The notes under the pieces were generated by a model. That model worked only from the letters and a program-made list of their open reading frames with translations, had not been told where the DNA came from and made no database searches. The translations under genes were made by a program, and so were the position numbers. From NCBI RefSeq assembly GCF_030296695.1, contig NZ_AP027737.1:2852001-2916000 (forward strand): a stretch of DNA of 64,000 bases, given 5' to 3'. The DNA is from Agromyces mangrovi. GTDB taxonomy: Bacteria > Actinomycetota > Actinomycetes > Actinomycetales > Microbacteriaceae. Positions within the stretch are counted from its first letter, which is position 1. Each line of letters starts with the position of its first letter. Positions 1 to 64,000 of the stretch are shown one piece after another.

Positions 1-2
1 AC

Positions 3-35
3 ATCCTGCGCGACCTGGTGCAGCCGGTCGGCTGA
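3..35 (+). CDS. 3' end of an upstream gene (partial, product unknown)
   Basis: Ten sense codons (ending LVQPVG) followed by TGA at 33-35 have the G/C-rich third positions typical of coding DNA here. The rest of the gene lies before the window. Too little is visible to assign a family. Confidence 0.35.
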   Translation: MLRDLVQPVG

Positions 36-198
36 GTCGTCGACCGGGGGAGCGGCCCCCGGGGCACGGCGCCGTTTCAGGGGCATCCGTTAGACTCAGG
101 CGACCCGCGCGACGACGCTCGATCGGGCGCACGTGATCGTGCGTCGGACGGAACCCACGCCCCCGCCGCCCCGCGGCGCTCGACCGAACCGGAGCCAC
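36..198 (+). promoter_or_regulatory. Intergenic region with likely promoter of the PMM-like gene
   Basis: About 160 bases with no convincing gene. TAGACT at 91-96 fits an actinobacterial -10 box and would start a transcript near 103, leaving a leader of roughly 95 bases. A longer in-frame reading from a GTG at 133 exists, but its extra residues are Pro/Arg-rich and look non-coding. A GGCATCCG octamer, frequent in this window, lies at 82-89. Confidence 0.4.
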
Positions 199-981
199 AT
201 GCACTCGACTCCCCGACTCGTCGCCTTCGACCTCGACGACACGCTCGCGCCGTCGAAGTCGCCGATGGACCCGCGCATGTCCGGCCTCCTCGTCGAGCTG
301 CTCGGCGTCGCCGAGGTGTGCATCATCTCGGGCGGCCAGATCGCGCAGTTCACCGCGCAGGTCGTGGAGCGGCTGCCCGAGGCGGATGCGGCGACGCTCG
401 CCCGGCTGCACCTGATGCCGACCTGCGGCACGCAGTACTACCGCCACGAGGCGGGCGACTGGCGGCGCCAGTACGCGGAGGAGCTCACCGACGACGAGCG
501 ACGTCGCGCGCTCGACGCGGTCGAGGCCGCCGCGCGCGAGCTCGGCTACTGGGAGGCCGAGACGTGGGGGCCGATCCTGGAGGACCGCGGCTCGCAGGTG
601 ACGTTCTCGGCGCTCGGGCAGGCCGCCCCGGTCGCGGCGAAGGCGGCCTGGGACCCGACGAACGTGAAGAAGAACACGCTGCGCGACGCCGTGCAGCTGA
701 TGCTGCCCGACCTCGAGGTGCGCAGCGGCGGCTCGACCTCGGTCGACATCACGCGTCGCGGCATCGACAAGGCGTTCGGCATGCGACGCCTCGTCGAGGT
801 GTCGGGCATCGCGCTCGACGAGATGCTCTTCGTCGGCGACCGGCTCGACGAGGACGGCAACGACTATCCGGTCAAGGCCATGGGCGTCGCCTGCGTGGCG
901 GTCGAGGGCTGGGAGGACACGATCGACGTCGTCGAGGGCATCCTCGCCCGGGCTCGGGACGCGGCCGCGCCCGTCGCCTGA
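199..981 (+). CDS. HAD-IIB hydrolase resembling eukaryote-type phosphomannomutase
   Basis: A 260-residue cytosolic HAD-superfamily protein. Motif I is DLDDT with nucleophile and acid Asp11 and Asp13; a GGQ loop follows, and motif IV is GDRLDEDGND around Asp214. The block GGSTSVDITRRGIDK closely resembles the sugar-phosphate loop of human PMM1/PMM2, which interconvert mannose-6-P and mannose-1-P. The length (about 260) also fits PMM. The ATG at 199 was chosen because a GGAGCC ribosome site lies just upstream and the upstream extension looks non-coding. manA, whose product is the substrate of PMM, lies 4 kb downstream. A generic sugar phosphatase is the alternative; substrate is inferred. Confidence 0.75.
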   Translation: MHSTPRLVAFDLDDTLAPSKSPMDPRMSGLLVELLGVAEVCIISGGQIAQFTAQVVERLPEADAATLARLHLMPTCGTQYYRHEAGDWRRQYAEELTDDERRRALDAVEAAARELGYWEAETWGPILEDRGSQVTFSALGQAAPVAAKAAWDPTNVKKNTLRDAVQLMLPDLEVRSGGSTSVDITRRGIDKAFGMRRLVEVSGIALDEMLFVGDRLDEDGNDYPVKAMGVACVAVEGWEDTIDVVEGILARARDAAAPVA

Positions 982-1014
982 CCGCCGCACCGCGGCACGC
1001 GGCCCCGGTCGCGA

Positions 1015-2295
1015 TCAGAAGGCAGGCGTGAGCGCCGGCTTCCACGCGTCGCGCCAGCTCATGTCGCGCGCGGCCTTCACGGCGCAGATCACGATGAGCA
1101 TCCAGCCGCCCTCGACGAGGGCGTAGCTCTCGGCGACCGACGTGACTGCGACCACGACGAGCACGAGTGCCGGCCAGACGTAGACGACGGCACGGCGGGC
1201 GGATGCCAGCAGCCACGCGCGCACGAGGGCGAGGCCCAGCATGCCCACGAACAGCACGCCGCCGATCACGCCGAGCTGGAAGTAGACGTCGACGTAGGCG
1301 CTCAGCCCGCTCGCGTGCGGGCGGCCGGTCGCCAGGGTGATCCAGCTGTACGGGGGCGACGTCGGCCAGATGCCCGCCCAGCCCCAGCCCTGCATGGGGT
1401 TCATGTCGAGGTAGCGGCTCATCTCGCGCCAGGTCTCGAGTCGCACGTCGAACTCGCCGCGTGCGTCGAGCAGCTCGATGATGCGCACGCGCGCCGCGAA
1501 GCCGATGGCGAGCGCGACGACCCCTCCGGTGACCAGCGCGACCTGCCACCGCCAGCGGGTCTGCGCGTCGGCCCGCCGCAGGCCGAACAGCGCGAGCGTG
1601 GCGACGAGCAGCACGATCAGGGAGACGAACGTGGTCGGCGAGCCCGACAGCAGCACCATGACGCCCGCGAGCACCATCGAGGCGATCGCCGTCGGCCGTG
1701 ACACCGACCGGGTGCGCCACTCGACGACGAACGTCAGCGCGGCGATCAGGGCCACGAACCCGAGCAGGTTGCGGGTGCCGAACAGGCCCTGCACGGGGCC
1801 GCCGGAGGCGAGGGCGCCCTCGATGCCGAGGAACGCGATCGGGAGGTCGAGCAGGATGCCGGAGAGGACCTCGAGCGCGAGCGATGCGCCGAGCAGCACG
1901 CGGAGCACGTCGCCGGCGGCGCGCACGACCTGGATGGTGTCGCGTGCCAGGGCGACGTACACGCCGAGCAACCCGAACGCGACGAGGTAGCCCACGCGGA
2001 CCGCGGTGGTCGCCGGGTACTCGCTCCAGAGCACGGATGCCGCGGCCCAGCCGACGAACACGAGCAGCGAGAGCGGCAGCACGCCGTACCAGTCCACGGC
2101 CTGCCAGCGCGCGACCAGGGAGACGCCCGCGAGCACGACCAGCGCGACGACCACGGCGATGAGGCCGGGCCACCCGATCAGGCTGCGCAGCGCGTGCGTG
2201 GCGAACCCCGTACCGAGGATCGCGAGGGTCAGCGCCTGGGCGAAGCGGGCCGAGCCCAGGAAGCGTCGCAGTGCCGGCGCGATCGGGTCGGGCAT
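1015..2295 (-). CDS. O-antigen ligase-like membrane protein (second of tandem pair)
   Basis: A 426-residue polytopic membrane protein, with roughly ten hydrophobic helices and a long extracytoplasmic loop before the last helices, as in the Wzy/WaaL O-antigen ligase family. These enzymes join or polymerise lipid-linked glycans on the outer face of the membrane. It begins 3 bases after the stop of its paralogue at 2299-3636, so the two are co-transcribed. The late segments YLDMNPMQGWGWAGIW and ALVEGGWMLIV match equivalent parts of the paralogue (LGWGWTGYWAPW, ILIEGGWMLL). The glycan it handles is unknown; it may serve teichuronic-acid-like or capsular polymer synthesis. Confidence 0.75.
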   Translation of the reverse strand: MPDPIAPALRRFLGSARFAQALTLAILGTGFATHALRSLIGWPGLIAVVVALVVLAGVSLVARWQAVDWYGVLPLSLLVFVGWAAASVLWSEYPATTAVRVGYLVAFGLLGVYVALARDTIQVVRAAGDVLRVLLGASLALEVLSGILLDLPIAFLGIEGALASGGPVQGLFGTRNLLGFVALIAALTFVVEWRTRSVSRPTAIASMVLAGVMVLLSGSPTTFVSLIVLLVATLALFGLRRADAQTRWRWQVALVTGGVVALAIGFAARVRIIELLDARGEFDVRLETWREMSRYLDMNPMQGWGWAGIWPTSPPYSWITLATGRPHASGLSAYVDVYFQLGVIGGVLFVGMLGLALVRAWLLASARRAVVYVWPALVLVVVAVTSVAESYALVEGGWMLIVICAVKAARDMSWRDAWKPALTPAF

Positions 2296-2298
2296 CGG

Positions 2299-3636
2299 CT
2301 ACGGCATCGGCTCGCCGGCGAAGCGGCGGCGCTTGGTCAGGAAGGCGAGTGCGATCAGGAGCATCCAGCCGCCCTCGATGAGGATGCGGCTCTCGCCGAT
2401 GCTCTGCGCGATGAGTGCGGCCGTCAGCAGGAGCGGCATCAGCGAGCTGGCCCGGTACCCGGTGCCGTTGCCGAAGTCGACCGCCGGGCGATCGACGGCG
2501 GCGAACCAGGAGCGCGAGAGCGTGCCGAGCACGAGTGCCGCGAAGACCACGAGTCCGACGACGCCGAGCTGCATCCAGACGTCGAGCCAAGCGTTGTGCG
2601 CCTGCAGGTACTCGACCCCGTTGCGCACCGCGAGCCCCGCGTACGGCTCCGTCCACGGGGCCCAATAGCCCGTCCAGCCCCAGCCGAGCACGGGACGCTC
2701 GGCGATGAGCCCCTGCACGGACGCCCAGATGTCGAGGCGGCCGGTTGCGTCCTCGCTGCGGCCGAGGAGGTCGAGCAACGGTCCCCACGCGACGACGATG
2801 GCCGTGATCGCCGCGGCGAGCGAGCCGGCCGCCGTCAGGTAGACCGGCAGGCGGCCGTGCGGGCGCCGTCTGGCCCAGAGCGCGAATCCGAGCACCGCCG
2901 CGACGACCACCGCCGCGAGCAGCACGGTCGCCGACCGGGTGAGCGCGAGCGTCAGCACGGAGACCACGATCCAGCCGATGGCGCGGTCGCGCCGGTGGCC
3001 CATCGTGCGCGTCTGGATCGAGAAGACGATGAGGCCGAGCAGCGCGATCATGCCGAGCAGGTTGCGGTTGGCGACGACGCCCTCGATCGGCCCGCCCGCG
3101 AAGAGCAGGTCGCGCGACCAGTAGAACGCGGCCGGCACATCGGCGTCGCCGTAGTCGACGAAGTTCGGCAGCAGCGGCTCGCCGACGAACAGCGCGACCC
3201 ACAGCTCGAACACGAGCGAGAGCGCGAGGATCCACGCCAGTGCCCTCGCGAGCGAGCGCAGGAACTCGCCCCAGGTGAGGCAGAGGCCCAGTGCGACGCC
3301 GGCGATCGCGGTGCCGGCGAGGATCGCGACCATGAGCACCGTGGTCCACGGGTAGGCAGACCAGGCGATCGACAGCGCGGCGAGGCCGACGAACGCGATC
3401 GCCGACTTGGGCACGAGCCGCCAGTTCCAGGTCGGTCGCACCAGGACGAGGAGCACGACGGCGCCGGCGATGACGATGCCGGCGACGATGCCGAAGCCCC
3501 ACCAGCCGAGCAGGTTGCGCCAGAACTGGCCGGCGAAGGCGGTGAAGAACGCGAACCCGGCCCAGGCGCGGATCGCCGAACCGAGCCACCGCGGTGATCC
3601 GGCGCGCGCGGAGATGCGGGCGCGCACGTCGGTCAT
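2299..3636 (-). CDS. O-antigen ligase-like membrane protein (first of tandem pair)
   Basis: A 445-residue multi-pass membrane protein of the same Wzy/WaaL-like family as the gene directly downstream. The ATG at 3636 is preceded by TACCCT and 7 bases on the minus strand, a typical leaderless -10 arrangement, so transcription of the pair probably starts here. It carries an N-terminal basic patch, then about ten helices, and a loop containing the paired W-rich motif GWGWTGYW. Divergence between the copies is substantial outside that loop, suggesting an old duplication with different glycan substrates. Function is inferred from fold and topology only. Confidence 0.75.
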   Translation of the reverse strand: MTDVRARISARAGSPRWLGSAIRAWAGFAFFTAFAGQFWRNLLGWWGFGIVAGIVIAGAVVLLVLVRPTWNWRLVPKSAIAFVGLAALSIAWSAYPWTTVLMVAILAGTAIAGVALGLCLTWGEFLRSLARALAWILALSLVFELWVALFVGEPLLPNFVDYGDADVPAAFYWSRDLLFAGGPIEGVVANRNLLGMIALLGLIVFSIQTRTMGHRRDRAIGWIVVSVLTLALTRSATVLLAAVVVAAVLGFALWARRRPHGRLPVYLTAAGSLAAAITAIVVAWGPLLDLLGRSEDATGRLDIWASVQGLIAERPVLGWGWTGYWAPWTEPYAGLAVRNGVEYLQAHNAWLDVWMQLGVVGLVVFAALVLGTLSRSWFAAVDRPAVDFGNGTGYRASSLMPLLLTAALIAQSIGESRILIEGGWMLLIALAFLTKRRRFAGEPMP

Positions 3637-3673
3637 GTGGTCAAGGGTACCGCCCGCGCCGGCGGCGGCGCGG

Positions 3674-4852
3674 TCAGGCGAACGCGGCGCTGCCCGTGAT
3701 CGCCCGCCCGACGATGAGCGTGTTCATCTCGCGCGTGCCCTCGTAGGAGTACAGCGCCTCGGCATCGGCGAAGAACCGCGCGGCGCCGTGCTCGAGCACG
3801 ATGCCGTTGCCGCCCATCGCCTCGCGCGCCCAGGCGACGGTCTCCCGCATGCGGGCGGTGGCATACGACTTCGCGAGCGCCGAGTGCTCGTCGCGCTGCT
3901 CGCCGCGGTCGAGCATCTCCGAGACGCGCACGACCATGCCGAGCGAGGCGGTGATGTTGCCGAGGCACTTCACCAGCAGGTCCTGCACGAGCTGGTGCGA
4001 CGCGATCGGCTTGCCGAACTGCTCGCGCGTCTTCGCGTACTCGAGCGCGGCCTCGTAGGCGCCGATCGCGACGCCGACGGCGCTCCAGGCGACCTCGGCA
4101 CGGGTGAGGCGCAGCACCGAGGCGGTCGCGCGGAACGAGTCGGCACGCTGCAGTCGCAGGCGCTCGGGCACGCGCACGTCCTCGAGCACGATGTCGGCGT
4201 TCTGCACCGGTCGGAGGCTGATCTTGCCCTCGATCTTCGACGCGCGGTAGCCGGGGGTGTCGGTCGGCACGATGAATCCCTTGACCTGGCCGTCGGCGAC
4301 ATCCTTCGCCCAGATGATCGTGATGTCCGAGAAGGTCGCGTTGCCGATCCACCGCTTCTCGCCGTTCAGCACCCACTCGTCGCCCTCACGGCGCGCGGTC
4401 GTGCGCAGGCCGCGCGCGGAGTCGGAGCCGGACAGCGGCTCGGTCAGGCCGAATGCGCCGATCACCTCGCCGGATGCGAGCTTCGGGATCCACTCCTGTC
4501 GCTGCTCGGGAGAGCCGGCGACCGCGAGCGCGCCGGTCGCGAGCCCGTTCTGCACACCGACGAAGGTGCAGATCGAGGCGTCCACCCGGGCGAGTTCCAG
4601 GGCGACGAAGCCGCGGAAGACCGCGGAGTTCTCGAACGGCGCCGTCTCGTCCCACGAGAACGACAGTGCGCCGGTGTCGGCGAGCGGCTTCACGAGCTGC
4701 ATCGGGAACTCGCCGCGCTCCCAGTAGTCGTCCATGATCGGCCGCACGTCGGTCTCGAGCCACGCGCGCAGCTTCGCGAGCGCCTCGCGCTCGGGCTCCG
4801 AGAGCAGGCTCTCGTATGCGTAGAAGTCGCTGGCGAGGGGCTCGAGGGTCAT
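3674..4852 (-). CDS. Acyl-CoA dehydrogenase, glutaryl-CoA dehydrogenase-like
   Basis: A 392-residue FAD enzyme that oxidises acyl-CoA thioesters. The FAD/substrate segments GLTEPLSGSD and RWIGNATFSDI and the C-terminal YEGTREMNTLIVGRAITG are clear; the Glu of YEGT (about residue 371) is the catalytic base position used in glutaryl-CoA dehydrogenases. That C-terminus and the GVQNGLA segment favour the GcdH branch, but the natural substrate cannot be fixed from sequence. The ATG at 4852 has a GGAGCG ribosome site. It stands alone, divergent from manA. A possible -10 (TAGGCT, complement of 4930-4935) gives a leader of about 70 bases. Confidence 0.88.
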   Translation of the reverse strand: MTLEPLASDFYAYESLLSEPEREALAKLRAWLETDVRPIMDDYWERGEFPMQLVKPLADTGALSFSWDETAPFENSAVFRGFVALELARVDASICTFVGVQNGLATGALAVAGSPEQRQEWIPKLASGEVIGAFGLTEPLSGSDSARGLRTTARREGDEWVLNGEKRWIGNATFSDITIIWAKDVADGQVKGFIVPTDTPGYRASKIEGKISLRPVQNADIVLEDVRVPERLRLQRADSFRATASVLRLTRAEVAWSAVGVAIGAYEAALEYAKTREQFGKPIASHQLVQDLLVKCLGNITASLGMVVRVSEMLDRGEQRDEHSALAKSYATARMRETVAWAREAMGGNGIVLEHGAARFFADAEALYSYEGTREMNTLIVGRAITGSAAFA

Positions 4853-5002
4853 GGTCGCTCCAGTGCGTGGTCGTCGGGGCGTCGGGGTGCCGCAGGGGCT
4901 CGCGCCGATCCGGCGCGTCGACGCCGGAAAGCCTAGGTCGCGCCCCGAACCGGCCCAAGGCCGTTGGTAGGTTGATGCAGTCGAACGAGCGAGAGGGCGT
5001 CC
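4853..5002. promoter_or_regulatory. Divergent promoter region, acyl-CoA dehydrogenase / manA
   Basis: No gene. Minus-strand TAGGCT (complement of 4930-4935) and plus-strand TAGGTT (near 4967-4972) are candidate -10 boxes for the two divergent genes. No clear -35 box or long inverted repeat was seen. Confidence 0.4.
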
Positions 5003-6253
5003 ATGTTTGTGCCGATCGGCAATACTCCCCGTGACTACGCGTGGGGTTCCCACACGGCGATCGCCGACCTCCTGGGCTCGGCGGCCTCGGGCGGCCCCGA
5101 GGCGGAGCTGTGGCTCGGCGCGCACGCGGGTTCGCCGGCGCGCATCGTCGCCGACGCCCCGGAGGGCGTGGACGACCTCCGCTCGTGGATCGGCTCCGCT
5201 CCCGAGCAGGCCCTCGGCCCCGACCTCGCGCGACGCGGTGCCCGCCTGCCGTTCCTGCTGAAGGTGCTGGCGGCGGATGCCCCGCTGTCGCTGCAGGCCC
5301 ACCCGGACCTCGACCGCGCCCGGCTCGGCTTCGCCCGCGAGGAGGAGGCGGGCATCGCGGTCGACGCGTTCGACCGCAACTACCGCGACGCGTTCCACAA
5401 GCCCGAGCTGATCGTCGCGGTGAGCGAGACCTTCGACGCCCTGTGCGGGTTCCGGCCGGTCGCCGAGGCGCTGGCGATCGTCGACGAGCTGGGGGCGGCG
5501 GATGCGGCGGGCGACGACCCGCAGCCGGCGGCGCTCGACCTGCTGCGCGCCCGCCTCACCGGCGACGACGGACTCCGCGAGGCGGTCGAATGGCTGCTGC
5601 GCGACGGCCGCGGCGAGGATACGGGGGAGGTGTCCTGGCTCGTCGAGCGCGTCGTCGCGCTCTCGGCGGTGCGTGCGGCGGACCCGGCCTCGCCCTTCCG
5701 CGCGGCGTTCGCGACCGTGGGCTTCCTCGCCGCGCACTACCCCGGTGACCCGGGCATCGTCATCTCGCTGCTGCTGAACCACGTCACGCTCCGTCGCGGC
5801 GAGGCCCTGTACCTGCCCGCCGGCAACATGCACGCCTACCTCCGCGGGCTCGGCATCGAGCTCATGGCCGAGAGCGACAACGTGCTGCGCGGCGGGCTCA
5901 CCCCGAAGCACATCGACATCGAGGAACTCGTCGACGTGCTCGACTTCTCGCCGCTGCCGGTGCCGTACCTGCGGCCCGAACAGCCGGGCGCCGGCGTGCA
6001 GACGTTCCGGCCCGACGTGCCCGACTTCGTGCTGCACCAGGTGCGGGCGGCGGATGCCTCGGAGACGCCGATCCCGCTCGACGGACCCGCCATCGCGCTC
6101 TGCACGAGCGGCGACGTCGCGATCGCGGGGGCGCACGGCGAGACGACGTTCGGTCGCGGCGCGAGCGTCTACATCACGCCCGACGAGGGCGCGGTGACGG
6201 TGTCGGGCGACGGCGAGGTGTTCATCGCGACCGTGGGTGCCGGCTACGCCTGA
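5003..6253 (+). CDS. manA: Mannose-6-phosphate isomerase, class I
   Basis: A 416-residue zinc enzyme interconverting fructose-6-P and mannose-6-P, the first step toward GDP-mannose for glycolipids and polysaccharides. The type I zinc ligands are visible as QAHPD (Gln98, His100), KPE (Glu135) and GNMHAYL (His277), and LMAESDNVLRGGLTPKHID is the family signature near the active site. The length matches bacterial ManA. It converges on glxA with a 19-base gap. In mycobacteria manA lies in the same whiB2-ahcY neighbourhood, supporting conserved synteny. Confidence 0.95.
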   Translation: MFVPIGNTPRDYAWGSHTAIADLLGSAASGGPEAELWLGAHAGSPARIVADAPEGVDDLRSWIGSAPEQALGPDLARRGARLPFLLKVLAADAPLSLQAHPDLDRARLGFAREEEAGIAVDAFDRNYRDAFHKPELIVAVSETFDALCGFRPVAEALAIVDELGAADAAGDDPQPAALDLLRARLTGDDGLREAVEWLLRDGRGEDTGEVSWLVERVVALSAVRAADPASPFRAAFATVGFLAAHYPGDPGIVISLLLNHVTLRRGEALYLPAGNMHAYLRGLGIELMAESDNVLRGGLTPKHIDIEELVDVLDFSPLPVPYLRPEQPGAGVQTFRPDVPDFVLHQVRAADASETPIPLDGPAIALCTSGDVAIAGAHGETTFGRGASVYITPDEGAVTVSGDGEVFIATVGAGYA

Positions 6254-6272
6254 GGCATCCGCCCGCCCCTGA

Positions 6273-7228
6273 TCAGGACGCGATGCGCTGGCTGAAGGTG
6301 CGCCGGTACGCGGTGGGCGTGGTCTGCAGCACCTTGACGAAGTGGTGCCGCATGACGGCCGCGGCGCCGAACCCCGTGTCGCGCGCGATCTCCTCGAGCG
6401 TGAGGCCCGTGGTCTCGAGCAGCTGCTGCGCGCGCAGCAGGCGCTGACGGTTCAGCCAGGCGGTGGGCGTGGTGCCGGTCGCGGCGCGGAAGCGGCGAGC
6501 GAACGTGCGCGGCGACATGAGTGCACGCCGGGCGAGCGCGTCCACGGTGAGGTCCTCGTCGAGGTGCTCGAGCATCCAGTCGGTGACCTCGGCGAGCGAG
6601 TCGGCGCGCACCTCGGGCACGGGGCGCTGCACGAACTGCGACTGGCCGCCGTCGCGCTGCGGCGGCACGACCATGCGCCGGGCGACGATGTTGGCGGCCT
6701 CGGCGCCGAGCTCGGTGCGCACGATGTGCAGGGCGGCGTCGATGCCCGCGGCCGTTCCGGCGCCGGTGACGACGTGCCCGTCCTGTACGAAGAGCACGTC
6801 GGGGTCGACCTCGGAGCGGGGGAACCGGCGCTGGAGCGCGTCGGTGTACATCCAGTGGGTCGTGCAACGGCGGCCGTCGAGCACGCCGGCCTGGCCGAGC
6901 GTGAAGGCGCCGCTGCAGACCGAGAGCACCCACGCGCCGCGATCGACCGCCTCGCGGATGACCCGCAGCACCTCGGGGTGGGTGGGCGAATCGATGATGG
7001 AGGCGGGGACGGCGACGAGGTCGGCGGTCTCGGCGAACGAGAGGTCCTCCTTCACGACGAGGTCGAAGCCGAGCTTTGTCGGGACCGTGCCGGTCTCGGC
7101 GGCCACGACGTGGAAGTCGAAGGTGGGGCCGCCCTGCTCGGTGCGGTCGATGCCGAAGACCTCGCAGATGACGCCGAACTCGAACGGCGCGAGCTGGGGA
7201 GGGCGATGCAGGCGACGGTGGTGAGCAT
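6273..7228 (-). CDS. GlxA/FtrA-type transcriptional regulator (DJ-1/PfpI + AraC HTH), frame broken as read
   Basis: Residues 1 to about 180 form a DJ-1/PfpI-like amidotransferase-fold domain, with the nucleophile-elbow sequence LSVCSGAF. The C-terminus is an AraC/XylS double helix-turn-helix (RALMSPRTFARRFRAATG ... LEEIARDTGFG). The best start is ATG 7228 with ribosome site GGAGAGGG, giving MLTTVACIALP, but the frame then slips. Adding one G to the run at 7196-7199 restores ALPQLAPFEFGV and a 318-residue protein of normal family length. The missing base fits the window-wide deletion pattern, so the gene is probably intact. Repeated TGGCAGGA sites upstream suggest autoregulation. The ligand is unknown. 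Confidence 0.82.
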
Positions 7229-7250
7229 GGGCGGGCCCTCTCCTCGAGCG

Positions 7251-7323
7251 TGGCAGGAATGTGCCGATGTATGTCAATCCTGCCACTGGTGGCATGATCT
7301 GGCAATCCGTAGATTTCCTGCCA
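7251..7323. promoter_or_regulatory. Repeated TGGCAGGA/TCCTGCCA sites between glxA and a small ORF
   Basis: Three copies of the 8-mer lie in the divergent gap: TGGCAGGA at 7251-7258 and TCCTGCCA at 7278-7285 and 7316-7323. The first two face each other, and TGCCAC-TG-GTGGCA forms a further small palindrome at about 7281-7294. A minus-strand TTGACA (complement of 7272-7277) sits between them. The layout suits an autoregulatory operator for the GlxA-type protein. Confidence 0.55.
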
Positions 7324-7472
7324 TGACCATTCTCCTCATCCTCGTCCTCGTCGCGGTGGCCGCGTGGGGCGTCGTCGAGACGCTCCGGAGGATCGACGGG
7401 GACGGCTACGGCCGCCCGGAGATCCGCGACCGCATCCGCCACGTCGAGCGCCGCGCCACGCCCCGGATCTGA
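7323..7472 (+). CDS. Small single-helix membrane protein (49 aa)
   Basis: Begins at ATG 7323 with an N-terminal hydrophobic helix (ILLILVLVAVAAWGVV) followed by a charged tail of about 30 residues (ETLRRIDGDGYGRPEIRDR). It is divergent from the GlxA-type regulator and its start codon overlaps one of the TCCTGCCA sites, so it may be that regulator's target. Codon use matches neighbouring genes. I do not recognise a family; the layout (tail on the cytoplasmic side) suggests a small membrane adaptor or regulator. Confidence 0.6.
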   Translation: MTILLILVLVAVAAWGVVETLRRIDGDGYGRPEIRDRIRHVERRATPRI

Positions 7473-7521
7473 TTCCGGCCCGACCGGCCCCGCCGGTCGT
7501 CCCCGTCCGCCTCGCGCGAGC

Positions 7522-7552
7522 CCGGCCCGTCGATAGAGTGTCGACGGGCCGG
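7522..7552. promoter_or_regulatory. 12-base inverted repeat enclosing a -10 box upstream of galE
   Basis: Perfect arms CCGGCCCGTCGA (7522-7533) and TCGACGGGCCGG (7541-7552) flank the 7-base centre TAGAGTG. The centre contains TAGAGT, a good -10 box 39 bases before the galE start. There is no T run, so an operator over the promoter is more likely than a terminator, though a hairpin ending the small ORF transcript is possible. Confidence 0.55.
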
Positions 7553-7578
7553 CCCCACTCGGCCCGCGAGGAGGACAC

Positions 7579-8553
7579 GTGAACTGGTTGGTCACCGGCG
7601 GCGCCGGCTACATCGGGGCGCACGTCGTGCGCGCGCTCGTCGCGGAGGGGCTCGGCACCGTGGTGCTCGACGACCTGTCGTCGGGACGGCGCGGCTTCGT
7701 GCCCGACGGCGTGCCGCTGGTGCACGGGTCGATCCTCGACGGCCCGCTCGTCGACCGCACGCTGCACGAGTACGAGATCGCCGGGGTCATCCACGTCGCG
7801 GGCTTCAAGTACGCGGGCGTCTCGGTGCAGGAGCCGCTGCACACCTACCGCCAGAACGTCACGGGCACCGCGACGCTGCTGGCCGCGATGCAGGAGCGCG
7901 GGGTCGAGCGGATCGTGTTCTCGTCGAGCGCGGCCGTCTACGGCACGCCCGACGTCGACCTGGTCACCGAGGACACGCCCAAGTCGCCCGAGTCGCCCTA
8001 CGGCGAGTCGAAGCTGATCGGCGAGTGGATGCTGCGCGACCAGGGGGTCGCCACGGGCCTGCGCCACACCTCCCTGCGCTACTTCAACGTCGTCGGCTCG
8101 GGCACGTCCGAGGTCTACGACGTCAGCCCGCACAACCTGTTCCCGCTCGTCTTCGACGCGCTCATCGAGGGACGCACTCCGCGCATCAACGGCGACGACT
8201 ACCCGACGCCCGACGGCACCTGCGTGCGCGACTACCTGCACGTCGCCGACCTCGCGGCGGCCCACGTCGTGGCGGCGAAGCGGCTCGCCGACGACCAGCC
8301 GATCGAGCCGGTCTACAACCTCGGCTCCGGAGACGGGGTCTCCGTCGGCGAGATCATGCGCGCGGTCGCCGAGGTCACGGGCATCGACTTCACGCCCGAG
8401 ATCGCGCCGCGGCGCGCGGGCGACCCGGCCCGCATCGTCGCGTCCGGCGACCTCGCCGCGCGCGACCTCGACTGGCGCATGCGGCACTCCCTCGCAGACA
8501 TGGTCGCGAGCGCGTGGGAGGCCCGCCGGGCGGCATCCGACCCGACCGCCTGA
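7579..8553 (+). CDS. galE: UDP-glucose 4-epimerase
   Basis: A 324-residue short-chain dehydrogenase fold enzyme interconverting UDP-glucose and UDP-galactose. It has the NAD motif GGAGYIG (residues 7-13), a substrate-side SSSAAVYG, and the catalytic YGESK with Tyr141 and Lys145. The GTG start at 7579 is supported by GAGGAGG 5 bases upstream. The product feeds galactose units into envelope polysaccharides, in keeping with the nearby glycosyltransferase and ligase genes. It is followed by a hairpin, so it is probably transcribed alone. Confidence 0.95.
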   Translation: MNWLVTGGAGYIGAHVVRALVAEGLGTVVLDDLSSGRRGFVPDGVPLVHGSILDGPLVDRTLHEYEIAGVIHVAGFKYAGVSVQEPLHTYRQNVTGTATLLAAMQERGVERIVFSSSAAVYGTPDVDLVTEDTPKSPESPYGESKLIGEWMLRDQGVATGLRHTSLRYFNVVGSGTSEVYDVSPHNLFPLVFDALIEGRTPRINGDDYPTPDGTCVRDYLHVADLAAAHVVAAKRLADDQPIEPVYNLGSGDGVSVGEIMRAVAEVTGIDFTPEIAPRRAGDPARIVASGDLAARDLDWRMRHSLADMVASAWEARRAASDPTA

Positions 8554-8594
8554 TCACGGATCCGCACCGGATCGGCGTGTCGTGATGGCCGCCT

Positions 8595-8619
8595 AACCCT
8601 CGACGACGCCTTGAGGGTT
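8595..8619 (+). terminator. Hairpin after galE
   Basis: AACCCTC (8595-8601) and GAGGGTT (8613-8619) pair around an 11-base loop and are followed by TAACAT. The stem is short and the T tract is weak, so termination is plausible but not certain. Confidence 0.4.
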
Positions 8620-8632
8620 TAACATCTGCGAC

Positions 8633-8666
8633 TTGACGCGCGCGAACTACACGAGTGTAATTACAC
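8633..8666 (+). promoter_or_regulatory. whiB2 promoter with palindrome over the -10 box
   Basis: TTGACG (8633-8638), a 17-base spacer and TGTAAT (8656-8661) form the best sigma-70-type promoter in the window. The -10 lies inside GTGTAATTACAC (8655-8666), a perfect 12-base palindrome, suggesting a repressor or autoregulator site. The leader to the ATG at 8713 is about 45 bases. Confidence 0.7.
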
Positions 8667-8712
8667 GTGACGCGGCGACACGCCGAGTCGGTACGAATGG
8701 GTGGGAGACGAT

Positions 8713-9033
8713 ATGGCTGTTCCCGAATATCGTTCTGGCGTACCGGACGACTGGTTCATCGACCCCGTGAAGCTCGGGGTCCCGGGGGTTCGCGCACAGA
8801 CCGACGACGACAATCCGCTCTCCTGGCAGACGGATGCGCTCTGCGCGCAGACGGATCCGGAGGCGTTCTTCCCCGAGAAGGGCGGCTCCACGCGCGACGC
8901 GAAGAAGATCTGCACCACGTGCGAGGTGCGCTCGCAGTGCCTCGAGTACGCGCTGGCGAACGACGAGCGCTTCGGCATCTGGGGCGGCCTCTCCGAGCGC
9001 GAGCGCCGCAAGCTGCGCCGGCGGGCGGTCTGA
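8713..9033 (+). CDS. whiB2: WhiB2 (WhmD-like) iron-sulfur regulator
   Basis: A 106-residue Wbl protein with cluster ligands Cys44, Cys67, Cys70 and Cys76 in the C-x2-C-x5-C spacing, the beta-turn GIWGG and the basic tail RERRKLRRR that contacts DNA. Wbl proteins bind a [4Fe-4S] cluster and act with the primary sigma factor; WhmD/WhiB2 is needed for septation in mycobacteria. The ATG at 8713 has GGGAGA upstream; a reading from GTG 8701 adds four residues and is less likely. The neighbours (DUF3499, the metallopeptidase-family gene) are those of Rv3260c, which supports WhiB2 over other Wbl members. Confidence 0.92.
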   Translation: MAVPEYRSGVPDDWFIDPVKLGVPGVRAQTDDDNPLSWQTDALCAQTDPEAFFPEKGGSTRDAKKICTTCEVRSQCLEYALANDERFGIWGGLSERERRKLRRRAV

Positions 9034-9110
9034 CCGGTCGCTCGGCCCCCGATCGGGGCACGCCGCGCGGCTGAACGGCGTGCGGGAGGACCCGACCTAG
9101 GCTGAGCGCG

Positions 9111-12100
9111 ATGATCCCGAGTGTCGCCGCCGTCCTCGTCGTCCGCGGCGAGGCTCCGCTCCTCGAGCGAGCGCTCGAGGCCGTTCGCGGGCAGCACCGC
9201 GCCGTCGACTCGCTGACCGTCGTCGCCTGCCGGGTGCCGGATGCCGCGCTGTCGCGGATCGAGCGGGCCGAGCCCGACCACATCGTGACCAGTGCGCAGG
9301 AGCTCGACTACGGCGCCGCACTGCGGGCGGGAGTCGCAGCCCACCCCGAGGGGGCCTCGGACGAGCTCCTCTGGTTGCTCGACGCCGCCACGATCCCGAC
9401 GCCGGACGCGCTGCGGGTGCTCGCCGCCGAACTCGAGACGGCGCCGTCGGTCGTCGCGGCCGCGCCGAAGCTCGTGCGCGACGACGAACCCGACCGCATC
9501 GCGTCGATGGGCGAGTCGATGACCCGGCTCGGCGCGTCGGTGGACCTGGTGGGGGGCGAGCTCGACCAGGGCCAGCACGACCGGCTGAGCGACGTGCTCG
9601 GGACTTCGCCGCACGGCATGCTCGTGCGGCGTTCGGCGTGGGACGACCTCGACGGGCTCGATCCGGCGCTGCCGGCCGTCGACGACGGCCTCGACCTCGG
9701 CGTGCGCGCGCGCCTCGCCGGCCACCGCGTCGTCGTCGTGCCGGCGGCGGCCGTGCGCATCGCCGCCGACCGCGACGACCGCCGCGCCGGGGCGGCCGCC
9801 CGACGCCGGCACCGGGAGCGACGCTCTGCCCAGCTGCACCGGAGGTTCGCGTACGCCGCATGGCCGGCGCTGCCCGTGCACTGGCTGTCGCTGCTCCCGC
9901 TCGCCGTGCTGCGGTCGGCGTGGCACCTGCTGACCAAGGCGCCCGGGTCGATCCCCGGCGAGTGGGTGGCGTCGGCGCGGGCGCTGGTGCTGCTCGGGCC
10001 GGTGGTCGCCGCGCGCCGTCGGATCCGGCGGAATCGAGGGGCCAGGTGGAGCGCCATCGCTCCGCTCCGGCTCCCGCCCGACGAGCTGCGCCGCCGACGC
10101 GCGCAGGAGCGCGACGCGCGCCGAGTGCGCGCGCGCGGCCAGCGCGAGGAGGTGCACTTCATCGCGGGCGGCGGTGGCTGGACGGTGCTCGCCGCGACCG
10201 TGGCATCCGTGGCCCTGTTCCTCTTCCTGATCGGGTCGTCGGGCGTCTCCGGCGGCGGACTCCAGCCGCTCGCCGCGCAGGTCGGCGAGCTCTGGGGTTC
10301 CGCGGCCTACGGCTGGCGCGACATCGACACCGGCTTCGTCGGCGCGGCCGACCCGTTCGCCGGCGTGCTCGCCGTGCTCGGCACCGCGAACTGGTGGTCG
10401 CCGTCGTTCGCGCTCGTGCTGCTCTGGATCGGCGCCGTTCCGCTGTCGGCGCTCGGCGGCTGGTTCGCCGCCGCGCGCCTCACCGACCGCGCCGGCATCC
10501 GCGCGGTCACCGGGCTCGCGTGGGCCGTCGCGCCGCCGCTCTTGGTGGCCCTCGCCGACGGCCGGCCCGCCGCGGTGCTCGCCCACGTGCTGCTGCCCTG
10601 GCTGGTCTGGTCGATGATCGCGGCGGCACGCTCCTGGCCGGCGGCGGCGGTCGCCGCGCTGCTGTTCGCCGCGGTCGTGGCCTGCGCGCCGTCGCTCGCT
10701 CCCGCCCTCGTGCTGGGCTGGCTCGTCGCCGCGATCGTCAGCCGGCACCCGCTGCGCTACCTCGGCATCCCGGTGCCGGCGGCGGTGCTCGCCGCGCCCC
10801 TCGTCATCGACCAGGTCGTGCGCGGCACGCCGCTCGGCCTGCTCGCGGACCCCGGCCTGCCGACGGCGTCGGGCCCGACCGGCGGCACGGCGCTCGTGCT
10901 CGCCTTCCCGGCCGACGCGTACGCGGCGTGGGCGGAACCGCTCGCGGCGCTCACGGGCGGCACCATCGCACCGACGGTGCTCGTGGCGTCGATGCTCCTG
11001 CCGCTCGGGCTGCTGGCGGCCGCGGCCGTGTTCGTGCGCGGTGCCCGCGCCGGCATCGGCGCGCTCGGGATCGCCCTGGCGGGGTTCGCGACCGCGGCCG
11101 CGGCGGCGCAGGTCTCGGTCGCCACCGCGGGCGAGGACGCGGTGCGGGTGTGGACGGGAGCGGGCCTCAGCCTGTACTGGCTGGGGCTGCTCGGGGCCGC
11201 GCTCGTGACGCTCCGCGCGATCGGGCGCCATTCCGCGGTGCCGGGGGCCGTCGCGCTGCTCGGCGTCGTGCTGGCGATCCTGCCGGTCGGGGTCGCGATC
11301 GCGACCGGCTCGGCGGCGGTGCAGCCCGCCGGGCCGCGGACGGTGCCCGCGTTCGTCGAGGCCGCGGCGGCCGAGGACCCCCGCGTGGCCACGCTGCGGC
11401 TCGTGCCGCAGGCGGACGGCGGCCTGCGCGCGGTGCTCGAGCACGGCGCCGGCACGACCCTCGACGAGCAGTCGACGCTCGCGGCCACGGCGGATGCGCT
11501 CGATGACGACCAGCGCGAGCTCGCGGAGCTCGCGGGCAACCTCGCCAGCCGCACCGGCTTCGACACCACGGCCGGGCTCGAGCAGTTCGGCATCCGGTTC
11601 GTGCTGCTCGGCACCGCGTCCGACGACGAACGACGGGCGACGGCGACCGAGGCGCGCGCCGCCACCGCCATGGACCAGAATGCGGCCCTGGTGCCCGTCG
11701 GGGACACCGAGTTCGGACGCTTGTACCGCACCGCGGACGAGGGCGACACGACGGCCGCGACCGCGATCCCCGTCGGTGCGGGGGCGCGTGGGGCGCGTGG
11801 GTCGTCGGCATCCAGCTCGCGGTCGTGATCGGCACGCTGCTGCTGGCGATGCCGATCGGGGCCGGGCGGGAGCGGGGCGCCGCAGGCCGACCCCGCCGCC
11901 GCTCGTCGACACGGTCGTGCGCGCCGATGCCGCCGCCGAGCAGGATGCTGCCGAGCAGGACGCGGCCGAGCAGGACGCTGCCGAGCAGGACGCAGCCGAG
12001 CAGGACGCGGCCGAGCAGGATGCTGCGGAGCAGGACGCCGCCTCGTCGCCGGAGCCCGAGCCGGGCCCCCGGACGCGGCCGCCGCCGCCGACGATCCGGG

Positions 12101-12169
12101 TGCCGACACGGATGCCGCCGAGGCCGACGCCCGGCCGGACGAGCGGACGGACCGAGGGGAGACGCATGA
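9111..12169 (+). CDS. Family 2 glycosyltransferase with large membrane domain, frame broken near 3' end
   Basis: Residues 1 to about 250 form a GT2 (GT-A fold) catalytic domain (AAVLVVRGEAPLLERALEAV; LDAATIPTPDALRVLA). It is followed by about a dozen helices and an extracytoplasmic segment, as in the GT2 neighbours of whiB2 and DUF5719 in actinobacteria. The start is leaderless: TAGGCT (9098-9103), 7 bases, ATG. As read, the frame stops at 11828. Adding one G at 11780-11784 restores a helix (GAWVVGIQLAVVIGTLLLAM); a second near 11874-11877 opens the AEQDA repeat. Two further slips (about 12063-12069 and 12154-12158) would bring the stop to 12167-12169, overlapping the next ATG as ATGA and giving about 1020 residues. 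The last two are tentative. Confidence 0.8.
11935..12039 (+). repeat. Seven 15-base tandem repeats encoding AEQDA
   Basis: The unit GCC-GAG-CAG-GAY-GCN is repeated seven times without interruption; differences are almost all at third positions. It lies in the cytoplasmic C-terminal tail of the glycosyltransferase. The degeneracy shows the peptide, not just the DNA, is kept, while the structure could still vary in copy number between strains. Confidence 0.85.
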
Positions 12170-13596
12170 TCGCCGCACGCACGGTCGCGCTGGTGGGCGC
12201 TCGCATCGGTGCGGGCGTGCTCGCCCTGGGGGTCTGCGCGACCGTCGCCGTCGTCGCCGCGGTCGAGCCGCTGCCCGAGGTGTCGGTCGAGCCGCCGTCG
12301 GTGCGCGTGCTGCCGGCGGACTCGCAGGAGGTGCGCGCGTGCGCCGGCCCGTTGCTCGCGCTCGCCGAGGACTCCGCGGAGGCCACCGGGGCGACGGCGC
12401 TCGGCGTGCCGGCACTCGTCGACGGGGCGTTCCCCGACGGGGCCGCGATCGAGGAGCAGGCCGCGCTGGCCATCGACGTCCCGGGCGCCGACGCGCTCGG
12501 CGGCGTGGCGTGGTTCGCGACCGCTCCGGGCGAGGTCGAGCCCGGCCTGCTCGCCGCCGCGTCGTCGCAGGGCGTCGCGAGCGAGCGCGTGGCGGGCTTC
12601 GCCGCGGCCGCGTGCACCGAGCCGGTCGCGGAGGCGTGGCTCGTCGGCGGCGCGGTCTCGGTCGGCCGCACGACCGTGCTGTCGCTCGTGAACCCCGGCG
12701 AGGTGGCCGCGACCGTGCGCGTCGAGGTGTTCTCCGAGCTCGGTCGCCTCGAGTCGGCCGGCGGCTCGCTCGTCGTGGCCCCGGGCACGCAACGCGTCGT
12801 GGCGCTGTCGGGCATCGCCCCCGACGCGCGCTCGCCCGTCGTGCACGTCACGTCGACGGGCGGACGGGTGGCGGCAACGATGCAGCAGAGCATCGTGCGC
12901 GGGCTCGACCCCGACGGCGTGGCGATCGTCTCCGCCGGCGACGCGCCCGCGACCGACCTGGTGATCCCGGGCGTGCCGCGCGGCATCTCGGGCGACGGCG
13001 ACGCCGACCACGTGGGCGACGACGACGCCGTGTCGGTCGTGCGCCTGCTCGCCCCGGGCGACGAGGACGCCGATGCGACGGTCTCCTTCCACGACGCCGC
13101 AGGCGCGACACTCGGTTCGCTCGAGGTCGCGCTGCGTGCGGGGCTGGTGGCCGACGTGCCCGTGCCGACGCTCTCGGCGACGGTGGTCGACGTGCGTGTA
13201 CGCGCCGACGGTCCGGTCGTCGCGGCCGCTCGGGCGACGACCGGCGACCCCGACGACGACGCCGGCAGCGACTTCACCTGGTACGCCGGCGCGCCGGAGC
13301 TGGTGGACGCGGTCGCGGTGGCGATCGCACCGGGGCCGTCGCCGCGTCTCGTGCTCGCGAGCGACGGGGAGGCCCGCGCGGTGCGCGTCACCGACGCATC
13401 GGGCGGGGAGCGCGTCGTGGAGGTGCCCGCGGGCGGCTCGGCGAGCGTGACCGTGTCGGGCGGCGACGTGCTCCGTCTCGACGACGCGACCGGCGTGCAC
13501 GCCGCCGTCACGTACGCGGATGCCACGGAGTCGGCCGCGTACCCGGTGCTGCCGCCGGGCGCGTTGGACGCGCCGATCCGCGTCTACCCGCGCTGA
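12166..13596 (+). CDS. DUF5719 family protein, exported or membrane-anchored
   Basis: A 476-residue protein with an N-terminal helix (GVLALGVCATVAVVAAV) after a short basic start, then a long beta-rich, Ala/Val/Asp-rich region with no cysteine-based active site visible. The segment SLVNPGEVAATVRVEVFSE resembles the repeat-like beta domain of DUF5719 proteins, which sit beside GT2 and whiB2 genes. The ATG at 12166 (ribosome site GAGGGGAG) probably overlaps the stop of the glycosyltransferase, so the two are translationally coupled. I infer a partner role in moving or decorating a surface glycan; no activity can be assigned. Confidence 0.75.
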   Translation: MIAARTVALVGARIGAGVLALGVCATVAVVAAVEPLPEVSVEPPSVRVLPADSQEVRACAGPLLALAEDSAEATGATALGVPALVDGAFPDGAAIEEQAALAIDVPGADALGGVAWFATAPGEVEPGLLAAASSQGVASERVAGFAAAACTEPVAEAWLVGGAVSVGRTTVLSLVNPGEVAATVRVEVFSELGRLESAGGSLVVAPGTQRVVALSGIAPDARSPVVHVTSTGGRVAATMQQSIVRGLDPDGVAIVSAGDAPATDLVIPGVPRGISGDGDADHVGDDDAVSVVRLLAPGDEDADATVSFHDAAGATLGSLEVALRAGLVADVPVPTLSATVVDVRVRADGPVVAAARATTGDPDDDAGSDFTWYAGAPELVDAVAVAIAPGPSPRLVLASDGEARAVRVTDASGGERVVEVPAGGSASVTVSGGDVLRLDDATGVHAAVTYADATESAAYPVLPPGALDAPIRVYPR

Positions 13597-13660
13597 CGCC
13601 GGGCGCCCGGGCGGCGCGGGCCCGGAGGCATCCGCTCGCCGCCCTGCCCCGCCCGGCGGC

Positions 13661-14107
13661 TCAGAACCCGCGGTACCGGTTCGGCGCGAGGTCCCACGGG
13701 TCGGTGTCGAGCAGGTCGGCGACGGCACGGAACACGCAGCTCTCGATGAGCATGCGCTCGTGCAGCTCGTCGACGTCCTCCGCGTGGGCGAAGCGCACGA
13801 TCGGCAGGCGGTACAGCACGATGCGCCGGGCGTCGTGGTGCACCTTCCAGCGGTCGACGTGGTCGTCGTGGATGGCCTCGGCCGGGGCCTGCGCCACCTC
13901 GAACCGCACGCCCGCGAGCTCATCGGGCCAGAGCCCGCGCAGGTACGCCGCGGTCGTCGAGACGATGAGCTCGAAGTCGCCCTCGCGCGTGCGCAGCATG
14001 GGCAGGTGCGGGCCGGCGACCGACGAGCGCAGCCCGCGGCCGTGGCGGTTGCGCGCCGACCGTCGCGGCGAGCGAACCGTGGCGGCGCGGCGGCGGGGTC
14101 GTGGCAT
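13661..14107 (-). CDS. Metallopeptidase-family protein (Rv3259-like)
   Basis: A 148-residue protein with a basic N-terminus and a compact alpha/beta body. The segment RRIVLYRLPIVRFA and the late helix DELHERMLIESCVFRAVADLLD match the minimal zincin-like family (PF06262) whose actinobacterial members lie next to whiB2. The usual HExxH is not intact: the equivalent place reads HERML, so a second zinc-binding His is missing and peptidase activity is doubtful. The start is probably leaderless (TAGGAT, 6 bases, ATG at 14107). It converges on the DUF5719 gene and is divergent from DUF3499. Confidence 0.7.
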   Translation of the reverse strand: MPRPRRRAATVRSPRRSARNRHGRGLRSSVAGPHLPMLRTREGDFELIVSTTAAYLRGLWPDELAGVRFEVAQAPAEAIHDDHVDRWKVHHDARRIVLYRLPIVRFAHAEDVDELHERMLIESCVFRAVADLLDTDPWDLAPNRYRGF

Positions 14108-14154
14108 GTCGCAATCCTACTGTCGGCCCCTCGGTCGCTACGCTGGGAGGCGCC

Positions 14155-14388
14155 ATGGACCGCACCTGCTCGCGCATCGCCTGCACCGCCTCGGCGGTCG
14201 CGACGCTCACCTACGTCTACGCCGACCAGATGGCGGTGCTCGGTCCGCTCGCGGTCGCCGCCGAGCCGCACAGCTACGACCTGTGCGCCCGGCACGCGGA
14301 GCGCACGTCGGCGCCGCAGGGCTGGCAGGTCGTGCGGCACTCGGTGCTCGGCGACGACCTCGTCGGCGGCCTCGGCGTCACCGGCTGA
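14155..14388 (+). CDS. DUF3499 family protein
   Basis: A 77-residue protein with two cysteine motifs, CSRIAC near the N-terminus and DLCARH in the middle, forming a likely zinc-binding fold. It matches DUF3499 (Rv3258c), found beside whiB2 throughout actinobacteria. The ATG at 14155 has GGGAGG upstream, with TACGCT as a possible -10. The C-terminal part (GWQVVRH) is conserved in the family. Function is unknown. The phosphohexomutase gene that often follows it elsewhere is absent here; ahcY comes next, 46 bases away. Confidence 0.85.
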   Translation: MDRTCSRIACTASAVATLTYVYADQMAVLGPLAVAAEPHSYDLCARHAERTSAPQGWQVVRHSVLGDDLVGGLGVTG

Positions 14389-14433
14389 CGCACGCCCGCG
14401 CGGCGCGACCCGCTCGGCTGCGAGAATGAGGGC

Positions 14434-15915
<1,482 letters not shown>

Positions 15916-15931
15916 GACCGGCGCCCGCGGG

Positions 15932-16768
15932 TCAGCGGATCGGGAACCCAGCGGGTCGTGCGCCGAGCACGGGCTCGAGCGCCCGCATCCGCTCGGCCTC
16001 GAGCGAGAGCGCTGTGGCGTCGCGGTGGCGGCGCACGGCCACGATGCCCGCGAGCAGCGCCTCGGGGGCGACGGCGGGCACCGGTGACACGTACGGGGTC
16101 GCGTCGCGCGCGAGCGACTCGGCGAGCCGGGAACGGCTGGCGGGCGCGAGGTGCGGGGCCTGGGCGAGGAACTGCGCGATGCGCCGGGCGAGCGGGGCGG
16201 GCAGGCGCACGACGTCGGCCGTGTGCGCCCACTCGGCGAGCTCGATCGGCACGCCGGTCTCGACCCGCGGCACGTGCGGCACCCGCTCGGCCTGCGCGTG
16301 GGTGCCGGCGAGGATGTCGCCGAGGCGCTTGCCGTGCGGGTTGAGGAAGCCGACCGCGAGCGCGACGCCGCCGAACGTGAGGTAGATCTCGAGCACGCCC
16401 ACGAGCGCGCGCACGAACGCGTGCCGCGCCTGGACGGCGCCGCCGTCGTCGCGCACCACGCGCGCGCCGATGGCGAGCTTGCCGAGCGAGCGCCCGGAGC
16501 TCGCGGTCTCGACGACCGTCGGCACGATGACGAGGAACGTCACGAGGATCGCGACCGCGACCGCCTGTCCGAGCGCGGAGTCGAGCTGGAGCGGAGCGAC
16601 GTTCACGGCGGCGAGGAACACCAGCGCGATCGCCAGCAGCGTGACGAGCACGTCGATCGCGGCACCCGCCGCGCGCAGGAACACGCTCGCGGTGCGGACG
16701 TCGAGCGCGACCGCCTCGCCGACGACGAACGCTCCGCCCGGGGCATCCGATTCGGGCTGCGCGGCCAT
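15932..16768 (-). CDS. RDD family membrane protein
   Basis: A 278-residue protein with RDD-domain helices in the first about 150 residues: the R-A-A-G-AAIDVLV helix start, then SSGRSLGKLAIGARVV and NPHGKRLGDILAGT, the two most conserved RDD blocks. The C-terminal half is soluble and Arg/Ala-rich. It is divergent from spoIIM, 17 bases apart, a pair also seen as Rv3695/Rv3694c. RDD proteins are membrane proteins of uncertain role, some linked to ion transport. Confidence 0.88.
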   Translation of the reverse strand: MAAQPESDAPGGAFVVGEAVALDVRTASVFLRAAGAAIDVLVTLLAIALVFLAAVNVAPLQLDSALGQAVAVAILVTFLVIVPTVVETASSGRSLGKLAIGARVVRDDGGAVQARHAFVRALVGVLEIYLTFGGVALAVGFLNPHGKRLGDILAGTHAQAERVPHVPRVETGVPIELAEWAHTADVVRLPAPLARRIAQFLAQAPHLAPASRSRLAESLARDATPYVSPVPAVAPEALLAGIVAVRRHRDATALSLEAERMRALEPVLGARPAGFPIR

Positions 16769-16785
16769 GGGTAGTATTCAAGCAG

Positions 16786-17780
16786 ATGGACCTCGACGCC
16801 CTCGCCGCCGCCCGCCGCCCCGAGTGGGATCGGCTCGACGAGCTCGCGCGCACGAGGCGCCTCGACGGCGCGGAGGCGGACGAGCTGATCGCCCGCTACC
16901 AGGCCGGTGCGGCCGACCTGTCGACGCTGCAGACGACGGCCGGCTCGACCGCGGTCGGCGACCGGCTCTCGGTGTCGCTGTCTCGCGCCCGCATCCGCTT
17001 CACGGGCGCCGGCACGAATCTCCTCGCGCGCATCCCGCAGTTCGCGGTCGTGCAACTGCCCGCGGCACTGTACCGGGTGCGCTGGCTGACCCTCGCGGTG
17101 GCGGTCGCGACGCTCGCGGTGGCGGGCCTCGTCGCGGGCTGGGCGCTGGCCGACCCGCGCGTGCTCGCCTCGCTCGGCAGCGACGAGCAGTTCGAGCAGC
17201 TGGCCCGCGAGGACTTCGTCGACTACTACTCCGAGAACCCGGCGGCGTCGTTCACGGGCCTCGTCTGGACCAACAACGCCTGGATCGCCGCGAAGTGCAT
17301 CGCCTTCGGCATCACGGGCGTGTTCGTGCCGTACGTGATCCTGCAGAATGCGCAGAACCTCGGCGTGACGGGCGCGGTCATGTTCGCGTACGGCGAGGGC
17401 GACACGTTCTTCGCGTACATCGCGCCGCACGGGCTGCTCGAGCTCACCGCGGTGTTCGTGGCCGCGGCGGCGGGGCTGCGCATCTTCTGGTCGTGGGTGG
17501 CGCCCGGGCCCCGCACGCGCGGTCAGGCGCTCGCCGAGGACGGCCGTGCGCTGTTCTCCATCGCGCTGGGCCTCGTGGTCGTGCTGCTGGTGTCGGGCGT
17601 CATCGAGGGGTACGTGACGCCGGCGCCATGGCCGTGGCCCGTGAAGGTCGGCATCGGCGTGGTCGCACTCGGCGCGTTCCTGGCGTACATGCTGGTGCTC
17701 GGCGGCCGCGCGGTGCGGGCGGGGAGACCGGCGACCTCGACGAGTCCGAGGCGGGCGCGCGCACGATCGTCGCCGGCTGA
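16786..17780 (+). CDS. Stage II sporulation protein M-like membrane protein, frame broken near 3' end
   Basis: A 331-residue (corrected) protein with an N-terminal amphipathic domain (LARTRRLDGAEADELIARYQ) and about six helices, including the SpoIIM-type NNAWIAAKCIAFGITG. As read, the frame continues to 18387 straight through the opposite-strand ArsR-like gene. Adding one G to the run at 17721-17724 gives AGETGDLDESEAGARTIVAG and a stop at 17780, a normal acidic C-terminus. The start is probably leaderless (TAGTAT, 8 bases, ATG). In this cluster SpoIIM, RDD, DUF58 and MoxR are thought to act together at the envelope; the role in non-sporulating actinobacteria is unknown. Confidence 0.85.
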
Positions 17781-17825
17781 CCCGGGCGCCAGGGGCACGG
17801 CCGAGCGGATGCCTCGGGCCGGCCG

Positions 17826-18401
17826 TCAGCCCTGGTTCGCGCGGTCCGGGTGCACCGCGACGAAGACCGACACCGCCTCGCCGTCGTCCGCGCTCGGGCG
17901 CGCCGCGAATTCCTGCAGCAGGTCGTTCATGCGCCGCTGGAACTCCTCGACCTCCGTCGGTGCCAGTCGCAGCCCCAGGCGTGCCAGGTCGAGGTCGCCG
18001 TCGTCGAGCCCGGCGATCTCCTCGAGGAACGCCTCGACGAGCACGCGTGCGCCGCCGGGCAGCGGTTGCCGCCAGCTGAGCCGGGTCGCCAGGTACGGCA
18101 CCTCGCGAGCGGGGCGGCCGTCGTCCGCGGCATCCGCCCGCCGCAGGAACCCGGTCGCTACGAGCGTGCGCACGTGGTGCAGGCAGGTGCCGGGGTTCAG
18201 GCCCAGGCGCTCGGCGATCTCGCGGTTGGTGTGCGGCTCGTGCAGGCAGATGCGCAGGATGCGCAGGCGCAGGGGAGAGGCGAGGGCCTTGGCGCGGGCG
18301 TGCGCCAGCGCTTCGTCGTCGGTCGCGGGCGGCCCGCCGGCGGCGACCGAGTCGGGCTCCGCACCCTCGGGGGCATCCGCAGATTGACTTTTCTCAATCA
18401 C
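17826..18401 (-). CDS. ArsR-type winged-helix regulator
   Basis: A 191-residue regulator. A winged helix at about residues 30-105 (ALASPLRLRILRICLHEPHTNREIAERLG ... HHVRTLVATGFLRR, shown in part) resembles ArsR/HTH_20 proteins. The C-terminal part (VEAFLEEIAGLDDGDLDLARLG) resembles the effector region of regulators next to MFS exporters. No metal-binding cysteine pair is seen in the recognition helix. GTG 18401 is chosen because the sequence upstream runs into the divergent MFS gene. It is separated from that gene by 19 bases, so it very likely controls it. Confidence 0.8.
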   Translation of the reverse strand: MIEKSQSADAPEGAEPDSVAAGGPPATDDEALAHARAKALASPLRLRILRICLHEPHTNREIAERLGLNPGTCLHHVRTLVATGFLRRADAADDGRPAREVPYLATRLSWRQPLPGGARVLVEAFLEEIAGLDDGDLDLARLGLRLAPTEVEEFQRRMNDLLQEFAARPSADDGEAVSVFVAVHPDRANQG

Positions 18402-18420
18402 AGACCTCAGGATAGTCGAC
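18384..18420. promoter_or_regulatory. Divergent promoter/operator, ArsR-like gene and MFS gene
   Basis: TTGACT (18384-18389) is a good -35 box on the plus strand; CAGGAT (18408-18413) lies 18 bases later, 7 bases before the GTG at 18421, so the MFS transcript may be leaderless. The -35 is part of the imperfect inverted repeat TTGACTTTTCTCAA, a possible site for the regulator, whose own start codon lies within this stretch. Confidence 0.5.
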
Positions 18421-19710
18421 GTGACCAGCGACACCACCACCGACACGACTGCGGATGCCCCGAAGGCCGGCCCCTCCCTCTGGCGCGACCGCGCGTTCCT
18501 CCAGCTCTGGGCCGCGCAGACCGTCAGCCAGTTCGGTGCGCAGCTCGCGACCGTGGCGGTGCCCGTGCTCGCGATCGTGGTGCTCGGCGCGAGCGAGTTC
18601 GAGGTGGGCCTGCTCAACGCCGCCACGACCGCCGCGTTCCTGGTGGTCGGCCTGCCCGCGGGCGCCTGGATCGACCGCATGCGCAAGCGCCGGGTCATGA
18701 TCGTGGCCGACCTCGTGCGCGCCGCCGCGCTCGCCACGATCCCGCTGCTCTGGATGCTCGACCGGCTCGAGATGTGGCACGCCTACCTCGTCGCGCTGGT
18801 CATCGGCACCGCGACCGTGTTCTTCGACGTGTCGTACCAGTCGGTGATCCCGGTGCTGGTGCGCCGCGCGCGCATCGGCGAGGCGAACGCGAAGCTCGAG
18901 GCCACCGCGCAGGTCGCCCGCATCGGCGGGCCGGCCATCGGCGGCGGGCTGCTCGCCATCGTCTCCGCGCCGTTCGTGATCGCCGCCACGGCCGTCACCT
19001 ACCTCGTGTCGTTCCTCTTCCTGCTCGGCATCCGCGAGCACGAGACGCCCCGGCTCCGCACGCCCGGCGTCGGGCTCGTCGGCGAGATCCGCGAGGGGCT
19101 CTCGTTCGTCTGGCACCACCGGCTCATCCGCCGCATCACGCTCAACACGGCGCTCGCGAACCTGTTCGGCACCATCTCGATGACGCTCATGAGCCTGCTC
19201 GTGCTGCGCGAGCTCGGCCTCACGCCCGCGGTGCTCGGGCTCGTGCTCTCCATCGGCTCGGTCGGCGGGCTGCTCGGCGCGGTCGCCACGCCGTGGATCA
19301 CCCGCCTGGTCGGCGAGGGCACCGTCATCCCGCTCTCGACCGTGCTGTTCGGCCTCTCGGCCTGCCTCGTGCCGCTCTCGGCTGCCGTGCCGGCCCTCGC
19401 GGTGCCGCTGTTGATCGTCGCCGAGTTCGGCTTCTCGTTCTCGGTGCTCGTCTACAACATCGCCCAGGTGAGCTTCCGCCAGCGGGTCACGCCGCACCAC
19501 CTGCTCGGGCGCATGAACGCGTCGATCCGGTTCGTGGTGTGGGGCGTCATGCCGCTGTCGGCCCTGCTCGCGGGCGCGCTCGCCGAGGTCATCGGCGTCG
19601 TGCCCACGATGTGGGTCGGCGCCGTCTGCCAGCTGCTCGCGGGGGCCGTCGTGGTGTTCTCGCCGTTCCTCGGCATGCGCACCCTGCCCGACGCCGACGA
19701 GGAGTCGTAG
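18421..19710 (+). CDS. MFS efflux transporter
   Basis: A 429-residue twelve-helix major facilitator protein of the DHA3/enterobactin-exporter-like branch. Loop 2-3 signature GAWIDRMRKRRVMI follows helix 2, and a typical QSVIPVLVRRARIGEANAKLEAT segment follows helix 4. It probably exports a small hydrophobic compound or drug. Its regulator is divergent. It is the first gene of a block that interrupts an otherwise conserved cluster, so recent gain is possible, though GC content looks like that of its neighbours. Confidence 0.88.
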   Translation: MTSDTTTDTTADAPKAGPSLWRDRAFLQLWAAQTVSQFGAQLATVAVPVLAIVVLGASEFEVGLLNAATTAAFLVVGLPAGAWIDRMRKRRVMIVADLVRAAALATIPLLWMLDRLEMWHAYLVALVIGTATVFFDVSYQSVIPVLVRRARIGEANAKLEATAQVARIGGPAIGGGLLAIVSAPFVIAATAVTYLVSFLFLLGIREHETPRLRTPGVGLVGEIREGLSFVWHHRLIRRITLNTALANLFGTISMTLMSLLVLRELGLTPAVLGLVLSIGSVGGLLGAVATPWITRLVGEGTVIPLSTVLFGLSACLVPLSAAVPALAVPLLIVAEFGFSFSVLVYNIAQVSFRQRVTPHHLLGRMNASIRFVVWGVMPLSALLAGALAEVIGVVPTMWVGAVCQLLAGAVVVFSPFLGMRTLPDADEES

Positions 19711-19719
19711 CGTAGGAGC

Positions 19720-21159
19720 GTGGACTGGCTCGCGCTGCTCGACGGCAGCGGCTTCGAGTTCGCCCGCCAGGTGCTGCAGCGCGGCACCGCGGCGGTCGCG
19801 CTGGTCGCATTCGTCTCGTCGTGGTCGCAGTTCCCCGCGCTCCTCGGCGAGCGGGGGCTGCTGCCCGTGCGCCGCTTCCTCGAGCTCGGCTACGCACGGC
19901 GCGCGCCGACCATCTTCCGGTGGCACTACAGCGATCGGATGCTCCGGGGCTGCTGTGCGCTCGGCGTGCTCGTGTCCGCCCTGCTGGTCGCCGGCCTCCC
20001 GCAGCTCGGGCCGCCGTGGCTGCCGATGCTCGCCTTCGGCCTGCTCTGGGTGCTGTACCTGTCGATCGTGAACGTCGGGCAGACCTTCTACGGGTTCGGC
20101 TGGGAGAGCCTGCTGCTCGAGTCGCTGTTCGTGGTCGCGTTCCTCGGCTCGGACGAGGTGGCGCCGCCGATCCTCGTGCTCGGCTTCACCTGGTGGCTCG
20201 TCTTCCGCCTCGAGTTCGGCGCCGGAATGATCAAGTGGCGCGGCGGGCGCGAGTGGCGCGACCTCACGGCACTCACGTACCACCACGAGACGCAGCCGAT
20301 GCCGAATCCGCTCAGCCGCTGGGCGCACCTGCTGCCGGCCTGGTTCCACCGGTCGGAGGTCGTGGCCAACTTCATCGCCCAGCTGGGCGTGCCGTTCCTG
20401 CTGTTCGCGCCGCAGCCCGTGGCATCCGTCGCCGCCCTCGTGATCGTCGGCACGCAGGCCTGGCTCGTGCTCACCGGTAACTTCGCGTGGCTGAACTGGC
20501 TCACCATGGTGCTCGCCTGCGCCGCGCTCGGCGACGGGTTCGTGCACGCGATCGTGCCCGCGTGGCCCGCCGAGACCGCCTACGCGCCTACCCCGGTCTG
20601 GTTCACGGCGCTCACCACGCTCGTGTTCGCCGGCCTCGTCGTGCTCAGCTGGCAGCCGCTGCGCAACCTGTTCGCGCGGCACCAGCTCATGAACGCGAGC
20701 TTCAACCGGTTCCACCTCGTGAACGCGTACGGCGCGTTCGGCACCGTCACGAAGCGCCGCGAGGAGGTGGTCGTCGAGGGCGCCGAGGTCGTGGACCCCG
20801 CGCCGGGCGACTGGGTCGCCTACGAGTTCCACGGCAAGCCCGGCGACCCGGCGCGGATGCCCCGGCAGTTCGCGCCGTACCACCTGCGCCTCGACTGGCT
20901 GATGTGGTTCCTCGCACTCGGTGCGCCCGACCACGGCTGGTTCCGCACGTTCCTCGTGCGGCTGCTCGAGGCCGATCCGGCGACGCTCCGGCTGCTGCGG
21001 GTCGACCCGTTCGACGGGCGCCGGCCGGTCGCCGTGCGGGCGCGCGTGTACCGGTACCGCTTCGCCACGCCCCCGGAGCGGCGCGCGACCGGGCTGTGGT
21101 GGATGCGGGAGGATGCCGGTGTGCTGGTCGCTCCCGTCACGCTCGGGGCGCGCCCGTGA
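19720..21159 (+). CDS. Lipase maturation factor family protein
   Basis: A 479-residue membrane protein with about eight helices and a soluble C-terminal domain. [20 protein letters not shown] and [21 protein letters not shown] are strong signatures of the LMF1/LMF2 family, which in animals helps fold secreted lipases and other disulfide proteins in the ER. In bacteria the client is unknown; the family's redox and vitamin-K-carboxylase-like topology suggests an extracytoplasmic folding role. GTG 19720 follows TAGCGT by 6 bases (possibly leaderless). The stop overlaps the start of the next gene (GTGA), so the two are coupled. Confidence 0.85.
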
Positions 21160-22612
21160 TCGACGCGAACGTCGTCGGCGCGGGGCCCAACGGGCTCGCG
21201 GCCGCGGTGACGCTCGCCGCGGCCGGGCTGCGCGTGCGCCTCACCGAGCGCGCGGAGACGATCGGCGGGGGCTCCGCACCGAGGAGCTCACGCTGCCCGG
21301 GTTCCGGCACGACCTGTGCTCCGCCGTGCACCCGGCGGCGCTCGCCTCGCCCTTCTTCCGTGCGTTCCGTCTCACCGAACGCGTGCCGTTCGTCGTGCCC
21401 GACGCCTCCTACGCCCACCCGCTCGACGACGCGCCCGCCGGCATCGCCTGGCGCGACCTCGATCGCACGGCCGCGGAGCTGGGCGACGACGGTGCCGCGT
21501 GGCGCGCGTTCTTCGCACCCCTCGTGCGCCGCATCGACGGCGTGGGCGACTTCACCGGGTCGCAGCTCCTCCGGGTGCCGCGGCGGCCGATCGCGGCGGG
21601 GCTGATGGGGCTGCGCGTGCTCGAGCAGGGCACGGCGGTCGCCGGGGCGCGGTTCCGCGGGCCCGTCGCGCCCGCGATGCTCGCCGGGGTCGCGGCGCAC
21701 GGCATCGGCCGGCATCCGTCCCTCGCCACCGCCGGGCCGGGCGTGCTGCTCGGCGCACACGCCCACGCCGCCGGCTGGGGACTGCCCGCCGGCGGGTCGC
21801 AGGCGATCGCCGACGCGCTGGCCGCCGAGCTCGTCGCCCGCGGGGGCGAGATCGTCACCGGTCACGAGGTGCGCTCGCCCGCCGACCTCGAGCGCAGCCG
21901 CATCACGCTGCTCGACACCTCGGTCGAGCAGCTCGTCGCGATCGCCGGGCACCGCCTGCCCGCCCACTACCGGCGCGCGCTCGCCCGCTTCCGCCACGGC
22001 GACGCGGTCGCGAAGGTCGACTTCGCCCTCTCGGCGCCCGTGCCGTGGGCCGACGCACGGGTGGCCGCGGCGCCCACCGTGCACGTCGGTGGCACCGCGG
22101 CCGAGATCGCCGCGAGCGAGCACGCCGTCCTGCGCGGGCGGGTGAGCGACCGGCCCTACGTGCTCGTCGTGCAGCCGACCCTCCTCGACCCGTCGCGGGC
22201 GCCCGCCGGTCGGCACACGCTGTGGGCGTACATCCACGTGCCGCGCGGCTCGCGCGTCGACGCGACCGAGCGCGTGATGGCGCAGCTCGAGCGGTTCGCG
22301 CCGGGCTTCCGGGACACCGTGCTCGCGAGCGTCGCGACCGACGCGGCCGAGCTCGAACGCCGCAACCCGAACGACGTCGGCGGCGACATCCTGGGCGGTG
22401 CGCTCACCGTGCCGCAGCTGGTCAAGCGCCCCGTGGTCTCGCCCGTGCCGTGGCGCACGCCCGTGCGCGGGCTCTACCTGTGCTCGGCGTCGACGCCGCC
22501 CGGGCCGAGCGTGCAGGGCATGAACGGGTGGTTCGCCGCGCGACTCGCGCTGCGCGAGCACTTCGGCGTGCGGGAGGTGCCCTACGACGGCACGGTCGGC
22601 TTCGGCATCTGA
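21156..22612 (+). CDS. FAD-dependent oxidoreductase, phytoene desaturase/PYROXD2-like, frame broken near 5' end
   Basis: A 485-residue (corrected) flavoprotein. The N-terminal dinucleotide fold is [19 protein letters not shown] followed by [12 protein letters not shown]. The end contains [20 protein letters not shown], the FAD-closing motif of phytoene dehydrogenase-like oxidoreductases. The reading frame slips just after IGGG; adding one G to the run at 21267-21271 gives [17 protein letters not shown] and restores the rest. The GTG at 21156 overlaps the upstream stop. No carotenoid gene is near, so a carotenoid role is unproven; pairing with the lipase maturation factor suggests a membrane-associated redox partner. 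Confidence 0.83.
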
Positions 22613-22641
22613 GCGCCGGCGCCGCCCCGCGGCATCCGACC

Positions 22642-23976
22642 TCAGAGCCTGCCGGCGGCCTTGAGCGCGAGGTAGCGGTCGGCGAGTGCGGGCGGCAGCT
22701 CCTCGGGCGGGGCCTGCACGACGTCGCCGCCGAGCCGGCGGATCGCCGCCGCGACCCGGTCGGCGTCGCGCAGCGCGCGCTCGGCCGAACCCGCCAGGTA
22801 AGCGGCCTCGCGGTCGCCGCGGTCGCGCCGGGCCTCGGCGAGCGAGGGGTCGGTGACGGATGCGACGAGCACCGTGTGCGCCGAGGTCAGCGCCGGCAGC
22901 ACCCCGAGCATGCCGCGCGCGGCCGCGGGGGTGTCGATGCCGGTGCACAGCACCACGAGCGACCGCTGGCTCGTGACCTGCCGCACGAGCGCGGGCACGG
23001 CGCTCCAGTCGGTGTCGATGAGCTCGGCCTCGACCGGGGCGAGCGCGTCGACCATGCGCGAGAGCAGCGTCGGGCCGGTGACCGACTGCACGCGTGCGCG
23101 CACCCGCCGATCCCACGCGACGAGGTCGACCCGGTCGCCGGCGCGGCTCGCGAGCGCCGCGAGCAGCAGGCTCGACTCGATCGACGTGTCGAGCCGTGGC
23201 TCGTCGCCCACGCGCGCCGCGGCGGTGCGGCCCGTGTCGACGACGACCACGACGCGCCGGTCGCGCTCGGGCCGCCACGTCCGCACCATGAGGCGCTGCC
23301 CGCCGCCGGTCATCGCCGCGTCGCGCCGGGCGGTCGCCCGCCAGTCGATCGAGCGCACGTCGTCGCCGCGCACGTACTCGCGCAGCGAGTCGAACTCCGT
23401 GCCGGCGCCGCGCACCATGACCGGCGTGTTGCCCTCGAGCTCGCGCAGCCGCGCGACCCGCGACGCGAGATGACGACGCGAGCGGAACGGCGGCAGCACG
23501 CGCAGCCGGCCCTCGTGGTGCAGCGTCGCCTGCCGCGCCCACAGCCCGAGCGGCCCCCACGAGCGCACCGTGACCGACCGGGCCCGGCGCTCGCCGCGGC
23601 GCGTCGGCACGAACGCGAGCGGCACGGAGCGGCGCTCGCCGGCGGGCACGACGAGGCGCGCCCGGTTGTCGCCCGCGAGCCCGGCCGACGGCTCCCAGCC
23701 GTCGCGCACGATCCCGCGGATGCGCCGGGCACCCACGTTGGTCACGAGCAGCCGGCCGGTCGCCGGCTCGCCCAGCCGCACCCGGGCGGGCACCTCGCGC
23801 GCGAGCGACACCTGTCGCGGGCTCCCGGCGAGCAGGAGGTCGACGATGCCTGCGGTCAGCGCGAGCGCCAGCCAGCCCGCGAACACCGCCCAGGCCGTGC
23901 CGGGCGTCCCGCCGAGCAGCACGAGCGGCACGACGCCCGCGGCGACGAGGAGTGCGAAGCGACCAGACCAGGCCAT
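22642..23976 (-). CDS. DUF58 domain protein
   Basis: A 444-residue protein with two N-terminal helices (about residues 5-50), a beta-rich middle, and the DUF58 signature GTEFDSLREYVRGDDVRSIDW before a von Willebrand A-like domain (VVVVVDTGRTAA). DUF58 proteins work with MoxR AAA+ ATPases, probably in assembly or maturation of envelope complexes. The ATG at 23976 starts 2 bases before the end of the upstream moxR reading frame (stop at 23978-23980), so they form one operon with DUF4350 and DUF4129. Equivalent to Rv3693. Confidence 0.92.
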   Translation of the reverse strand: MAWSGRFALLVAAGVVPLVLLGGTPGTAWAVFAGWLALALTAGIVDLLLAGSPRQVSLAREVPARVRLGEPATGRLLVTNVGARRIRGIVRDGWEPSAGLAGDNRARLVVPAGERRSVPLAFVPTRRGERRARSVTVRSWGPLGLWARQATLHHEGRLRVLPPFRSRRHLASRVARLRELEGNTPVMVRGAGTEFDSLREYVRGDDVRSIDWRATARRDAAMTGGGQRLMVRTWRPERDRRVVVVVDTGRTAAARVGDEPRLDTSIESSLLLAALASRAGDRVDLVAWDRRVRARVQSVTGPTLLSRMVDALAPVEAELIDTDWSAVPALVRQVTSQRSLVVLCTGIDTPAAARGMLGVLPALTSAHTVLVASVTDPSLAEARRDRGDREAAYLAGSAERALRDADRVAAAIRRLGGDVVQAPPEELPPALADRYLALKAAGRL

Positions 23977-23977
23977 G

Positions 23978-24994
23978 TCAGAGCGGCACCCGCACCTGCT
24001 GCACGACCGAGCCGAGGATGGCGTCGACGTCGACACCCTCGAGCTCGGCCTCGGGGCGCAGCACCACGCGGTGGCGCCAGGTCGACGGCAGCATGGCCTG
24101 CACGTGGTCGGGCGTGACCGCCGCGTCGCCGCGCAGCCAGGCCCACGCCTTCGACGCGGCCAGCAGCGCCGTCGCGCCGCGCGGGCTCGCCCCGAGCGCC
24201 ACCGACGGGCTGCGGCGCGTCGCCTGCGCGAGGTCGACGACGTAGCCGAGCACCTCGTCGGTCACGCTGACGCGCGCCGCGGCGGCGCGCGCGGCCGCGA
24301 GCGCACCGGCGTCGAGTACGGGGCGCACGCCCGCCGCGTCGAGGTCGCGCGGGTCGAAGCCGTCGGCGTGCCGGCGCAGCACCTCCACCTCGGTCTCGCG
24401 CGGCGGCAGGTCGAGCACGAGCTTCAGCAGGAACCGGTCGAGCTGCGCCTCGGGCAGCGCGTAGGTGCCCTCGTACTCGACCGGGTTCTGCGTCGCGGCG
24501 ACCAGGAACGGGTCGGGCAGCGGCCGGGTCGTGCCGTCGGTCGAGACCTGGCGCTCCTCCATCGCCTCGAGCAGCGCCGACTGCGTCTTCGGCGGCGTGC
24601 GGTTGATCTCGTCGGCGAGCAGGATGTTCGTGAACACGGGCCCCTCGCGGAACTCGAACGCCGCGTCGCGCGGGTCGTACACGACCGAGCCGGTCACGTC
24701 GCCGGGCATGAGGTCGGGCGTGAACTGGATGCGCCGGGTGTCGAGGTCGAGCGCGCGGCTGAGCGACCGCACGAGCAGCGTCTTCGCGACGCCGGGCACG
24801 CCCTCGAGCAGCACGTGGCCGCGCGCGAGCAGGGCGATGATGAGCCCGGTGACGGCGCCGTCCTGTCCGACGACGGCCCGGCCGACCTCCGTGCGCACGC
24901 GGGCGAGCCGCTCGCGCAGCTCGGCGTCCGTCGGCGCATGGGCGGTCGGGTCGGTCGGAGCGGCGGGTGCGGCCGCGGCGGTGGGATCGGTCAT
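23978..24994 (-). CDS. MoxR family AAA+ ATPase
   Basis: A 338-residue ATPase. Walker A is GVPGVAKT and Walker B LLADEINR; the MoxR-type sensor segment ATQNPVEYEGTYALPEAQLDRF follows. An Ala/Pro-rich N-terminal tail precedes the core. MoxR proteins act as chaperone-like partners of vWA proteins such as the adjacent DUF58 product. ATG 24994 has an AGGTGA ribosome site and lies 2 bases after the stop of DUF4350. Equivalent to Rv3692 (moxR2) by context. Confidence 0.95.
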   Translation of the reverse strand: MTDPTAAAAPAAPTDPTAHAPTDAELRERLARVRTEVGRAVVGQDGAVTGLIIALLARGHVLLEGVPGVAKTLLVRSLSRALDLDTRRIQFTPDLMPGDVTGSVVYDPRDAAFEFREGPVFTNILLADEINRTPPKTQSALLEAMEERQVSTDGTTRPLPDPFLVAATQNPVEYEGTYALPEAQLDRFLLKLVLDLPPRETEVEVLRRHADGFDPRDLDAAGVRPVLDAGALAAARAAAARVSVTDEVLGYVVDLAQATRRSPSVALGASPRGATALLAASKAWAWLRGDAAVTPDHVQAMLPSTWRHRVVLRPEAELEGVDVDAILGSVVQQVRVPL

Positions 24995-24996
24995 GG

Positions 24997-26228
24997 TCAC
25001 CTGTTCCTGGTTCGGTCGGTCGGGTCGGCGGATGCCCCGGGGGCGCGCACGGCGTCGGCGAGGCGCTGCTCGAGGGCGTCCAGCTCTCGTGCGCGCCGGA
25101 CGAACTCGCCGTCGTCGGCGGGCGGGTCGCCGATGAGCAGCGCCCGCACGGCGGCGGGGTCCGCGCCGAGCAGCGCGGCGGCGGCGTCGGCGATGTCGCT
25201 CGCGGGCGCGTGGCCCGGCAGGCCGACGAGCGCGGCGATGCGCCCGAGCGCGCCGATGCGCATCGCGTCGAGCGCACGGCCGCGGGCGTCGCTGCGCGCG
25301 TAGAGGCGGCCGCGGCCCTCGGTCGTCTCGCGGGCGCGCACCACCACCGGCAGCCGCTCCACGACGAGCGGCCCGAAGCGCCGTCCGCGCCAGACGGCGG
25401 CCGCCACGGTCGTGACGACGAGCAGCAGCAGCACGGGGAGACCCACGGCGGCGTGAGCTCGCCGATCGTGGGGCCGGCGTCCGACGCGTCGGCGGCGCCC
25501 GGCTGGTACCAGACGAGCCGCTCGGCCGAGCCGAGCACGCCCAGCGCGAGCGCCGCGTTGCCCGCCTCCGCGACCGTGTCGTTCGCGAACACCTCGGTGC
25601 CGGCGACGACGACGACCTCGGGGCCGCCGTCGGCCGGGCCGAACGCGAGGCGGACGGCGCCGCTCTCGTCGGGGAAGCAGCCGCGCCAGCCGGACGCACG
25701 GGCGTCGTCGTCGACCGTCAGCACGTCTCCGACCCCGCCCAGCGCACCCGCGCGCTCCGCCGCGGGCACGTCGCACGCGGCGGCATCCGTCGGGCCGGCG
25801 GCGAGTCCGCCGAACCGCACGCCGGGCGCCAACGCCTCGAGCGCGGCGAACGTGGGCGCCACGACGACGATGCGTCGCGCGGCGGCGGTCAGCTCGTCGA
25901 CCTGGTCGCTCCCGAGCAGCCCGAGGTCGTCGACGAGCAGCACCGTCGCGCCGTCCGCGCGGGCCGCGGCCGCGTCGAGCGAGTCGACGGGCACCACCTG
26001 CACGCCCTGCGCCGAGAGCACGTTCGCGACGGCGGCGCCGCCCGCGGGTGCGGCGTTGTCGGCGCCCAGCGGGCGCCCGCCGCCCGTGCCCGCGCCCTGC
26101 AGCACGGCCACGCCGACCGACACCACGAGCACGATCGCCGCGACCACGATCCAGCCGCGCCGGTCGACGAGCGCGCGCCGCAGGGTCGGGGTCTCGGCCG
26201 GGGCGACCCCGGCGACCGGCGCGCTCAC
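24997..26228 (-). CDS. DUF4350 domain protein, frame broken
   Basis: A 410-residue (corrected) protein with an N-terminal helix (WIVVAAIVLVVSVGVAVL), an extracytoplasmic DUF4350 domain (ATVLLVDDLGLLGSDQVDEL; VVAGTEVFANDTVAEAGNA) and a second helix followed by a cytoplasmic tail. The frame is lost between TPPW and the second helix; adding one G to the plus-strand run at 25435-25438 gives WVSPVLLLLVVTTVAAAVW. GTG 26228 overlaps the DUF4129 stop. It is one of the fixed members of the MoxR/DUF58 operon (Rv3691-like); it may sense or hold an envelope ligand, but no activity is known. Confidence 0.85.
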
Positions 26229-26865
26229 GAGCTCGCCTCCGCGAGGCCCGCGGGGGTGCGGCGCACGAGCTCCGCGTCGAGGTCGTGCACCGCGGCGTAG
26301 TCGGCCGGGTCGGCGTGCCCGCCGCCGTAGCGCACGCGCTCGAACGCGTCGGCCGCGGCGACGAGGCGTTCGGCGAGCCCGGGGAAGGCCGGCGCCGCGC
26401 CGTCGGCGACGCGATGCGCGGTCGTGCCGGGCAGGAGCGTCAGCACGGTGCGCTCGTCGAGCCCGCGGGCGAGGCCACGGAACGCCTCGACCACCGCGGT
26501 GTCCCAGTCGCCGCGACCGGCGGCATCGGCTGCGGCGCGCCGCAGCCGGGAGGCCGATCGCCGATCGTCGGCGCCCAGCACGCCCGAACCGCCGTCGATG
26601 GCGCGGCGCCGCAGCCGGGGCATCCCGTAGACGAGGAGCAGCGCGACCACGACGCCGGCGACGATCACGGCTCCGACGAGCAGCAGGGTCGGCGCAGGCA
26701 GGCCGGCCCCGCCCGAGAAGAGGTCGGCGAGCCACTCGCGCACCGCGTCGGCCGCGCGGTCGAACGCCGTCGGGCTGGCCGCCGCGTACTCGGGGAGCGC
26801 AGCTCCTCCTCGAGCAGTCGTCGCGCCTCGTCGGCGTCGGGGTCGAGCGGCACGTCTCGGCGCAT
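26225..26865 (-). CDS. DUF4129 domain protein, frame broken near 5' end
   Basis: A 213-residue (corrected) membrane protein with one strong helix (LLLVGAVIVAGVVVALLLVY) and a C-terminal DUF4129 domain (VEAFRGLARGLDERTVLTLLPG ... ADAFERVRYGG). The likely start is ATG 26865 (MRRDVPLDPDADEARRLLEEEL), in a different frame from the rest. Adding one G to the run at 26792-26795 joins them as LRSPEYAAASPTAFDRAADAV. Without repair only a shortened reading from 26743 remains. DUF4129 is often linked to transglutaminase-like envelope proteins. The gene overlaps DUF4350 by four bases and follows the GDPD-membrane-like gene by 5. Confidence 0.83.
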
Positions 26866-26870
26866 GCGGG

Positions 26871-28040
26871 TCAGGCGGCGAACGGGTCGGCGACGTCGCG
26901 ACCGGCGTGACGCTGCTCCACGACGCGCTGGAGCTCGAGGTCGAGGCCCTCCCGCCGCATCCGCAGGTCGAGGTACAGCAGCGCGACCACCGCCGACTGG
27001 GCGACCGCCGCGACGGCGCCCACCACGAGCGACAGCCCGATCGCGACCACGTACGTGACGATCAGCACAGTGAGGCCCGCGCCCGTGCCCGTGGGGTCCA
27101 CCAGCACCGACGCGATGCCGCCGACGAAGCTCACGGGCTGCACGACCACCTGGGCGGCGACGTTCACGATGACCGCGACGAGCACCTCGACGCCGAAGAC
27201 GCGCCAGAAATGCCCGTCGGTGAGGCGCCACGAGCGGGCCATGGCGCTGCCGAGCCCGCGTCCCTCGAGCACGATCGCGCTCGGGGTGAGCGACAGCTTC
27301 GTGTACAGCCACGCCGCGAGCACCGCGGCGCCGAGGCCCACGAGCACCGCGATCGCGACGCCCGCGAACACCAGCACGGGCTCGATCAGCGCGAACGCGA
27401 GCACGATGCCGACGAGCACCACGACGACGACGGTCGCGGCCGCCGCCAGCAGCAGCACCCAGCCGATCAGCGGCCAGATGCGCTTCGCCGCGCGGCGCCA
27501 CACCATGCCGAAGCCCGCCTTGTCGCCGAGCGCGCCCGCGGCGACGTCGACGACCATGATGCCCTGGAGGAACGCGGAGCCGACCACCGAGACCGCGATG
27601 GGCACGAGCATCAACAGCAGCAGCGCCGCGACGCCGCCGCTCGCGATCGCGTCCACGTCGCCGGCCGAAGCCCGCTCCAGGCGGTCGGCGAAGCCGAACG
27701 CGAACGGCAGCAGGATCGCCGCGGTGCCCACGGTGACGACGACCTGCACGAGCAGGCCGCTGCCGAAGGTCGGGCCGGGGTTGCGCCGGATGGTCTGGAA
27801 CGGGGCGCCGAGGAGCGTGGCGAATCCGAGCGGTCGCAGCGGCACCAGCCCCGGCTTCGGCGGCGGCGTCCAGCCCTGGTCGGGTGCAGCGGGTCCGGGG
27901 GCGGGAGGCGGCGGTGCGCCCGCGCCCGCCTGCGGTGCGGGCCCGTATCCGGCGGGTGCCGGCGGCCCGTACCCGGGCTGTGCGCCCGCGCCGGACGACC
28001 CTCCGGGGCCGGTCGGCGGATGCCACGTCTGATCGGTCAC
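26871..28040 (-). CDS. Multi-pass membrane protein with glycerophosphodiester phosphodiesterase-type membrane domain
   Basis: A 389-residue protein. The first about 80 residues are Gly/Pro/Ala/Tyr-rich and disordered; then come six or more helices. The ends PFQTIRRNPGPTFG and ALLYLDLRMRREGLDLEL are typical of the GDPD membrane domain (PF10110-type) family, which lacks the catalytic GDPD part here. GTG 28040 has GAGGAGG upstream. It is the first gene of the DUF4129-DUF4350-MoxR-DUF58 operon, equivalent to Rv3689. It probably forms part of the same envelope complex. No enzymatic motif was found. Confidence 0.8.
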   Translation of the reverse strand: MTDQTWHPPTGPGGSSGAGAQPGYGPPAPAGYGPAPQAGAGAPPPPAPGPAAPDQGWTPPPKPGLVPLRPLGFATLLGAPFQTIRRNPGPTFGSGLLVQVVVTVGTAAILLPFAFGFADRLERASAGDVDAIASGGVAALLLLMLVPIAVSVVGSAFLQGIMVVDVAAGALGDKAGFGMVWRRAAKRIWPLIGWVLLLAAAATVVVVVLVGIVLAFALIEPVLVFAGVAIAVLVGLGAAVLAAWLYTKLSLTPSAIVLEGRGLGSAMARSWRLTDGHFWRVFGVEVLVAVIVNVAAQVVVQPVSFVGGIASVLVDPTGTGAGLTVLIVTYVVAIGLSLVVGAVAAVAQSAVVALLYLDLRMRREGLDLELQRVVEQRHAGRDVADPFAA

Positions 28041-28204
28041 CGGTGCCTCCTCACGCGTGCACCCATCGTGCCATGCCGGCACGTGCCCGGGCACGTCGTC
28101 GACGCTCCGACCGCGCCGCGAGATACCGCTCTCCTGCGGCTCGACTACGCTGGGAGGGGCGTCCGCACCTGCTGCGGGCGCGCGGACGGACGGAACGGGA
28201 ACGG
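28041..28204. promoter_or_regulatory. Divergent mtrA promoter region with 16-base palindrome
   Basis: ACGTGCCCGGGCACGT at 28081-28096 is a perfect 16-base palindrome midway between the divergent genes. TACGCT at 28146-28151 is a likely -10 box for mtrA, giving a leader of about 45 bases. The rest holds no gene. Confidence 0.55.
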
Positions 28205-28885
28205 ATGAACGCACGCGTACTCGTGGTCGACGACGACCAGGCACTCGCCGAGATGATCGGCATCGTGTTGCGCACGGAGGGATTCGAGCCGTTCTTCTGC
28301 GCCGACGGCACCACGGCGCTCGACGAGTTCCGCGCGGCCAAGCCCGACCTGGTGCTGCTCGACCTGATGCTGCCGGGCGTCGACGGCATCGAGGTGTGCT
28401 CGCGCATCCGTGCCGAGTCGGGCACGCCCATCATCATGCTCACCGCGAAGTCCGACACCGCTGACGTCGTCAAGGGCCTCGAGTCGGGGGCCGACGACTA
28501 CATGGTCAAGCCCTTCAACCCGAAGGAGCTCATCGCGCGCATCCGCACCCGGCTCCGGCCGGCCGGCGACGGCGAGTCCGACCTGCTGCGCGTGGGCGAC
28601 CTGACCGTCGACGCCGCCGCGCACGAGGTGCGGCGCGGCGACGAGCTCATCGCGCTCACGCCGCTCGAGTTCGACCTGCTGCTCACGCTCGCCTCGAAGC
28701 CGCAGCAGGTGTTCACGCGCGAAATGCTGCTCGAGCAGGTCTGGGGCTACCACTACAAGGCCGACACGCGTCTCGTGAACGTGCACGTGCAGCGGCTCCG
28801 GGCGAAGGTCGAGTTCGACCCCGACAACCCCAGCATCGTCATGACCGTGCGCGGGGTGGGGTACCGGGCCGGGGCCACCGTCTAG
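28205..28885 (+). CDS. mtrA: Response regulator MtrA
   Basis: A 226-residue OmpR/PhoB-class regulator. The receiver domain has acidic Asp9-Asp11 and phosphorylation site Asp53 in LLDLMLPG; TAKSD and GADDYMVKPF follow. The C-terminal winged helix has TPLEFDLLLTLASKPQQVFTRE and RLRAKVE. MtrA controls cell-wall hydrolases, division and osmotic responses in actinobacteria and is activated by MtrB, encoded next. The ATG at 28205 was chosen from the conserved MNARVLVVDDD start. The order mtrA-mtrB-lpqB is diagnostic. Confidence 0.97.
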   Translation: MNARVLVVDDDQALAEMIGIVLRTEGFEPFFCADGTTALDEFRAAKPDLVLLDLMLPGVDGIEVCSRIRAESGTPIIMLTAKSDTADVVKGLESGADDYMVKPFNPKELIARIRTRLRPAGDGESDLLRVGDLTVDAAAHEVRRGDELIALTPLEFDLLLTLASKPQQVFTREMLLEQVWGYHYKADTRLVNVHVQRLRAKVEFDPDNPSIVMTVRGVGYRAGATV

Positions 28886-28892
28886 GGCACCC

Positions 28893-30595
28893 GTGCGCGG
28901 CGACGGCGAGCTGCCCCCATCACCTGGCGCTCGTGGCGGAGCTGGCCGAGGCAGTTCGCCGCGCTGTTCCGCCGCTCGCTCCAGTTCCGGACGGTGCTCA
29001 TCACGATCACCCTGTCGGGGCTCGCGATCCTCGTGATCGGCCTCTACATCTCGTTCAGCATCGCGTCGAACCTGTTCCAGACGCGGCTCGACCAGGTGCT
29101 CGACGCATCGACCAACGCCGAGTCGGCCGCGCAGGCCGTGCTCGACTCGTCGGATGCCACGGATCGTGCCGCGCTCCAGAGCGTGCTCCGGTCGGCCATC
29201 GAGCGCGCGAGCGTCACGGCGTCGAGCCCGCTGGTCGCCGTCTACCGGGCGCCGGGGCAGGAGCCGTCTGCGGTCGCCCCGCAGGACCAGGGCACGAACC
29301 AGCTCACCAACGCCATCACCGACCAGCTGCGCGCCACGGTGCAGGAGAACCCGGGCAGCCAGTTCTGGCAGTCGGTCGAGTTCGTCGAGCTCGACGGCGC
29401 GGGCGTCCCCGGCGTCGTGGTCGGCAGCGACGTGGAGCTGCCCTCCGCGGGGCGGTACGAGCTGTACATCGGCTACAACCTCGCCGACGCCGATGCGACG
29501 CTCGCGTTCATGCAGTTCACCGGCGTGGTCGGCGCGATCGCCCTGCTCGTGCTGCTCGCGGTCATCACGCTGCTCGTCGTGCGCTGGGTGATCGAGCCGA
29601 TCCAGGCGGTGTCGGCGACGAGTCGCCGGTTCGCGGGCGGCGACCTGGGCGTGCGCATGGAGGCGAAGGGCGAGGACGAGCTCGCCACGCTCGCCGAGTC
29701 GTTCAACGGCATGGCCGACAGCCTGCAGCAGCGCATCCACGAGCTCGCCGAGCTGTCGGTCATGCAGCAGCGCTTCGTGTCCGACGTCTCGCACGAGCTG
29801 CGCACGCCGCTCACGACCATCCGGCTCGCCGGCGACGTGCTGTACCAGCAGCGCGAGGACTTCCGCCAGTCGACCTCGCGCACCGTCGAGCTGCTGCACA
29901 CCCAGACCGAGCGCTTCGAGACCCTGCTGGCCGACCTGCTCGAGATCAGCCGCTACGACGCCGGTTCGGTCGAGCTCGAGACGGAGCCCACGAACCTGGT
30001 GCACCTGGCGACGGATGCCGTCGAGGGCATGCACACGCTCGCCGAGGAGCGGGGTTCCGACGTGCGGGTCGTCGCCCCGGGCGGGCACCTCGACGCGGAG
30101 GTCGACCCGCGCCGCATCCGTCGCGTGGTGCGGAACCTCCTCGGCAACGCGATCGAGCACGGCGAGGGCCGGCCGATCGTGGTCTCGGTCGACAGCGACG
30201 AGCATGCGGTGGCCCTCGCGGTGCGCGACTACGGGCTCGGCATGACCGCCGAGGACGCCGATCGCGTCTTCGACCGCTTCTGGCGCGCCGACCCGAGCCG
30301 CAAGCGCTCCATCGGGGGCACCGGGCTCGGGCTGGCGATCTCGCTCGAGGACGCCCACGTGCACGGCGGGTGGCTCGAGGTGTGGTCCGAGCCGGGAGCC
30401 GGCTCCTGCTTCCGCCTCACGCTGCCGCGCCGAGCGGGCGGCGTGATCGAGTCCTCGCCGCTGCACCTGCCGCCCGACGACGCCGCGGGCGCGGACCCCG
30501 AGGTGGCGCGGCTCGTCGAGTCCGTGGGCTCGACGGGGCCGGTCCCCACGGCGCAGGACGCCGACCTCGAACGATCGGAGGCCGACCGTGCGTAG
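28893..30595 (+). CDS. mtrB: Sensor histidine kinase MtrB, frame broken at 5' end
   Basis: A 567-residue (corrected) membrane kinase for MtrA. Helix 1 is ITITLSGLAILVIGLYISF, an extracytoplasmic region follows, then helix 2, HAMP, the His box FVSDVSHELRTPL, and an ATPase domain ending with GGTGLGLAISLEDAHVHGG. The in-frame sequence upstream of 28994 has no start codon. Adding one C to the run at 28914-28918 links it to GTG 28893 and yields VRGDGELPPITWRSWRSWPRQFAALF, shown in two parts here: VRGDGELPPITW and RSWRSWPRQFAALF. That is a typical MtrB N-terminus. It lies 7 bases after mtrA and overlaps lpqB by 8. Confidence 0.92.
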
Positions 30596-32279
30596 GACGT
30601 TCCGTCAGGCGGCATCCGTCGCCGTGCTCGCGGCGCTCGTCGCCCTCACCGGGTGCGCGAGCATCCCGACCTCGGGCGGGGTGAACGCCGGCCAGGTGGC
30701 CACCGGCGAGGAGAGCGTCGAGGTCGACGTGGTCGCATCGGGTCCGGTCGCCGGCAGTTCTCCCGAGCAGATCGTGAGCGGCTTCGTCGACGCCGCCGCG
30801 AGCCCCCGCAACAACTACCAGACGGCCCGGCTGTTCCTCACGCCCGCGTTCGCCGAGGAGTGGACCCCCGACGCGGGCGCGACCGTGGACCGCATCGCCT
30901 CGCGCCAGTACGTCGAGCTCGACGAGAACAGCTGGCGCATCCAGGCCGAGCCCGTCGCGGGCCTCACCGAGACCGGCGAGTACGACGACACCGTGTCGGC
31001 CTCGCGCGTCACCCTCGACTACGAGCTCACCCAGGTCGCGGGGGAGTGGCGCATCTCGCGCGCACCGCAGGGCGTGCTCGTCGACGACGCCATCTTCGAC
31101 ATCGCGTTCGCGCAGTACCCGCTGTACTTCTACGACCCGACGCTCAGCTACCTGGTGCCCGACGTCCGCTGGTTCGCCCGGCGCGAGTCGACCCAGACCA
31201 GCATCGTGCGCGAGCTGCTGCGCGGCCCCGCCGAGTGGCTCGCGCCCGGCGTGACGAGCGCGATCCCCGACGGGCTGCGCCTCGACCCCGGCGCCGTCCC
31301 GGTGGAGGCGCGCGTCGCCGAGATCGCGCTCACGGGCGACGTCACCGACGACCTGCGCACGCTGCAGCTCATCGAGCTGCAGTTCCAGGAGAGCCTGGGC
31401 GCCGTGCGCGGCATCGAGGACGTGCACCTGCGCATCAACGGCGCCGACGACGAGATCCCCGACCTCGCGCTCGACGTGCCGCAGCTGAACCCCCGCGTCG
31501 ACCCGCGCACCGTCGTGTACCGCGACGGCGAGTTCGGCTACCTGTCGACCTCGGCGCAGCAGGTCACGCGCATCGACGGCGTCTCGGCCGCGGTCGAGTC
31601 GCTCCAGCCGCTCGACGCCGCGGTGGGCCGCGACGGCGAGGAAGTCGCGGTGCTCGCCGAGTCGGGCGCCTGGATCGTGCGCTCGGGCGACGAAGCCGAG
31701 CTGCTCGACGAGCGCGACGGCCTGGCGACGCCCGCGATCGACGGGTTCGGCATCGTCTGGACCGCCACCGACCGCCGGGCGGACGAGATCGCCTGGTTCG
31801 CACCCGACGGGTCGCGGGGCATCGTGTCGACGCCGTGGGCCGAGGACGCCGGGATCGCCGCGCTGTCCGTCTCACGCGACGGCACCCGGCTGCTCGTGCT
31901 GATCCAGACCGACGACGGCACCCAGCTCGAGGTGGCCTCGATCGCGCGCGCCAGCGAGGTCGACCTGCCCGACGCACTCGGCGGCCGTCTCGCGCTCACG
32001 GCCGTGGACGGCACGGCGCGCGACGTCGCCTGGCTCGGCCCCAGCACCGTCGCGTCGCTCACGACGGCGCCCGACGGCGACACGATCGTGGTCACGCAGG
32101 ACGTCGGCGGCACGAGCACGACCCGCGCCGGCCCCGAGGACGGCCGCGAGATCGTCGGCGGCAACACGGTGCGGGAGGCCCGCATCCTCACCGAGGGCGG
32201 CGACCTCGACCAGCAGAGCGGCGTGGCCTGGCAGGTGCGGTCCACCGGCATCGACTTCGTCGCGTCGCAGCAGGGCTGA
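30588..32279 (+). CDS. lpqB: Lipoprotein LpqB, partner of MtrB
   Basis: A 563-residue lipoprotein. The signal peptide ends in lipobox LTGC with Cys23 as the lipidated residue. A GerMN-type domain occupies about residues 190-290 and a beta-propeller-like C-terminal half follows. LpqB interacts with the extracytoplasmic domain of MtrB and modulates MtrA phosphorylation in mycobacteria. The GTG start at 30588 overlaps the end of mtrB, so translation is coupled. The length agrees with other LpqB proteins. Confidence 0.95.
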   Translation: MRRTFRQAASVAVLAALVALTGCASIPTSGGVNAGQVATGEESVEVDVVASGPVAGSSPEQIVSGFVDAAASPRNNYQTARLFLTPAFAEEWTPDAGATVDRIASRQYVELDENSWRIQAEPVAGLTETGEYDDTVSASRVTLDYELTQVAGEWRISRAPQGVLVDDAIFDIAFAQYPLYFYDPTLSYLVPDVRWFARRESTQTSIVRELLRGPAEWLAPGVTSAIPDGLRLDPGAVPVEARVAEIALTGDVTDDLRTLQLIELQFQESLGAVRGIEDVHLRINGADDEIPDLALDVPQLNPRVDPRTVVYRDGEFGYLSTSAQQVTRIDGVSAAVESLQPLDAAVGRDGEEVAVLAESGAWIVRSGDEAELLDERDGLATPAIDGFGIVWTATDRRADEIAWFAPDGSRGIVSTPWAEDAGIAALSVSRDGTRLLVLIQTDDGTQLEVASIARASEVDLPDALGGRLALTAVDGTARDVAWLGPSTVASLTTAPDGDTIVVTQDVGGTSTTRAGPEDGREIVGGNTVREARILTEGGDLDQQSGVAWQVRSTGIDFVASQQG

Positions 32280-32369
32280 CCCGCCCTCCACAGGTCGCTG
32301 CGAAGGCGACGGCGAGCGGATGCCCCGTGGCCGGCGCCGCGCCTCCGGCCGACGGGCGAGGCTCGGGCC

Positions 32370-33083
32370 ATGGCGTCCGACCCGTCCGCACTGCTGGCCC
32401 GGCTCGCCGGCGCGTTCCGCGATGCGGCCGCGGTGCTGCTCCCCGTGCGCTGCGCGGGGTGCGGCGTCGGCGGCCGCGCCGTGTGCGCCCCGTGCGCCGA
32501 CGCGCTGCGACCGTCGCCCGTGCCCGGCGTCCGCGGCGACCTGCGGTTCACGGCCGCCCTCGAGTACGGAGGCACCGTGCGCGCCGTGCTGGCCGCCTAC
32601 AAGGACGGCGGACGCACCGATGCCGCGACCGCGCTCGCCCCGGCGCTCGCCGCGGCCGTCGTCGCCGTCGCGCGTGCGCGGACGGGGCCGGTGCGACCCG
32701 AGCTCGTCTGCGTGCCCTCGTCGGCCGCGGCGCGGCGTCGCCGCGGATACCACCCGGTCGCGCTGCTGCTGCGGCACGCGGGCCTGCGCGACCGGCGCCT
32801 GCTCGCCCGCACGGGGGAGCGCGACGACCAGGCCGGACTCGACCTCGCCGCCCGCGTACGCAACGCGTCCGGGGCGCTGCGCGCACTGCCCGCCGCCCGC
32901 GGCCGGACCGTCGTCCTGGTCGAGGACATCGTCACGACGGGCGCGACCGCGCGCGAGGCGGTGCGCGCCCTGGCGGCCGGCGGGGCGACCGTCGTCGGGG
33001 TCGCGGCGCTCGCGCAGACGCCCCGACGGGGCGTGCCGGGCGGCGCCACGCGGGAGGCATCCGCACCGCCCCTTCGCGCATAG
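32370..33083 (+). CDS. ComF family phosphoribosyltransferase-like protein
   Basis: A 237-residue protein with an N-terminal zinc-ribbon-like CAGCGVGGRAVCAPC, the ComF block YKDGGRTD and the PRPP-binding loop VVLVEDIVTTGATARE near the C-terminus. ComF in competent bacteria handles single-stranded DNA during uptake; in actinobacteria the role is unproven and no other competence genes are nearby. ATG 32370 lies 90 bases after lpqB, in a gap with no clear promoter, so it is probably co-transcribed. Rv3242c holds the same position. Confidence 0.9.
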   Translation: MASDPSALLARLAGAFRDAAAVLLPVRCAGCGVGGRAVCAPCADALRPSPVPGVRGDLRFTAALEYGGTVRAVLAAYKDGGRTDAATALAPALAAAVVAVARARTGPVRPELVCVPSSAAARRRRGYHPVALLLRHAGLRDRRLLARTGERDDQAGLDLAARVRNASGALRALPAARGRTVVLVEDIVTTGATAREAVRALAAGGATVVGVAALAQTPRRGVPGGATREASAPPLRA

Positions 33084-33102
33084 CGCACGCCGATGACCTC
33101 CC

Positions 33103-33155
33103 CACGGAACGTTCGGGAAAGATTCCGTGACATTGCCGTGGCGCCGGGTTAGCGT
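33103..33155 (+). promoter_or_regulatory. hpf promoter with inverted repeat over the -35 box
   Basis: GTGACA (33127-33132), a 17-base spacer and TAGCGT (33150-33155) form a good promoter, with a leader of about 55 bases. The perfect inverted repeat CACGGAA (33103-33109) and TTCCGTG (33123-33129) overlaps the -35 box, so a regulator could act here under stress or stationary phase. Confidence 0.6.
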
Positions 33156-33216
33156 GTCAGCAAGGCGTGGAGCACTCGCCCTCCGCCGGGCGGCACGCCG
33201 GATCTGGGAGGTCGTC

Positions 33217-33924
33217 ATGGAACTGAACATCGTCGGACGCAACTTGGGTATCACCGACCGTTTCCGCGACTACGCCGCCGAGAAGGCCGAGAAGGTCTCG
33301 CATCTGGCGGATCGTGCGCTCGCCCTCGACATCAAGGTGAGCCGGCACCACGAGACCAACGGGAACAGCGGGCCCGACCGGGTGGAGCTCACCCTGATCG
33401 GGAAGGGACCCGTCGTCCGGGCCGAGGCAGACGGCCAGGACAAGTACGCAGCGTTCGACGTCGCCCTGGGGCGCCTCATGGAACGGATCCGCAGGGCGAA
33501 GGACCGCAGGAAGGTCCATCGCGGGCAGCATCGCCCGAAGTCGCTCCGCGAGGCCAGCACCGACGGGTTCTTCGGGCACGGCGTGCAGCCGGCCGACCCG
33601 GCCCTGCTCGAGCGGGTCCGCGACGGCAGCCCCGCACCCGAGGCCGCCGCGCCCGAGGAGGCGGAGGACGAGTACTGCCCCGTCGTGATCCGGCGGAAGG
33701 TCTTCGCCTCGACGCCCATGACGGTCGACGATGCGCTCTACTTCATGGAGCTCGTCGGCCACGACTTCTACCTGTTCATCGACTCGGAGAACGGCCGCCC
33801 GAGCGTCGTGTACCGCCGCAAGGGCTGGGACTACGGGCTCATCGGCCTCGACGAGCAGGCCGACGCGGCGAGCCCGGAGGGGCTCGAGGAGCAGCTGGTC
33901 CAGGCGGGCGCAGCTCGCGGCTGA
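33217..33924 (+). CDS. hpf: Ribosome hibernation promoting factor, long form
   Basis: A 235-residue protein that dimerises 70S ribosomes into inactive 100S particles when growth slows. The N-terminal S30AE domain (about residues 1-105) begins MELNIVGRNLGITDRFRDYA; a linker follows; the C-terminal domain has VIRRKVFASTPMTVDDALY and SVVYRRKGWDYGLI, the dimerisation domain of long HPF. ATG 33217 has GGGAGG upstream. It is located just before secA, as Rv3241c is before Rv3240c. Confidence 0.95.
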   Translation: MELNIVGRNLGITDRFRDYAAEKAEKVSHLADRALALDIKVSRHHETNGNSGPDRVELTLIGKGPVVRAEADGQDKYAAFDVALGRLMERIRRAKDRRKVHRGQHRPKSLREASTDGFFGHGVQPADPALLERVRDGSPAPEAAAPEEAEDEYCPVVIRRKVFASTPMTVDDALYFMELVGHDFYLFIDSENGRPSVVYRRKGWDYGLIGLDEQADAASPEGLEEQLVQAGAARG

Positions 33925-34111
33925 CGCGCGCGGGGCGGCGGCCGTCGCGCCGTCGCCCCGCGGCAGCGCCGCATCCGTCCACGGGCTCGGTCCGCGCACA
34001 GCCCGCACGCCGGTACGATTGCTATGATCGACCGCTGCGGGCCGACGCGACATCGATCGTGCGCCCGCGAGCGGCGCGGATCACGCGCCGTACGACGAGT
34101 GGAGAGCATCC
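33925..34111 (+). promoter_or_regulatory. secA promoter and structured leader
   Basis: No gene in this 187-base gap. TACGAT (34015-34020) and TATGAT (34023-34028) are overlapping -10 candidates. The leader contains the hairpin CGGCGCG-GATCA-CGCGCCG (34072-34090) about 20 bases before the GTG. No SecM-like arrest peptide was found. Confidence 0.45.
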
Positions 34112-36925
<2,814 letters not shown>

Positions 36926-36995
36926 AGCGCGCCGCGGGCTGGCGCGGGTCCCGAGCGACCGCGTCAGCCGGTGGTGGGTGCGAGCGGGCGGGCGC

Positions 36996-37441
36996 TCAGA
37001 GCACGCTGATCGCGCTCGCGCGCCAGCGGGCGTCGAGGCCCTCCAGGCGGATGGCGACCGCGCGCGAGCGTGCCTTGCTGTGCACCATCACGACGGCTTC
37101 GATGATGCCGTCGCGGGGTTCGCACTGGTGGATGCGCCCGATGCTGAACGCCGGCCGCGATGGTGCCTGGCCCTTGACCCGACGCGCCCGCGCGCCGAGC
37201 ACGACGCGCTTCAGCAGGTGCCGGTACACGTCGTCGTTCACCCACCTGGCCATCTGCTCGAGTTCCTCGCCCCCGCGAGTACCTCGATCACGCAGCGGGT
37301 CAGGTTGGTGAGCAGCGGCTCCGGATCTGGAAGCTCGCTGCGCACCGACGGTTGCCGTGCGAAGAAATCGTCATCGAATGCGGTGCCGGAACCCCTTGCG
37401 GCCCCCCTGGTCCCGACATCCCTCCTTACTGCTGCGGTCAT
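36996..37441 (-). CDS. Rv3235 family protein, frame broken
   Basis: A 148-residue (corrected) basic cytosolic protein. The first part has LPDPEPLLTNLTRCVIEVLAGA and the second ARWVNDDVYRHLLKRVVLGAR and EAVVMVHSKARSRAVAIRLE. They join as GARELEQMARWVNDD if one base is added at 37265-37266. ATG 37441 is chosen because GGAG stands 5 bases upstream; a longer reading from ATG 37522 adds 27 residues. It is convergent with secA and its orthologue Rv3235 is close to SecA1 in mycobacteria. Function is unknown. Confidence 0.78.
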
Positions 37442-37574
37442 TTCTGCTCCACATGGGACGCGTCGCCCGCCGGCCGCGGCGGGCGACGTGACGGCCCCGT
37501 CGCCGGGGGCCGAGTCGGTCATTGCTGAGCAAATTACGTGCGTGTCATGCGCGGTGTCAATAAGGAACCCTCAT

Positions 37575-37583
37575 TGTGGATAA
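37575..37583 (-). promoter_or_regulatory. Perfect 9-base DnaA box
   Basis: TGTGGATAA is the complement of TTATCCACA, the high-affinity DnaA box. It lies in the gap between the divergent Rv3235-like gene and the unknown gene at 37622. A second identical box is found 1.0 kb downstream. Such an AT-rich 9-mer is rare by chance at this GC content. Confidence 0.5.
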
Positions 37584-37621
37584 ATCGTTTCCGCACTGTA
37601 ACCGGACGGTAGTTTTCGCCC

Positions 37622-38209
37622 ATGCCGGGCGACGGATTCCTCGACGATCTGGAGGCCGAGCTCGCTGATCCGGGCCGCGCCGCCGACCTCGAGCTGCGCG
37701 CCGAGGAGGAGCGGCTGCGCGTCGCGCGGCTCGACCTGCGCGAGCGGGTGGTCGCGATGTCGCGCGGCGAGGCCGGGGCGCGCGGCGTGCGCCTCGACCT
37801 CCGCGACGGCACCACGATCGTGCTCGAGGTCGAGCTCTCGGGTCGCGACTGGGTGTCCGGCGCCGCGGTGCCGCCCGACGGCGGCCGCGCATCGCCGTGC
37901 CTCGTTCCCCTGCATGCCGTCCGTGCGGTCGTGCCCTCGCGCGCGCAGCTGTCGGCGAGCCTCGTCCCCGCGGCCTCGTCCGGCGTCGCCGAGCGCATCG
38001 GCATCGGTGCGGTGCTGCGCGACCTGTGCCGGCGGCGGTCGCCGGTCACGATCGCCTGCGACGGCGCGCGCGTGCACGGCACGGTCGATCGCGTGGGACG
38101 CGACCATCTCGACCTCGCGGTGCACGAGCCTGGGGTCGCGCGCCGCGACGGCGACGTGCGCCAGGTGCGGCTCATCCCGTTCGAGACGGTGCTCCTGGTG
38201 CGCTGGTGA
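37622..38209 (+). CDS. Conserved actinobacterial protein of unknown function
   Basis: A 195-residue soluble protein with no recognisable catalytic motif. It begins MPGDGFLDDLEAELADPGRAA, an acidic start, and has two similar beta-rich parts (RGVRLDLRDGTTIVLEVEL and ARVHGTVDRVGRDHLDLAVH), which could be a duplicated small beta-barrel fold. Start ATG 37622 follows TAGTTT by 6 bases, so it is likely leaderless. Its position beside the Rv3235-like gene is shared in related genomes by my recollection, but the name is not known to me. Confidence 0.65.
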   Translation: MPGDGFLDDLEAELADPGRAADLELRAEEERLRVARLDLRERVVAMSRGEAGARGVRLDLRDGTTIVLEVELSGRDWVSGAAVPPDGGRASPCLVPLHAVRAVVPSRAQLSASLVPAASSGVAERIGIGAVLRDLCRRRSPVTIACDGARVHGTVDRVGRDHLDLAVHEPGVARRDGDVRQVRLIPFETVLLVRW

Positions 38210-38266
38210 ACGGATGCCCCGCGACGGGCGCGCGCCGCACGGCGACCGGCGGCGCGGCGGGTCGGC

Positions 38267-38557
38267 TCAGCCGCGGTGCGGTTCGCGGATGACGCGGCCG
38301 CCCGAGAGCTCGGGGATGTTCGCGAAGTCCGACTGGAGCCAGAGGTTGAGGCGCCTGGCCTCCTCGTATTTGGCCTCGATGTAGGACTCGAGCACGTCGC
38401 GTTCGACGCGCCAGACCCCGGCGCTCGTGATGCGGATGGCGGGCAGTTCGCCCGAGCGGACCAGGTCGGACGCCTCGGACAGCGAGATCCGGAGGATCTC
38501 CGCGACATCGCCGAGCGTCAGGAAGCGCCCGACGGGTTCCGCACCCGAGCTGGTCAT
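38267..38557 (-). CDS. Excisionase-type (MerR-like) helix-turn-helix protein
   Basis: A 96-residue DNA-binding protein. The HTH (FLTLGDVAEILRISLSEASDLVRSG) and wing (LPAIRITSAGVWRVERDVLE) match the excisionase/AlpA/BldC-type winged helix. A C-terminal helix (SYIEAKYEEARRL) and Trp-containing tail follow. ATG 38557 is preceded by CATAAT and 6 bases on the minus strand, so it is probably leaderless. It is divergent from the SAF/CpaE-like genes, with a DnaA box between them. No phage or integrase genes are near, so a chromosomal regulator is more likely than a phage Xis. Confidence 0.8.
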   Translation of the reverse strand: MTSSGAEPVGRFLTLGDVAEILRISLSEASDLVRSGELPAIRITSAGVWRVERDVLESYIEAKYEEARRLNLWLQSDFANIPELSGGRVIREPHRG

Positions 38558-38596
38558 GTGTCGATTATGGCGGGACGCCCTCGGAGCGTGTTCTCG

Positions 38597-38605
38597 TGTG
38601 GATAA
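38597..38605 (-). promoter_or_regulatory. Second perfect DnaA box
   Basis: TGTGGATAA, same orientation and sequence as the box at 37575-37583, in the promoter gap between the HTH gene and the SAF gene. It lies about 40 bases upstream of the HTH start codon (minus strand), so DnaA could affect either gene. Confidence 0.5.
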
Positions 38606-38643
38606 CTTCACGGGGACCTCACATGTTCGTATCACGATGGGTG

Positions 38644-38677
38644 CGCCCCGCCCGGGGCATGTCGGAGAGGCGGGGCG
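38644..38677 (+). promoter_or_regulatory. Hairpin with ribosome site in its loop before the SAF gene
   Basis: CGCCCCGCC (38644-38652) pairs perfectly with GGCGGGGCG (38669-38677), ending exactly at the ATG at 38678. The loop contains GGAGAG (38664-38669), the probable ribosome site, so the fold may control translation. Confidence 0.45.
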
Positions 38678-39325
38678 ATGGACGGGTCGGACGCATCGGT
38701 CGCGCGGCGTTCCCCGCGGCGGACCGCCGACGTGCGGCTGGTCGTGGGCGTCGTGCTCGTGCTCGCCTCCGTGGTCGGCACCTGGCTGCTCGTCGACTCG
38801 CTCGATCGCACGTCTCGTGTCTACGTCGCCCCGCAGACGCTCGCGCCGGGCTCGACGGTGCGGCTCGACGAGCTCGCGACCGCCGACGTGGGCCTCGGCG
38901 CGAGCGAGGACCGCTACCTCCGGGCGGACGACGCCGCGGGGGCGGGCGAGCACGTCGTGCTGCGGACCGTCGCGGCGGGCGAGCTCGTGCCGGCCGGGGC
39001 GCTCGGCGACCTCGCGGCCGAGACCCTGACGACGGTCGTGGTCACGCCCGCGGCCGCGCTGCCCGCCGCCCTCGGCGTCGGCAGTCCGGTCGACCTCTGG
39101 TCCGCGGAGGCCGTCGAGCGGGGCGTGTGGGGGCCCCCGACCGTGCTGGTCGCAGGCGCCGTGGTCCGCGGCATCGCGTCGGACGACGGCGGCGTCGGCG
39201 GCCTCGACCGGGTGCCGTCCGTGGAGCTCTCGATCCCGCGCGACGCGGTGCCCGCCGTGCTGGCGGCCATCGCCGCCGGCGACGCCATGCACCTCGTCGG
39301 TGCGCGCGCGGGCGGAGCCGGCTGA
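38678..39325 (+). CDS. SAF domain protein, CpaB/RcpC-like
   Basis: A 215-residue protein with one N-terminal helix (LVVGVVLVLASVVGTWLLV) and a SAF domain (RVYVAPQTLAPGSTVRLDELA ... LVPAGALGDL, shown in part). It resembles the membrane part of Flp-pilus assembly protein CpaB/RcpC. A CpaE-like ATPase gene follows after one base. There are no pilin, secretin, prepilin peptidase or TadA genes here, so a complete pilus is not encoded in the window. The pair is known in many actinobacteria without a full Tad cluster; its role is unknown. Confidence 0.8.
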   Translation: MDGSDASVARRSPRRTADVRLVVGVVLVLASVVGTWLLVDSLDRTSRVYVAPQTLAPGSTVRLDELATADVGLGASEDRYLRADDAAGAGEHVVLRTVAAGELVPAGALGDLAAETLTTVVVTPAAALPAALGVGSPVDLWSAEAVERGVWGPPTVLVAGAVVRGIASDDGGVGGLDRVPSVELSIPRDAVPAVLAAIAAGDAMHLVGARAGGAG

Positions 39326-39326
39326 G

Positions 39327-40547
39327 GTGGCGCGCATCGCGCTCGTCCTCGGGCACGAGCTCGAGGACCGGCTGCTCGCGGACATCGTGGAGCACGGCCA
39401 CGTCGTGGTCGCACGCCTCGTCAGCGGGCGCGAGCTGCTCGGCTCGATCGATGCGCTCGCGCCGGAGGTGGTGCTGGTCGGTGCGGGGCGCGCGACGCTC
39501 GGCCGCGACCTCCTGGCGGCCTGCGACGAGCGGGGCGTGCGCGTGGTCGCGCTCGCCGCCAACGACCTCGAGCGCCACCACGCCCGCCACGTCGGCCTGC
39601 TCGAGGTCGCCGACGCGTCCGCCGGGTGGGACGAGGTCGAGCCGCTCGTACAGGGCGGCGCCGCCGTCACTGAGGCGCCGCGCGGACCGGCGACGCGGCG
39701 CGGCACCGTGCTCGCGGTCTGGGGCCCGACGGGCGCGCCCGGGCGCACCACGCTCGCGGTGAACCTCGCCGCAGCGTACGCGCACGCGGGACGCTCGGTC
39801 GCACTGGTCGACGCCGATGCGTACGGGGGAGCGGTCGCTCCCCAGCTCGGACTGCTCGACGCGGCGCCGGGCTTCGCGGCGGCCTGCCGCCTCGCCGGAT
39901 CGGACGCGCTCGACCGTGGCGAGCTCGACCGCCTCGCACAGCACCACACCGCGCCCGGCGGCTCGTTCCGCGTGCTCACCGGGCTCTCCGGCACCCGTCG
40001 CTGGCCCGAGCTCGCGGCCGATCGCGTCGCCGCGGTGCTCGAGGCGCTCCGCGGGTGGGTCGACGTCGTGGTCGTCGACACGGGGTTCTGCCTCGAACGC
40101 GACGAGGAGCTCTCGACCGACGTGTTCGCGCCGCGCCGGAACGCGGCGACGGTCGCGGCGGTCGAGGTCGCCGACCGCACGGTCGCCGTGGGGCAGGCCG
40201 ACGCGGTCGGCCTCGCGAGGCTCGTGCGCGGCTACGCCGACCTGCTCGAGTTCACGGATGCCTCGCGCGTGCGCCCGGTGGTGAACCGCGTGCGCGCGTC
40301 CGTGCTCGGCCTCGACCCGGGCGGACAGGCGCGGCACGCCCTGCAGCGCCTCGCCGGCATCTCGGACGCGACGCTGCTGCCCGACGACCGACGCGCGGCG
40401 GATGCGGCGCTGCTCGCCGCCCGCCCGCTCCTCGAGGTCGCCCCGCGCTCGCCGCTCGCGTCCGGCGTCCGGGGGCTCGCCGAACGGCTCTCGCCCGCGG
40501 CCGCAGCGCCGCCGCGCCGCCGTCGGGGGCTGCTCGCGCGCGCCTGA
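39327..40547 (+). CDS. CpaE-like / ParA-type P-loop protein
   Basis: A 406-residue protein. A CheY-like pseudo-receiver (about 1-110) is followed by a MinD/ParA-type ATPase: the P-loop GPTGAPGRTTLAVNLA is a variant of the deviant Walker A (KGGxGKT) in which the usual Lys is replaced by Arg, so ATP hydrolysis may be weak. VALVDADAYGGAVAPQLG is a normal ParA switch I/II segment. GTG 39327 is one base after the SAF stop. It probably works with the SAF protein at the membrane. Confidence 0.8.
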   Translation: MARIALVLGHELEDRLLADIVEHGHVVVARLVSGRELLGSIDALAPEVVLVGAGRATLGRDLLAACDERGVRVVALAANDLERHHARHVGLLEVADASAGWDEVEPLVQGGAAVTEAPRGPATRRGTVLAVWGPTGAPGRTTLAVNLAAAYAHAGRSVALVDADAYGGAVAPQLGLLDAAPGFAAACRLAGSDALDRGELDRLAQHHTAPGGSFRVLTGLSGTRRWPELAADRVAAVLEALRGWVDVVVVDTGFCLERDEELSTDVFAPRRNAATVAAVEVADRTVAVGQADAVGLARLVRGYADLLEFTDASRVRPVVNRVRASVLGLDPGGQARHALQRLAGISDATLLPDDRRAADAALLAARPLLEVAPRSPLASGVRGLAERLSPAAAAPPRRRRGLLARA

Positions 40548-40608
40548 CCGCGCACGCGCGCCCCGCGCCGCGCGTCGTGCACGACGGCGCGGAAGTACGC
40601 TGGGACTC

Positions 40609-42102
40609 GTGTCGACGCTCAGTGATCTCGTTCTCGCCCAGGGCCGCAGCAGCAGGGAGGACCTCGACTGGCTGCACATGCTCGTGGGCGACCTCCAACT
40701 CCTGGCGGACCTCGCGTTCGCCGACATCGTGCTCTGGACGCCGGGAGCCGACGCCCCGTTCGTCGCCGTCGCGCACGCGCGTCCGTCGGGCGCGGCGACG
40801 CTGTTCTACCGCGACTTCGTCGGCCAGCAGGTCAAGGAGGACTGGCGCGACCTCGTGACCCGCGCCTACGACACCGGCGAGGTCGTCGACTCCTCGGCCC
40901 TCGACTGGTACGAGGAGATGCCCACCCGCATGCGCGCCGTGCCCGTGAAGCGGCGCCTGCGGACGAGCGGCCCCGAGGTCTCCGAGCGCCCCATCGCGGT
41001 GCTCACGCGCCACTCGAACCTGAGCCAGTCGCGCACGCCCAGCCGCCAGGAGCTCACGTTCAACGACTGCGCGGACGAGTTGTTCGCGATGATCGCGTCG
41101 GGCGACTTCCCCGACCTCGGCGCGCCATCGGGGCCGCGTCGCGGCGCACCCCGGGCATCCGACGGCCTGATCCGGCTCGACATGGACGGCGTCACGACCT
41201 TCGCGAGCCCCAACGCGCTGTCGGCGTTCTACCGCATGGGGTTCGCCGAGGAGCTCGAGTCGGAGTCGCTGGCCGAGGTGACCACGCGCCTGCTCGCGGG
41301 GCGGCTCGAGGTCGACGAGTCGCTGCCGCTCGTGGTGACCGGTCGCGCGCCGTGGCGCACCGACATCGAGTCGAAGGGGGTCACGGTCACGCTCCGGGCG
41401 ATCCCGCTCCGGCACCGGGGCGAACGGGTCGGCGCGATCGTGCTCTGCCGCGACGTGACCGAGATGCGCCACCAGGAGCAGGAGCTCATCACCAAGGACG
41501 CGACGATCCGCGAGATCCACCACCGGGTGAAGAACAACCTGCAGACCGTCGCGTCGCTGCTGCGCATCCAGGCGCGGCGCACGCACTCCGAGGAGGCGCG
41601 CTCGGCGCTCACCCAGGCCATGCGGCGCGTCGGCGCGATCGCGGTCGTCCACGACACGCTCTCGGAGGGGCTCAGCCAGAACGTCGACTTCGACCAGGTG
41701 TTCGACCGGGCGCTGCTGCTCGTGGCCGAGGTCGCCGCGGCGCACAACACGACCGCGCACCCCAAGCGCACGGGCACCTTCGGCGTGCTGCCGAGCGCCT
41801 ACGCGACGCCGCTCGCGCTCGCGCTGACCGAGCTCGTCACGAACGCGGTCGAGCACGGGCTCGACGGCCAGGAGGGCGACGTCGAGATCACGGCCGAGCG
41901 CACGACCGACACGCTCACCGTCGAGGTGCGCGACACCGGCTCGGGCCTGCCGGAGGGCAAGGTGGGCGAGGGGCTCGGCACGCAGATCGTCCGCACGCTC
42001 ATCCAGGGCGAGCTCGGCGGCACGATCGACTGGCACACGGTCGTCGGGGCGGGCACCGAGGTGACGATCTCGGTGCCGATGCGCTGGATCACCCAGGCAT
42101 GA
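40609..42102 (+). CDS. pdtaS: Sensor histidine kinase PdtaS
   Basis: A 497-residue soluble kinase with an N-terminal GAF domain (about 1-150), a PAS domain (about 185-290) and a HisKA_2/HWE-type kinase core with EIHHRVKNNLQTVASLL (His304/His305). PdtaS phosphorylates PdtaR, an ANTAR RNA-binding regulator, in response to nitric oxide, copper and other signals in mycobacteria. The partner is not in this window. Start GTG 40609 follows TACGCT by 7 bases (leaderless). The pairing with whiB1 (Rv3219/Rv3220c) is conserved. Confidence 0.93.
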   Translation: MSTLSDLVLAQGRSSREDLDWLHMLVGDLQLLADLAFADIVLWTPGADAPFVAVAHARPSGAATLFYRDFVGQQVKEDWRDLVTRAYDTGEVVDSSALDWYEEMPTRMRAVPVKRRLRTSGPEVSERPIAVLTRHSNLSQSRTPSRQELTFNDCADELFAMIASGDFPDLGAPSGPRRGAPRASDGLIRLDMDGVTTFASPNALSAFYRMGFAEELESESLAEVTTRLLAGRLEVDESLPLVVTGRAPWRTDIESKGVTVTLRAIPLRHRGERVGAIVLCRDVTEMRHQEQELITKDATIREIHHRVKNNLQTVASLLRIQARRTHSEEARSALTQAMRRVGAIAVVHDTLSEGLSQNVDFDQVFDRALLLVAEVAAAHNTTAHPKRTGTFGVLPSAYATPLALALTELVTNAVEHGLDGQEGDVEITAERTTDTLTVEVRDTGSGLPEGKVGEGLGTQIVRTLIQGELGGTIDWHTVVGAGTEVTISVPMRWITQA

Positions 42103-42138
42103 CGACGCCCGCCGCTAATCGCGGCGGGCGGGCGTCGT
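42102..42138. terminator. Bidirectional terminator between pdtaS and whiB1
   Basis: ACGACGCCCGCCGC (42102-42115) and GCGGCGGGCGGGCGTCGT (42121-42138) form a long GC stem with a small bulge. It begins at the last base of the pdtaS stop codon and precedes the whiB1 stop, so it serves convergent genes. Confidence 0.75.
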
Positions 42139-42156
42139 GCGCGCGGTGCGCGGTGG

Positions 42157-42405
42157 CTAGGAGGCGCGGCGGGCGCGGGCGGCGCGGCGCTTCAGGGCGC
42201 GGCGCTCGTCTTCGCTGAGGCCGCCCCAGACACCCGAGTCCTGACCGGTCTCGAGGGCGTACTGGAGGCACAGCTCGGTCACGGTGCAGCGGCCGCAGAC
42301 GGCCTTGGCCTTCTCGATCTGGTCGATCGCGGGACCGGTGTTGCCGACCGGGAAGAACAGTTCGGGGTCTGCGGTCAGGCAGGCGGCCTTGTCGCGCCAA
42401 TCCAT
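42157..42405 (-). CDS. whiB1: WhiB1 iron-sulfur nitric-oxide-responsive regulator
   Basis: An 82-residue Wbl protein with MDWRDKAAC at the start and cluster ligands Cys9, Cys37, Cys40 and Cys46, GVWGG turn and basic tail ERRALKRRAARARR. WhiB1 is essential in mycobacteria; its [4Fe-4S] cluster reacts with NO and changes DNA binding and sigma-factor contacts. The gene order next to pdtaS identifies it. The start ATG 42405 is preceded by AAGGAG. The upstream region up to 42600 holds palindromic sites. Confidence 0.95.
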   Translation of the reverse strand: MDWRDKAACLTADPELFFPVGNTGPAIDQIEKAKAVCGRCTVTELCLQYALETGQDSGVWGGLSEDERRALKRRAARARRAS

Positions 42406-42520
42406 GGGGGTGCTCCTTGCGTGTGTGCGTGCGCAGCAACTCGCGTGGGACGCGGCCGTGTCGGCGGTACTGCTTGTGGGGGAAGGCCGAGTCGCAGGAA
42501 GGTAGGATCGAATGCGACCG

Positions 42521-42586
42521 GCTCACGTCCCTGTGAGCGTCAACTCGGCCCTGTAAATGCTCGCATAGTGTGTGACGCAGATCAAT
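42521..42586. promoter_or_regulatory. whiB1 / membrane-protein intergenic operators
   Basis: GCTCAC-N6-GTGAGC is a perfect inverted repeat at 42521-42538. TGTGA-N6-TCAAT at 42571-42586 resembles the Crp-type site TGTGA-N6-TCACA with two mismatches. CATAGT (42564-42569) is a candidate -10 for the rightward gene. Mycobacterial whiB1 is controlled by Crp, which makes these good candidates. Confidence 0.5.
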
Positions 42587-42607
42587 AGTCGTGCATGGGA
42601 TATCGCT

Positions 42608-43051
42608 GTGAATGCTGAAGAGGATTCGGGGTCCGGAACCGTCCGGGTCGCCCCGGGCGTGCGCGCCGCGCTGGTCGTCGTGACGGTGCTGCTGTTCGCC
42701 GAGGCCGCCCTCATGGTCGGCGTGACCGCGTGGCTCGTGCTCGAGCTCCTGGTCGACGAGCCGTCGTCTCTGGCCAGCGGGCTCGCCCTGACCGCGGTCT
42801 CCGCGATCGGCGCGACGTGGGTCGTCGCGGTCGCCGTCGCGGCCGCTCGGCGCGCGCCGTGGTCGCGGGGCGGCGCCATCACGTGGCAGCTGTTGCAGCT
42901 CGCGGTCGCGGTGGGGTCGTTCCAGGGCCTGTTCGCACGCCCCGACGTGGGCTGGGCGCTGCTCGCGCCGGCGATCGTCGTGATCGTGCTGCTGCTGCTC
43001 CCGCCGGTCGCGGCGTGCTTCGCGCGCCCGGTCGTGACGGCCGAGGACTGA
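42608..43051 (+). CDS. Four-helix membrane protein of unknown function
   Basis: A 147-residue protein with about four helices (VVVTVLLFAEAALMVGVTAW; ALTAVSAIGATWVVAVAVA; a third near WQLLQLAVAVG; and AIVVIVLLLLPPVAACF). The start GTG 42608 was chosen because GGGA lies 7 bases upstream; GTG 42572 would add 12 residues. It is divergent from whiB1 and converges on the peroxiredoxin gene. Similar small membrane proteins are common beside whiB1 in related genomes, as I recall, but no function is known. Confidence 0.65.
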   Translation: MNAEEDSGSGTVRVAPGVRAALVVVTVLLFAEAALMVGVTAWLVLELLVDEPSSLASGLALTAVSAIGATWVVAVAVAAARRAPWSRGGAITWQLLQLAVAVGSFQGLFARPDVGWALLAPAIVVIVLLLLPPVAACFARPVVTAED

Positions 43052-43066
43052 GCTCGCGGTCGGCGG

Positions 43067-43549
43067 CTACGCGGCGTCGACGCCCAGCTCGCGACGCACG
43101 CGCGCCACGTGCCCGGTGGCCTTGACGTTGTACATGGCCTTCTCGATGCGCCCGTCGGCGTCGATCACGAACGTCGAGCGGATCGAGCCCACGACGGTGC
43201 GTCCGTAGTTCTGCTTCTCGCCCCAGGCGCCGTACGCCTCCTGCACCGCGTGGTCGGGGTCGCTCAGCAGCGGGAAGGTGAGCCCGTCGCGCTCGGCGAA
43301 CTCTGCGAGCGCGGGGATCTCGTCCTTCGAGACGCCGATGACGCGCACGCCTGCGGCCGACAGGGATTCGAGGCTGTCGCGGAAGTCGCACGCCTCGGTG
43401 GTGCAGCCCGGGGTCATGGCCGCCGGGTAGAAGTACAGCACGACCCGCTCGCCGCGGAGATCGGAGAGCGTGACCGGCGCGCCGGCCTGGTCGTCGAGGG
43501 TGAAGTCGGGGGCGGCATCCCCGGGGGCGAGTCGGACGGCGTCGGTCAT
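43067..43549 (-). CDS. bcp: Thiol peroxidase of the Bcp/PrxQ type
   Basis: A 160-residue peroxiredoxin that reduces H2O2 and organic peroxides. The peroxidatic Cys49 is in AMTPGCTTEACDFRD, with Cys54 as the likely resolving Cys (C-x4-C, the atypical 2-Cys type). The end has GRTVVGSIRSTFVIDADG. The start codon overlaps the gntR stop (ATGA), so the two form an operon and the regulator may respond to oxidative or metabolic stress. Confidence 0.93.
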   Translation of the reverse strand: MTDAVRLAPGDAAPDFTLDDQAGAPVTLSDLRGERVVLYFYPAAMTPGCTTEACDFRDSLESLSAAGVRVIGVSKDEIPALAEFAERDGLTFPLLSDPDHAVQEAYGAWGEKQNYGRTVVGSIRSTFVIDADGRIEKAMYNVKATGHVARVRRELGVDAA

Positions 43550-44307
43550 GCGTCCATCGTAGGCGAGGCGGATGCGGCCTCCCGGCCGAGCGCGAGCACC
43601 GGGTGCTCGATCGAGAACCGCGCGGCCTCGGGCCGGTAGCGTTCGTCGGCGAACTCGACGGCCACGCCGCGGTCGTCGCGCACGACCCGGCGCTCGCGGA
43701 GGATCGGGGAGCCCGTCTCGACCCCGAGGGTCTCGGCCTCGAGGCCGCTCGCGGCGACCGCGTCGATGAGGTGCCGCGCGGTGACCAGGCGCACGCCGGC
43801 GGCGATGAGCCGGTCGTGCACCGAGCCCTGGTCGAGGTCGGCGTGCAGCAGCGTGCGCCCGGACTCGACGGGGAAGCACGAGCGCTCGAGCATCGCGGGC
43901 CGGTCGTCGAGCGACCGCACCCGGGTGACCGCCACGACGGGGGTCTCGACCGCGATGTCCAGCATGCGCGCCTCACCCTCCTGGGCCGGGCGCCGCACGA
44001 CCTCGAGCGTGCGCTGCCCGGGCACCTGGCCGATCGACTCGGCCCAGCGGGAGAACGGCACGAAGGTTTCGAACGCGCGCACCGGCACCGTGCTGCGCAC
44101 CACGGGCGGCCGTCCGCGCCCGCCCGCGACGATGCCGTCGGCGCGCAGCCCGGCGAGCACGCGCCGCAGCTGCCCCCGGTTCGCGTCGAGGGTCGCGCAC
44201 AGCTCCGATTCGCTCGGCAGGCGGGTGCCCACCTCCCAGGTGCCGCGACGGATGCCCCGGAGCAGCGCCGTGCGCACGCGTGCGTCGTCCGTCTGCTCAT
44301 CCACCAC
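43546..44307 (-). CDS. GntR/HutC-type regulator with UTRA domain
   Basis: A 253-residue regulator. The winged helix (about 10-75) reads RRGTWEVGTRLPSESELCATLDANRGQLRRVL, quoted here as RRGTWEVGTRLPSESEL and CATLDANRGQLRRVL. The C-terminal effector domain resembles UTRA (HADLDQGSVHDRLIAAGV; RERRVVRDDRGVAVEFADE). Two successive GTG codons start the gene; TACCGT lies 6 bases before the first, so it is possibly leaderless. It is translationally coupled to bcp. The effector is unknown (HutC-family ligands include sugars and amino acid derivatives). Confidence 0.82.
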   Translation of the reverse strand: MVDEQTDDARVRTALLRGIRRGTWEVGTRLPSESELCATLDANRGQLRRVLAGLRADGIVAGGRGRPPVVRSTVPVRAFETFVPFSRWAESIGQVPGQRTLEVVRRPAQEGEARMLDIAVETPVVAVTRVRSLDDRPAMLERSCFPVESGRTLLHADLDQGSVHDRLIAAGVRLVTARHLIDAVAASGLEAETLGVETGSPILRERRVVRDDRGVAVEFADERYRPEAARFSIEHPVLALGREAASASPTMDA

Positions 44308-44388
44308 GCTGCGACGGTAGCGAGGCCGGGCGAACGGACGCCGACTCAGGCTGAACGCGCGGTGAACGCCCCGTGAACGTGCGACGGC

Positions 44389-45453
44389 TCAGGCGAACGT
44401 CGCGAGCAGCCGCCGGAGCGAGTCCAGGCGGGCCCGCCCGATGTCCCCGAGGCGGCCGCTGGCGACCGCGTCGTCGAGCGCGCAGTCGGGGGCGTCGGGC
44501 AGGTGCGTGCATCCGCGGGGGCAGCCCTCGGCGATCTCCGAGAGATCGGTGAACGAGCGCAGGATGTTGTCGGGGTCGACGTGGCCGAGCCCGAACGAGC
44601 GGATGCCCGGGGTGTCGATCACCCAGCCGCGACCCGGTTCGCCCCCGAGCGCGGTGCCCGGCCCGGTCTCGACGCGCAGCGACACCGTCGACGATGACGT
44701 GTGGCGCCCGCGCCCGGTGACCACGTTCACGTGGCCCGTGGCCCGATCGGCGCTCGGCACGAGCGCGTTCACGAGCGTGGACTTGCCGACGCCCGAGTGC
44801 CCGACGAGCACCGTTCGATGCCCGACGAGCGCCGCGGCGATCTCGCCGAGCGGCATCGCGCCGCGGCGGCTCGTGAACGTCGGGATGTCGAGCCCGGCGA
44901 AGTTCGCGAGGAACGGCGCCGGGTCGGCGAGGTCGGCCTTGGTGACGCAGAGCAGCGGGCGGATGCCGGCGTCGTACGCGGCGACCAGGTAGCGGTCGAC
45001 GAGGCGCGTGCGCGGTTCGGGGTCGGCCGCGGCGACGACGATGAGCAGCTGGTCGGCATTGGCGACGATGACCCGCTCGACGCGGTCGGTGTCGTCGGCC
45101 GACCGCCGCAGCAGCGTGCTCCGCTCGCGCACGCGGACGATGCGCGCGAGCGTGCCCTCGTCGCCGGTCGTGTCGCCGACGACGTCGACGGAGTCGCCGG
45201 TCGCGATGGCGTTGCGGCGCAGCTCGCGGGCGCGGGTCGCGGTGACCTCGTGCTCGTCGTCGGCGTCCGCGTCGACGAGCACCGCGTACCGGCCGCGATC
45301 GACGCCCAGCACGCGCCCGATCACCGCGTCGGCGTGCTCGGGTCGCACCTTGGTGCGGGGGCGGTTGGCCTTGGGGTTGGGCCGGACGCGGACATCCGAC
45401 TCGTCGAGGTCGTACTCGTCGTCCTCGTCGTCGTCCGTGTCCCACCAGCTCAT
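44389..45453 (-). CDS. rsgA: Ribosome small subunit maturation GTPase RsgA
   Basis: A 354-residue circularly permuted GTPase of 30S assembly. An acidic N-terminal extension (TDDDEDDEYDLDESD) precedes an OB fold; the G4 motif VTKADL comes before G1 GHSGVGKS and G3 DTPG, the order expected for this family. The C-terminal zinc knuckle is CPRGCTH ... DC. ATG 45453 overlaps the aroA stop (ATGA), forming the aroA-rsgA operon found as Rv3227-Rv3228. Confident assignment. Confidence 0.95.
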   Translation of the reverse strand: MSWWDTDDDEDDEYDLDESDVRVRPNPKANRPRTKVRPEHADAVIGRVLGVDRGRYAVLVDADADDEHEVTATRARELRRNAIATGDSVDVVGDTTGDEGTLARIVRVRERSTLLRRSADDTDRVERVIVANADQLLIVVAAADPEPRTRLVDRYLVAAYDAGIRPLLCVTKADLADPAPFLANFAGLDIPTFTSRRGAMPLGEIAAALVGHRTVLVGHSGVGKSTLVNALVPSADRATGHVNVVTGRGRHTSSSTVSLRVETGPGTALGGEPGRGWVIDTPGIRSFGLGHVDPDNILRSFTDLSEIAEGCPRGCTHLPDAPDCALDDAVASGRLGDIGRARLDSLRRLLATFA

Positions 45454-46832
45454 GCCGACCCGTCGCCCCGCAGGGGCGTGCCGGCGAGCATCGTCGCCCA
45501 CAGCTCGGGGAACTGGGGCAGCGTCTTCGCGGTCGAACCGATGTCGTCCACCCGCACGCCGGGCACGCGAAGCCCGACGATCGCGCCGGTCGTGGCCATC
45601 CGGTGGTCCTCGTACGCGCGCCACGGTCCGCCGGCGAGGTCGGCGGGCTCGAACCGCAGCCCGTCGTCGAGCTCGGTCACGCGGCCGCCGAGCGCCTGGA
45701 ACTCGGCCGCGAGCGCCGCGATGCGGTCGGTCTCGTGGTGGCGGATGTGGCCGATGCCGGTGAACTCGCTCGGCTCGTCGGCGAGGGCGGCGAGTGCGGC
45801 GAGGTTCGGCACGAGCTCGCCGGCCTCGCCCAGGTCGAGCCGTACGCCGCGGATGCTCCCGTCGCCGGAGACGGTGACCCGGTCGCCGTCGCGCTGCACG
45901 GTCGCCCCGAACCGGGGGAGGAGGTCGACCAGGCGGGCGCCCACCTGGGTCGTGGTCTCCGGCCAGCCCGTGATCGAGGCGCTGCCGCCGGCCGCGACCG
46001 CGGCGCACAGGAACGGGGCGGCGTTGGAGAGGTCGGGTTCGATGCGCACGTCGCGCGCCGCGATGGGGCCGTGGGCGACCCGCCAGGTGCCCGTCTCGGG
46101 CTGCTCGACGGGCACCCCGCGCGCGGCGAGCGCGTCGACGGTCATCTCGATGTGCGGCAGGCTGGGCAGACGCTCGCCGGTGTGGCGGAGCACGAGGCCG
46201 TCGTCGAATCGCGCGGCGGCGAGCAGCAGGCCCGAGACGAACTGGCTCGACGCGGACGCGTCGATCGACAGCTCGCCGCCGCCCACGCGGCCGGTGCCGT
46301 GCACGGTGAACGGGAGCGCCCCGCGCCGGTCGTCGTCGAGGTCGACGCCGAGCCCGCGGAGCCCCTCGATGATGCCGCCCATGGGTCGACGACGGGCGGC
46401 CGCGTCGCCGTCGAACGTCGTCGGGCCGAGCGCGAGGGCCGCGACCGGCGGCAGGAAGCGCATGACGGTGCCGGCCAGGCCGCAGTCGATCGTCGTGGAG
46501 CCGAAGAGCTCGTCGGGTGGAGTCACCCGCAGGTCGTCGCCGAACGCGCCGTCGCCGGGCACGCGCTCGACGCCGACGCCGAGCGCGCGCAGCCCCTCGA
46601 CCATGAGGTCGGTGTCGCGCGAGACCAGCGGGGCCCGCAGCATCCCGGGGCCGTCGGCGAGCGCCGCGAGCACGAGTTCGCGGTTCGTGAGCGACTTCGA
46701 CCCGGGCACCTGCAGGGTCGCGTCGAGCGGGCCGGCGGCGACCGGTGCGGCCCACGAGCCGTCGCCCGGGGCGAGCGGGTCGTCGTCGCCGTACGGGTCG
46801 AACTCGGGCGCGGAATACGGGGTGATCTGCAT
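45450..46832 (-). CDS. aroA: 3-phosphoshikimate 1-carboxyvinyltransferase (EPSP synthase)
   Basis: A 460-residue shikimate-pathway enzyme that joins PEP to shikimate-3-P on the way to chorismate and aromatic amino acids. Motifs are [19 protein letters not shown] at the start, [14 protein letters not shown], and near the C-terminus [12 protein letters not shown] and the DHRMAT box. The N-terminal extension (about 40 residues) is acidic. The start ATG 46832 has TACCCT and 8 bases before it, a leaderless arrangement. It heads an operon with rsgA and diverges from sigH. Confidence 0.95.
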
Positions 46833-46942
46833 CGGTTATCAGGGTAGTCGGTGGTCGTGTCCGGAAAGGGGAGTGCAAGGTGCCCGTGCTCGTGGAGCCG
46901 CGTTCCGTGGACGCTCAGGCGGACGCCCTAGGATGGCGCGCG

Positions 46943-47578
46943 ATGGCAACCGACACCAGCGGTGGCGCACGCGGCGCCGAGCCGGCCGAGGCGGACCTGG
47001 GGGCGCTCTTCGAGGAGCAGGCCCTCCCGTTCCTCGACCAGCTCTACGGCGCAGCCCTGCGCATGACCAAGAACCCGGCCGACGCGCAGGACCTCGTGCA
47101 GGAGACCTTCGCGAAGGCCTATGCGGCGTTCGCGCAGTTCACGCAGGGCACGAACCTGAAGGCGTGGCTGTACCGCATCCTCACCAACACCTACATCAAC
47201 ACCTACCGCAAGAAGCAGCGCGAGCCGTACCAGTCGGCGATCGACGACCTCGAGGACTGGCAGCTCGGGGGCGCCGAGTCGACGACCGCGCGCTCGAGCC
47301 GGTCGGCGGAGGCCGAGGCGATCGACCACCTGCCCGACAGCGCGGTCAAGGACGCCCTGCAGTCCCTGCCCGAGGACTTCCGCCTCGCCGTCTACTTCGC
47401 CGACGTTGAGGGGTTCTCGTACCAGGAGATCGCCGACATGATGCACACACCGATCGGGACCGTGATGAGCCGCCTGCACCGTGGCAGGCGCCTGCTCCGC
47501 GAGCTCCTGGCCGACTACGCGGGCGAGCGCGGCTTCGCCGTGCAGCCGTCGGCACCGCGCACGGGGAGGAAGCGATGA
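46943..47578 (+). CDS. sigH: ECF sigma factor SigH (SigR-type, redox/heat stress)
   Basis: A 211-residue ECF12-type sigma factor. Region 2 has [20 protein letters not shown] and [20 protein letters not shown]; region 4 has [20 protein letters not shown]. SigH turns on thioredoxin, heat-shock and other redox genes when RshA is oxidised. ATG 46943 follows TAGGAT by 8 bases (leaderless) and gives the usual family length; an upstream GTG at 46880 would add 21 residues. It overlaps rshA by four bases. I could not find a convincing SigH-type autoregulatory promoter upstream. Confidence 0.93.
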
Positions 47579-47838
47579 GCGACTGCGGCTGCGAGAAGGC
47601 CAAGGCGGAGCTCGAGGAGTACCTGCACGACGAGCTCTGCAAGGAGGATGCCGCCGACATCCGCGAGCACATGGCCCACTGCGAGGACTGCTCGAGCGAG
47701 CTGCGGGTCGGGCAGGTGCTGACGGATGCCGTGAAGCGCGCGTGTCGCGAACAGGCACCCGAGCACATCCGCGACCAGGTCCTCGCCCGGATCCGCGACG
47801 TGCAGGCCGGTCACGGCGCACCCGTCGGCGGCGCCTGA
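47575..47838 (+). CDS. rshA: Zinc-binding anti-sigma factor RshA
   Basis: An 87-residue ZAS-family anti-sigma factor. The motif HMAHCEDC (His32, Cys36, Cys39) is H-x3-C-x2-C as in RsrA/RshA; Cys4, Cys6 and Cys22 are extra and could join the redox switch. Zinc is released on oxidation and SigH is freed. It overlaps the sigH stop (ATGA), fixing stoichiometry. The tail beyond about residue 60 is helical and poorly conserved. Confidence 0.93.
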
Positions 47839-47911
47839 GCGGGAGCCCGCGCTCGCCGCATCGGTGCACGGGATGCGATCGTGCACAGCGTGCAGCGTTC
47901 TGTCGGAAAAT

Positions 47912-47930
47912 TCGCTAACCTAGTTAGCGA
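47912..47930. promoter_or_regulatory. Palindrome over the start of the MMPL gene
   Basis: TCGCTAAC-CTA-GTTAGCGA has perfect 8-base arms. It covers TAACCT (47916-47921), a likely -10, and its last base is the A of the ATG at 47930, so the transcript is probably leaderless and a bound repressor would block it. No MarR/TetR gene is adjacent. Confidence 0.6.
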
Positions 47931-50202
47931 TGAGCGAGCAGACCCCCTCCGCGACCGGTTCCACGTCCCGCGTGCCCACCTGGCTGCGCGTCCTGATCCC
48001 GGCCGTGCTCGTGCTGGGCTGGTTCGCCGCGTTCGGCCTGGGCGGCGCCTCCTTCGGACAGCTGTCCGACGTGTCCACCAACGACCAGACGCAGTTCCTG
48101 CCAGCGAGCGCCGAGGCGACCGAGGTCAACGAGCTGCAGGCGGAGTTCCGCGACGACGACCTCATCCCGGCCGTCGTGGTCTACGCCACCGACGACGGCG
48201 AGCTGACCGACGCGCAGCTCGCCGACATCGAGGACCAGCGCGACGAGTTCGCGTCGGTCGACGGGGTCGACGCCGACGGCGCGTCCCCGGTGATCGTCTC
48301 CGACGACGGCGAGGCCGCGCAGGTCGTCGTGCCCGTGATCTCCGGCGAGCCGGGCACCGAGGCCGTCGAGGAACTCCGGGCCCTGATCGCGGAGGAGCCC
48401 GTCGAGGGCGTCACCGCGGCCGTCACCGGCCCGGCCGGGTTCACCGCCGACCTCACCGGCGCGTTCGCGGGCATCGACGGCCTCCTGATCGCCGTCGCGT
48501 TCGCCGCGGTCCTCGTGATCCTCGTCATCGTCTACCGCTCGCCGCTCTTGCCGATCATCGTGCTCTTCACGAGCCTCACCGCGCTGTGCACCGCGGTGCT
48601 GGTCGTCGTGACGCTCGCGGCCGCCGACATCCTGCTGCTCACCGGCCAGACCCAGGGCATCTTGTTCATCCTCGTGATCGGGGCCGCGACCGACTACGCG
48701 CTGCTCTACATCGCGCGCTATCGCGAGACGCTCGCGACCGAGCCGACGAAGTGGGCCGCGACCTGGGCGGCGCTCAAGGGCTCGTGGGAGCCCATCCTCG
48801 CGTCGGGCGGCACCGTCATCGCGGGCCTGCTGATCCTGCTCGTGAGCGAGCTGAACTCGAACAAGTCGCTCGGCCCGGTGGCGGCGATCGGCATCGTGTG
48901 CGCGCTGCTGGCGGCGCTCACCCTGCTGCCGGCGCTGCTGCTCTGGGCGGGGCGCGTCGCATTCTGGCCGCGGCGTCCGCGCGCGGCATCCGACGACCCC
49001 GACCAGGTCGGCAGCGGCGCCCGCGGGTTCTGGGGCTCCGTGAGCCGGCTCGTCTCGCGCCGTCCGCGCTGGGTGTGGATCGTCTCGACCGTGCTGCTCG
49101 GCGTGATGTCGATCGGGCTCGTGCAGCTGGAGGCCGACGGCGTGCCGTCGAGCGAGTTCGTGCTCGGCGAGTCGCAGGCGCGCGACGGGCAGGAGCTGCT
49201 CGGCGAGCACTTCCCGGCCGGCTCCGGCACGCCCGCCGTCATCATCGGCCCGGAGGACGACCTCCAGGCGCTCGCCGACGTCGCGCTCGCCACCGACGGC
49301 ATCGCCTCGGTCGCCGTGCTCGCGTCGGACTCGCCGTCGGGCCAGGCCGAGGTCACCGCCGACGGCATCCAGGCGCTCGGCCCGCCCGGCACCCCCGCGC
49401 CCGAGCCCGACGTGGTCGACGGCGACGTGCTGCTGCAGGCGACGCTCGAGGACCCGGCCGACTCGCTCGAGGCCGAGGCGACGGTGAAGGAGCTGCGCGT
49501 CGCGCTCGACGAGGTGTCCGAGGACGCCCTCGTCGGCGGCACGACCGCCGTCGCGCTCGACACCAACGAGGCCGCGATCGCCGACCGCACGCTGATCATC
49601 CCGCTCGTGCTCGCCGCGATCCTGCTGATCCTGATGCTGCTGCTGCGCTCGATCCTGGCGCCGGTGCTGCTCATCGCGAGCGTCGTGCTCTCGTTCGGCG
49701 CCGCGCTCGGCGTGTCGGCCGTGGTCTTCCAGACCGTGTTCGGCTGGGACGGCGCCGACCCGTCGGTGCCGCTGTTCGGCTTCGTGTTCCTCGTGGCGCT
49801 GGGCGTGGACTACAACATCTTCCTCATGACGCGCGTGCGCGAGGAGTCCTCGTGCACGGCACGAGGCCGGGCATCTTGCGCGGGCTCGCGCTCACCGCGG
49901 GGGTCATCACCTCGGCCGGCCTCGTGCTCGCGGCGACGTTCGCCGCGCTCGGGGTCATCCCGATCCTGTTCCTCGCGCAGATCGCGTTCATCGTCGCGTT
50001 CGGCGTGCTGCTCGACACCTTCCTCGTGCGGACGCTGCTGGTGCCCGCGCTCGCGTACGATATCGGCCCGGCCGTCTGGTGGCCGTCCAAGCTCGCGCGC
50101 CCGCACGACGGGCGACACGTGGGGGGTCACGACGGCGGCGATGCTCCGGCCGCGGGCGATGGGGACGCGCCCGCGCGGGTGGAGGCGACAGCGGTGCGCT
50201 GA
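47930..50202 (+). CDS. MMPL/RND family transporter, frame broken
   Basis: A 757-residue (corrected) transporter with two similar halves of six helices and two large extracytoplasmic loops. The charged helix motifs are GAATDYALLYIARYRE in half one and LGVDYNIFLMTRVREE in half two. The frame is lost right after the second; adding one C at 49848-49849 gives REESLVHGTRPGILRGL and continues to 50202. MMPL proteins export lipids, siderophores or drugs; the substrate cannot be deduced. The tail is His/Gly/Asp-rich. A repressor-type palindrome overlaps its promoter. Confidence 0.88.
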
Positions 50203-50240
50203 GCCGCCGCGCACCGGCGCCGCAGTTCCGGGGAACCGAA

Positions 50241-50274
50241 GAGCCGGGTCCGACCACGAGGTCGGACCCGGCTC
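50241..50274. terminator. Bidirectional terminator, MMPL gene / kgd
   Basis: GAGCCGGGTCCGACC (50241-50255), loop ACGA, and GGTCGGACCCGGCTC (50260-50274) give a perfect 15-base-pair stem between convergent genes. Confidence 0.85.
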
Positions 50275-50297
50275 GTCGCGTCGGGCGGGGCGTCGAG

Positions 50298-53200
50298 CTA
50301 CAGCGACAGCGCGCGCGAGACGAGCTCGGTCTGCTCCTGCGCGTGCACCTTCGCCGAGCCCGTGGCGGGCGAGGCGGATGCCGCGCGCGAGACGACGCTC
50401 ACCGGGCGATCCCAGATCTTGCCGGTCTCGATGGCGAAGAACGGCCAGGCGCCCTGGTTCTCGGGCTCGTCCTGCGCCCAGACCAGCTCGGCGTTCGGGT
50501 ACGAGTCCGCGACCTCGGCGAGGCGCTCGGCGGGCAGCGGGTAGTACTGCTCGAGGCGCACCAGCGCGATCTCGGGGTTCGGGTGCTTGGCCAGCTCGGC
50601 GGCGAGGTCGTAGTAGAGCTTGCCGGCCATGAACACGACCCGGCGCACTGCGGCGCGGTCGGTGATGCGAGCGTCGTCGATCACCGGCTCGAACTTGCCG
50701 CTCGTGAAGTCGGCGACCTCGCTGGTCGCGCCGCGCAGGCGGAGCATCGCCTTCGGCGTGAACACGACGAGCGGGCGCCGGGGGCGCTGGTACGCCTGGC
50801 GGCGCAGCAGGTGGAAGTACGACGCGGGCGTCGACGGGCGCGCCACCGTCATGTTCTGTTCGGCGCACATCTGCAGGTAGCGCTCGATGCGGGCGGACGA
50901 GTGGTCGGGGCCCTGGCCCTCGTAGCCGTGCGGCAGCAGGAGCACGACGCTCGAGCGCTGGCCCCACTTCTGCTCGGCCGACGAGATGAACTCGTCGATG
51001 ACGGTCTGGGCGCCGTTGGCGAAGTCGCCGAACTGGGCCTCCCAGAGCACGAGGGCGTCCTTGCGCTCGACCGAGTAGCCGTACTCGAACGCCATGGCCG
51101 CGTACTCGGAGAGCAGCGAGTCGTAGATCCAGAACCGGGCCTGGTTGTCGCTGAGGTTCAGCAGCGGCAGCCACTCCTGGCCGTTCACGCGGTCGTGGAA
51201 CACCGAGTGCCGCTGCACGAACGTGCCGCGGCGGGCGTCCTGCCCGGCGAAGCGCACGGGGGTGCCCTCGACCAGCAGCGACCCGAGCGCGAGCAGCTCG
51301 CCGAACGCCCAGTCGATCTTGCCGTTGCGGCTCATGTCGAGGCGCTTCTGGAGCAGCTGCTGCAGCTTCGCGTGCACCGTGAAGCCGTCGGGCTTGTTGT
51401 TGAACGCGTCGCCGATCATGTGCACGACCTGGTCGGACACGCCCGTGGTCTCGAGCTCGCCCGTGGGCGGCGCCTCCTTGGTCAGGGGCGCGCTGGTGGC
51501 CGGCTCGATGTCGGCCGCGCCGCCGGGCGCCGACGAGGCGGTCTGCGCGGCGTGGGTCTCCTGGAAGGCGTGCTCGAGGCGCTCCTGGAAGTCGCGGTGC
51601 GCCGCCTGGTACTCCTCCTCGGTGATGTCGCCGCGACCGACGAGCGCCTCGGTGTAGAGCTTGCGGACCGAGCGCTTCGCCTCGATGAGGTTGTACATGA
51701 GCGGCTGGGTCATCGACGGGTCGTCGCCCTCGTTGTGGCCGCGGCGGCGGTAGCAGACGAGGTCGATCACGACGTCGCGGTGGAACTGCTGCCGGTACTC
51801 GAACGCCAGTTCCGCCACGCGCACGACGGCCTCGGGGTCGTCGCCGTTGACGTGGAAGATCGGGGCCTGGATGGTCTTCGCGACATCCGTGGAGTAGATC
51901 GACGAGCGCGCGTCGCCCGGCACGGTGGTGAAGCCGACCTGGTTGTTCGCGACGACGTGGATCGTTCCGCCCGTGCGGTAGCCGCGCAGCTGCGACATCT
52001 GCAGGGTCTCGAACACGACGCCCTGGCCCGCCATCGCCGCGTCGCCGTGCACGAGGATCGGGAGGGTGCCGTAGCTGCCCGCGGGGCGGCGGTCCTGCTT
52101 GGCGCGCACGATGCCCTCGAGCACGCCGTTCACGGCCTCGAGGTGCGACGGGTTCGCCGCGAGGTACACCGGCACCTCCTCGCCCGTGTCGGCCGTGAAC
52201 ACGCCCTCGGTGCCGAGGTGGTACTTCACGTCGCCCGAGCCGGAGACGGTGCGCGGGTCGGGGGCGCCCTCGAACTCGCGGAAGATCTGGCCGTAGGTCT
52301 TGCCCGCGATGTTGGTGAGCACGTTCAGGCGGCCGCGGTGGGCCATGCCGATGGCGACCTCGTCGAGGCCCTCCTTGGCGGCGCCCTGGAGCACCTCGTC
52401 GAGCAGGGCGATCATCGACTCGCCGCCCTCGAGGCTGAAGCGCTTCTGGCCGACGTACTTGGTCTGCAGGAACGTCTCGAACGCCTCGGCCTCGTTGAGC
52501 TTGCCGAGGATGCGCATCTGCTCGTCGTGGGTCGGCTTCTCGTACTTGCGCTCGACCTTGCCCTGGATCCACTTGCGCTGCTCGGGGTCCTGGATGTGCA
52601 TGTACTCGATGCCGATGGTGCGGCAGTACGAGTCGCGCAGCACGCCGAGGATGTCGCGCAGCAGCGAGGTGCGGGACTCGCCGAACTCGCCCGTGACGAA
52701 CTCGCGGTCGAGGTCCCAGAACGTGAGCCCGTGGCTCGCGATGTCGAGGTCGGGGTGCGAGCGCTGCACGTACTCGAGCGGGTCGATGTCGGCCATCATG
52801 TGGCCGCGCACGCGGAACGAGTTGATGAGCTCCTGCACGCGTGCGGTCTTGTCGATCGCGCTGGCGATGTCGACCGAGATGTCGGGGGCCCAGTGGATCG
52901 GGTCGTAGGGCAGGCGGAGCGCGGCGAAGATGTCCTCGTAGAAGCGGCGCTGACCGATGAGCAGCTCGTGCACGGTCTTCAGGAACTCGCCCGAGCCCGC
53001 GCCCTGGATGACGCGGTGGTCGTAGGTCGAGGTGAGCGTGATCGTCTTGCCGATCGCGAGGTTCGCGAGGGTGCGGTCGCTGGAACCCTGGAACTCGGCC
53101 GGGTACTCGAGCGCGCCGGCGCCGATGATGCAGCCCTGGCCCTTCATGAGGCGGGGCACCGAGTGCACGGTGCCGATGCCGCCCGGGTTGGTCAGCGAGA

Positions 53201-54062
53201 TCGTCGCGCCCTTGAAGTCGTCGGCCGTGAGCTTGTTCTTGCGGGCGCGCTGCACCAGGTCTTCGTAGGCCGCGAGGTACTCGTTGAACGTCATCGTCTC
53301 GGCGCGCTTGATGGCGGGCACGAGCAGCGCACGGGTGCCGTCGGGCTTCGGCAGGTCGATGGCGATGCCGAGGCCGATGTGCGCGGGCTTGATGAGGCTC
53401 GGCTTGCCGTCGCGCTCGTCGTAGTAGACGTTCTGGCTCGGGAACTCCTTGAGCGCCTGGATCAGCGCCCAGCCGATGAGGTGCGTGAACGAGACCTTGC
53501 CGCCTCGGGCGCGGCGGAGGTGGTTGTTGATGACGATGCGGTTGTCGATCATCAGCTTCGCGGGCACCGTGCGCACGCTGGTCGCGGTCGGGACCGTCAG
53601 GCTCTGGTCCATGTTCGCCGCGAGGGTCTTCGGCAGGCCGCGGAGCGGGACGACCTCGTCGACCTTCTCGGTCTCGCCCTCGACGACCGGCTGCGGGCTC
53701 GTGACCGGCACGTCGGCGGGCACCGGCTCGGGGCGCGGCGCGCGGGCGGTGGTGCGCGCCTGCGGCTGGGCGCCGATCACGGGCGTGGGCGCCGTGACGG
53801 GGTGGGCCGAGGGTGCGGGCACGGCGGGGGAGGCGGCCGCCGGCGGAGCCGGGTCCGCCACGGGTGCCTGCGCGGGCGTGGCGGGCGTGGCGGGCGCGTC
53901 GCCCGACGCGGGACGGTAGTTCTCGAGGATCGGCCACCACGTCTTGTCGACCGAGTCACGGTCGGCGCGGAACTGCTCGTACAATTCGTCGACGAGCCAC
54001 TCGTTCGCGCCGAACTCGTTCGACGTGGCCTGGTCGGATCCACCGGTCAACTGCCTCGACAC
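50298..54062 (-). CDS. kgd: Multifunctional 2-oxoglutarate decarboxylase/dehydrogenase E1-E2 fusion
   Basis: A 1254-residue actinobacterial fusion enzyme of the TCA cycle. A short N-terminal segment (NEWLVDELYEQFRADRDSV) and Ala/Pro linker come first; then an E2-type succinyltransferase core ending in STYDHRVIQGAGSGEFL; then the thiamine-diphosphate E1 part (GMAHRGRLNVLTNIAGK; GHNEGDDPSMTQP). No lipoyl domain is present, as in known Kgd/OdhA, which need E2 of pyruvate dehydrogenase for lipoyl. Start GTG 54062 has GAAGAGG upstream. The GarA/FHA-binding regulation known in mycobacteria is not visible here. Confidence 0.96.
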   Translation of the reverse strand: MSRQLTGGSDQATSNEFGANEWLVDELYEQFRADRDSVDKTWWPILENYRPASGDAPATPATPAQAPVADPAPPAAASPAVPAPSAHPVTAPTPVIGAQPQARTTARAPRPEPVPADVPVTSPQPVVEGETEKVDEVVPLRGLPKTLAANMDQSLTVPTATSVRTVPAKLMIDNRIVINNHLRRARGGKVSFTHLIGWALIQALKEFPSQNVYYDERDGKPSLIKPAHIGLGIAIDLPKPDGTRALLVPAIKRAETMTFNEYLAAYEDLVQRARKNKLTADDFKGATISLTNPGGIGTVHSVPRLMKGQGCIIGAGALEYPAEFQGSSDRTLANLAIGKTITLTSTYDHRVIQGAGSGEFLKTVHELLIGQRRFYEDIFAALRLPYDPIHWAPDISVDIASAIDKTARVQELINSFRVRGHMMADIDPLEYVQRSHPDLDIASHGLTFWDLDREFVTGEFGESRTSLLRDILGVLRDSYCRTIGIEYMHIQDPEQRKWIQGKVERKYEKPTHDEQMRILGKLNEAEAFETFLQTKYVGQKRFSLEGGESMIALLDEVLQGAAKEGLDEVAIGMAHRGRLNVLTNIAGKTYGQIFREFEGAPDPRTVSGSGDVKYHLGTEGVFTADTGEEVPVYLAANPSHLEAVNGVLEGIVRAKQDRRPAGSYGTLPILVHGDAAMAGQGVVFETLQMSQLRGYRTGGTIHVVANNQVGFTTVPGDARSSIYSTDVAKTIQAPIFHVNGDDPEAVVRVAELAFEYRQQFHRDVVIDLVCYRRRGHNEGDDPSMTQPLMYNLIEAKRSVRKLYTEALVGRGDITEEEYQAAHRDFQERLEHAFQETHAAQTASSAPGGAADIEPATSAPLTKEAPPTGELETTGVSDQVVHMIGDAFNNKPDGFTVHAKLQQLLQKRLDMSRNGKIDWAFGELLALGSLLVEGTPVRFAGQDARRGTFVQRHSVFHDRVNGQEWLPLLNLSDNQARFWIYDSLLSEYAAMAFEYGYSVERKDALVLWEAQFGDFANGAQTVIDEFISSAEQKWGQRSSVVLLLPHGYEGQGPDHSSARIERYLQMCAEQNMTVARPSTPASYFHLLRRQAYQRPRRPLVVFTPKAMLRLRGATSEVADFTSGKFEPVIDDARITDRAAVRRVVFMAGKLYYDLAAELAKHPNPEIALVRLEQYYPLPAERLAEVADSYPNAELVWAQDEPENQGAWPFFAIETGKIWDRPVSVVSRAASASPATGSAKVHAQEQTELVSRALSL

Positions 54063-54252
54063 AGCCTCTTCGCCCACTCTCTTCGCTGCTGCTGGGGGAT
54101 GCACTCGCTCCGGAGCGCTCGATCTGGCGGACGTCGCGCTCGCGCGCAGGCGTGGAACCCGCCGCGACAAGCCTAAACCCGTTCCCGTGGAGGAGGCTGC
54201 ATGCCGTGGGGAACCTGAAGATGCAGCATCCGCAGCCACTAGCGTTGCGCAC
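54063..54252. promoter_or_regulatory. Divergent promoter region, kgd / guaB1
   Basis: TAGCGT (54240-54245) lies 7 bases before the guaB1 ATG, a leaderless -10. On the minus strand TAGGCT (complement of 54171-54176) would give kgd a leader of about 100 bases. No other gene or repeat was seen in the 190 bases. Confidence 0.45.
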
Positions 54253-55692
54253 ATGGAGTTCTACCGCACGACCCCGAGCCACGACCTGACCTACTCGGAC
54301 GTCTTCCTCGTGCCGAGCCGGTCGGACGTCGCGAGCCGGCTCGACGTCTCCCTCGCACCCGAGGACGGCACGGGCGCGACCCTGCCGATCGTCTCGGCGA
54401 ACATGAACTCGGTCACCGGCCCGCGGCTCGCGGCGACCCTCGCCCGGCGCGGCGGCCTCGGCGTGCTGCCGCAGGACATGCACCTGCAGGACCTCGACCG
54501 GGCCATCCGCTGGGTCAAGGCGCAGTCGCCGCGCTTCGACACCCCCTACGACTTCGATGCGGATGCCACGGTGGCCGACGCGCTCGAGGCGATCGCACCC
54601 GTGGAGGGCCACGGCCTCGTGCTGCACGACGGCGACGGCGCCTACGCGGGCTGCATCCCGGCGACGCGGCTGGCGACCGCGCTGCAGGACGCGCGCCTCG
54701 GCGACCTCGTGCACGGCGCGCTGCCCGCACTCGACGCCGACGACGTGTCCACCCCGCGCGGCGCGTTCGACCTGATGGTCGACGCCGACCTCGAGTTCGC
54801 GCCCGTGATGGCGCACGGGAAGGTGGTCGGCACGCTCAGCCGCCGCAGCGCGCTGCGCGGCACCATCTACACGCCGGCGCTCGACGCCCACGGCCGGCTG
54901 CGGGTCGCCGCGGCCGTCGGCATCAACGGCGACGTGGCCGGCAAGGCGACGGCGCTCGTGGCCGCGGGCGTCGACGTGCTGGTCGTCGACACGGCGCACG
55001 GCCACCAGGACGGCATGGTGCGCGCCATCCGCGCCGTGCGCGAGGCGGGCATCGAGGTGCCGATCGCCGCCGGCAACGTCGTGACCGAGCAGGCGGTGGC
55101 CGACCTCGTCGAGGCGGGCGCCGACATCGTGAAGGTCGGCGTGGGCCCCGGCGCCATGTGCACCACGCGCATGATGACCGCGGTCGGCCGGCCGCAGTTC
55201 TCGGCGGTGCTCGAGACGGCGGAGGCGGCCCGCGAGGCAGGTGCGCGCGTCTGGGCCGACGGGGGAGTGCGCTACCCGAGGGACGTCGCGTTGGCACTGG
55301 CCGCCGGCGCGGCATCCGTCATGATCGGCTCGTGGTTCGCCGGGACGCTCGAGGCGCCCGGGCGGCTCCGCACCGACGCCGACGGGGGCTGGTACAAGGA
55401 GAGCTGGGGCATGGCGTCGACCAAGGCCGTGCGCGAGCGGTTCGACCGGCTGTCGCCCTACGAGCTCGCGCGCAAGGAGCTGTTCGCCGAGGGGATCTCC
55501 TCGTCGCGCATCTCGCTCGACCCGCTGCGGCCGTCGCTCGAGGACCTGCTCGACATGATCACCACGGGGGTGCGCAGCTCGTTCACCTACGCGGGCGCCC
55601 ACTCGGTGCCCGAGTTCCACGAGCGCGCGCTCGTCGGCATCCAGTCGGCGGCCGGGTACGAGGAGGGCAAAGCGCTGCCGGTCAGCTGGTAG
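54253..55692 (+). CDS. guaB1: GuaB1, IMPDH-like GMP reductase
   Basis: A 479-residue TIM-barrel protein with a CBS-domain insertion (about residues 95-215). The barrel has LPIVSANMNSVTG at the start, DTAHGHQDGM, and the catalytic loop VGPGAMCTTRMM with its Cys; the flap region has SWGMASTKAV. Work on the mycobacterial homologue showed that this group is a GMP reductase (GMP to IMP) controlled by nucleotides at the CBS domain, not an IMP dehydrogenase, and the features here match. ATG 54253 is leaderless. Divergent from kgd. Confidence 0.9.
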   Translation: MEFYRTTPSHDLTYSDVFLVPSRSDVASRLDVSLAPEDGTGATLPIVSANMNSVTGPRLAATLARRGGLGVLPQDMHLQDLDRAIRWVKAQSPRFDTPYDFDADATVADALEAIAPVEGHGLVLHDGDGAYAGCIPATRLATALQDARLGDLVHGALPALDADDVSTPRGAFDLMVDADLEFAPVMAHGKVVGTLSRRSALRGTIYTPALDAHGRLRVAAAVGINGDVAGKATALVAAGVDVLVVDTAHGHQDGMVRAIRAVREAGIEVPIAAGNVVTEQAVADLVEAGADIVKVGVGPGAMCTTRMMTAVGRPQFSAVLETAEAAREAGARVWADGGVRYPRDVALALAAGAASVMIGSWFAGTLEAPGRLRTDADGGWYKESWGMASTKAVRERFDRLSPYELARKELFAEGISSSRISLDPLRPSLEDLLDMITTGVRSSFTYAGAHSVPEFHERALVGIQSAAGYEEGKALPVSW

Positions 55693-55864
55693 CGGCGGTC
55701 GGGCGGATGCCGCGTGCCGGCGCCGCGGCGATCCGCGCGCGACAACCGTGCGGATCCGCAGCCTCGCGAGGTTATACTTGCGTCCACGATGGACGACCCT
55801 CCCAGTTCCAGTCCCAGTTCCCCTGGTCATAGACCCCTGCCCGTGAACGATCGGTCGGGTGCGA
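55693..55864 (+). promoter_or_regulatory. Promoter and leader of the CNNM operon
   Basis: TATACT at 55773-55778 is a near-consensus -10. The leader (about 80 bases) contains a partial direct repeat CCCAGTTCCAGTCCCAGTTC and no obvious ORF or known riboswitch; I looked for an Mg-sensing element because CNNM proteins transport Mg or related ions, but nothing was clear. A CGGATGCC octamer is at about 55704-55711. Confidence 0.45.
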
Positions 55865-57181
55865 ATGCCTGAGTGGCTCCTGCTCACGTTCGGACTCCTG
55901 CTCACGATCGGCACGGGCTTGTTCGTCGCCAGCGAGTTCGCGCTGGTCAACCTCGATCGCTCCGACCTCGAGGCGCGCCGCGCCCGCGGCGAGTCCCGGC
56001 TGGGCCTCACGATCGCCGCGCTCAAGATCACGTCGACGCACCTGTCGAGCGCGCAGCTCGGCATCACGATCACGACGCTGCTCACGGGCTACACCATGGA
56101 GCCCGCGATCAGCTCGCTGCTGGCGGGCCCGCTCGAGGCGATCGGCGTGCCCGAGTCGCTCGTGCGACCCGTCGGCGCGACCACCGCGATCATCGTGGCG
56201 ACGCTGCTGTCGATGATCATCGGCGAGCTCGTGCCGAAGAACTTCGCGCTCGCGCTGCCGCGCCAGACGGCCGTGCTGGTGATGCCGTTCCAGACGGCGT
56301 TCACCACCGTGTTCGGTCCGGCGATCCGCCTGCTGAACGGCAGCGCGAACGCCCTGCTGCGCCTCATGGGCGTGGAGCCCAAGGAGGAGCTCTCGGGCGC
56401 CCGCTCGGCGGAGGAGCTGTCGTCGCTCGTGCGCCGGTCGGCGAGCGCGGGCATGCTCGAGAAGGACACGGCCACGCTGCTCAGCCGCACGCTGAGCTTC
56501 TCGCGGCTGAGCGCCGCCGACGTCATGACGCCGCGCCCACGGGTCGCGAGCGTCTCGCGCGACGACACGGCCGCGACCGTGATCGAGCTGGCATCGCAGA
56601 CCGGGTACTCCCGCTTCCCGGTGCACGAGGAGAACCTCGACGACGTGGTCGGCCTCGTGCACGTCAAGCAGGCCGTCGCCGTGCCGCGCGAGCGCCGCGC
56701 CGACGTTCCCGTGTCGGCCCTGCAGTCCGACGGGCTCCGCGTGCCCGAGACGATGCGCCTGGACGCGCTGCTCGGCGAGCTGCGCGGCCGCGGCTACCAG
56801 ATGGCCGTCGTCGTCGACGAGTACGGCGGCACCGCGGGCGTCGCCACCCTCGAGGACCTGGTCGAGGAGATCGTCGGCGAGGTCTCCGACGAGCACGACC
56901 GCTCGCGCGCGGGCATCGTGCGCCGGGCGGACTCGATCACGTTCCCCGGGCTGCTCCGGCCCGACGAGCTGCTCGAGCGCGCCGGCATCCGCGTGCCCGA
57001 CGAGGGCCCGTACGAGACGGTCGGCGGGTACGTGATGAGCGAGCTCGGCCGCCTGCCCGCGGTCGGCGACGAGATCGAGACCGAGGACGGCACGCTCCGC
57101 GTGGTGCGCCTCGAGGGCCGTCGCATCGACCGGCTGCGCTACGTGCGCACCGCGCCCGTGGAGGAGGCCGCCGATGTCTGA
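55865..57181 (+). CDS. CNNM/CorC-type transporter with DUF21, CBS pair and CorC_HlyC domain
   Basis: A 438-residue membrane protein. A DUF21 membrane domain (about 1-190; FVASEFALVNLDRSDLEA and IIGELVPKNFALALP) is followed by two CBS domains (about 215-335; VMTPRPRVASV, AVVVDEYGGTAGVATLEDLVEE) and a CorC_HlyC domain (ETVGGYVMSELGRLPAVGD). It belongs to the family that exports Mg2+ or Co2+ and has been called 'hemolysin' without evidence. ATG 55865 is preferred over GTG 55859. It overlaps the next gene by 8 bases. Confidence 0.9.
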   Translation: MPEWLLLTFGLLLTIGTGLFVASEFALVNLDRSDLEARRARGESRLGLTIAALKITSTHLSSAQLGITITTLLTGYTMEPAISSLLAGPLEAIGVPESLVRPVGATTAIIVATLLSMIIGELVPKNFALALPRQTAVLVMPFQTAFTTVFGPAIRLLNGSANALLRLMGVEPKEELSGARSAEELSSLVRRSASAGMLEKDTATLLSRTLSFSRLSAADVMTPRPRVASVSRDDTAATVIELASQTGYSRFPVHEENLDDVVGLVHVKQAVAVPRERRADVPVSALQSDGLRVPETMRLDALLGELRGRGYQMAVVVDEYGGTAGVATLEDLVEEIVGEVSDEHDRSRAGIVRRADSITFPGLLRPDELLERAGIRVPDEGPYETVGGYVMSELGRLPAVGDEIETEDGTLRVVRLEGRRIDRLRYVRTAPVEEAADV

Positions 57182-58211
57182 TTGGGCCGGAATCGCCTGG
57201 CTGGTCGTGCTGCTGGCCGGCAACGCCTTCTTCGTCGGCGCGGAGTTCGCCGTGATCTCCGCTCGGCGCTCGCAGATCGAGCCGCTCGCCGAGGCCGGCC
57301 ATCGCCGCGCCCGCACGGCGCTCTGGGCGATGGAGCACGCGACGCTCATGCTCGCGATGAGCCAGCTCGGCATCACGATCTGCTCGTTGCTCATCCTGAA
57401 CGTCTCCGAGCCGGCGATCCACCACCTGCTCGAGGTCCCGCTCGCGCTCACCGGCTGGTCGGAGGAGGTCATCGGCGTCATCGCGTTCGTGATCGCGCTG
57501 GTGCTCGTCTCCTACCTGCACGTCGTGCTCGGCGAGATGGTGCCGAAGAACCTGTCGTTCTCGATGCCCGACAAGGCGGTGCTGCTGCTCGCGCCCCCGC
57601 TGGTGTTCACGGCGCGCGTCTTCCGCCCCGTGATCGTGACGCTGAACGCGGCGGCGAACGGCATCGTGCGGCTCTGCCGCGTCGAGCCGAAGGACGAGGC
57701 GACGAGCACGTTCACGCTCGAGGAGGTGCAGACGATCGTCGACCAGTCGCGCCGCGAGGGCGTGCTGGAGGACTCGAGCGGCACGCTGAGCGCCGCGTTC
57801 GAGTTCACGACGAAGGTCGTGCGCGACGTGGCCCTGCCGCTCGACGAGCTGGTCAGCCTCGGGCCGGAGGGCACGCCGGGCGACGTCGAGCGCGCGGTCG
57901 CGCGGCGCGGCTTCTCGCGCTACGTGATCTGCGACGCCGCGGGCGAACCGGCCGGCTACGTGCACCTGAAGGACGTCATCGACCTGCACGACCACGAGTT
58001 CGACGAGCCGATCCCGCAGAAGTTCGTGCGGCAGCTGGTCTCGATCTACGCCGAGACCGACCTCGAGGACGCGCTCGCGACCATGCGCCGCACGGGCTCG
58101 CACCTGGCGCGGGCGTTCGACGCCGAGGGCGCGACGACGGGCGTGCTGTTCCTCGAGGACATCATCGAGGAGCTCGTCGGCGAGGTGCAGGATGCCACCC
58201 GACGCGTCTAG
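57174..58211 (+). CDS. CNNM-type transporter without CorC domain
   Basis: A 345-residue paralogue of the upstream gene: DUF21 domain (FFVGAEFAVISARRSQIEPL; VLGEMVPKNLSFSMP) and a CBS pair, with no CorC_HlyC domain after about residue 335 (FLEDIIEELVGEV ends it). The tandem pair is typical of Gram-positives and may form a heteromer. ATG 57174 overlaps the first gene's stop, so they are coupled. The NUDIX gene overlaps its 3' end by 20 bases. Confidence 0.88.
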   Translation: MSDWAGIAWLVVLLAGNAFFVGAEFAVISARRSQIEPLAEAGHRRARTALWAMEHATLMLAMSQLGITICSLLILNVSEPAIHHLLEVPLALTGWSEEVIGVIAFVIALVLVSYLHVVLGEMVPKNLSFSMPDKAVLLLAPPLVFTARVFRPVIVTLNAAANGIVRLCRVEPKDEATSTFTLEEVQTIVDQSRREGVLEDSSGTLSAAFEFTTKVVRDVALPLDELVSLGPEGTPGDVERAVARRGFSRYVICDAAGEPAGYVHLKDVIDLHDHEFDEPIPQKFVRQLVSIYAETDLEDALATMRRTGSHLARAFDAEGATTGVLFLEDIIEELVGEVQDATRRV

Positions 58212-58761
58212 GGGCGCGCTGCCGTGGCGCGCGCTCGAGTCCCGGGTCGCGTACGAGAACCGCTGGATCCGGGTGCGCGAGGATCAGGTCGAGGGCCCGC
58301 ACGGCCGCGGCGTGTACGGCGTGGTCGAGATGCGCCACCCGGCGGTGTTCGTCGTCGCCCTGGACGACGACGACCGGGTGTGCCTCGTGTCGCTCGCCCG
58401 CTACCCGGGCGGCAAGTGGTCGTGGGAGGTGCCCGCGGGCGGCTCGGACGGCGAGGACCCGCTCATCGCCGCGCAGCGCGAGCTGGCCGAGGAGACCGGG
58501 CTCGCCGCGGCCGAGTGGGTGCGCCTCGGCGGCATGGACGCGCTGAACGGCATCGCGGATGCCCCGGAGCACGTGTTCCTCGCCCGCGGCCTCGAGCCGG
58601 TGGCCGACGCGCGGGCCACGCAGGGCGAGGAGGGCATCGACGAGGTGCGCTGGGTGCCCTTCGGCGAGGCGCTGGCGATGGTCGCCGCGGGGGAGATCAG
58701 CGACGGCGAGACGATCGCCGCGCTCGCGTTCGCCGGCATCCACCTCGGCCGCTTCCGCTGA
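58192..58761 (+). CDS. NUDIX hydrolase (ADP-ribose pyrophosphatase-like)
   Basis: A 189-residue enzyme with the Nudix box GGSDGEDPLIAAQRELAEETG, shown here as GSDGEDPLIAAQ and RELAEETG, in a beta-rich fold with the PGGKWSWEVPAGG lead-in. The class that hydrolyses ADP-ribose or other nucleotide sugars is likely but not certain. ATG 58192 lies inside the end of the CNNM gene, so co-transcribed. GTA/GTC alternatives downstream would cut the fold. Confidence 0.88.
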   Translation: MPPDASRGALPWRALESRVAYENRWIRVREDQVEGPHGRGVYGVVEMRHPAVFVVALDDDDRVCLVSLARYPGGKWSWEVPAGGSDGEDPLIAAQRELAEETGLAAAEWVRLGGMDALNGIADAPEHVFLARGLEPVADARATQGEEGIDEVRWVPFGEALAMVAAGEISDGETIAALAFAGIHLGRFR

Positions 58762-58820
58762 CGCCCTCGCACCGGGCGGGGTGTCGCGCGCCAGAGCCCG
58801 GCGCGCCTATCGTGGGGCGC

Positions 58821-59671
58821 ATGGGCGCGGAAGACGGCTGGCGCGACTGGACGGCGGCGGATGCCGCCCGGTGGATCGCCGTGCCGGAGGCATCCGATGA
58901 CAAGTACCGCCGGGGCGTGCTCGGCGTGCGCACCGGATCGGACGAGTACCCGGGAGCGGCCGTGCTCGGCGTCGAGGCGGCGGCGCGCACCGGCGTCGGG
59001 ATGATCCGCTACCTCGGCCCAGCCGCGGTGCGCGATGCCGTGCTCGCCCGTCGCCCCGAGGTCGTTGGGCAGGCGGGGCGCGTGCAGGCGTGGCTGCTCG
59101 GCTCGGGCATGGACCCGTCGGTGCGGTCGGAGGCCTTGGCCGGCGAGCTGCGCGAGGCGCTCGCATCCGGCCTGCCCGCGGTCGTCGACGCCGGCGCGCT
59201 CGACCTCGCGCCGGCGGGCACGGGGCCGATCGTGGTCACGCCCCACCACCGGGAGCTGGTCGGCCTGCTCGGCGGGTGCGGCGTCGAGGCGACGGTCGAC
59301 GACGTCGCCGCGCGACCGGGGAGTGGGCGGTGCGCGCGGCCGAGGTCGCGGGCGTCGTGGTGCTGCTGAAGGGCGCCGTCACGCACGTGGCCGCGCCCGG
59401 CGGCGCGTGCCTGCGCGTCGAGCTGGCGACCCCGTGGCTCGCGACGGCCGGGGCGGGCGACGTGCTCGGCGGCATCCTCGGGGCCCTGCTCGCGACCCAT
59501 CACCGCGAGGTGGCGACGGATGCCTCGGTGCTCGCGCCGCTCGCCGCGACGGCCGCGGCCGTGCACGGGCTGGCCGCGCGTCGGGCGTCGGGCGGCGGTC
59601 CGATCGCGGCGCTGGACGTGGCCGAGGCGGTGCCCGCCGTGATCGCGGAGCTCGTCGCCGACCGTCGCTAG
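58821..59671 (+). CDS. nnrD: ADP-dependent NAD(P)H-hydrate dehydratase, frame broken
   Basis: A 283-residue (corrected) YjeF C-terminal-type repair enzyme that restores NAD(P)H from damaged hydrates using ADP. The sequence has VVTPHHRELVGLLGG, VLLKGAVTHVAAPGG and the GAGDVLGGILGAL catalytic loop. The frame slips in the middle; adding one G to the run at 59318-59321 gives ARPGEWAVRAAEVAGVVVLL. The N-terminal epimerase domain is absent and should be encoded elsewhere. ATG 58821 follows TATCGT by 7 bases (leaderless). Confidence 0.85.
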
Positions 59672-59681
59672 GCTGGCCGCC

Positions 59682-60947
59682 ATGGTCGAGGAGGCCCGGA
59701 TGCGGCGGGGGCGGGTCGCGACCCCGCGCGGTCGGATCGGGGCCGTCCTCGGCGGACGCGTCGCGGCCTGGACGGGCTTCGCGGCGGTGCACGCCGGCCT
59801 CATCGCGGTCGGTCTGCACGTGCCGGGCAGCGTCTTCCACGACGTCTCGGCGGTCTACCTCGACTGGGTGCAGCGTGCGGTCGACGGCGCCGGGGTCGTC
59901 GGCATCGACCTCCCGTGGGTCTACCCGATCCTCGCGATCGTGCCGATCGGCATCGCGTTCGCATTCGGGCCCGAGCACTACCTCGCGACCTGGTTCGCCC
60001 TGGTGATCGCGCTCGACACGGCGGCGTTCGCAGTGCTGCTCGGGCGACGGCGCCTGTCGCCCACCCGGCGCGTCGCGGCGTGGTGGTGGCTGGGGCTCCT
60101 CGCGCTGCTCGGTCCGGTCGCGCTGGGGCGGCTCGACGCCATCACGGCACCCGTCGCGATCGTCGCGCTGCTGCTGGCTGCGCGGCACGCCCGCGTCGCG
60201 GCGCTGCTGCTGACGATCGGCGCCTGGATCAAGGTGTGGCCGGCGGCGCTCGGCCTCGCGCTGGTCACCGCCTCGCGACGGCGGCTCGAGGTGGTGCTCG
60301 TCGCCCTCGCCGGTTCGGCCGCGGTGATCGTGGCGAGCCTCGTGGCCGGCGGCGCGGGCGCGGTGCTGGGCTTCCTCGGGGAGCAGGACGCGCGCGGCCT
60401 GCAGGTCGAGGCGCCCGCTGCCGTGCCCTGGCTCTGGGCCATCGCGCTGGGCTCGACCGCGTCGAAGGTCGCCTACGACCACGAGATCCTCACGTTCCAG
60501 GTGTCGGGCCCGGGCACCGACGTCGTCGCCGGCCTGCTCACCCCGCTCATGGCCGTCGCGCTGGCCGCGGTCGTCGCGGTCGGCGTCGTCGCCGTGCGCC
60601 GCGGTGCGCCGTTCGGTGCGCTGCTGCCGCCGCTGTCGCTCGCGCTGGTGTGCGTGCTGCTCGTGTGCAACAAGGTCGGCTCGCCGCAGTTCGTCACGTG
60701 GCTCGTCGCGCCCGTGGTGCTCGGCCTGTGCCTGCGGCCCGCCCGCTTCGCGGTGCCGGCGCTCCTCGTCGCGGCGATCGCGGGGTGCACGCAGGTGCTC
60801 TACCCGGTGCTGTACGACCGATTGCTCGCAGCCGATCCGGCGTTCGTGCTCGTGCTGACCGTCAAGGTGCTGCTCGAGCTCGCGGTGCTGGGCTGGTCGG
60901 TGCGCGCCGTGTGGAAGAGTGGGACGCGGAGACGGGAGGTCGCCTGA
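59682..60947 (+). CDS. Polyprenol-phosphate-mannose-dependent mannosyltransferase-like, GT87 family
   Basis: A 421-residue polytopic membrane protein with about ten helices. The periplasmic loop after helix 1 and the WVYPILAIVP and AWIKVWPAALGLAL segments resemble DUF2029/GT87 enzymes that use polyprenol-phosphate-mannose. The start ATG 59682 is 7 bases after TAGGCT (leaderless); ATG 59700 is an alternative. Mannose supply genes (manA, the PMM-like HAD) are in the same window. The sugar is inferred from the family. Confidence 0.75.
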   Translation: MVEEARMRRGRVATPRGRIGAVLGGRVAAWTGFAAVHAGLIAVGLHVPGSVFHDVSAVYLDWVQRAVDGAGVVGIDLPWVYPILAIVPIGIAFAFGPEHYLATWFALVIALDTAAFAVLLGRRRLSPTRRVAAWWWLGLLALLGPVALGRLDAITAPVAIVALLLAARHARVAALLLTIGAWIKVWPAALGLALVTASRRRLEVVLVALAGSAAVIVASLVAGGAGAVLGFLGEQDARGLQVEAPAAVPWLWAIALGSTASKVAYDHEILTFQVSGPGTDVVAGLLTPLMAVALAAVVAVGVVAVRRGAPFGALLPPLSLALVCVLLVCNKVGSPQFVTWLVAPVVLGLCLRPARFAVPALLVAAIAGCTQVLYPVLYDRLLAADPAFVLVLTVKVLLELAVLGWSVRAVWKSGTRRREVA

Positions 60948-61255
60948 TGCTGGTCGCATTCTCGGTCGCGCCGAGTGGGACGGGGCGCGCAGACGGGTCG
61001 GTGCACGACGCGGTCGCGGCGGCCGTGAAGGTCGTTCGCGAGTCTGGCCTGCCGAACCGCACGTCGTCGATGTTCACGGAGCTCGAGGGCGAGTGGGACG
61101 AGGTGTTCGACGTGGTCCGTCGGGCCACCGAGGCGGTCGCGCCGTTCGGCTCGCGCGTCTCGCTCGTGCTGAAGGCCGACATCCGTCCCGGCTGGGCCGG
61201 CGAACTCGACGGGAAGGTCGAGCGCCTGGAGCAGGCGATCTCGGACGCCGGATAG
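60947..61255 (+). CDS. Thiamine-binding (MTH1187/YkoF-like) protein
   Basis: A 102-residue protein of the MTH1187-type fold, starting MLVAFSVAPSGTG and containing VAAAVKVVRESGL and a central VSLVLKADIRPG. The family binds thiamine or its derivatives at a dimer interface; members often sit beside thiamine transporters, which are absent here. ATG 60947 overlaps the upstream stop (TGATG), with a GGGAGG ribosome site, so it is coupled to the GT87 gene. Confidence 0.83.
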   Translation: MLVAFSVAPSGTGRADGSVHDAVAAAVKVVRESGLPNRTSSMFTELEGEWDEVFDVVRRATEAVAPFGSRVSLVLKADIRPGWAGELDGKVERLEQAISDAG

Positions 61256-61293
61256 GGTGCCGGCGCGTCGCGGGCCCGATGCCCCGCACGGGC

Positions 61294-61323
61294 TTGTCGA
61301 ATCGATTCGATCCGTCGTAGACT
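61294..61323 (+). promoter_or_regulatory. MFS promoter with palindromic operator in the spacer
   Basis: TTGTCG (61294-61299), an 18-base spacer and TAGACT (61318-61323) sit 7 bases before the GTG at 61331, a leaderless promoter. TCGAATCGATTCGA (61297-61310) is a perfect 14-base palindrome inside the promoter. Confidence 0.65.
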
Positions 61324-61330
61324 CGCGCAG

Positions 61331-62608
61331 GTGACCCCCGCTGCGCCGGGGCCCGCGACCTGGTCGCCGGCCCGCATCCGACTCGCCCTGCTCGCCCTCG
61401 CGATGGGCGGCTTCGGCATCGGCGCGACCGAGTTCGTCGCCATGGGCCTGCTCCCCGAACTCGCCGCCGACCTCCTGCCCGCGCTCAACGCGAGCGCCCC
61501 GGAGGAGGCCATCGCCCAGGCCGGCTGGCTGATCTCGGCGTACGCGCTGGGCGTCGTCGTGGGCGCCCCGACGATCGCCGCCGCGGCCGCCCGCTGGCCG
61601 CGCAAGCAGCTGCTGCTCTGGCTCGTCGCCGCGTTCACGTTCGGCACGGTCGCGTCCGCGCTGCTGCCCACCTTCGAGCTCGTGCTCGTCGCCCGGTTCC
61701 TCTCCGCCGTGCCGCACGGCGCGTACTTCGGCATCGCCTCGCTCGTGGCCGCGAGCCTCATGGGCCCCGGCAAGCGGGCGCGGGGCGTCGCGCTCGTGCT
61801 CTCGGGCCTCACGATCGCGAACGTGGTCGGCGTGCCCGCCATCACCTGGCTCGGCCAGCAGACCACGTGGCGCGTCGCATACCTCGCGGTGGCCGCGATC
61901 TTCGCGCTCACGTTCGTCGCGATCGCCCTGGTCGTGCCGTGGCAGCCGGGCGACGCGTCGGCGTCGATCCGCCGCGAGCTCGGCGCGTTCCGTCGCGTGC
62001 AGGTCTGGCTGGCGCTCGGCATCGGCTCGATCGGGTTCGGCGGGTTCTTCGCGATGTACACGTACATCGCGCCGCTCGCCACCGAGGTCGCGGGCCTGCC
62101 CGCGGCATCCGTGCCCCTCGTGCTCATGGTCGTCGGCGTCGGCATGACGATCGGCAACCTGCTCGGCGGCTGGAGCGCCGACCGCAGCGTGCGACGGTCG
62201 CTGCGCGGCTACTTCATCGCACTCGCCGTGGCGCTCGCCGCCCTCGGGCTCGTCGCCTCGTGGCCGCCCGGGCTGATCGTCGGCGCCCTCGTCGTCGGTG
62301 CGGCCGCGGCCGCGCTCTCCCCGGTCATCCAGGCGCGGCTCATGGACGTCGCCGGTGACAGCCAGTCGATCGCGGCGGCGCTCAACCACTCCGCGCTGAA
62401 CCTCGGCAACAGCCTCGGCGCGGCGGCGGGCGGTGCCGCCATCGCCGCCGGCCTCGGCTTCGTCTCGCCGATCTGGATCGGCCTGGGCTTCACGGTCGCC
62501 GGGCTCGGGCTCACCGCCGCGACCATCGCGGTCGACCGCTCCCGCCAGCGCAACGGCCAGGTGCTGTCGTACGCGACCGGCGCGGTCACGGTCGCGAACG
62601 ACGCCTGA
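61331..62608 (+). CDS. MFS transporter (DHA1, AraJ/YdhP-like)
   Basis: A 425-residue twelve-helix transporter. GFGIGATEFVAMGLLPELA in helix 1 and the WPRKQLLLWL loop after helix 2, plus SAVPHGAYFGIASLVAASL in helix 4, place it in the AraJ/YdhP/NepI group of drug or sugar-efflux transporters. GTG 61331 is the probable leaderless start. The gene stands alone, with a palindrome upstream, but no regulator is next to it. It is followed by a weak hairpin at 62621-62639. Confidence 0.88.
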   Translation: MTPAAPGPATWSPARIRLALLALAMGGFGIGATEFVAMGLLPELAADLLPALNASAPEEAIAQAGWLISAYALGVVVGAPTIAAAAARWPRKQLLLWLVAAFTFGTVASALLPTFELVLVARFLSAVPHGAYFGIASLVAASLMGPGKRARGVALVLSGLTIANVVGVPAITWLGQQTTWRVAYLAVAAIFALTFVAIALVVPWQPGDASASIRRELGAFRRVQVWLALGIGSIGFGGFFAMYTYIAPLATEVAGLPAASVPLVLMVVGVGMTIGNLLGGWSADRSVRRSLRGYFIALAVALAALGLVASWPPGLIVGALVVGAAAAALSPVIQARLMDVAGDSQSIAAALNHSALNLGNSLGAAAGGAAIAAGLGFVSPIWIGLGFTVAGLGLTAATIAVDRSRQRNGQVLSYATGAVTVANDA

Positions 62609-62620
62609 TCACGGCAGGGG

Positions 62621-62639
62621 CCGACCAGCGACGGGTCGG
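62621..62639. terminator. Short hairpin between convergent MFS and response regulator genes
   Basis: CCGACC and GGTCGG pair around a 7-base loop in a 36-base convergent gap. The stem is short; it may end transcription from both sides. Confidence 0.35.
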
Positions 62640-62644
62640 GCGGC

Positions 62645-63292
62645 TCAGTCGCCCTGGAGCAGGATGCCGTCGGCGATGGCGCGCTTGCGCAGCGCGACCT
62701 TCGTGCCCACGTCGTAGCCCGCGAGCCGGTACTTCTCGCGGATGCGCTTGAGGTAGCTCTTGGCGGTCTCCTCCGAGATGCCGAGCTTGAACGCGACCGC
62801 CTTGACGGGCTCGCCGGCCCCGTACAGCGCCATGACGCGTCGCTCCTGCGCCGACAGGCGCGGGCCCTCGTGGTCGTCGGTCAGCGCGGGCTCGAGCTCG
62901 GCTGAGATGAACGACTGGCCCGCCTGCGCGGCGCGGATCGCGTCGACGATCGTCTCGACCGGCTCGTTCTTCACGATGTAGCCCAGCGCGCCCGCGTGCA
63001 GCGCCTCGCGGACGACCGCAGGGTCTGAGTAGGCGCTCATGAGGACGGTGCGCACGCCGGCCGTGTTCAGCGTCGAGATCTTCAGCGAGATCGGCAGGTT
63101 GTCCTTGAGGTCGAGGTCGAGCAGCACGACGTCGACGGGGAACTCGTGGTGCGCGAGCAGCTCGGGCCACGAGGCGACGGCCGCGCACAGGTCGACGTCG
63201 TCGGCGGCACCGGGGATCCAGTCGCTCAGCGCGCCGAGCAGCATCCGGTGGTCGTCGACGACGGCCAGGCGGATCGTCTCGGCTTCAGGCAT
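62645..63292 (-). CDS. LuxR-type response regulator
   Basis: A 215-residue two-component regulator. The receiver starts RLAVVDDHRMLLGAL and has phospho-acceptor Asp in VVLLDLDL; a GYIVKNEP loop follows. The C-terminal LuxR-type HTH reads LSAQERRVMALYGAG and LGISEETAKSYLKRIREKY. The next gene upstream, 21 bases away, encodes the likely sensor. The ATG at 63292 has AGGAG upstream. The target genes are unknown. Confidence 0.9.
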   Translation of the reverse strand: MPEAETIRLAVVDDHRMLLGALSDWIPGAADDVDLCAAVASWPELLAHHEFPVDVVLLDLDLKDNLPISLKISTLNTAGVRTVLMSAYSDPAVVREALHAGALGYIVKNEPVETIVDAIRAAQAGQSFISAELEPALTDDHEGPRLSAQERRVMALYGAGEPVKAVAFKLGISEETAKSYLKRIREKYRLAGYDVGTKVALRKRAIADGILLQGD

Positions 63293-63313
63293 CGGTGCTC
63301 CTCTCGTGGAGAT

Positions 63314-64000
63314 TCATCGTACGAGACCGACGTCACCCGTATCGGCCCGATTCTCCACCGCGCAGTCGATCGTGATCGTTCTGACACCGTTCGCGACGCT
63401 CGACTCGAACGGCCCGACGATACCCGCAGCTTCCCACGTCGACGGGTCGGTGCGCCCGCGGGGCACGCCGTGCGCGGCGATCGAGACGGGGAAGGCGGTG
63501 CGGCGCGGATGCATCGGATCGTGCGGTCTCGCGGGCCCGAGCCGCACCGTGACCGGGATCGCCGCCGACCGCGAACGGTCGCTCACGAGCAGCCACAGCA
63601 CGAGCAGGAGCGCGTCGCGCTGGCCCTGCGCGAGCGCGCCGGCCAGCCCGTCGGGGTCGTGCACGTCGACCGCGTCGGCGAGGAACTCCGACTCCGCGAC
63701 CGCGTGCTTCAGCCACGTGTCGGAGCGGCCCTCCATGAGCCGCATCCGCAGCCGGGTCGCGAGCGAGCCCGCGGTGGCAGCGAGGTCGCGGGTGAGCGGC
63801 AGCGGCACCCGGCCGGCGCCCACGTCGGCGAGCAGCCGCTCGGCGTCGTCGTCGAGGCGCGCGAGTTCCTCGGAGGCGAACATGCCGACCGCGCGCGTCG
63901 ACGTGCCGACGGTGCTCTGCACGAGCACCAGGTCGAGTTCGAACCGCACGATGCGGCGCAGGCCCGACGACGCGAGCGCGGTCACCACGACCGGCAGCAC
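63314..64000 (-). CDS. Putative sensor protein, C-terminal part (truncated by the window end)
   Basis: At least 228 residues, running off the right edge. It lies just upstream of the response regulator gene and probably encodes its partner. The visible part has an Arg/Leu/Ala-rich helical region (ATAGSLATRLRMRLMEGRSD) where a kinase dimer domain would be, followed by AQGQRDALLLVLWLLVSD and a beta-rich end. I do not see the N and G boxes of a HATPase domain, so it may be a degenerate kinase or an unusual sensor. The start is outside the window. Confidence 0.6.
   Translation of the reverse strand: MLPVVVTALASSGLRRIVRFELDLVLVQSTVGTSTRAVGMFASEELARLDDDAERLLADVGAGRVPLPLTRDLAATAGSLATRLRMRLMEGRSDTWLKHAVAESEFLADAVDVHDPDGLAGALAQGQRDALLLVLWLLVSDRSRSAAIPVTVRLGPARPHDPMHPRRTAFPVSIAAHGVPRGRTDPSTWEAAGIVGPFESSVANGVRTITIDCAVENRADTGDVGLVR

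Follow-up and report, generated by a model that had tools for sequence, protein, structure and literature searches.

The question raised by this locus is whether the single-base deficits that break its genes are real deletions or errors of the assembly. The window, that is, the whole stretch of 64,000 nucleotides that was analyzed, belongs to a genome of 3.61 Mb, assembled as a single contig, from an Agromyces-like soil actinobacterium, the nearest relative of which is G001 (95.7% identical). The sites in the window were checked in a four-way alignment that set it beside G001, G023 and G015, and also by pairwise realignment against G001; they are listed in Table 1.

Table 1. Sites in the window at which the sequence is shorter than in related genomes; the last column gives the position of the deficit in the alignments against G001.
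Feature	Position	Strand	Observation	Deficit vs G001
GlxA-like gene (DJ-1/PfpI + AraC-type HTH)	7195..7199	-	One base short, residue 12/318 of G001 copy; longer form common to G001, G023 and G015; family read from intact G001 copy	7195
Glycosyltransferase-2 (GT2) gene, first deficit	11780..11784	+	One base short, residue 891/1018; family assigned from C-terminal piece of G001 copy	11782
GT2 gene, second deficit	11874..11877	+	One base short, residue 922/1018	11874
GT2 gene, third deficit, uncertain	12063..12069	+	Residue 985; local identity 0.76	12068
GT2 gene, fourth deficit, uncertain	12154..12159	+	Gene end, residue 1015/1018; larger gaps in G023 and G015	12155
SpoIIM-family gene	17720..17724	+	One base short, near C-terminus (placed from coordinates)	17720
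FAD/NAD(P)-binding oxidoreductase gene	21267..21271	+	One base short, residue 39/485	21271
DUF4350 gene	25435..25438	-	One base short, residue 264/410	25437
DUF4129 gene	26791..26795	-	One base short, residue 25/213	26791
mtrB-type sensor kinase gene (HAMP, HisKA, HATPase)	28914..28918	+	One base short at start, residue 8/567	28914-28918
DUF6459 gene (Rv3235-like in the preliminary description)	37264..37266	-	One base short, residue 28/116	37264
Shortened run outside genes, just upstream of DUF6459 gene	37494..37498	.	Longer in G001, G023 and G015	
MMPL-family gene	49847..49849	+	One base short, residue 640/757	49847
NAD(P)H-hydrate dehydratase (nnrD) gene	59317..59321	+	One base short, residue 166/283	59317

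The preliminary description had claimed at least 11 single-base losses in the window, and all 13 places that it named (11 firm, 2 possible) proved to be one base short relative to G001, within a few bases. In the table of the pairwise realignment, 12 of these 13 deficits fell inside a G001 gene; the 13th (17720, SpoIIM) was kept off that table and given as an "edge" row because it lies near an alignment-chunk edge. The one-way direction, with no base needing removal, was also borne out, as the number of single-base losses of G001 in the window genes was 0 apart from one at the stop codon of secA (36924), and the ratio of 13 to 0 gives a binomial p-value of 0.00024. Relatives sharing the same frames had been named as the finding that would speak against assembly error; the relatives instead hold uninterrupted frames at these places. 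The two possible GT2 sites are each one base short, and they stay uncertain, as they had been given: the deficit at 12068 because it lies in a poorly conserved stretch, and that at 12155 because G023 and G015 have larger gaps there. The losses had been placed in G/C runs; the deficits are confirmed, but the missing base is not always in a run, and several sites instead lack a single base that lies next to a run or separates two of them. The shortened run at 37494 is an additional one, beyond the sites listed earlier.

Five of the breaks lie near protein starts, at G001 residues 8, 12, 25, 28 and 39 (mtrB, GlxA-like, DUF4129, DUF6459 and FAD oxidoreductase, respectively), and in mtrB a 533-aa open frame is still left (28994-30595). 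The four GT2 breaks are clustered late in the protein, and mid-body cuts are found only in the DUF4350, MMPL and nnrD genes. Most of the breaks in the window, lying near gene ends, might be tolerable to the cell, and the strongest evidence therefore comes from outside the window. For the same reason, the earlier argument from essential or core genes carries little weight inside the window and much outside it, where lysA and the aspartate kinase gene are affected.

The tests beyond the window covered approximately 740 kb of the 3.61 Mb (about a fifth) as two blocks: a first block of 540 kb, of which approximately 484 kb was aligned to G001 and 454 genes were compared, and a second block of 200 kb, 1.45 Mb away from the first. 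Because many of the BLAST gaps were paired indels that offset each other, the sequences were aligned anew at a raised gap cost, and indels close to alignment-chunk edges were left out of the counts. With a codon-usage gene finder, coverage reached only 77-78% of the sequence and several genes in the window went undetected; its counts (74 vs 9 single-base events in genes; 56 of 339 genes affected) were therefore replaced by those of a final gene set that also uses G001/G023 substitutions and is 93% coding. To enter the run tables, a run had to be flanked by three identical bases on either side. Two more genomes, G016 and G008, contributed BLAST overlaps and run counts only.

In the approximately 484 kb aligned, 75 single-base losses in genes were found here vs 2 in G001 (p = 4e-20), after rows with a local identity of 0.75 or less had been left out (4 of 79 and 2 of 4 single-base in-gene events, respectively). 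The losses affected 64 of the 454 genes compared in the first block, housekeeping genes among them; 66 of the 75 were seen against G023 too, and 9 were without support from G023. Single-base indels outside genes were nearly symmetric (56 and 52), as were in-gene indels of multiples of three (35 and 31), and the private substitutions, 9308 here vs 10636 in G001, showed no excess. G/C runs of at least six bases numbered 13 in 540 kb here vs 78 in 536 kb of G001 and 71 in 520 kb of G023, and in the second block 7 in 200 kb here vs 30 in 200 kb of G023. Losses occur in the second block as well, as does the shortage of long runs, and the affected genes have unrelated functions.

The losses depend strongly on the sequence context. 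For runs of 3, 4, 5 and 6 bases, the fractions shortened here were 16/7358, 6/1445, 24/283 and 19/26, whereas those in the reverse direction were 5/7355, 2/1469, 0/278 and 0/7. Among the five-base runs, 21 of 78 GGGGGAG sites were shortened vs 3 of 205 others (p = 2e-10). A loss was likewise seen at 8 of 37 GAGGGA sites vs 2 of 661 others (p = 1e-9), the 37 being the sites at which GAGGGA precedes AA, AC or AG, with those preceding AT pooled in the 661. Against G023, the effect at GGGGGAG was weaker (6/38; 1/8 in the second block), and the fraction at GAGGGA was 3/30 (0/8 in the second block). Six-base runs were shortened in every following context observed. A/T runs are too scarce in this genome for an equivalent test.

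Relaxed selection downstream of the breaks was looked for through the codon-position bias and was not found, as the third-position share of substitutions was 0.735 after the breaks vs 0.736 before them. Gene decay predicts that indispensable single-copy genes are spared, yet lysA and the aspartate kinase gene are split: the sole match to lysA (contig positions 2943740-2944949) is spread over three frames (three breaks), and the sole strong match to aspartate kinase (2723082-2724349) over two. No second comparable copy of either was found in this genome, while all 25 of the other genomes sampled from the genus carry each gene intact. Breaks in infB and rho were set aside as proof of lethality, since they precede the matched cores.

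These results bear directly on whether the deletions are real, having arisen either in a lineage that is losing genes or in a mutator with a slippage-loss bias in G/C runs. Slippage is expected in runs, where the losses are located, some of the affected genes are of dispensable kinds, and the third-position share is slightly higher in unbroken genes (0.756, p = 0.025 relative to that after the breaks). However, the splitting of lysA and aspartate kinase, each present as a sole copy, the similar codon-position bias on both sides of the breaks, the near absence of gains and the substitutions, which are not raised, all argue against real deletions, and a mutator alone does not explain the preference for GGGGGAG; this origin is very unlikely. 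Programmed ribosomal frameshifting or phase-variable (contingency) runs would place breaks at short runs, as is seen here, but the frame is uninterrupted at the same places in relatives, the functions of the affected genes are unrelated, and three breaks occur in lysA. At four or five bases, runs are also short for contingency loci, and such a programmed origin is hardly credible.

The sharp context effect at GGGGGAG and GAGGGA could instead be the mark of an unrecognised, lineage-specific DNA modification at these and similar sites, which would make the basecaller skip a base. When four genomes were surveyed for three methyltransferase families of Pfam, this genome had one more N6/N4-type methyltransferase match than G001 or G015, which is a weak lead, and a search of it for PF00145 and PF02384 gave no match. 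Plain six-base runs are affected in all of the following contexts that were observed, only about a quarter of the GGGGGAG sites are affected, and a mismatch excess at a fixed motif was not seen, the largest context excess being 25 vs 9. A modification is thus improbable; if it were true, the error map would serve as an indirect methylome map.

The broken genes are, with very high confidence, the product of systematic errors in the consensus of a long-read assembly, as the preliminary description had proposed. The losses are one-way and context-bound across both examined blocks, in genes that otherwise look normally selected, and the splitting of sole-copy genes points the same way. As would be expected of systematic indel errors, they are one-way relative to independently assembled relatives, rise with run length and show no regard to gene function. 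We infer that the source lies in the reads rather than the cells, and the platform is more likely to have been nanopore (R9-like) than PacBio CLR. The signal may change little in six-base G/C runs, in five G followed by AG, in GAGGGA and in similar clusters, where the basecaller would drop a base from most reads; a loss that common would then survive consensus polishing. The genes would be cut on paper only and are almost certainly intact in the living cell.

The false pseudogene calls anticipated earlier follow from this reading, as genes cut on paper only by bases lost from G/C stretches would be annotated as broken. Within a reference set, this assembly is the representative of its species. 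Should the rate in the aligned 484 kb hold, approximately 560 gene-cutting losses would be present in the 3.61 Mb, with approximately 1 gene in 7 mis-annotated. To conclude from this assembly that the organism is auxotrophic for lysine or threonine, or that its genes are decaying, would be wrong. The error is of an already known kind, and the value of the result is practical: similar assemblies can be screened without reads by asking whether six-base G/C runs are in short supply and whether bases are also lost at GGGGGAG.

Comparison with known error systems, which draws on portions of the cited reports, shows both likenesses and differences. Modification-mediated nanopore errors are described in PMC10687267 as mismatches at pentamers for which indels are not responsible; the present errors are likewise systematic, context-bound and visible against close relatives, but they are deletions without a substitution excess. 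The PacBio-derived (RSII) assemblies of PMC11649196 have G/C runs of 4-10 bases that are short by one, and they share with this genome a high-GC actinomycete source and the one-way direction; however, the differences given there are 3, 5 and 8 per genome, compared to 75 in genes alone over approximately 484 kb here. Homopolish (PMC8011154) and Kastor (PMC12007338) deal with nanopore-only bacterial assemblies carrying systematic indel errors. As in the parts of these reports considered here, the errors are mainly homopolymer indels that polishing does not remove and that, by shifting frames, give rise to false pseudogenes; most deletions follow runs of four to five bases, and some non-repeated bases are lost. 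A/T runs are the commonest error site of the nanopore assembly in Kastor, with more A/T than G/C errors in its example, whereas A/T runs are scarce here. Unlike the errors in those portions of both reports, in-gene insertions are nearly absent here and the purine context of GGGGGAG/GAGGGA is prominent.

As shown in the table below, ten genes of the window are affected by single-base losses that shift the frame relative to the relatives. The preliminary description had attributed such losses in G/C runs to deletion errors of a long-read assembly, and both the observation and the explanation are judged to be correct. In a four-way alignment with the nearest relative (G001) and two other congeners (G023 and G015), the window was one base short relative to G001 at all 13 proposed places (11 firm and 2 possible), 12 of which lie inside G001 genes, while the 13th (SpoIIM) is an edge row in the tabulated losses. 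The window aligns with G001 end to end at 95.7% identity, and no single-base loss of G001 was found within the window genes, apart from one at the stop codon of secA. Mid-body cuts are confined to three genes and the remaining breaks fall within 40 residues of the N-terminus or towards the C-terminus, so the window by itself is no proof that vital functions are hit. Among the other features tabulated, the tRNA call is probably false because Rfam, at the gathering threshold, gave no match in the window.

Affected window genes, by family of the G001 copy, and further features (window positions unless a contig is named)
Feature	Location	Strand	Remark
DJ-1/PfpI with AraC-type HTH			affected
Glycosyltransferase 2			affected
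SpoIIM			affected
FAD/NAD(P)-binding oxidoreductase			affected
DUF4350			affected, mid-body cut
DUF4129			affected
HAMP-HisKA-HATPase kinase			affected
DUF6459			affected
MMPL			affected, mid-body cut
NAD(P)H-hydrate dehydratase (nnrD)			affected, mid-body cut
G/C runs shorter than in G001	159, 4894, 50229		outside genes; other relatives undecisive on error status
tRNA-Thr (ggt), ARAGORN	9948-10038	+	within glycosyltransferase gene
LpqB match in a congener, also a single contig	G019:C1:1030732-1032394		in two frames
N6/N4-type DNA methyltransferase match	G000:C1:1322914-1323927	-	absent from G001 and G015

The genome under study (G000), in which the window occupies C1:2852001-2916000, is a single contig of 3,613,806 bases from an Agromyces-like member of Microbacteriaceae. 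Its listed completeness is 95.35% and its listed contamination 4.41%, compared with 92-100% and 0-3% in the 24 congeners, so its contamination is the highest and its completeness is not the lowest. The LpqB protein of the window has a match in all 24 other same-genus genomes searched, and the two loci returned among named records were an uncultured Agromyces metagenome bin (98%) and Agromyces salentinus (45%). The split LpqB of G019 is perhaps the same type of error in another genome. The named metagenome bin, probably the same as G001, is a MetaBAT bin with contig names of NODE type, which suggests a short-read assembly.

The losses were counted in a wider sample made up of 540 kb of G000 around the window, the corresponding G001 contig (536 kb) and a 520-kb stretch of G023, with about 484 kb of G000 aligned to G001 and a set of 491 genes (93% coding). 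In-gene single-base losses numbered 79 in G000 and 4 in G001, or 75 and 2 where local identity exceeded 0.75 (p = 4e-20); G023 supported 66 of these 75, and support was absent for 9. The bases lost were G (44), C (18), A (8) and T (5). Outside genes the counts were 56 and 52, and in-gene indels of multiples of three were 35 and 31, respectively. For 454 genes the alignment spanned 90% or more of the gene; a frame-changing loss was found in 64 of them in G000 and 6 in G001 (p = 3e-14).

When G or C runs with conserved flanks were traced from G001 to G000, one base was lost from 16/7358 runs of three (reverse direction, 5/7355), 6/1445 of four (2/1469) and 24/283 of five (0/278), and one or two bases from 19/26 runs of six (0/7). 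G/C runs of at least six bases numbered 13 in this block of G000, compared with 78 in G001 and 71 in G023. At a distance of 1.45 Mb, a second 200-kb block of G000 had 7, compared with 30 in 200 kb of G023, and 4/7 six-base G023 runs were shortened (135 kb aligned). Five-base runs followed by AG were shortened at 21/78 sites and other five-base runs at 3/205 (p = 2e-10); shortening affected 8/37 GAGGG sites that precede AA, AC or AG and 2/661 of the remaining GAGGG sites (p = 1e-9). Purine tracts of at least five bases with a longest G run of at most two were shortened in 1/4226 cases. Relative to G023, the effects in the first and second blocks were weaker for GGGGGAG (6/38 and 1/8) and GAGGGA (3/30 and 0/8), with other five-base runs at 3/103 and 0/32.

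These contexts could in principle reflect a DNA modification not known to the basecaller, for which the tabulated methyltransferase match is only a lead. PF01555 matches number 2 in G000, 1 each in G001 and G015 and 3 in G023, and PF00145 and PF02384 have none in G000. Excerpts of PMC10687267 describe modification errors as mismatches for which indels were not responsible, whereas mismatches in G000 show no excess; its private substitutions number 9308, compared with 10636 in G001 (445,229 positions), and their largest context excess is 25 vs 9. Modification is a very improbable cause of the GGGGGAG and GAGGGA losses.

In a drifting pseudogene, the third-codon-position share of substitutions would tend to one third. 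Between G000 and G001 it was 0.756 for unbroken genes, whereas broken genes had 0.736 ahead of the breaks and 0.735 beyond them; the difference between unbroken genes and the after-break part is nominally significant (p = 0.025), but the before-break part is equally low. In G000, the lysA match is divided among three frames, with one piece in each and all below the family cut-off, there is no second match besides these, and a full match above the cut-off is found in all 25 other sampled genomes of the genus. Aspartate kinase is matched by two pieces that overlap and differ in frame, both below the cut-off, and is whole in 25/25 others; a third match in G000 is weak and partial, with a similar one in most other genomes. 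Both products are needed for diaminopimelate and lysine synthesis. Besides the window's ten, 54 genes are hit; a hand-picked 20 of these were scanned, and they include threonine synthase, PurK, phosphate acetyltransferase and ATP synthase delta. The breaks in infB and rho lie upstream of the matched core, which for infB is whole in G000 as in 25 others, so these are less proof than lysA and aspartate kinase.

Under the deletion-error explanation, which is the simplest, a flat signal would lead the basecaller to report too few bases, the same undercount would recur in most reads, and the consensus would retain the loss. Nothing about the phenomenon is unusual; it serves as a caution about the G000 assembly and as a read-free test applicable to other assemblies. 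Nanopore is the more likely platform, given how dense the losses are and that some of the lost bases lie outside runs. Parts of PMC11649196 trace nanopore errors to underestimated runs longer than four to five bases, to high G+C content and to methylation, and put the completeness of two R9.4.1 Flye assemblies at about 82%; PacBio-derived assemblies there also have G/C runs one base short. Passages of PMC12007338 place most deletions after runs of four to five, with a few losses of a non-repeated base and A/T runs as the commonest error site. In sections of PMC8011154, errors of this type are chiefly homopolymer indels that survive polishing and change frames, and Racon-Medaka R9.4 assemblies gave 151-5298 pseudogenes.
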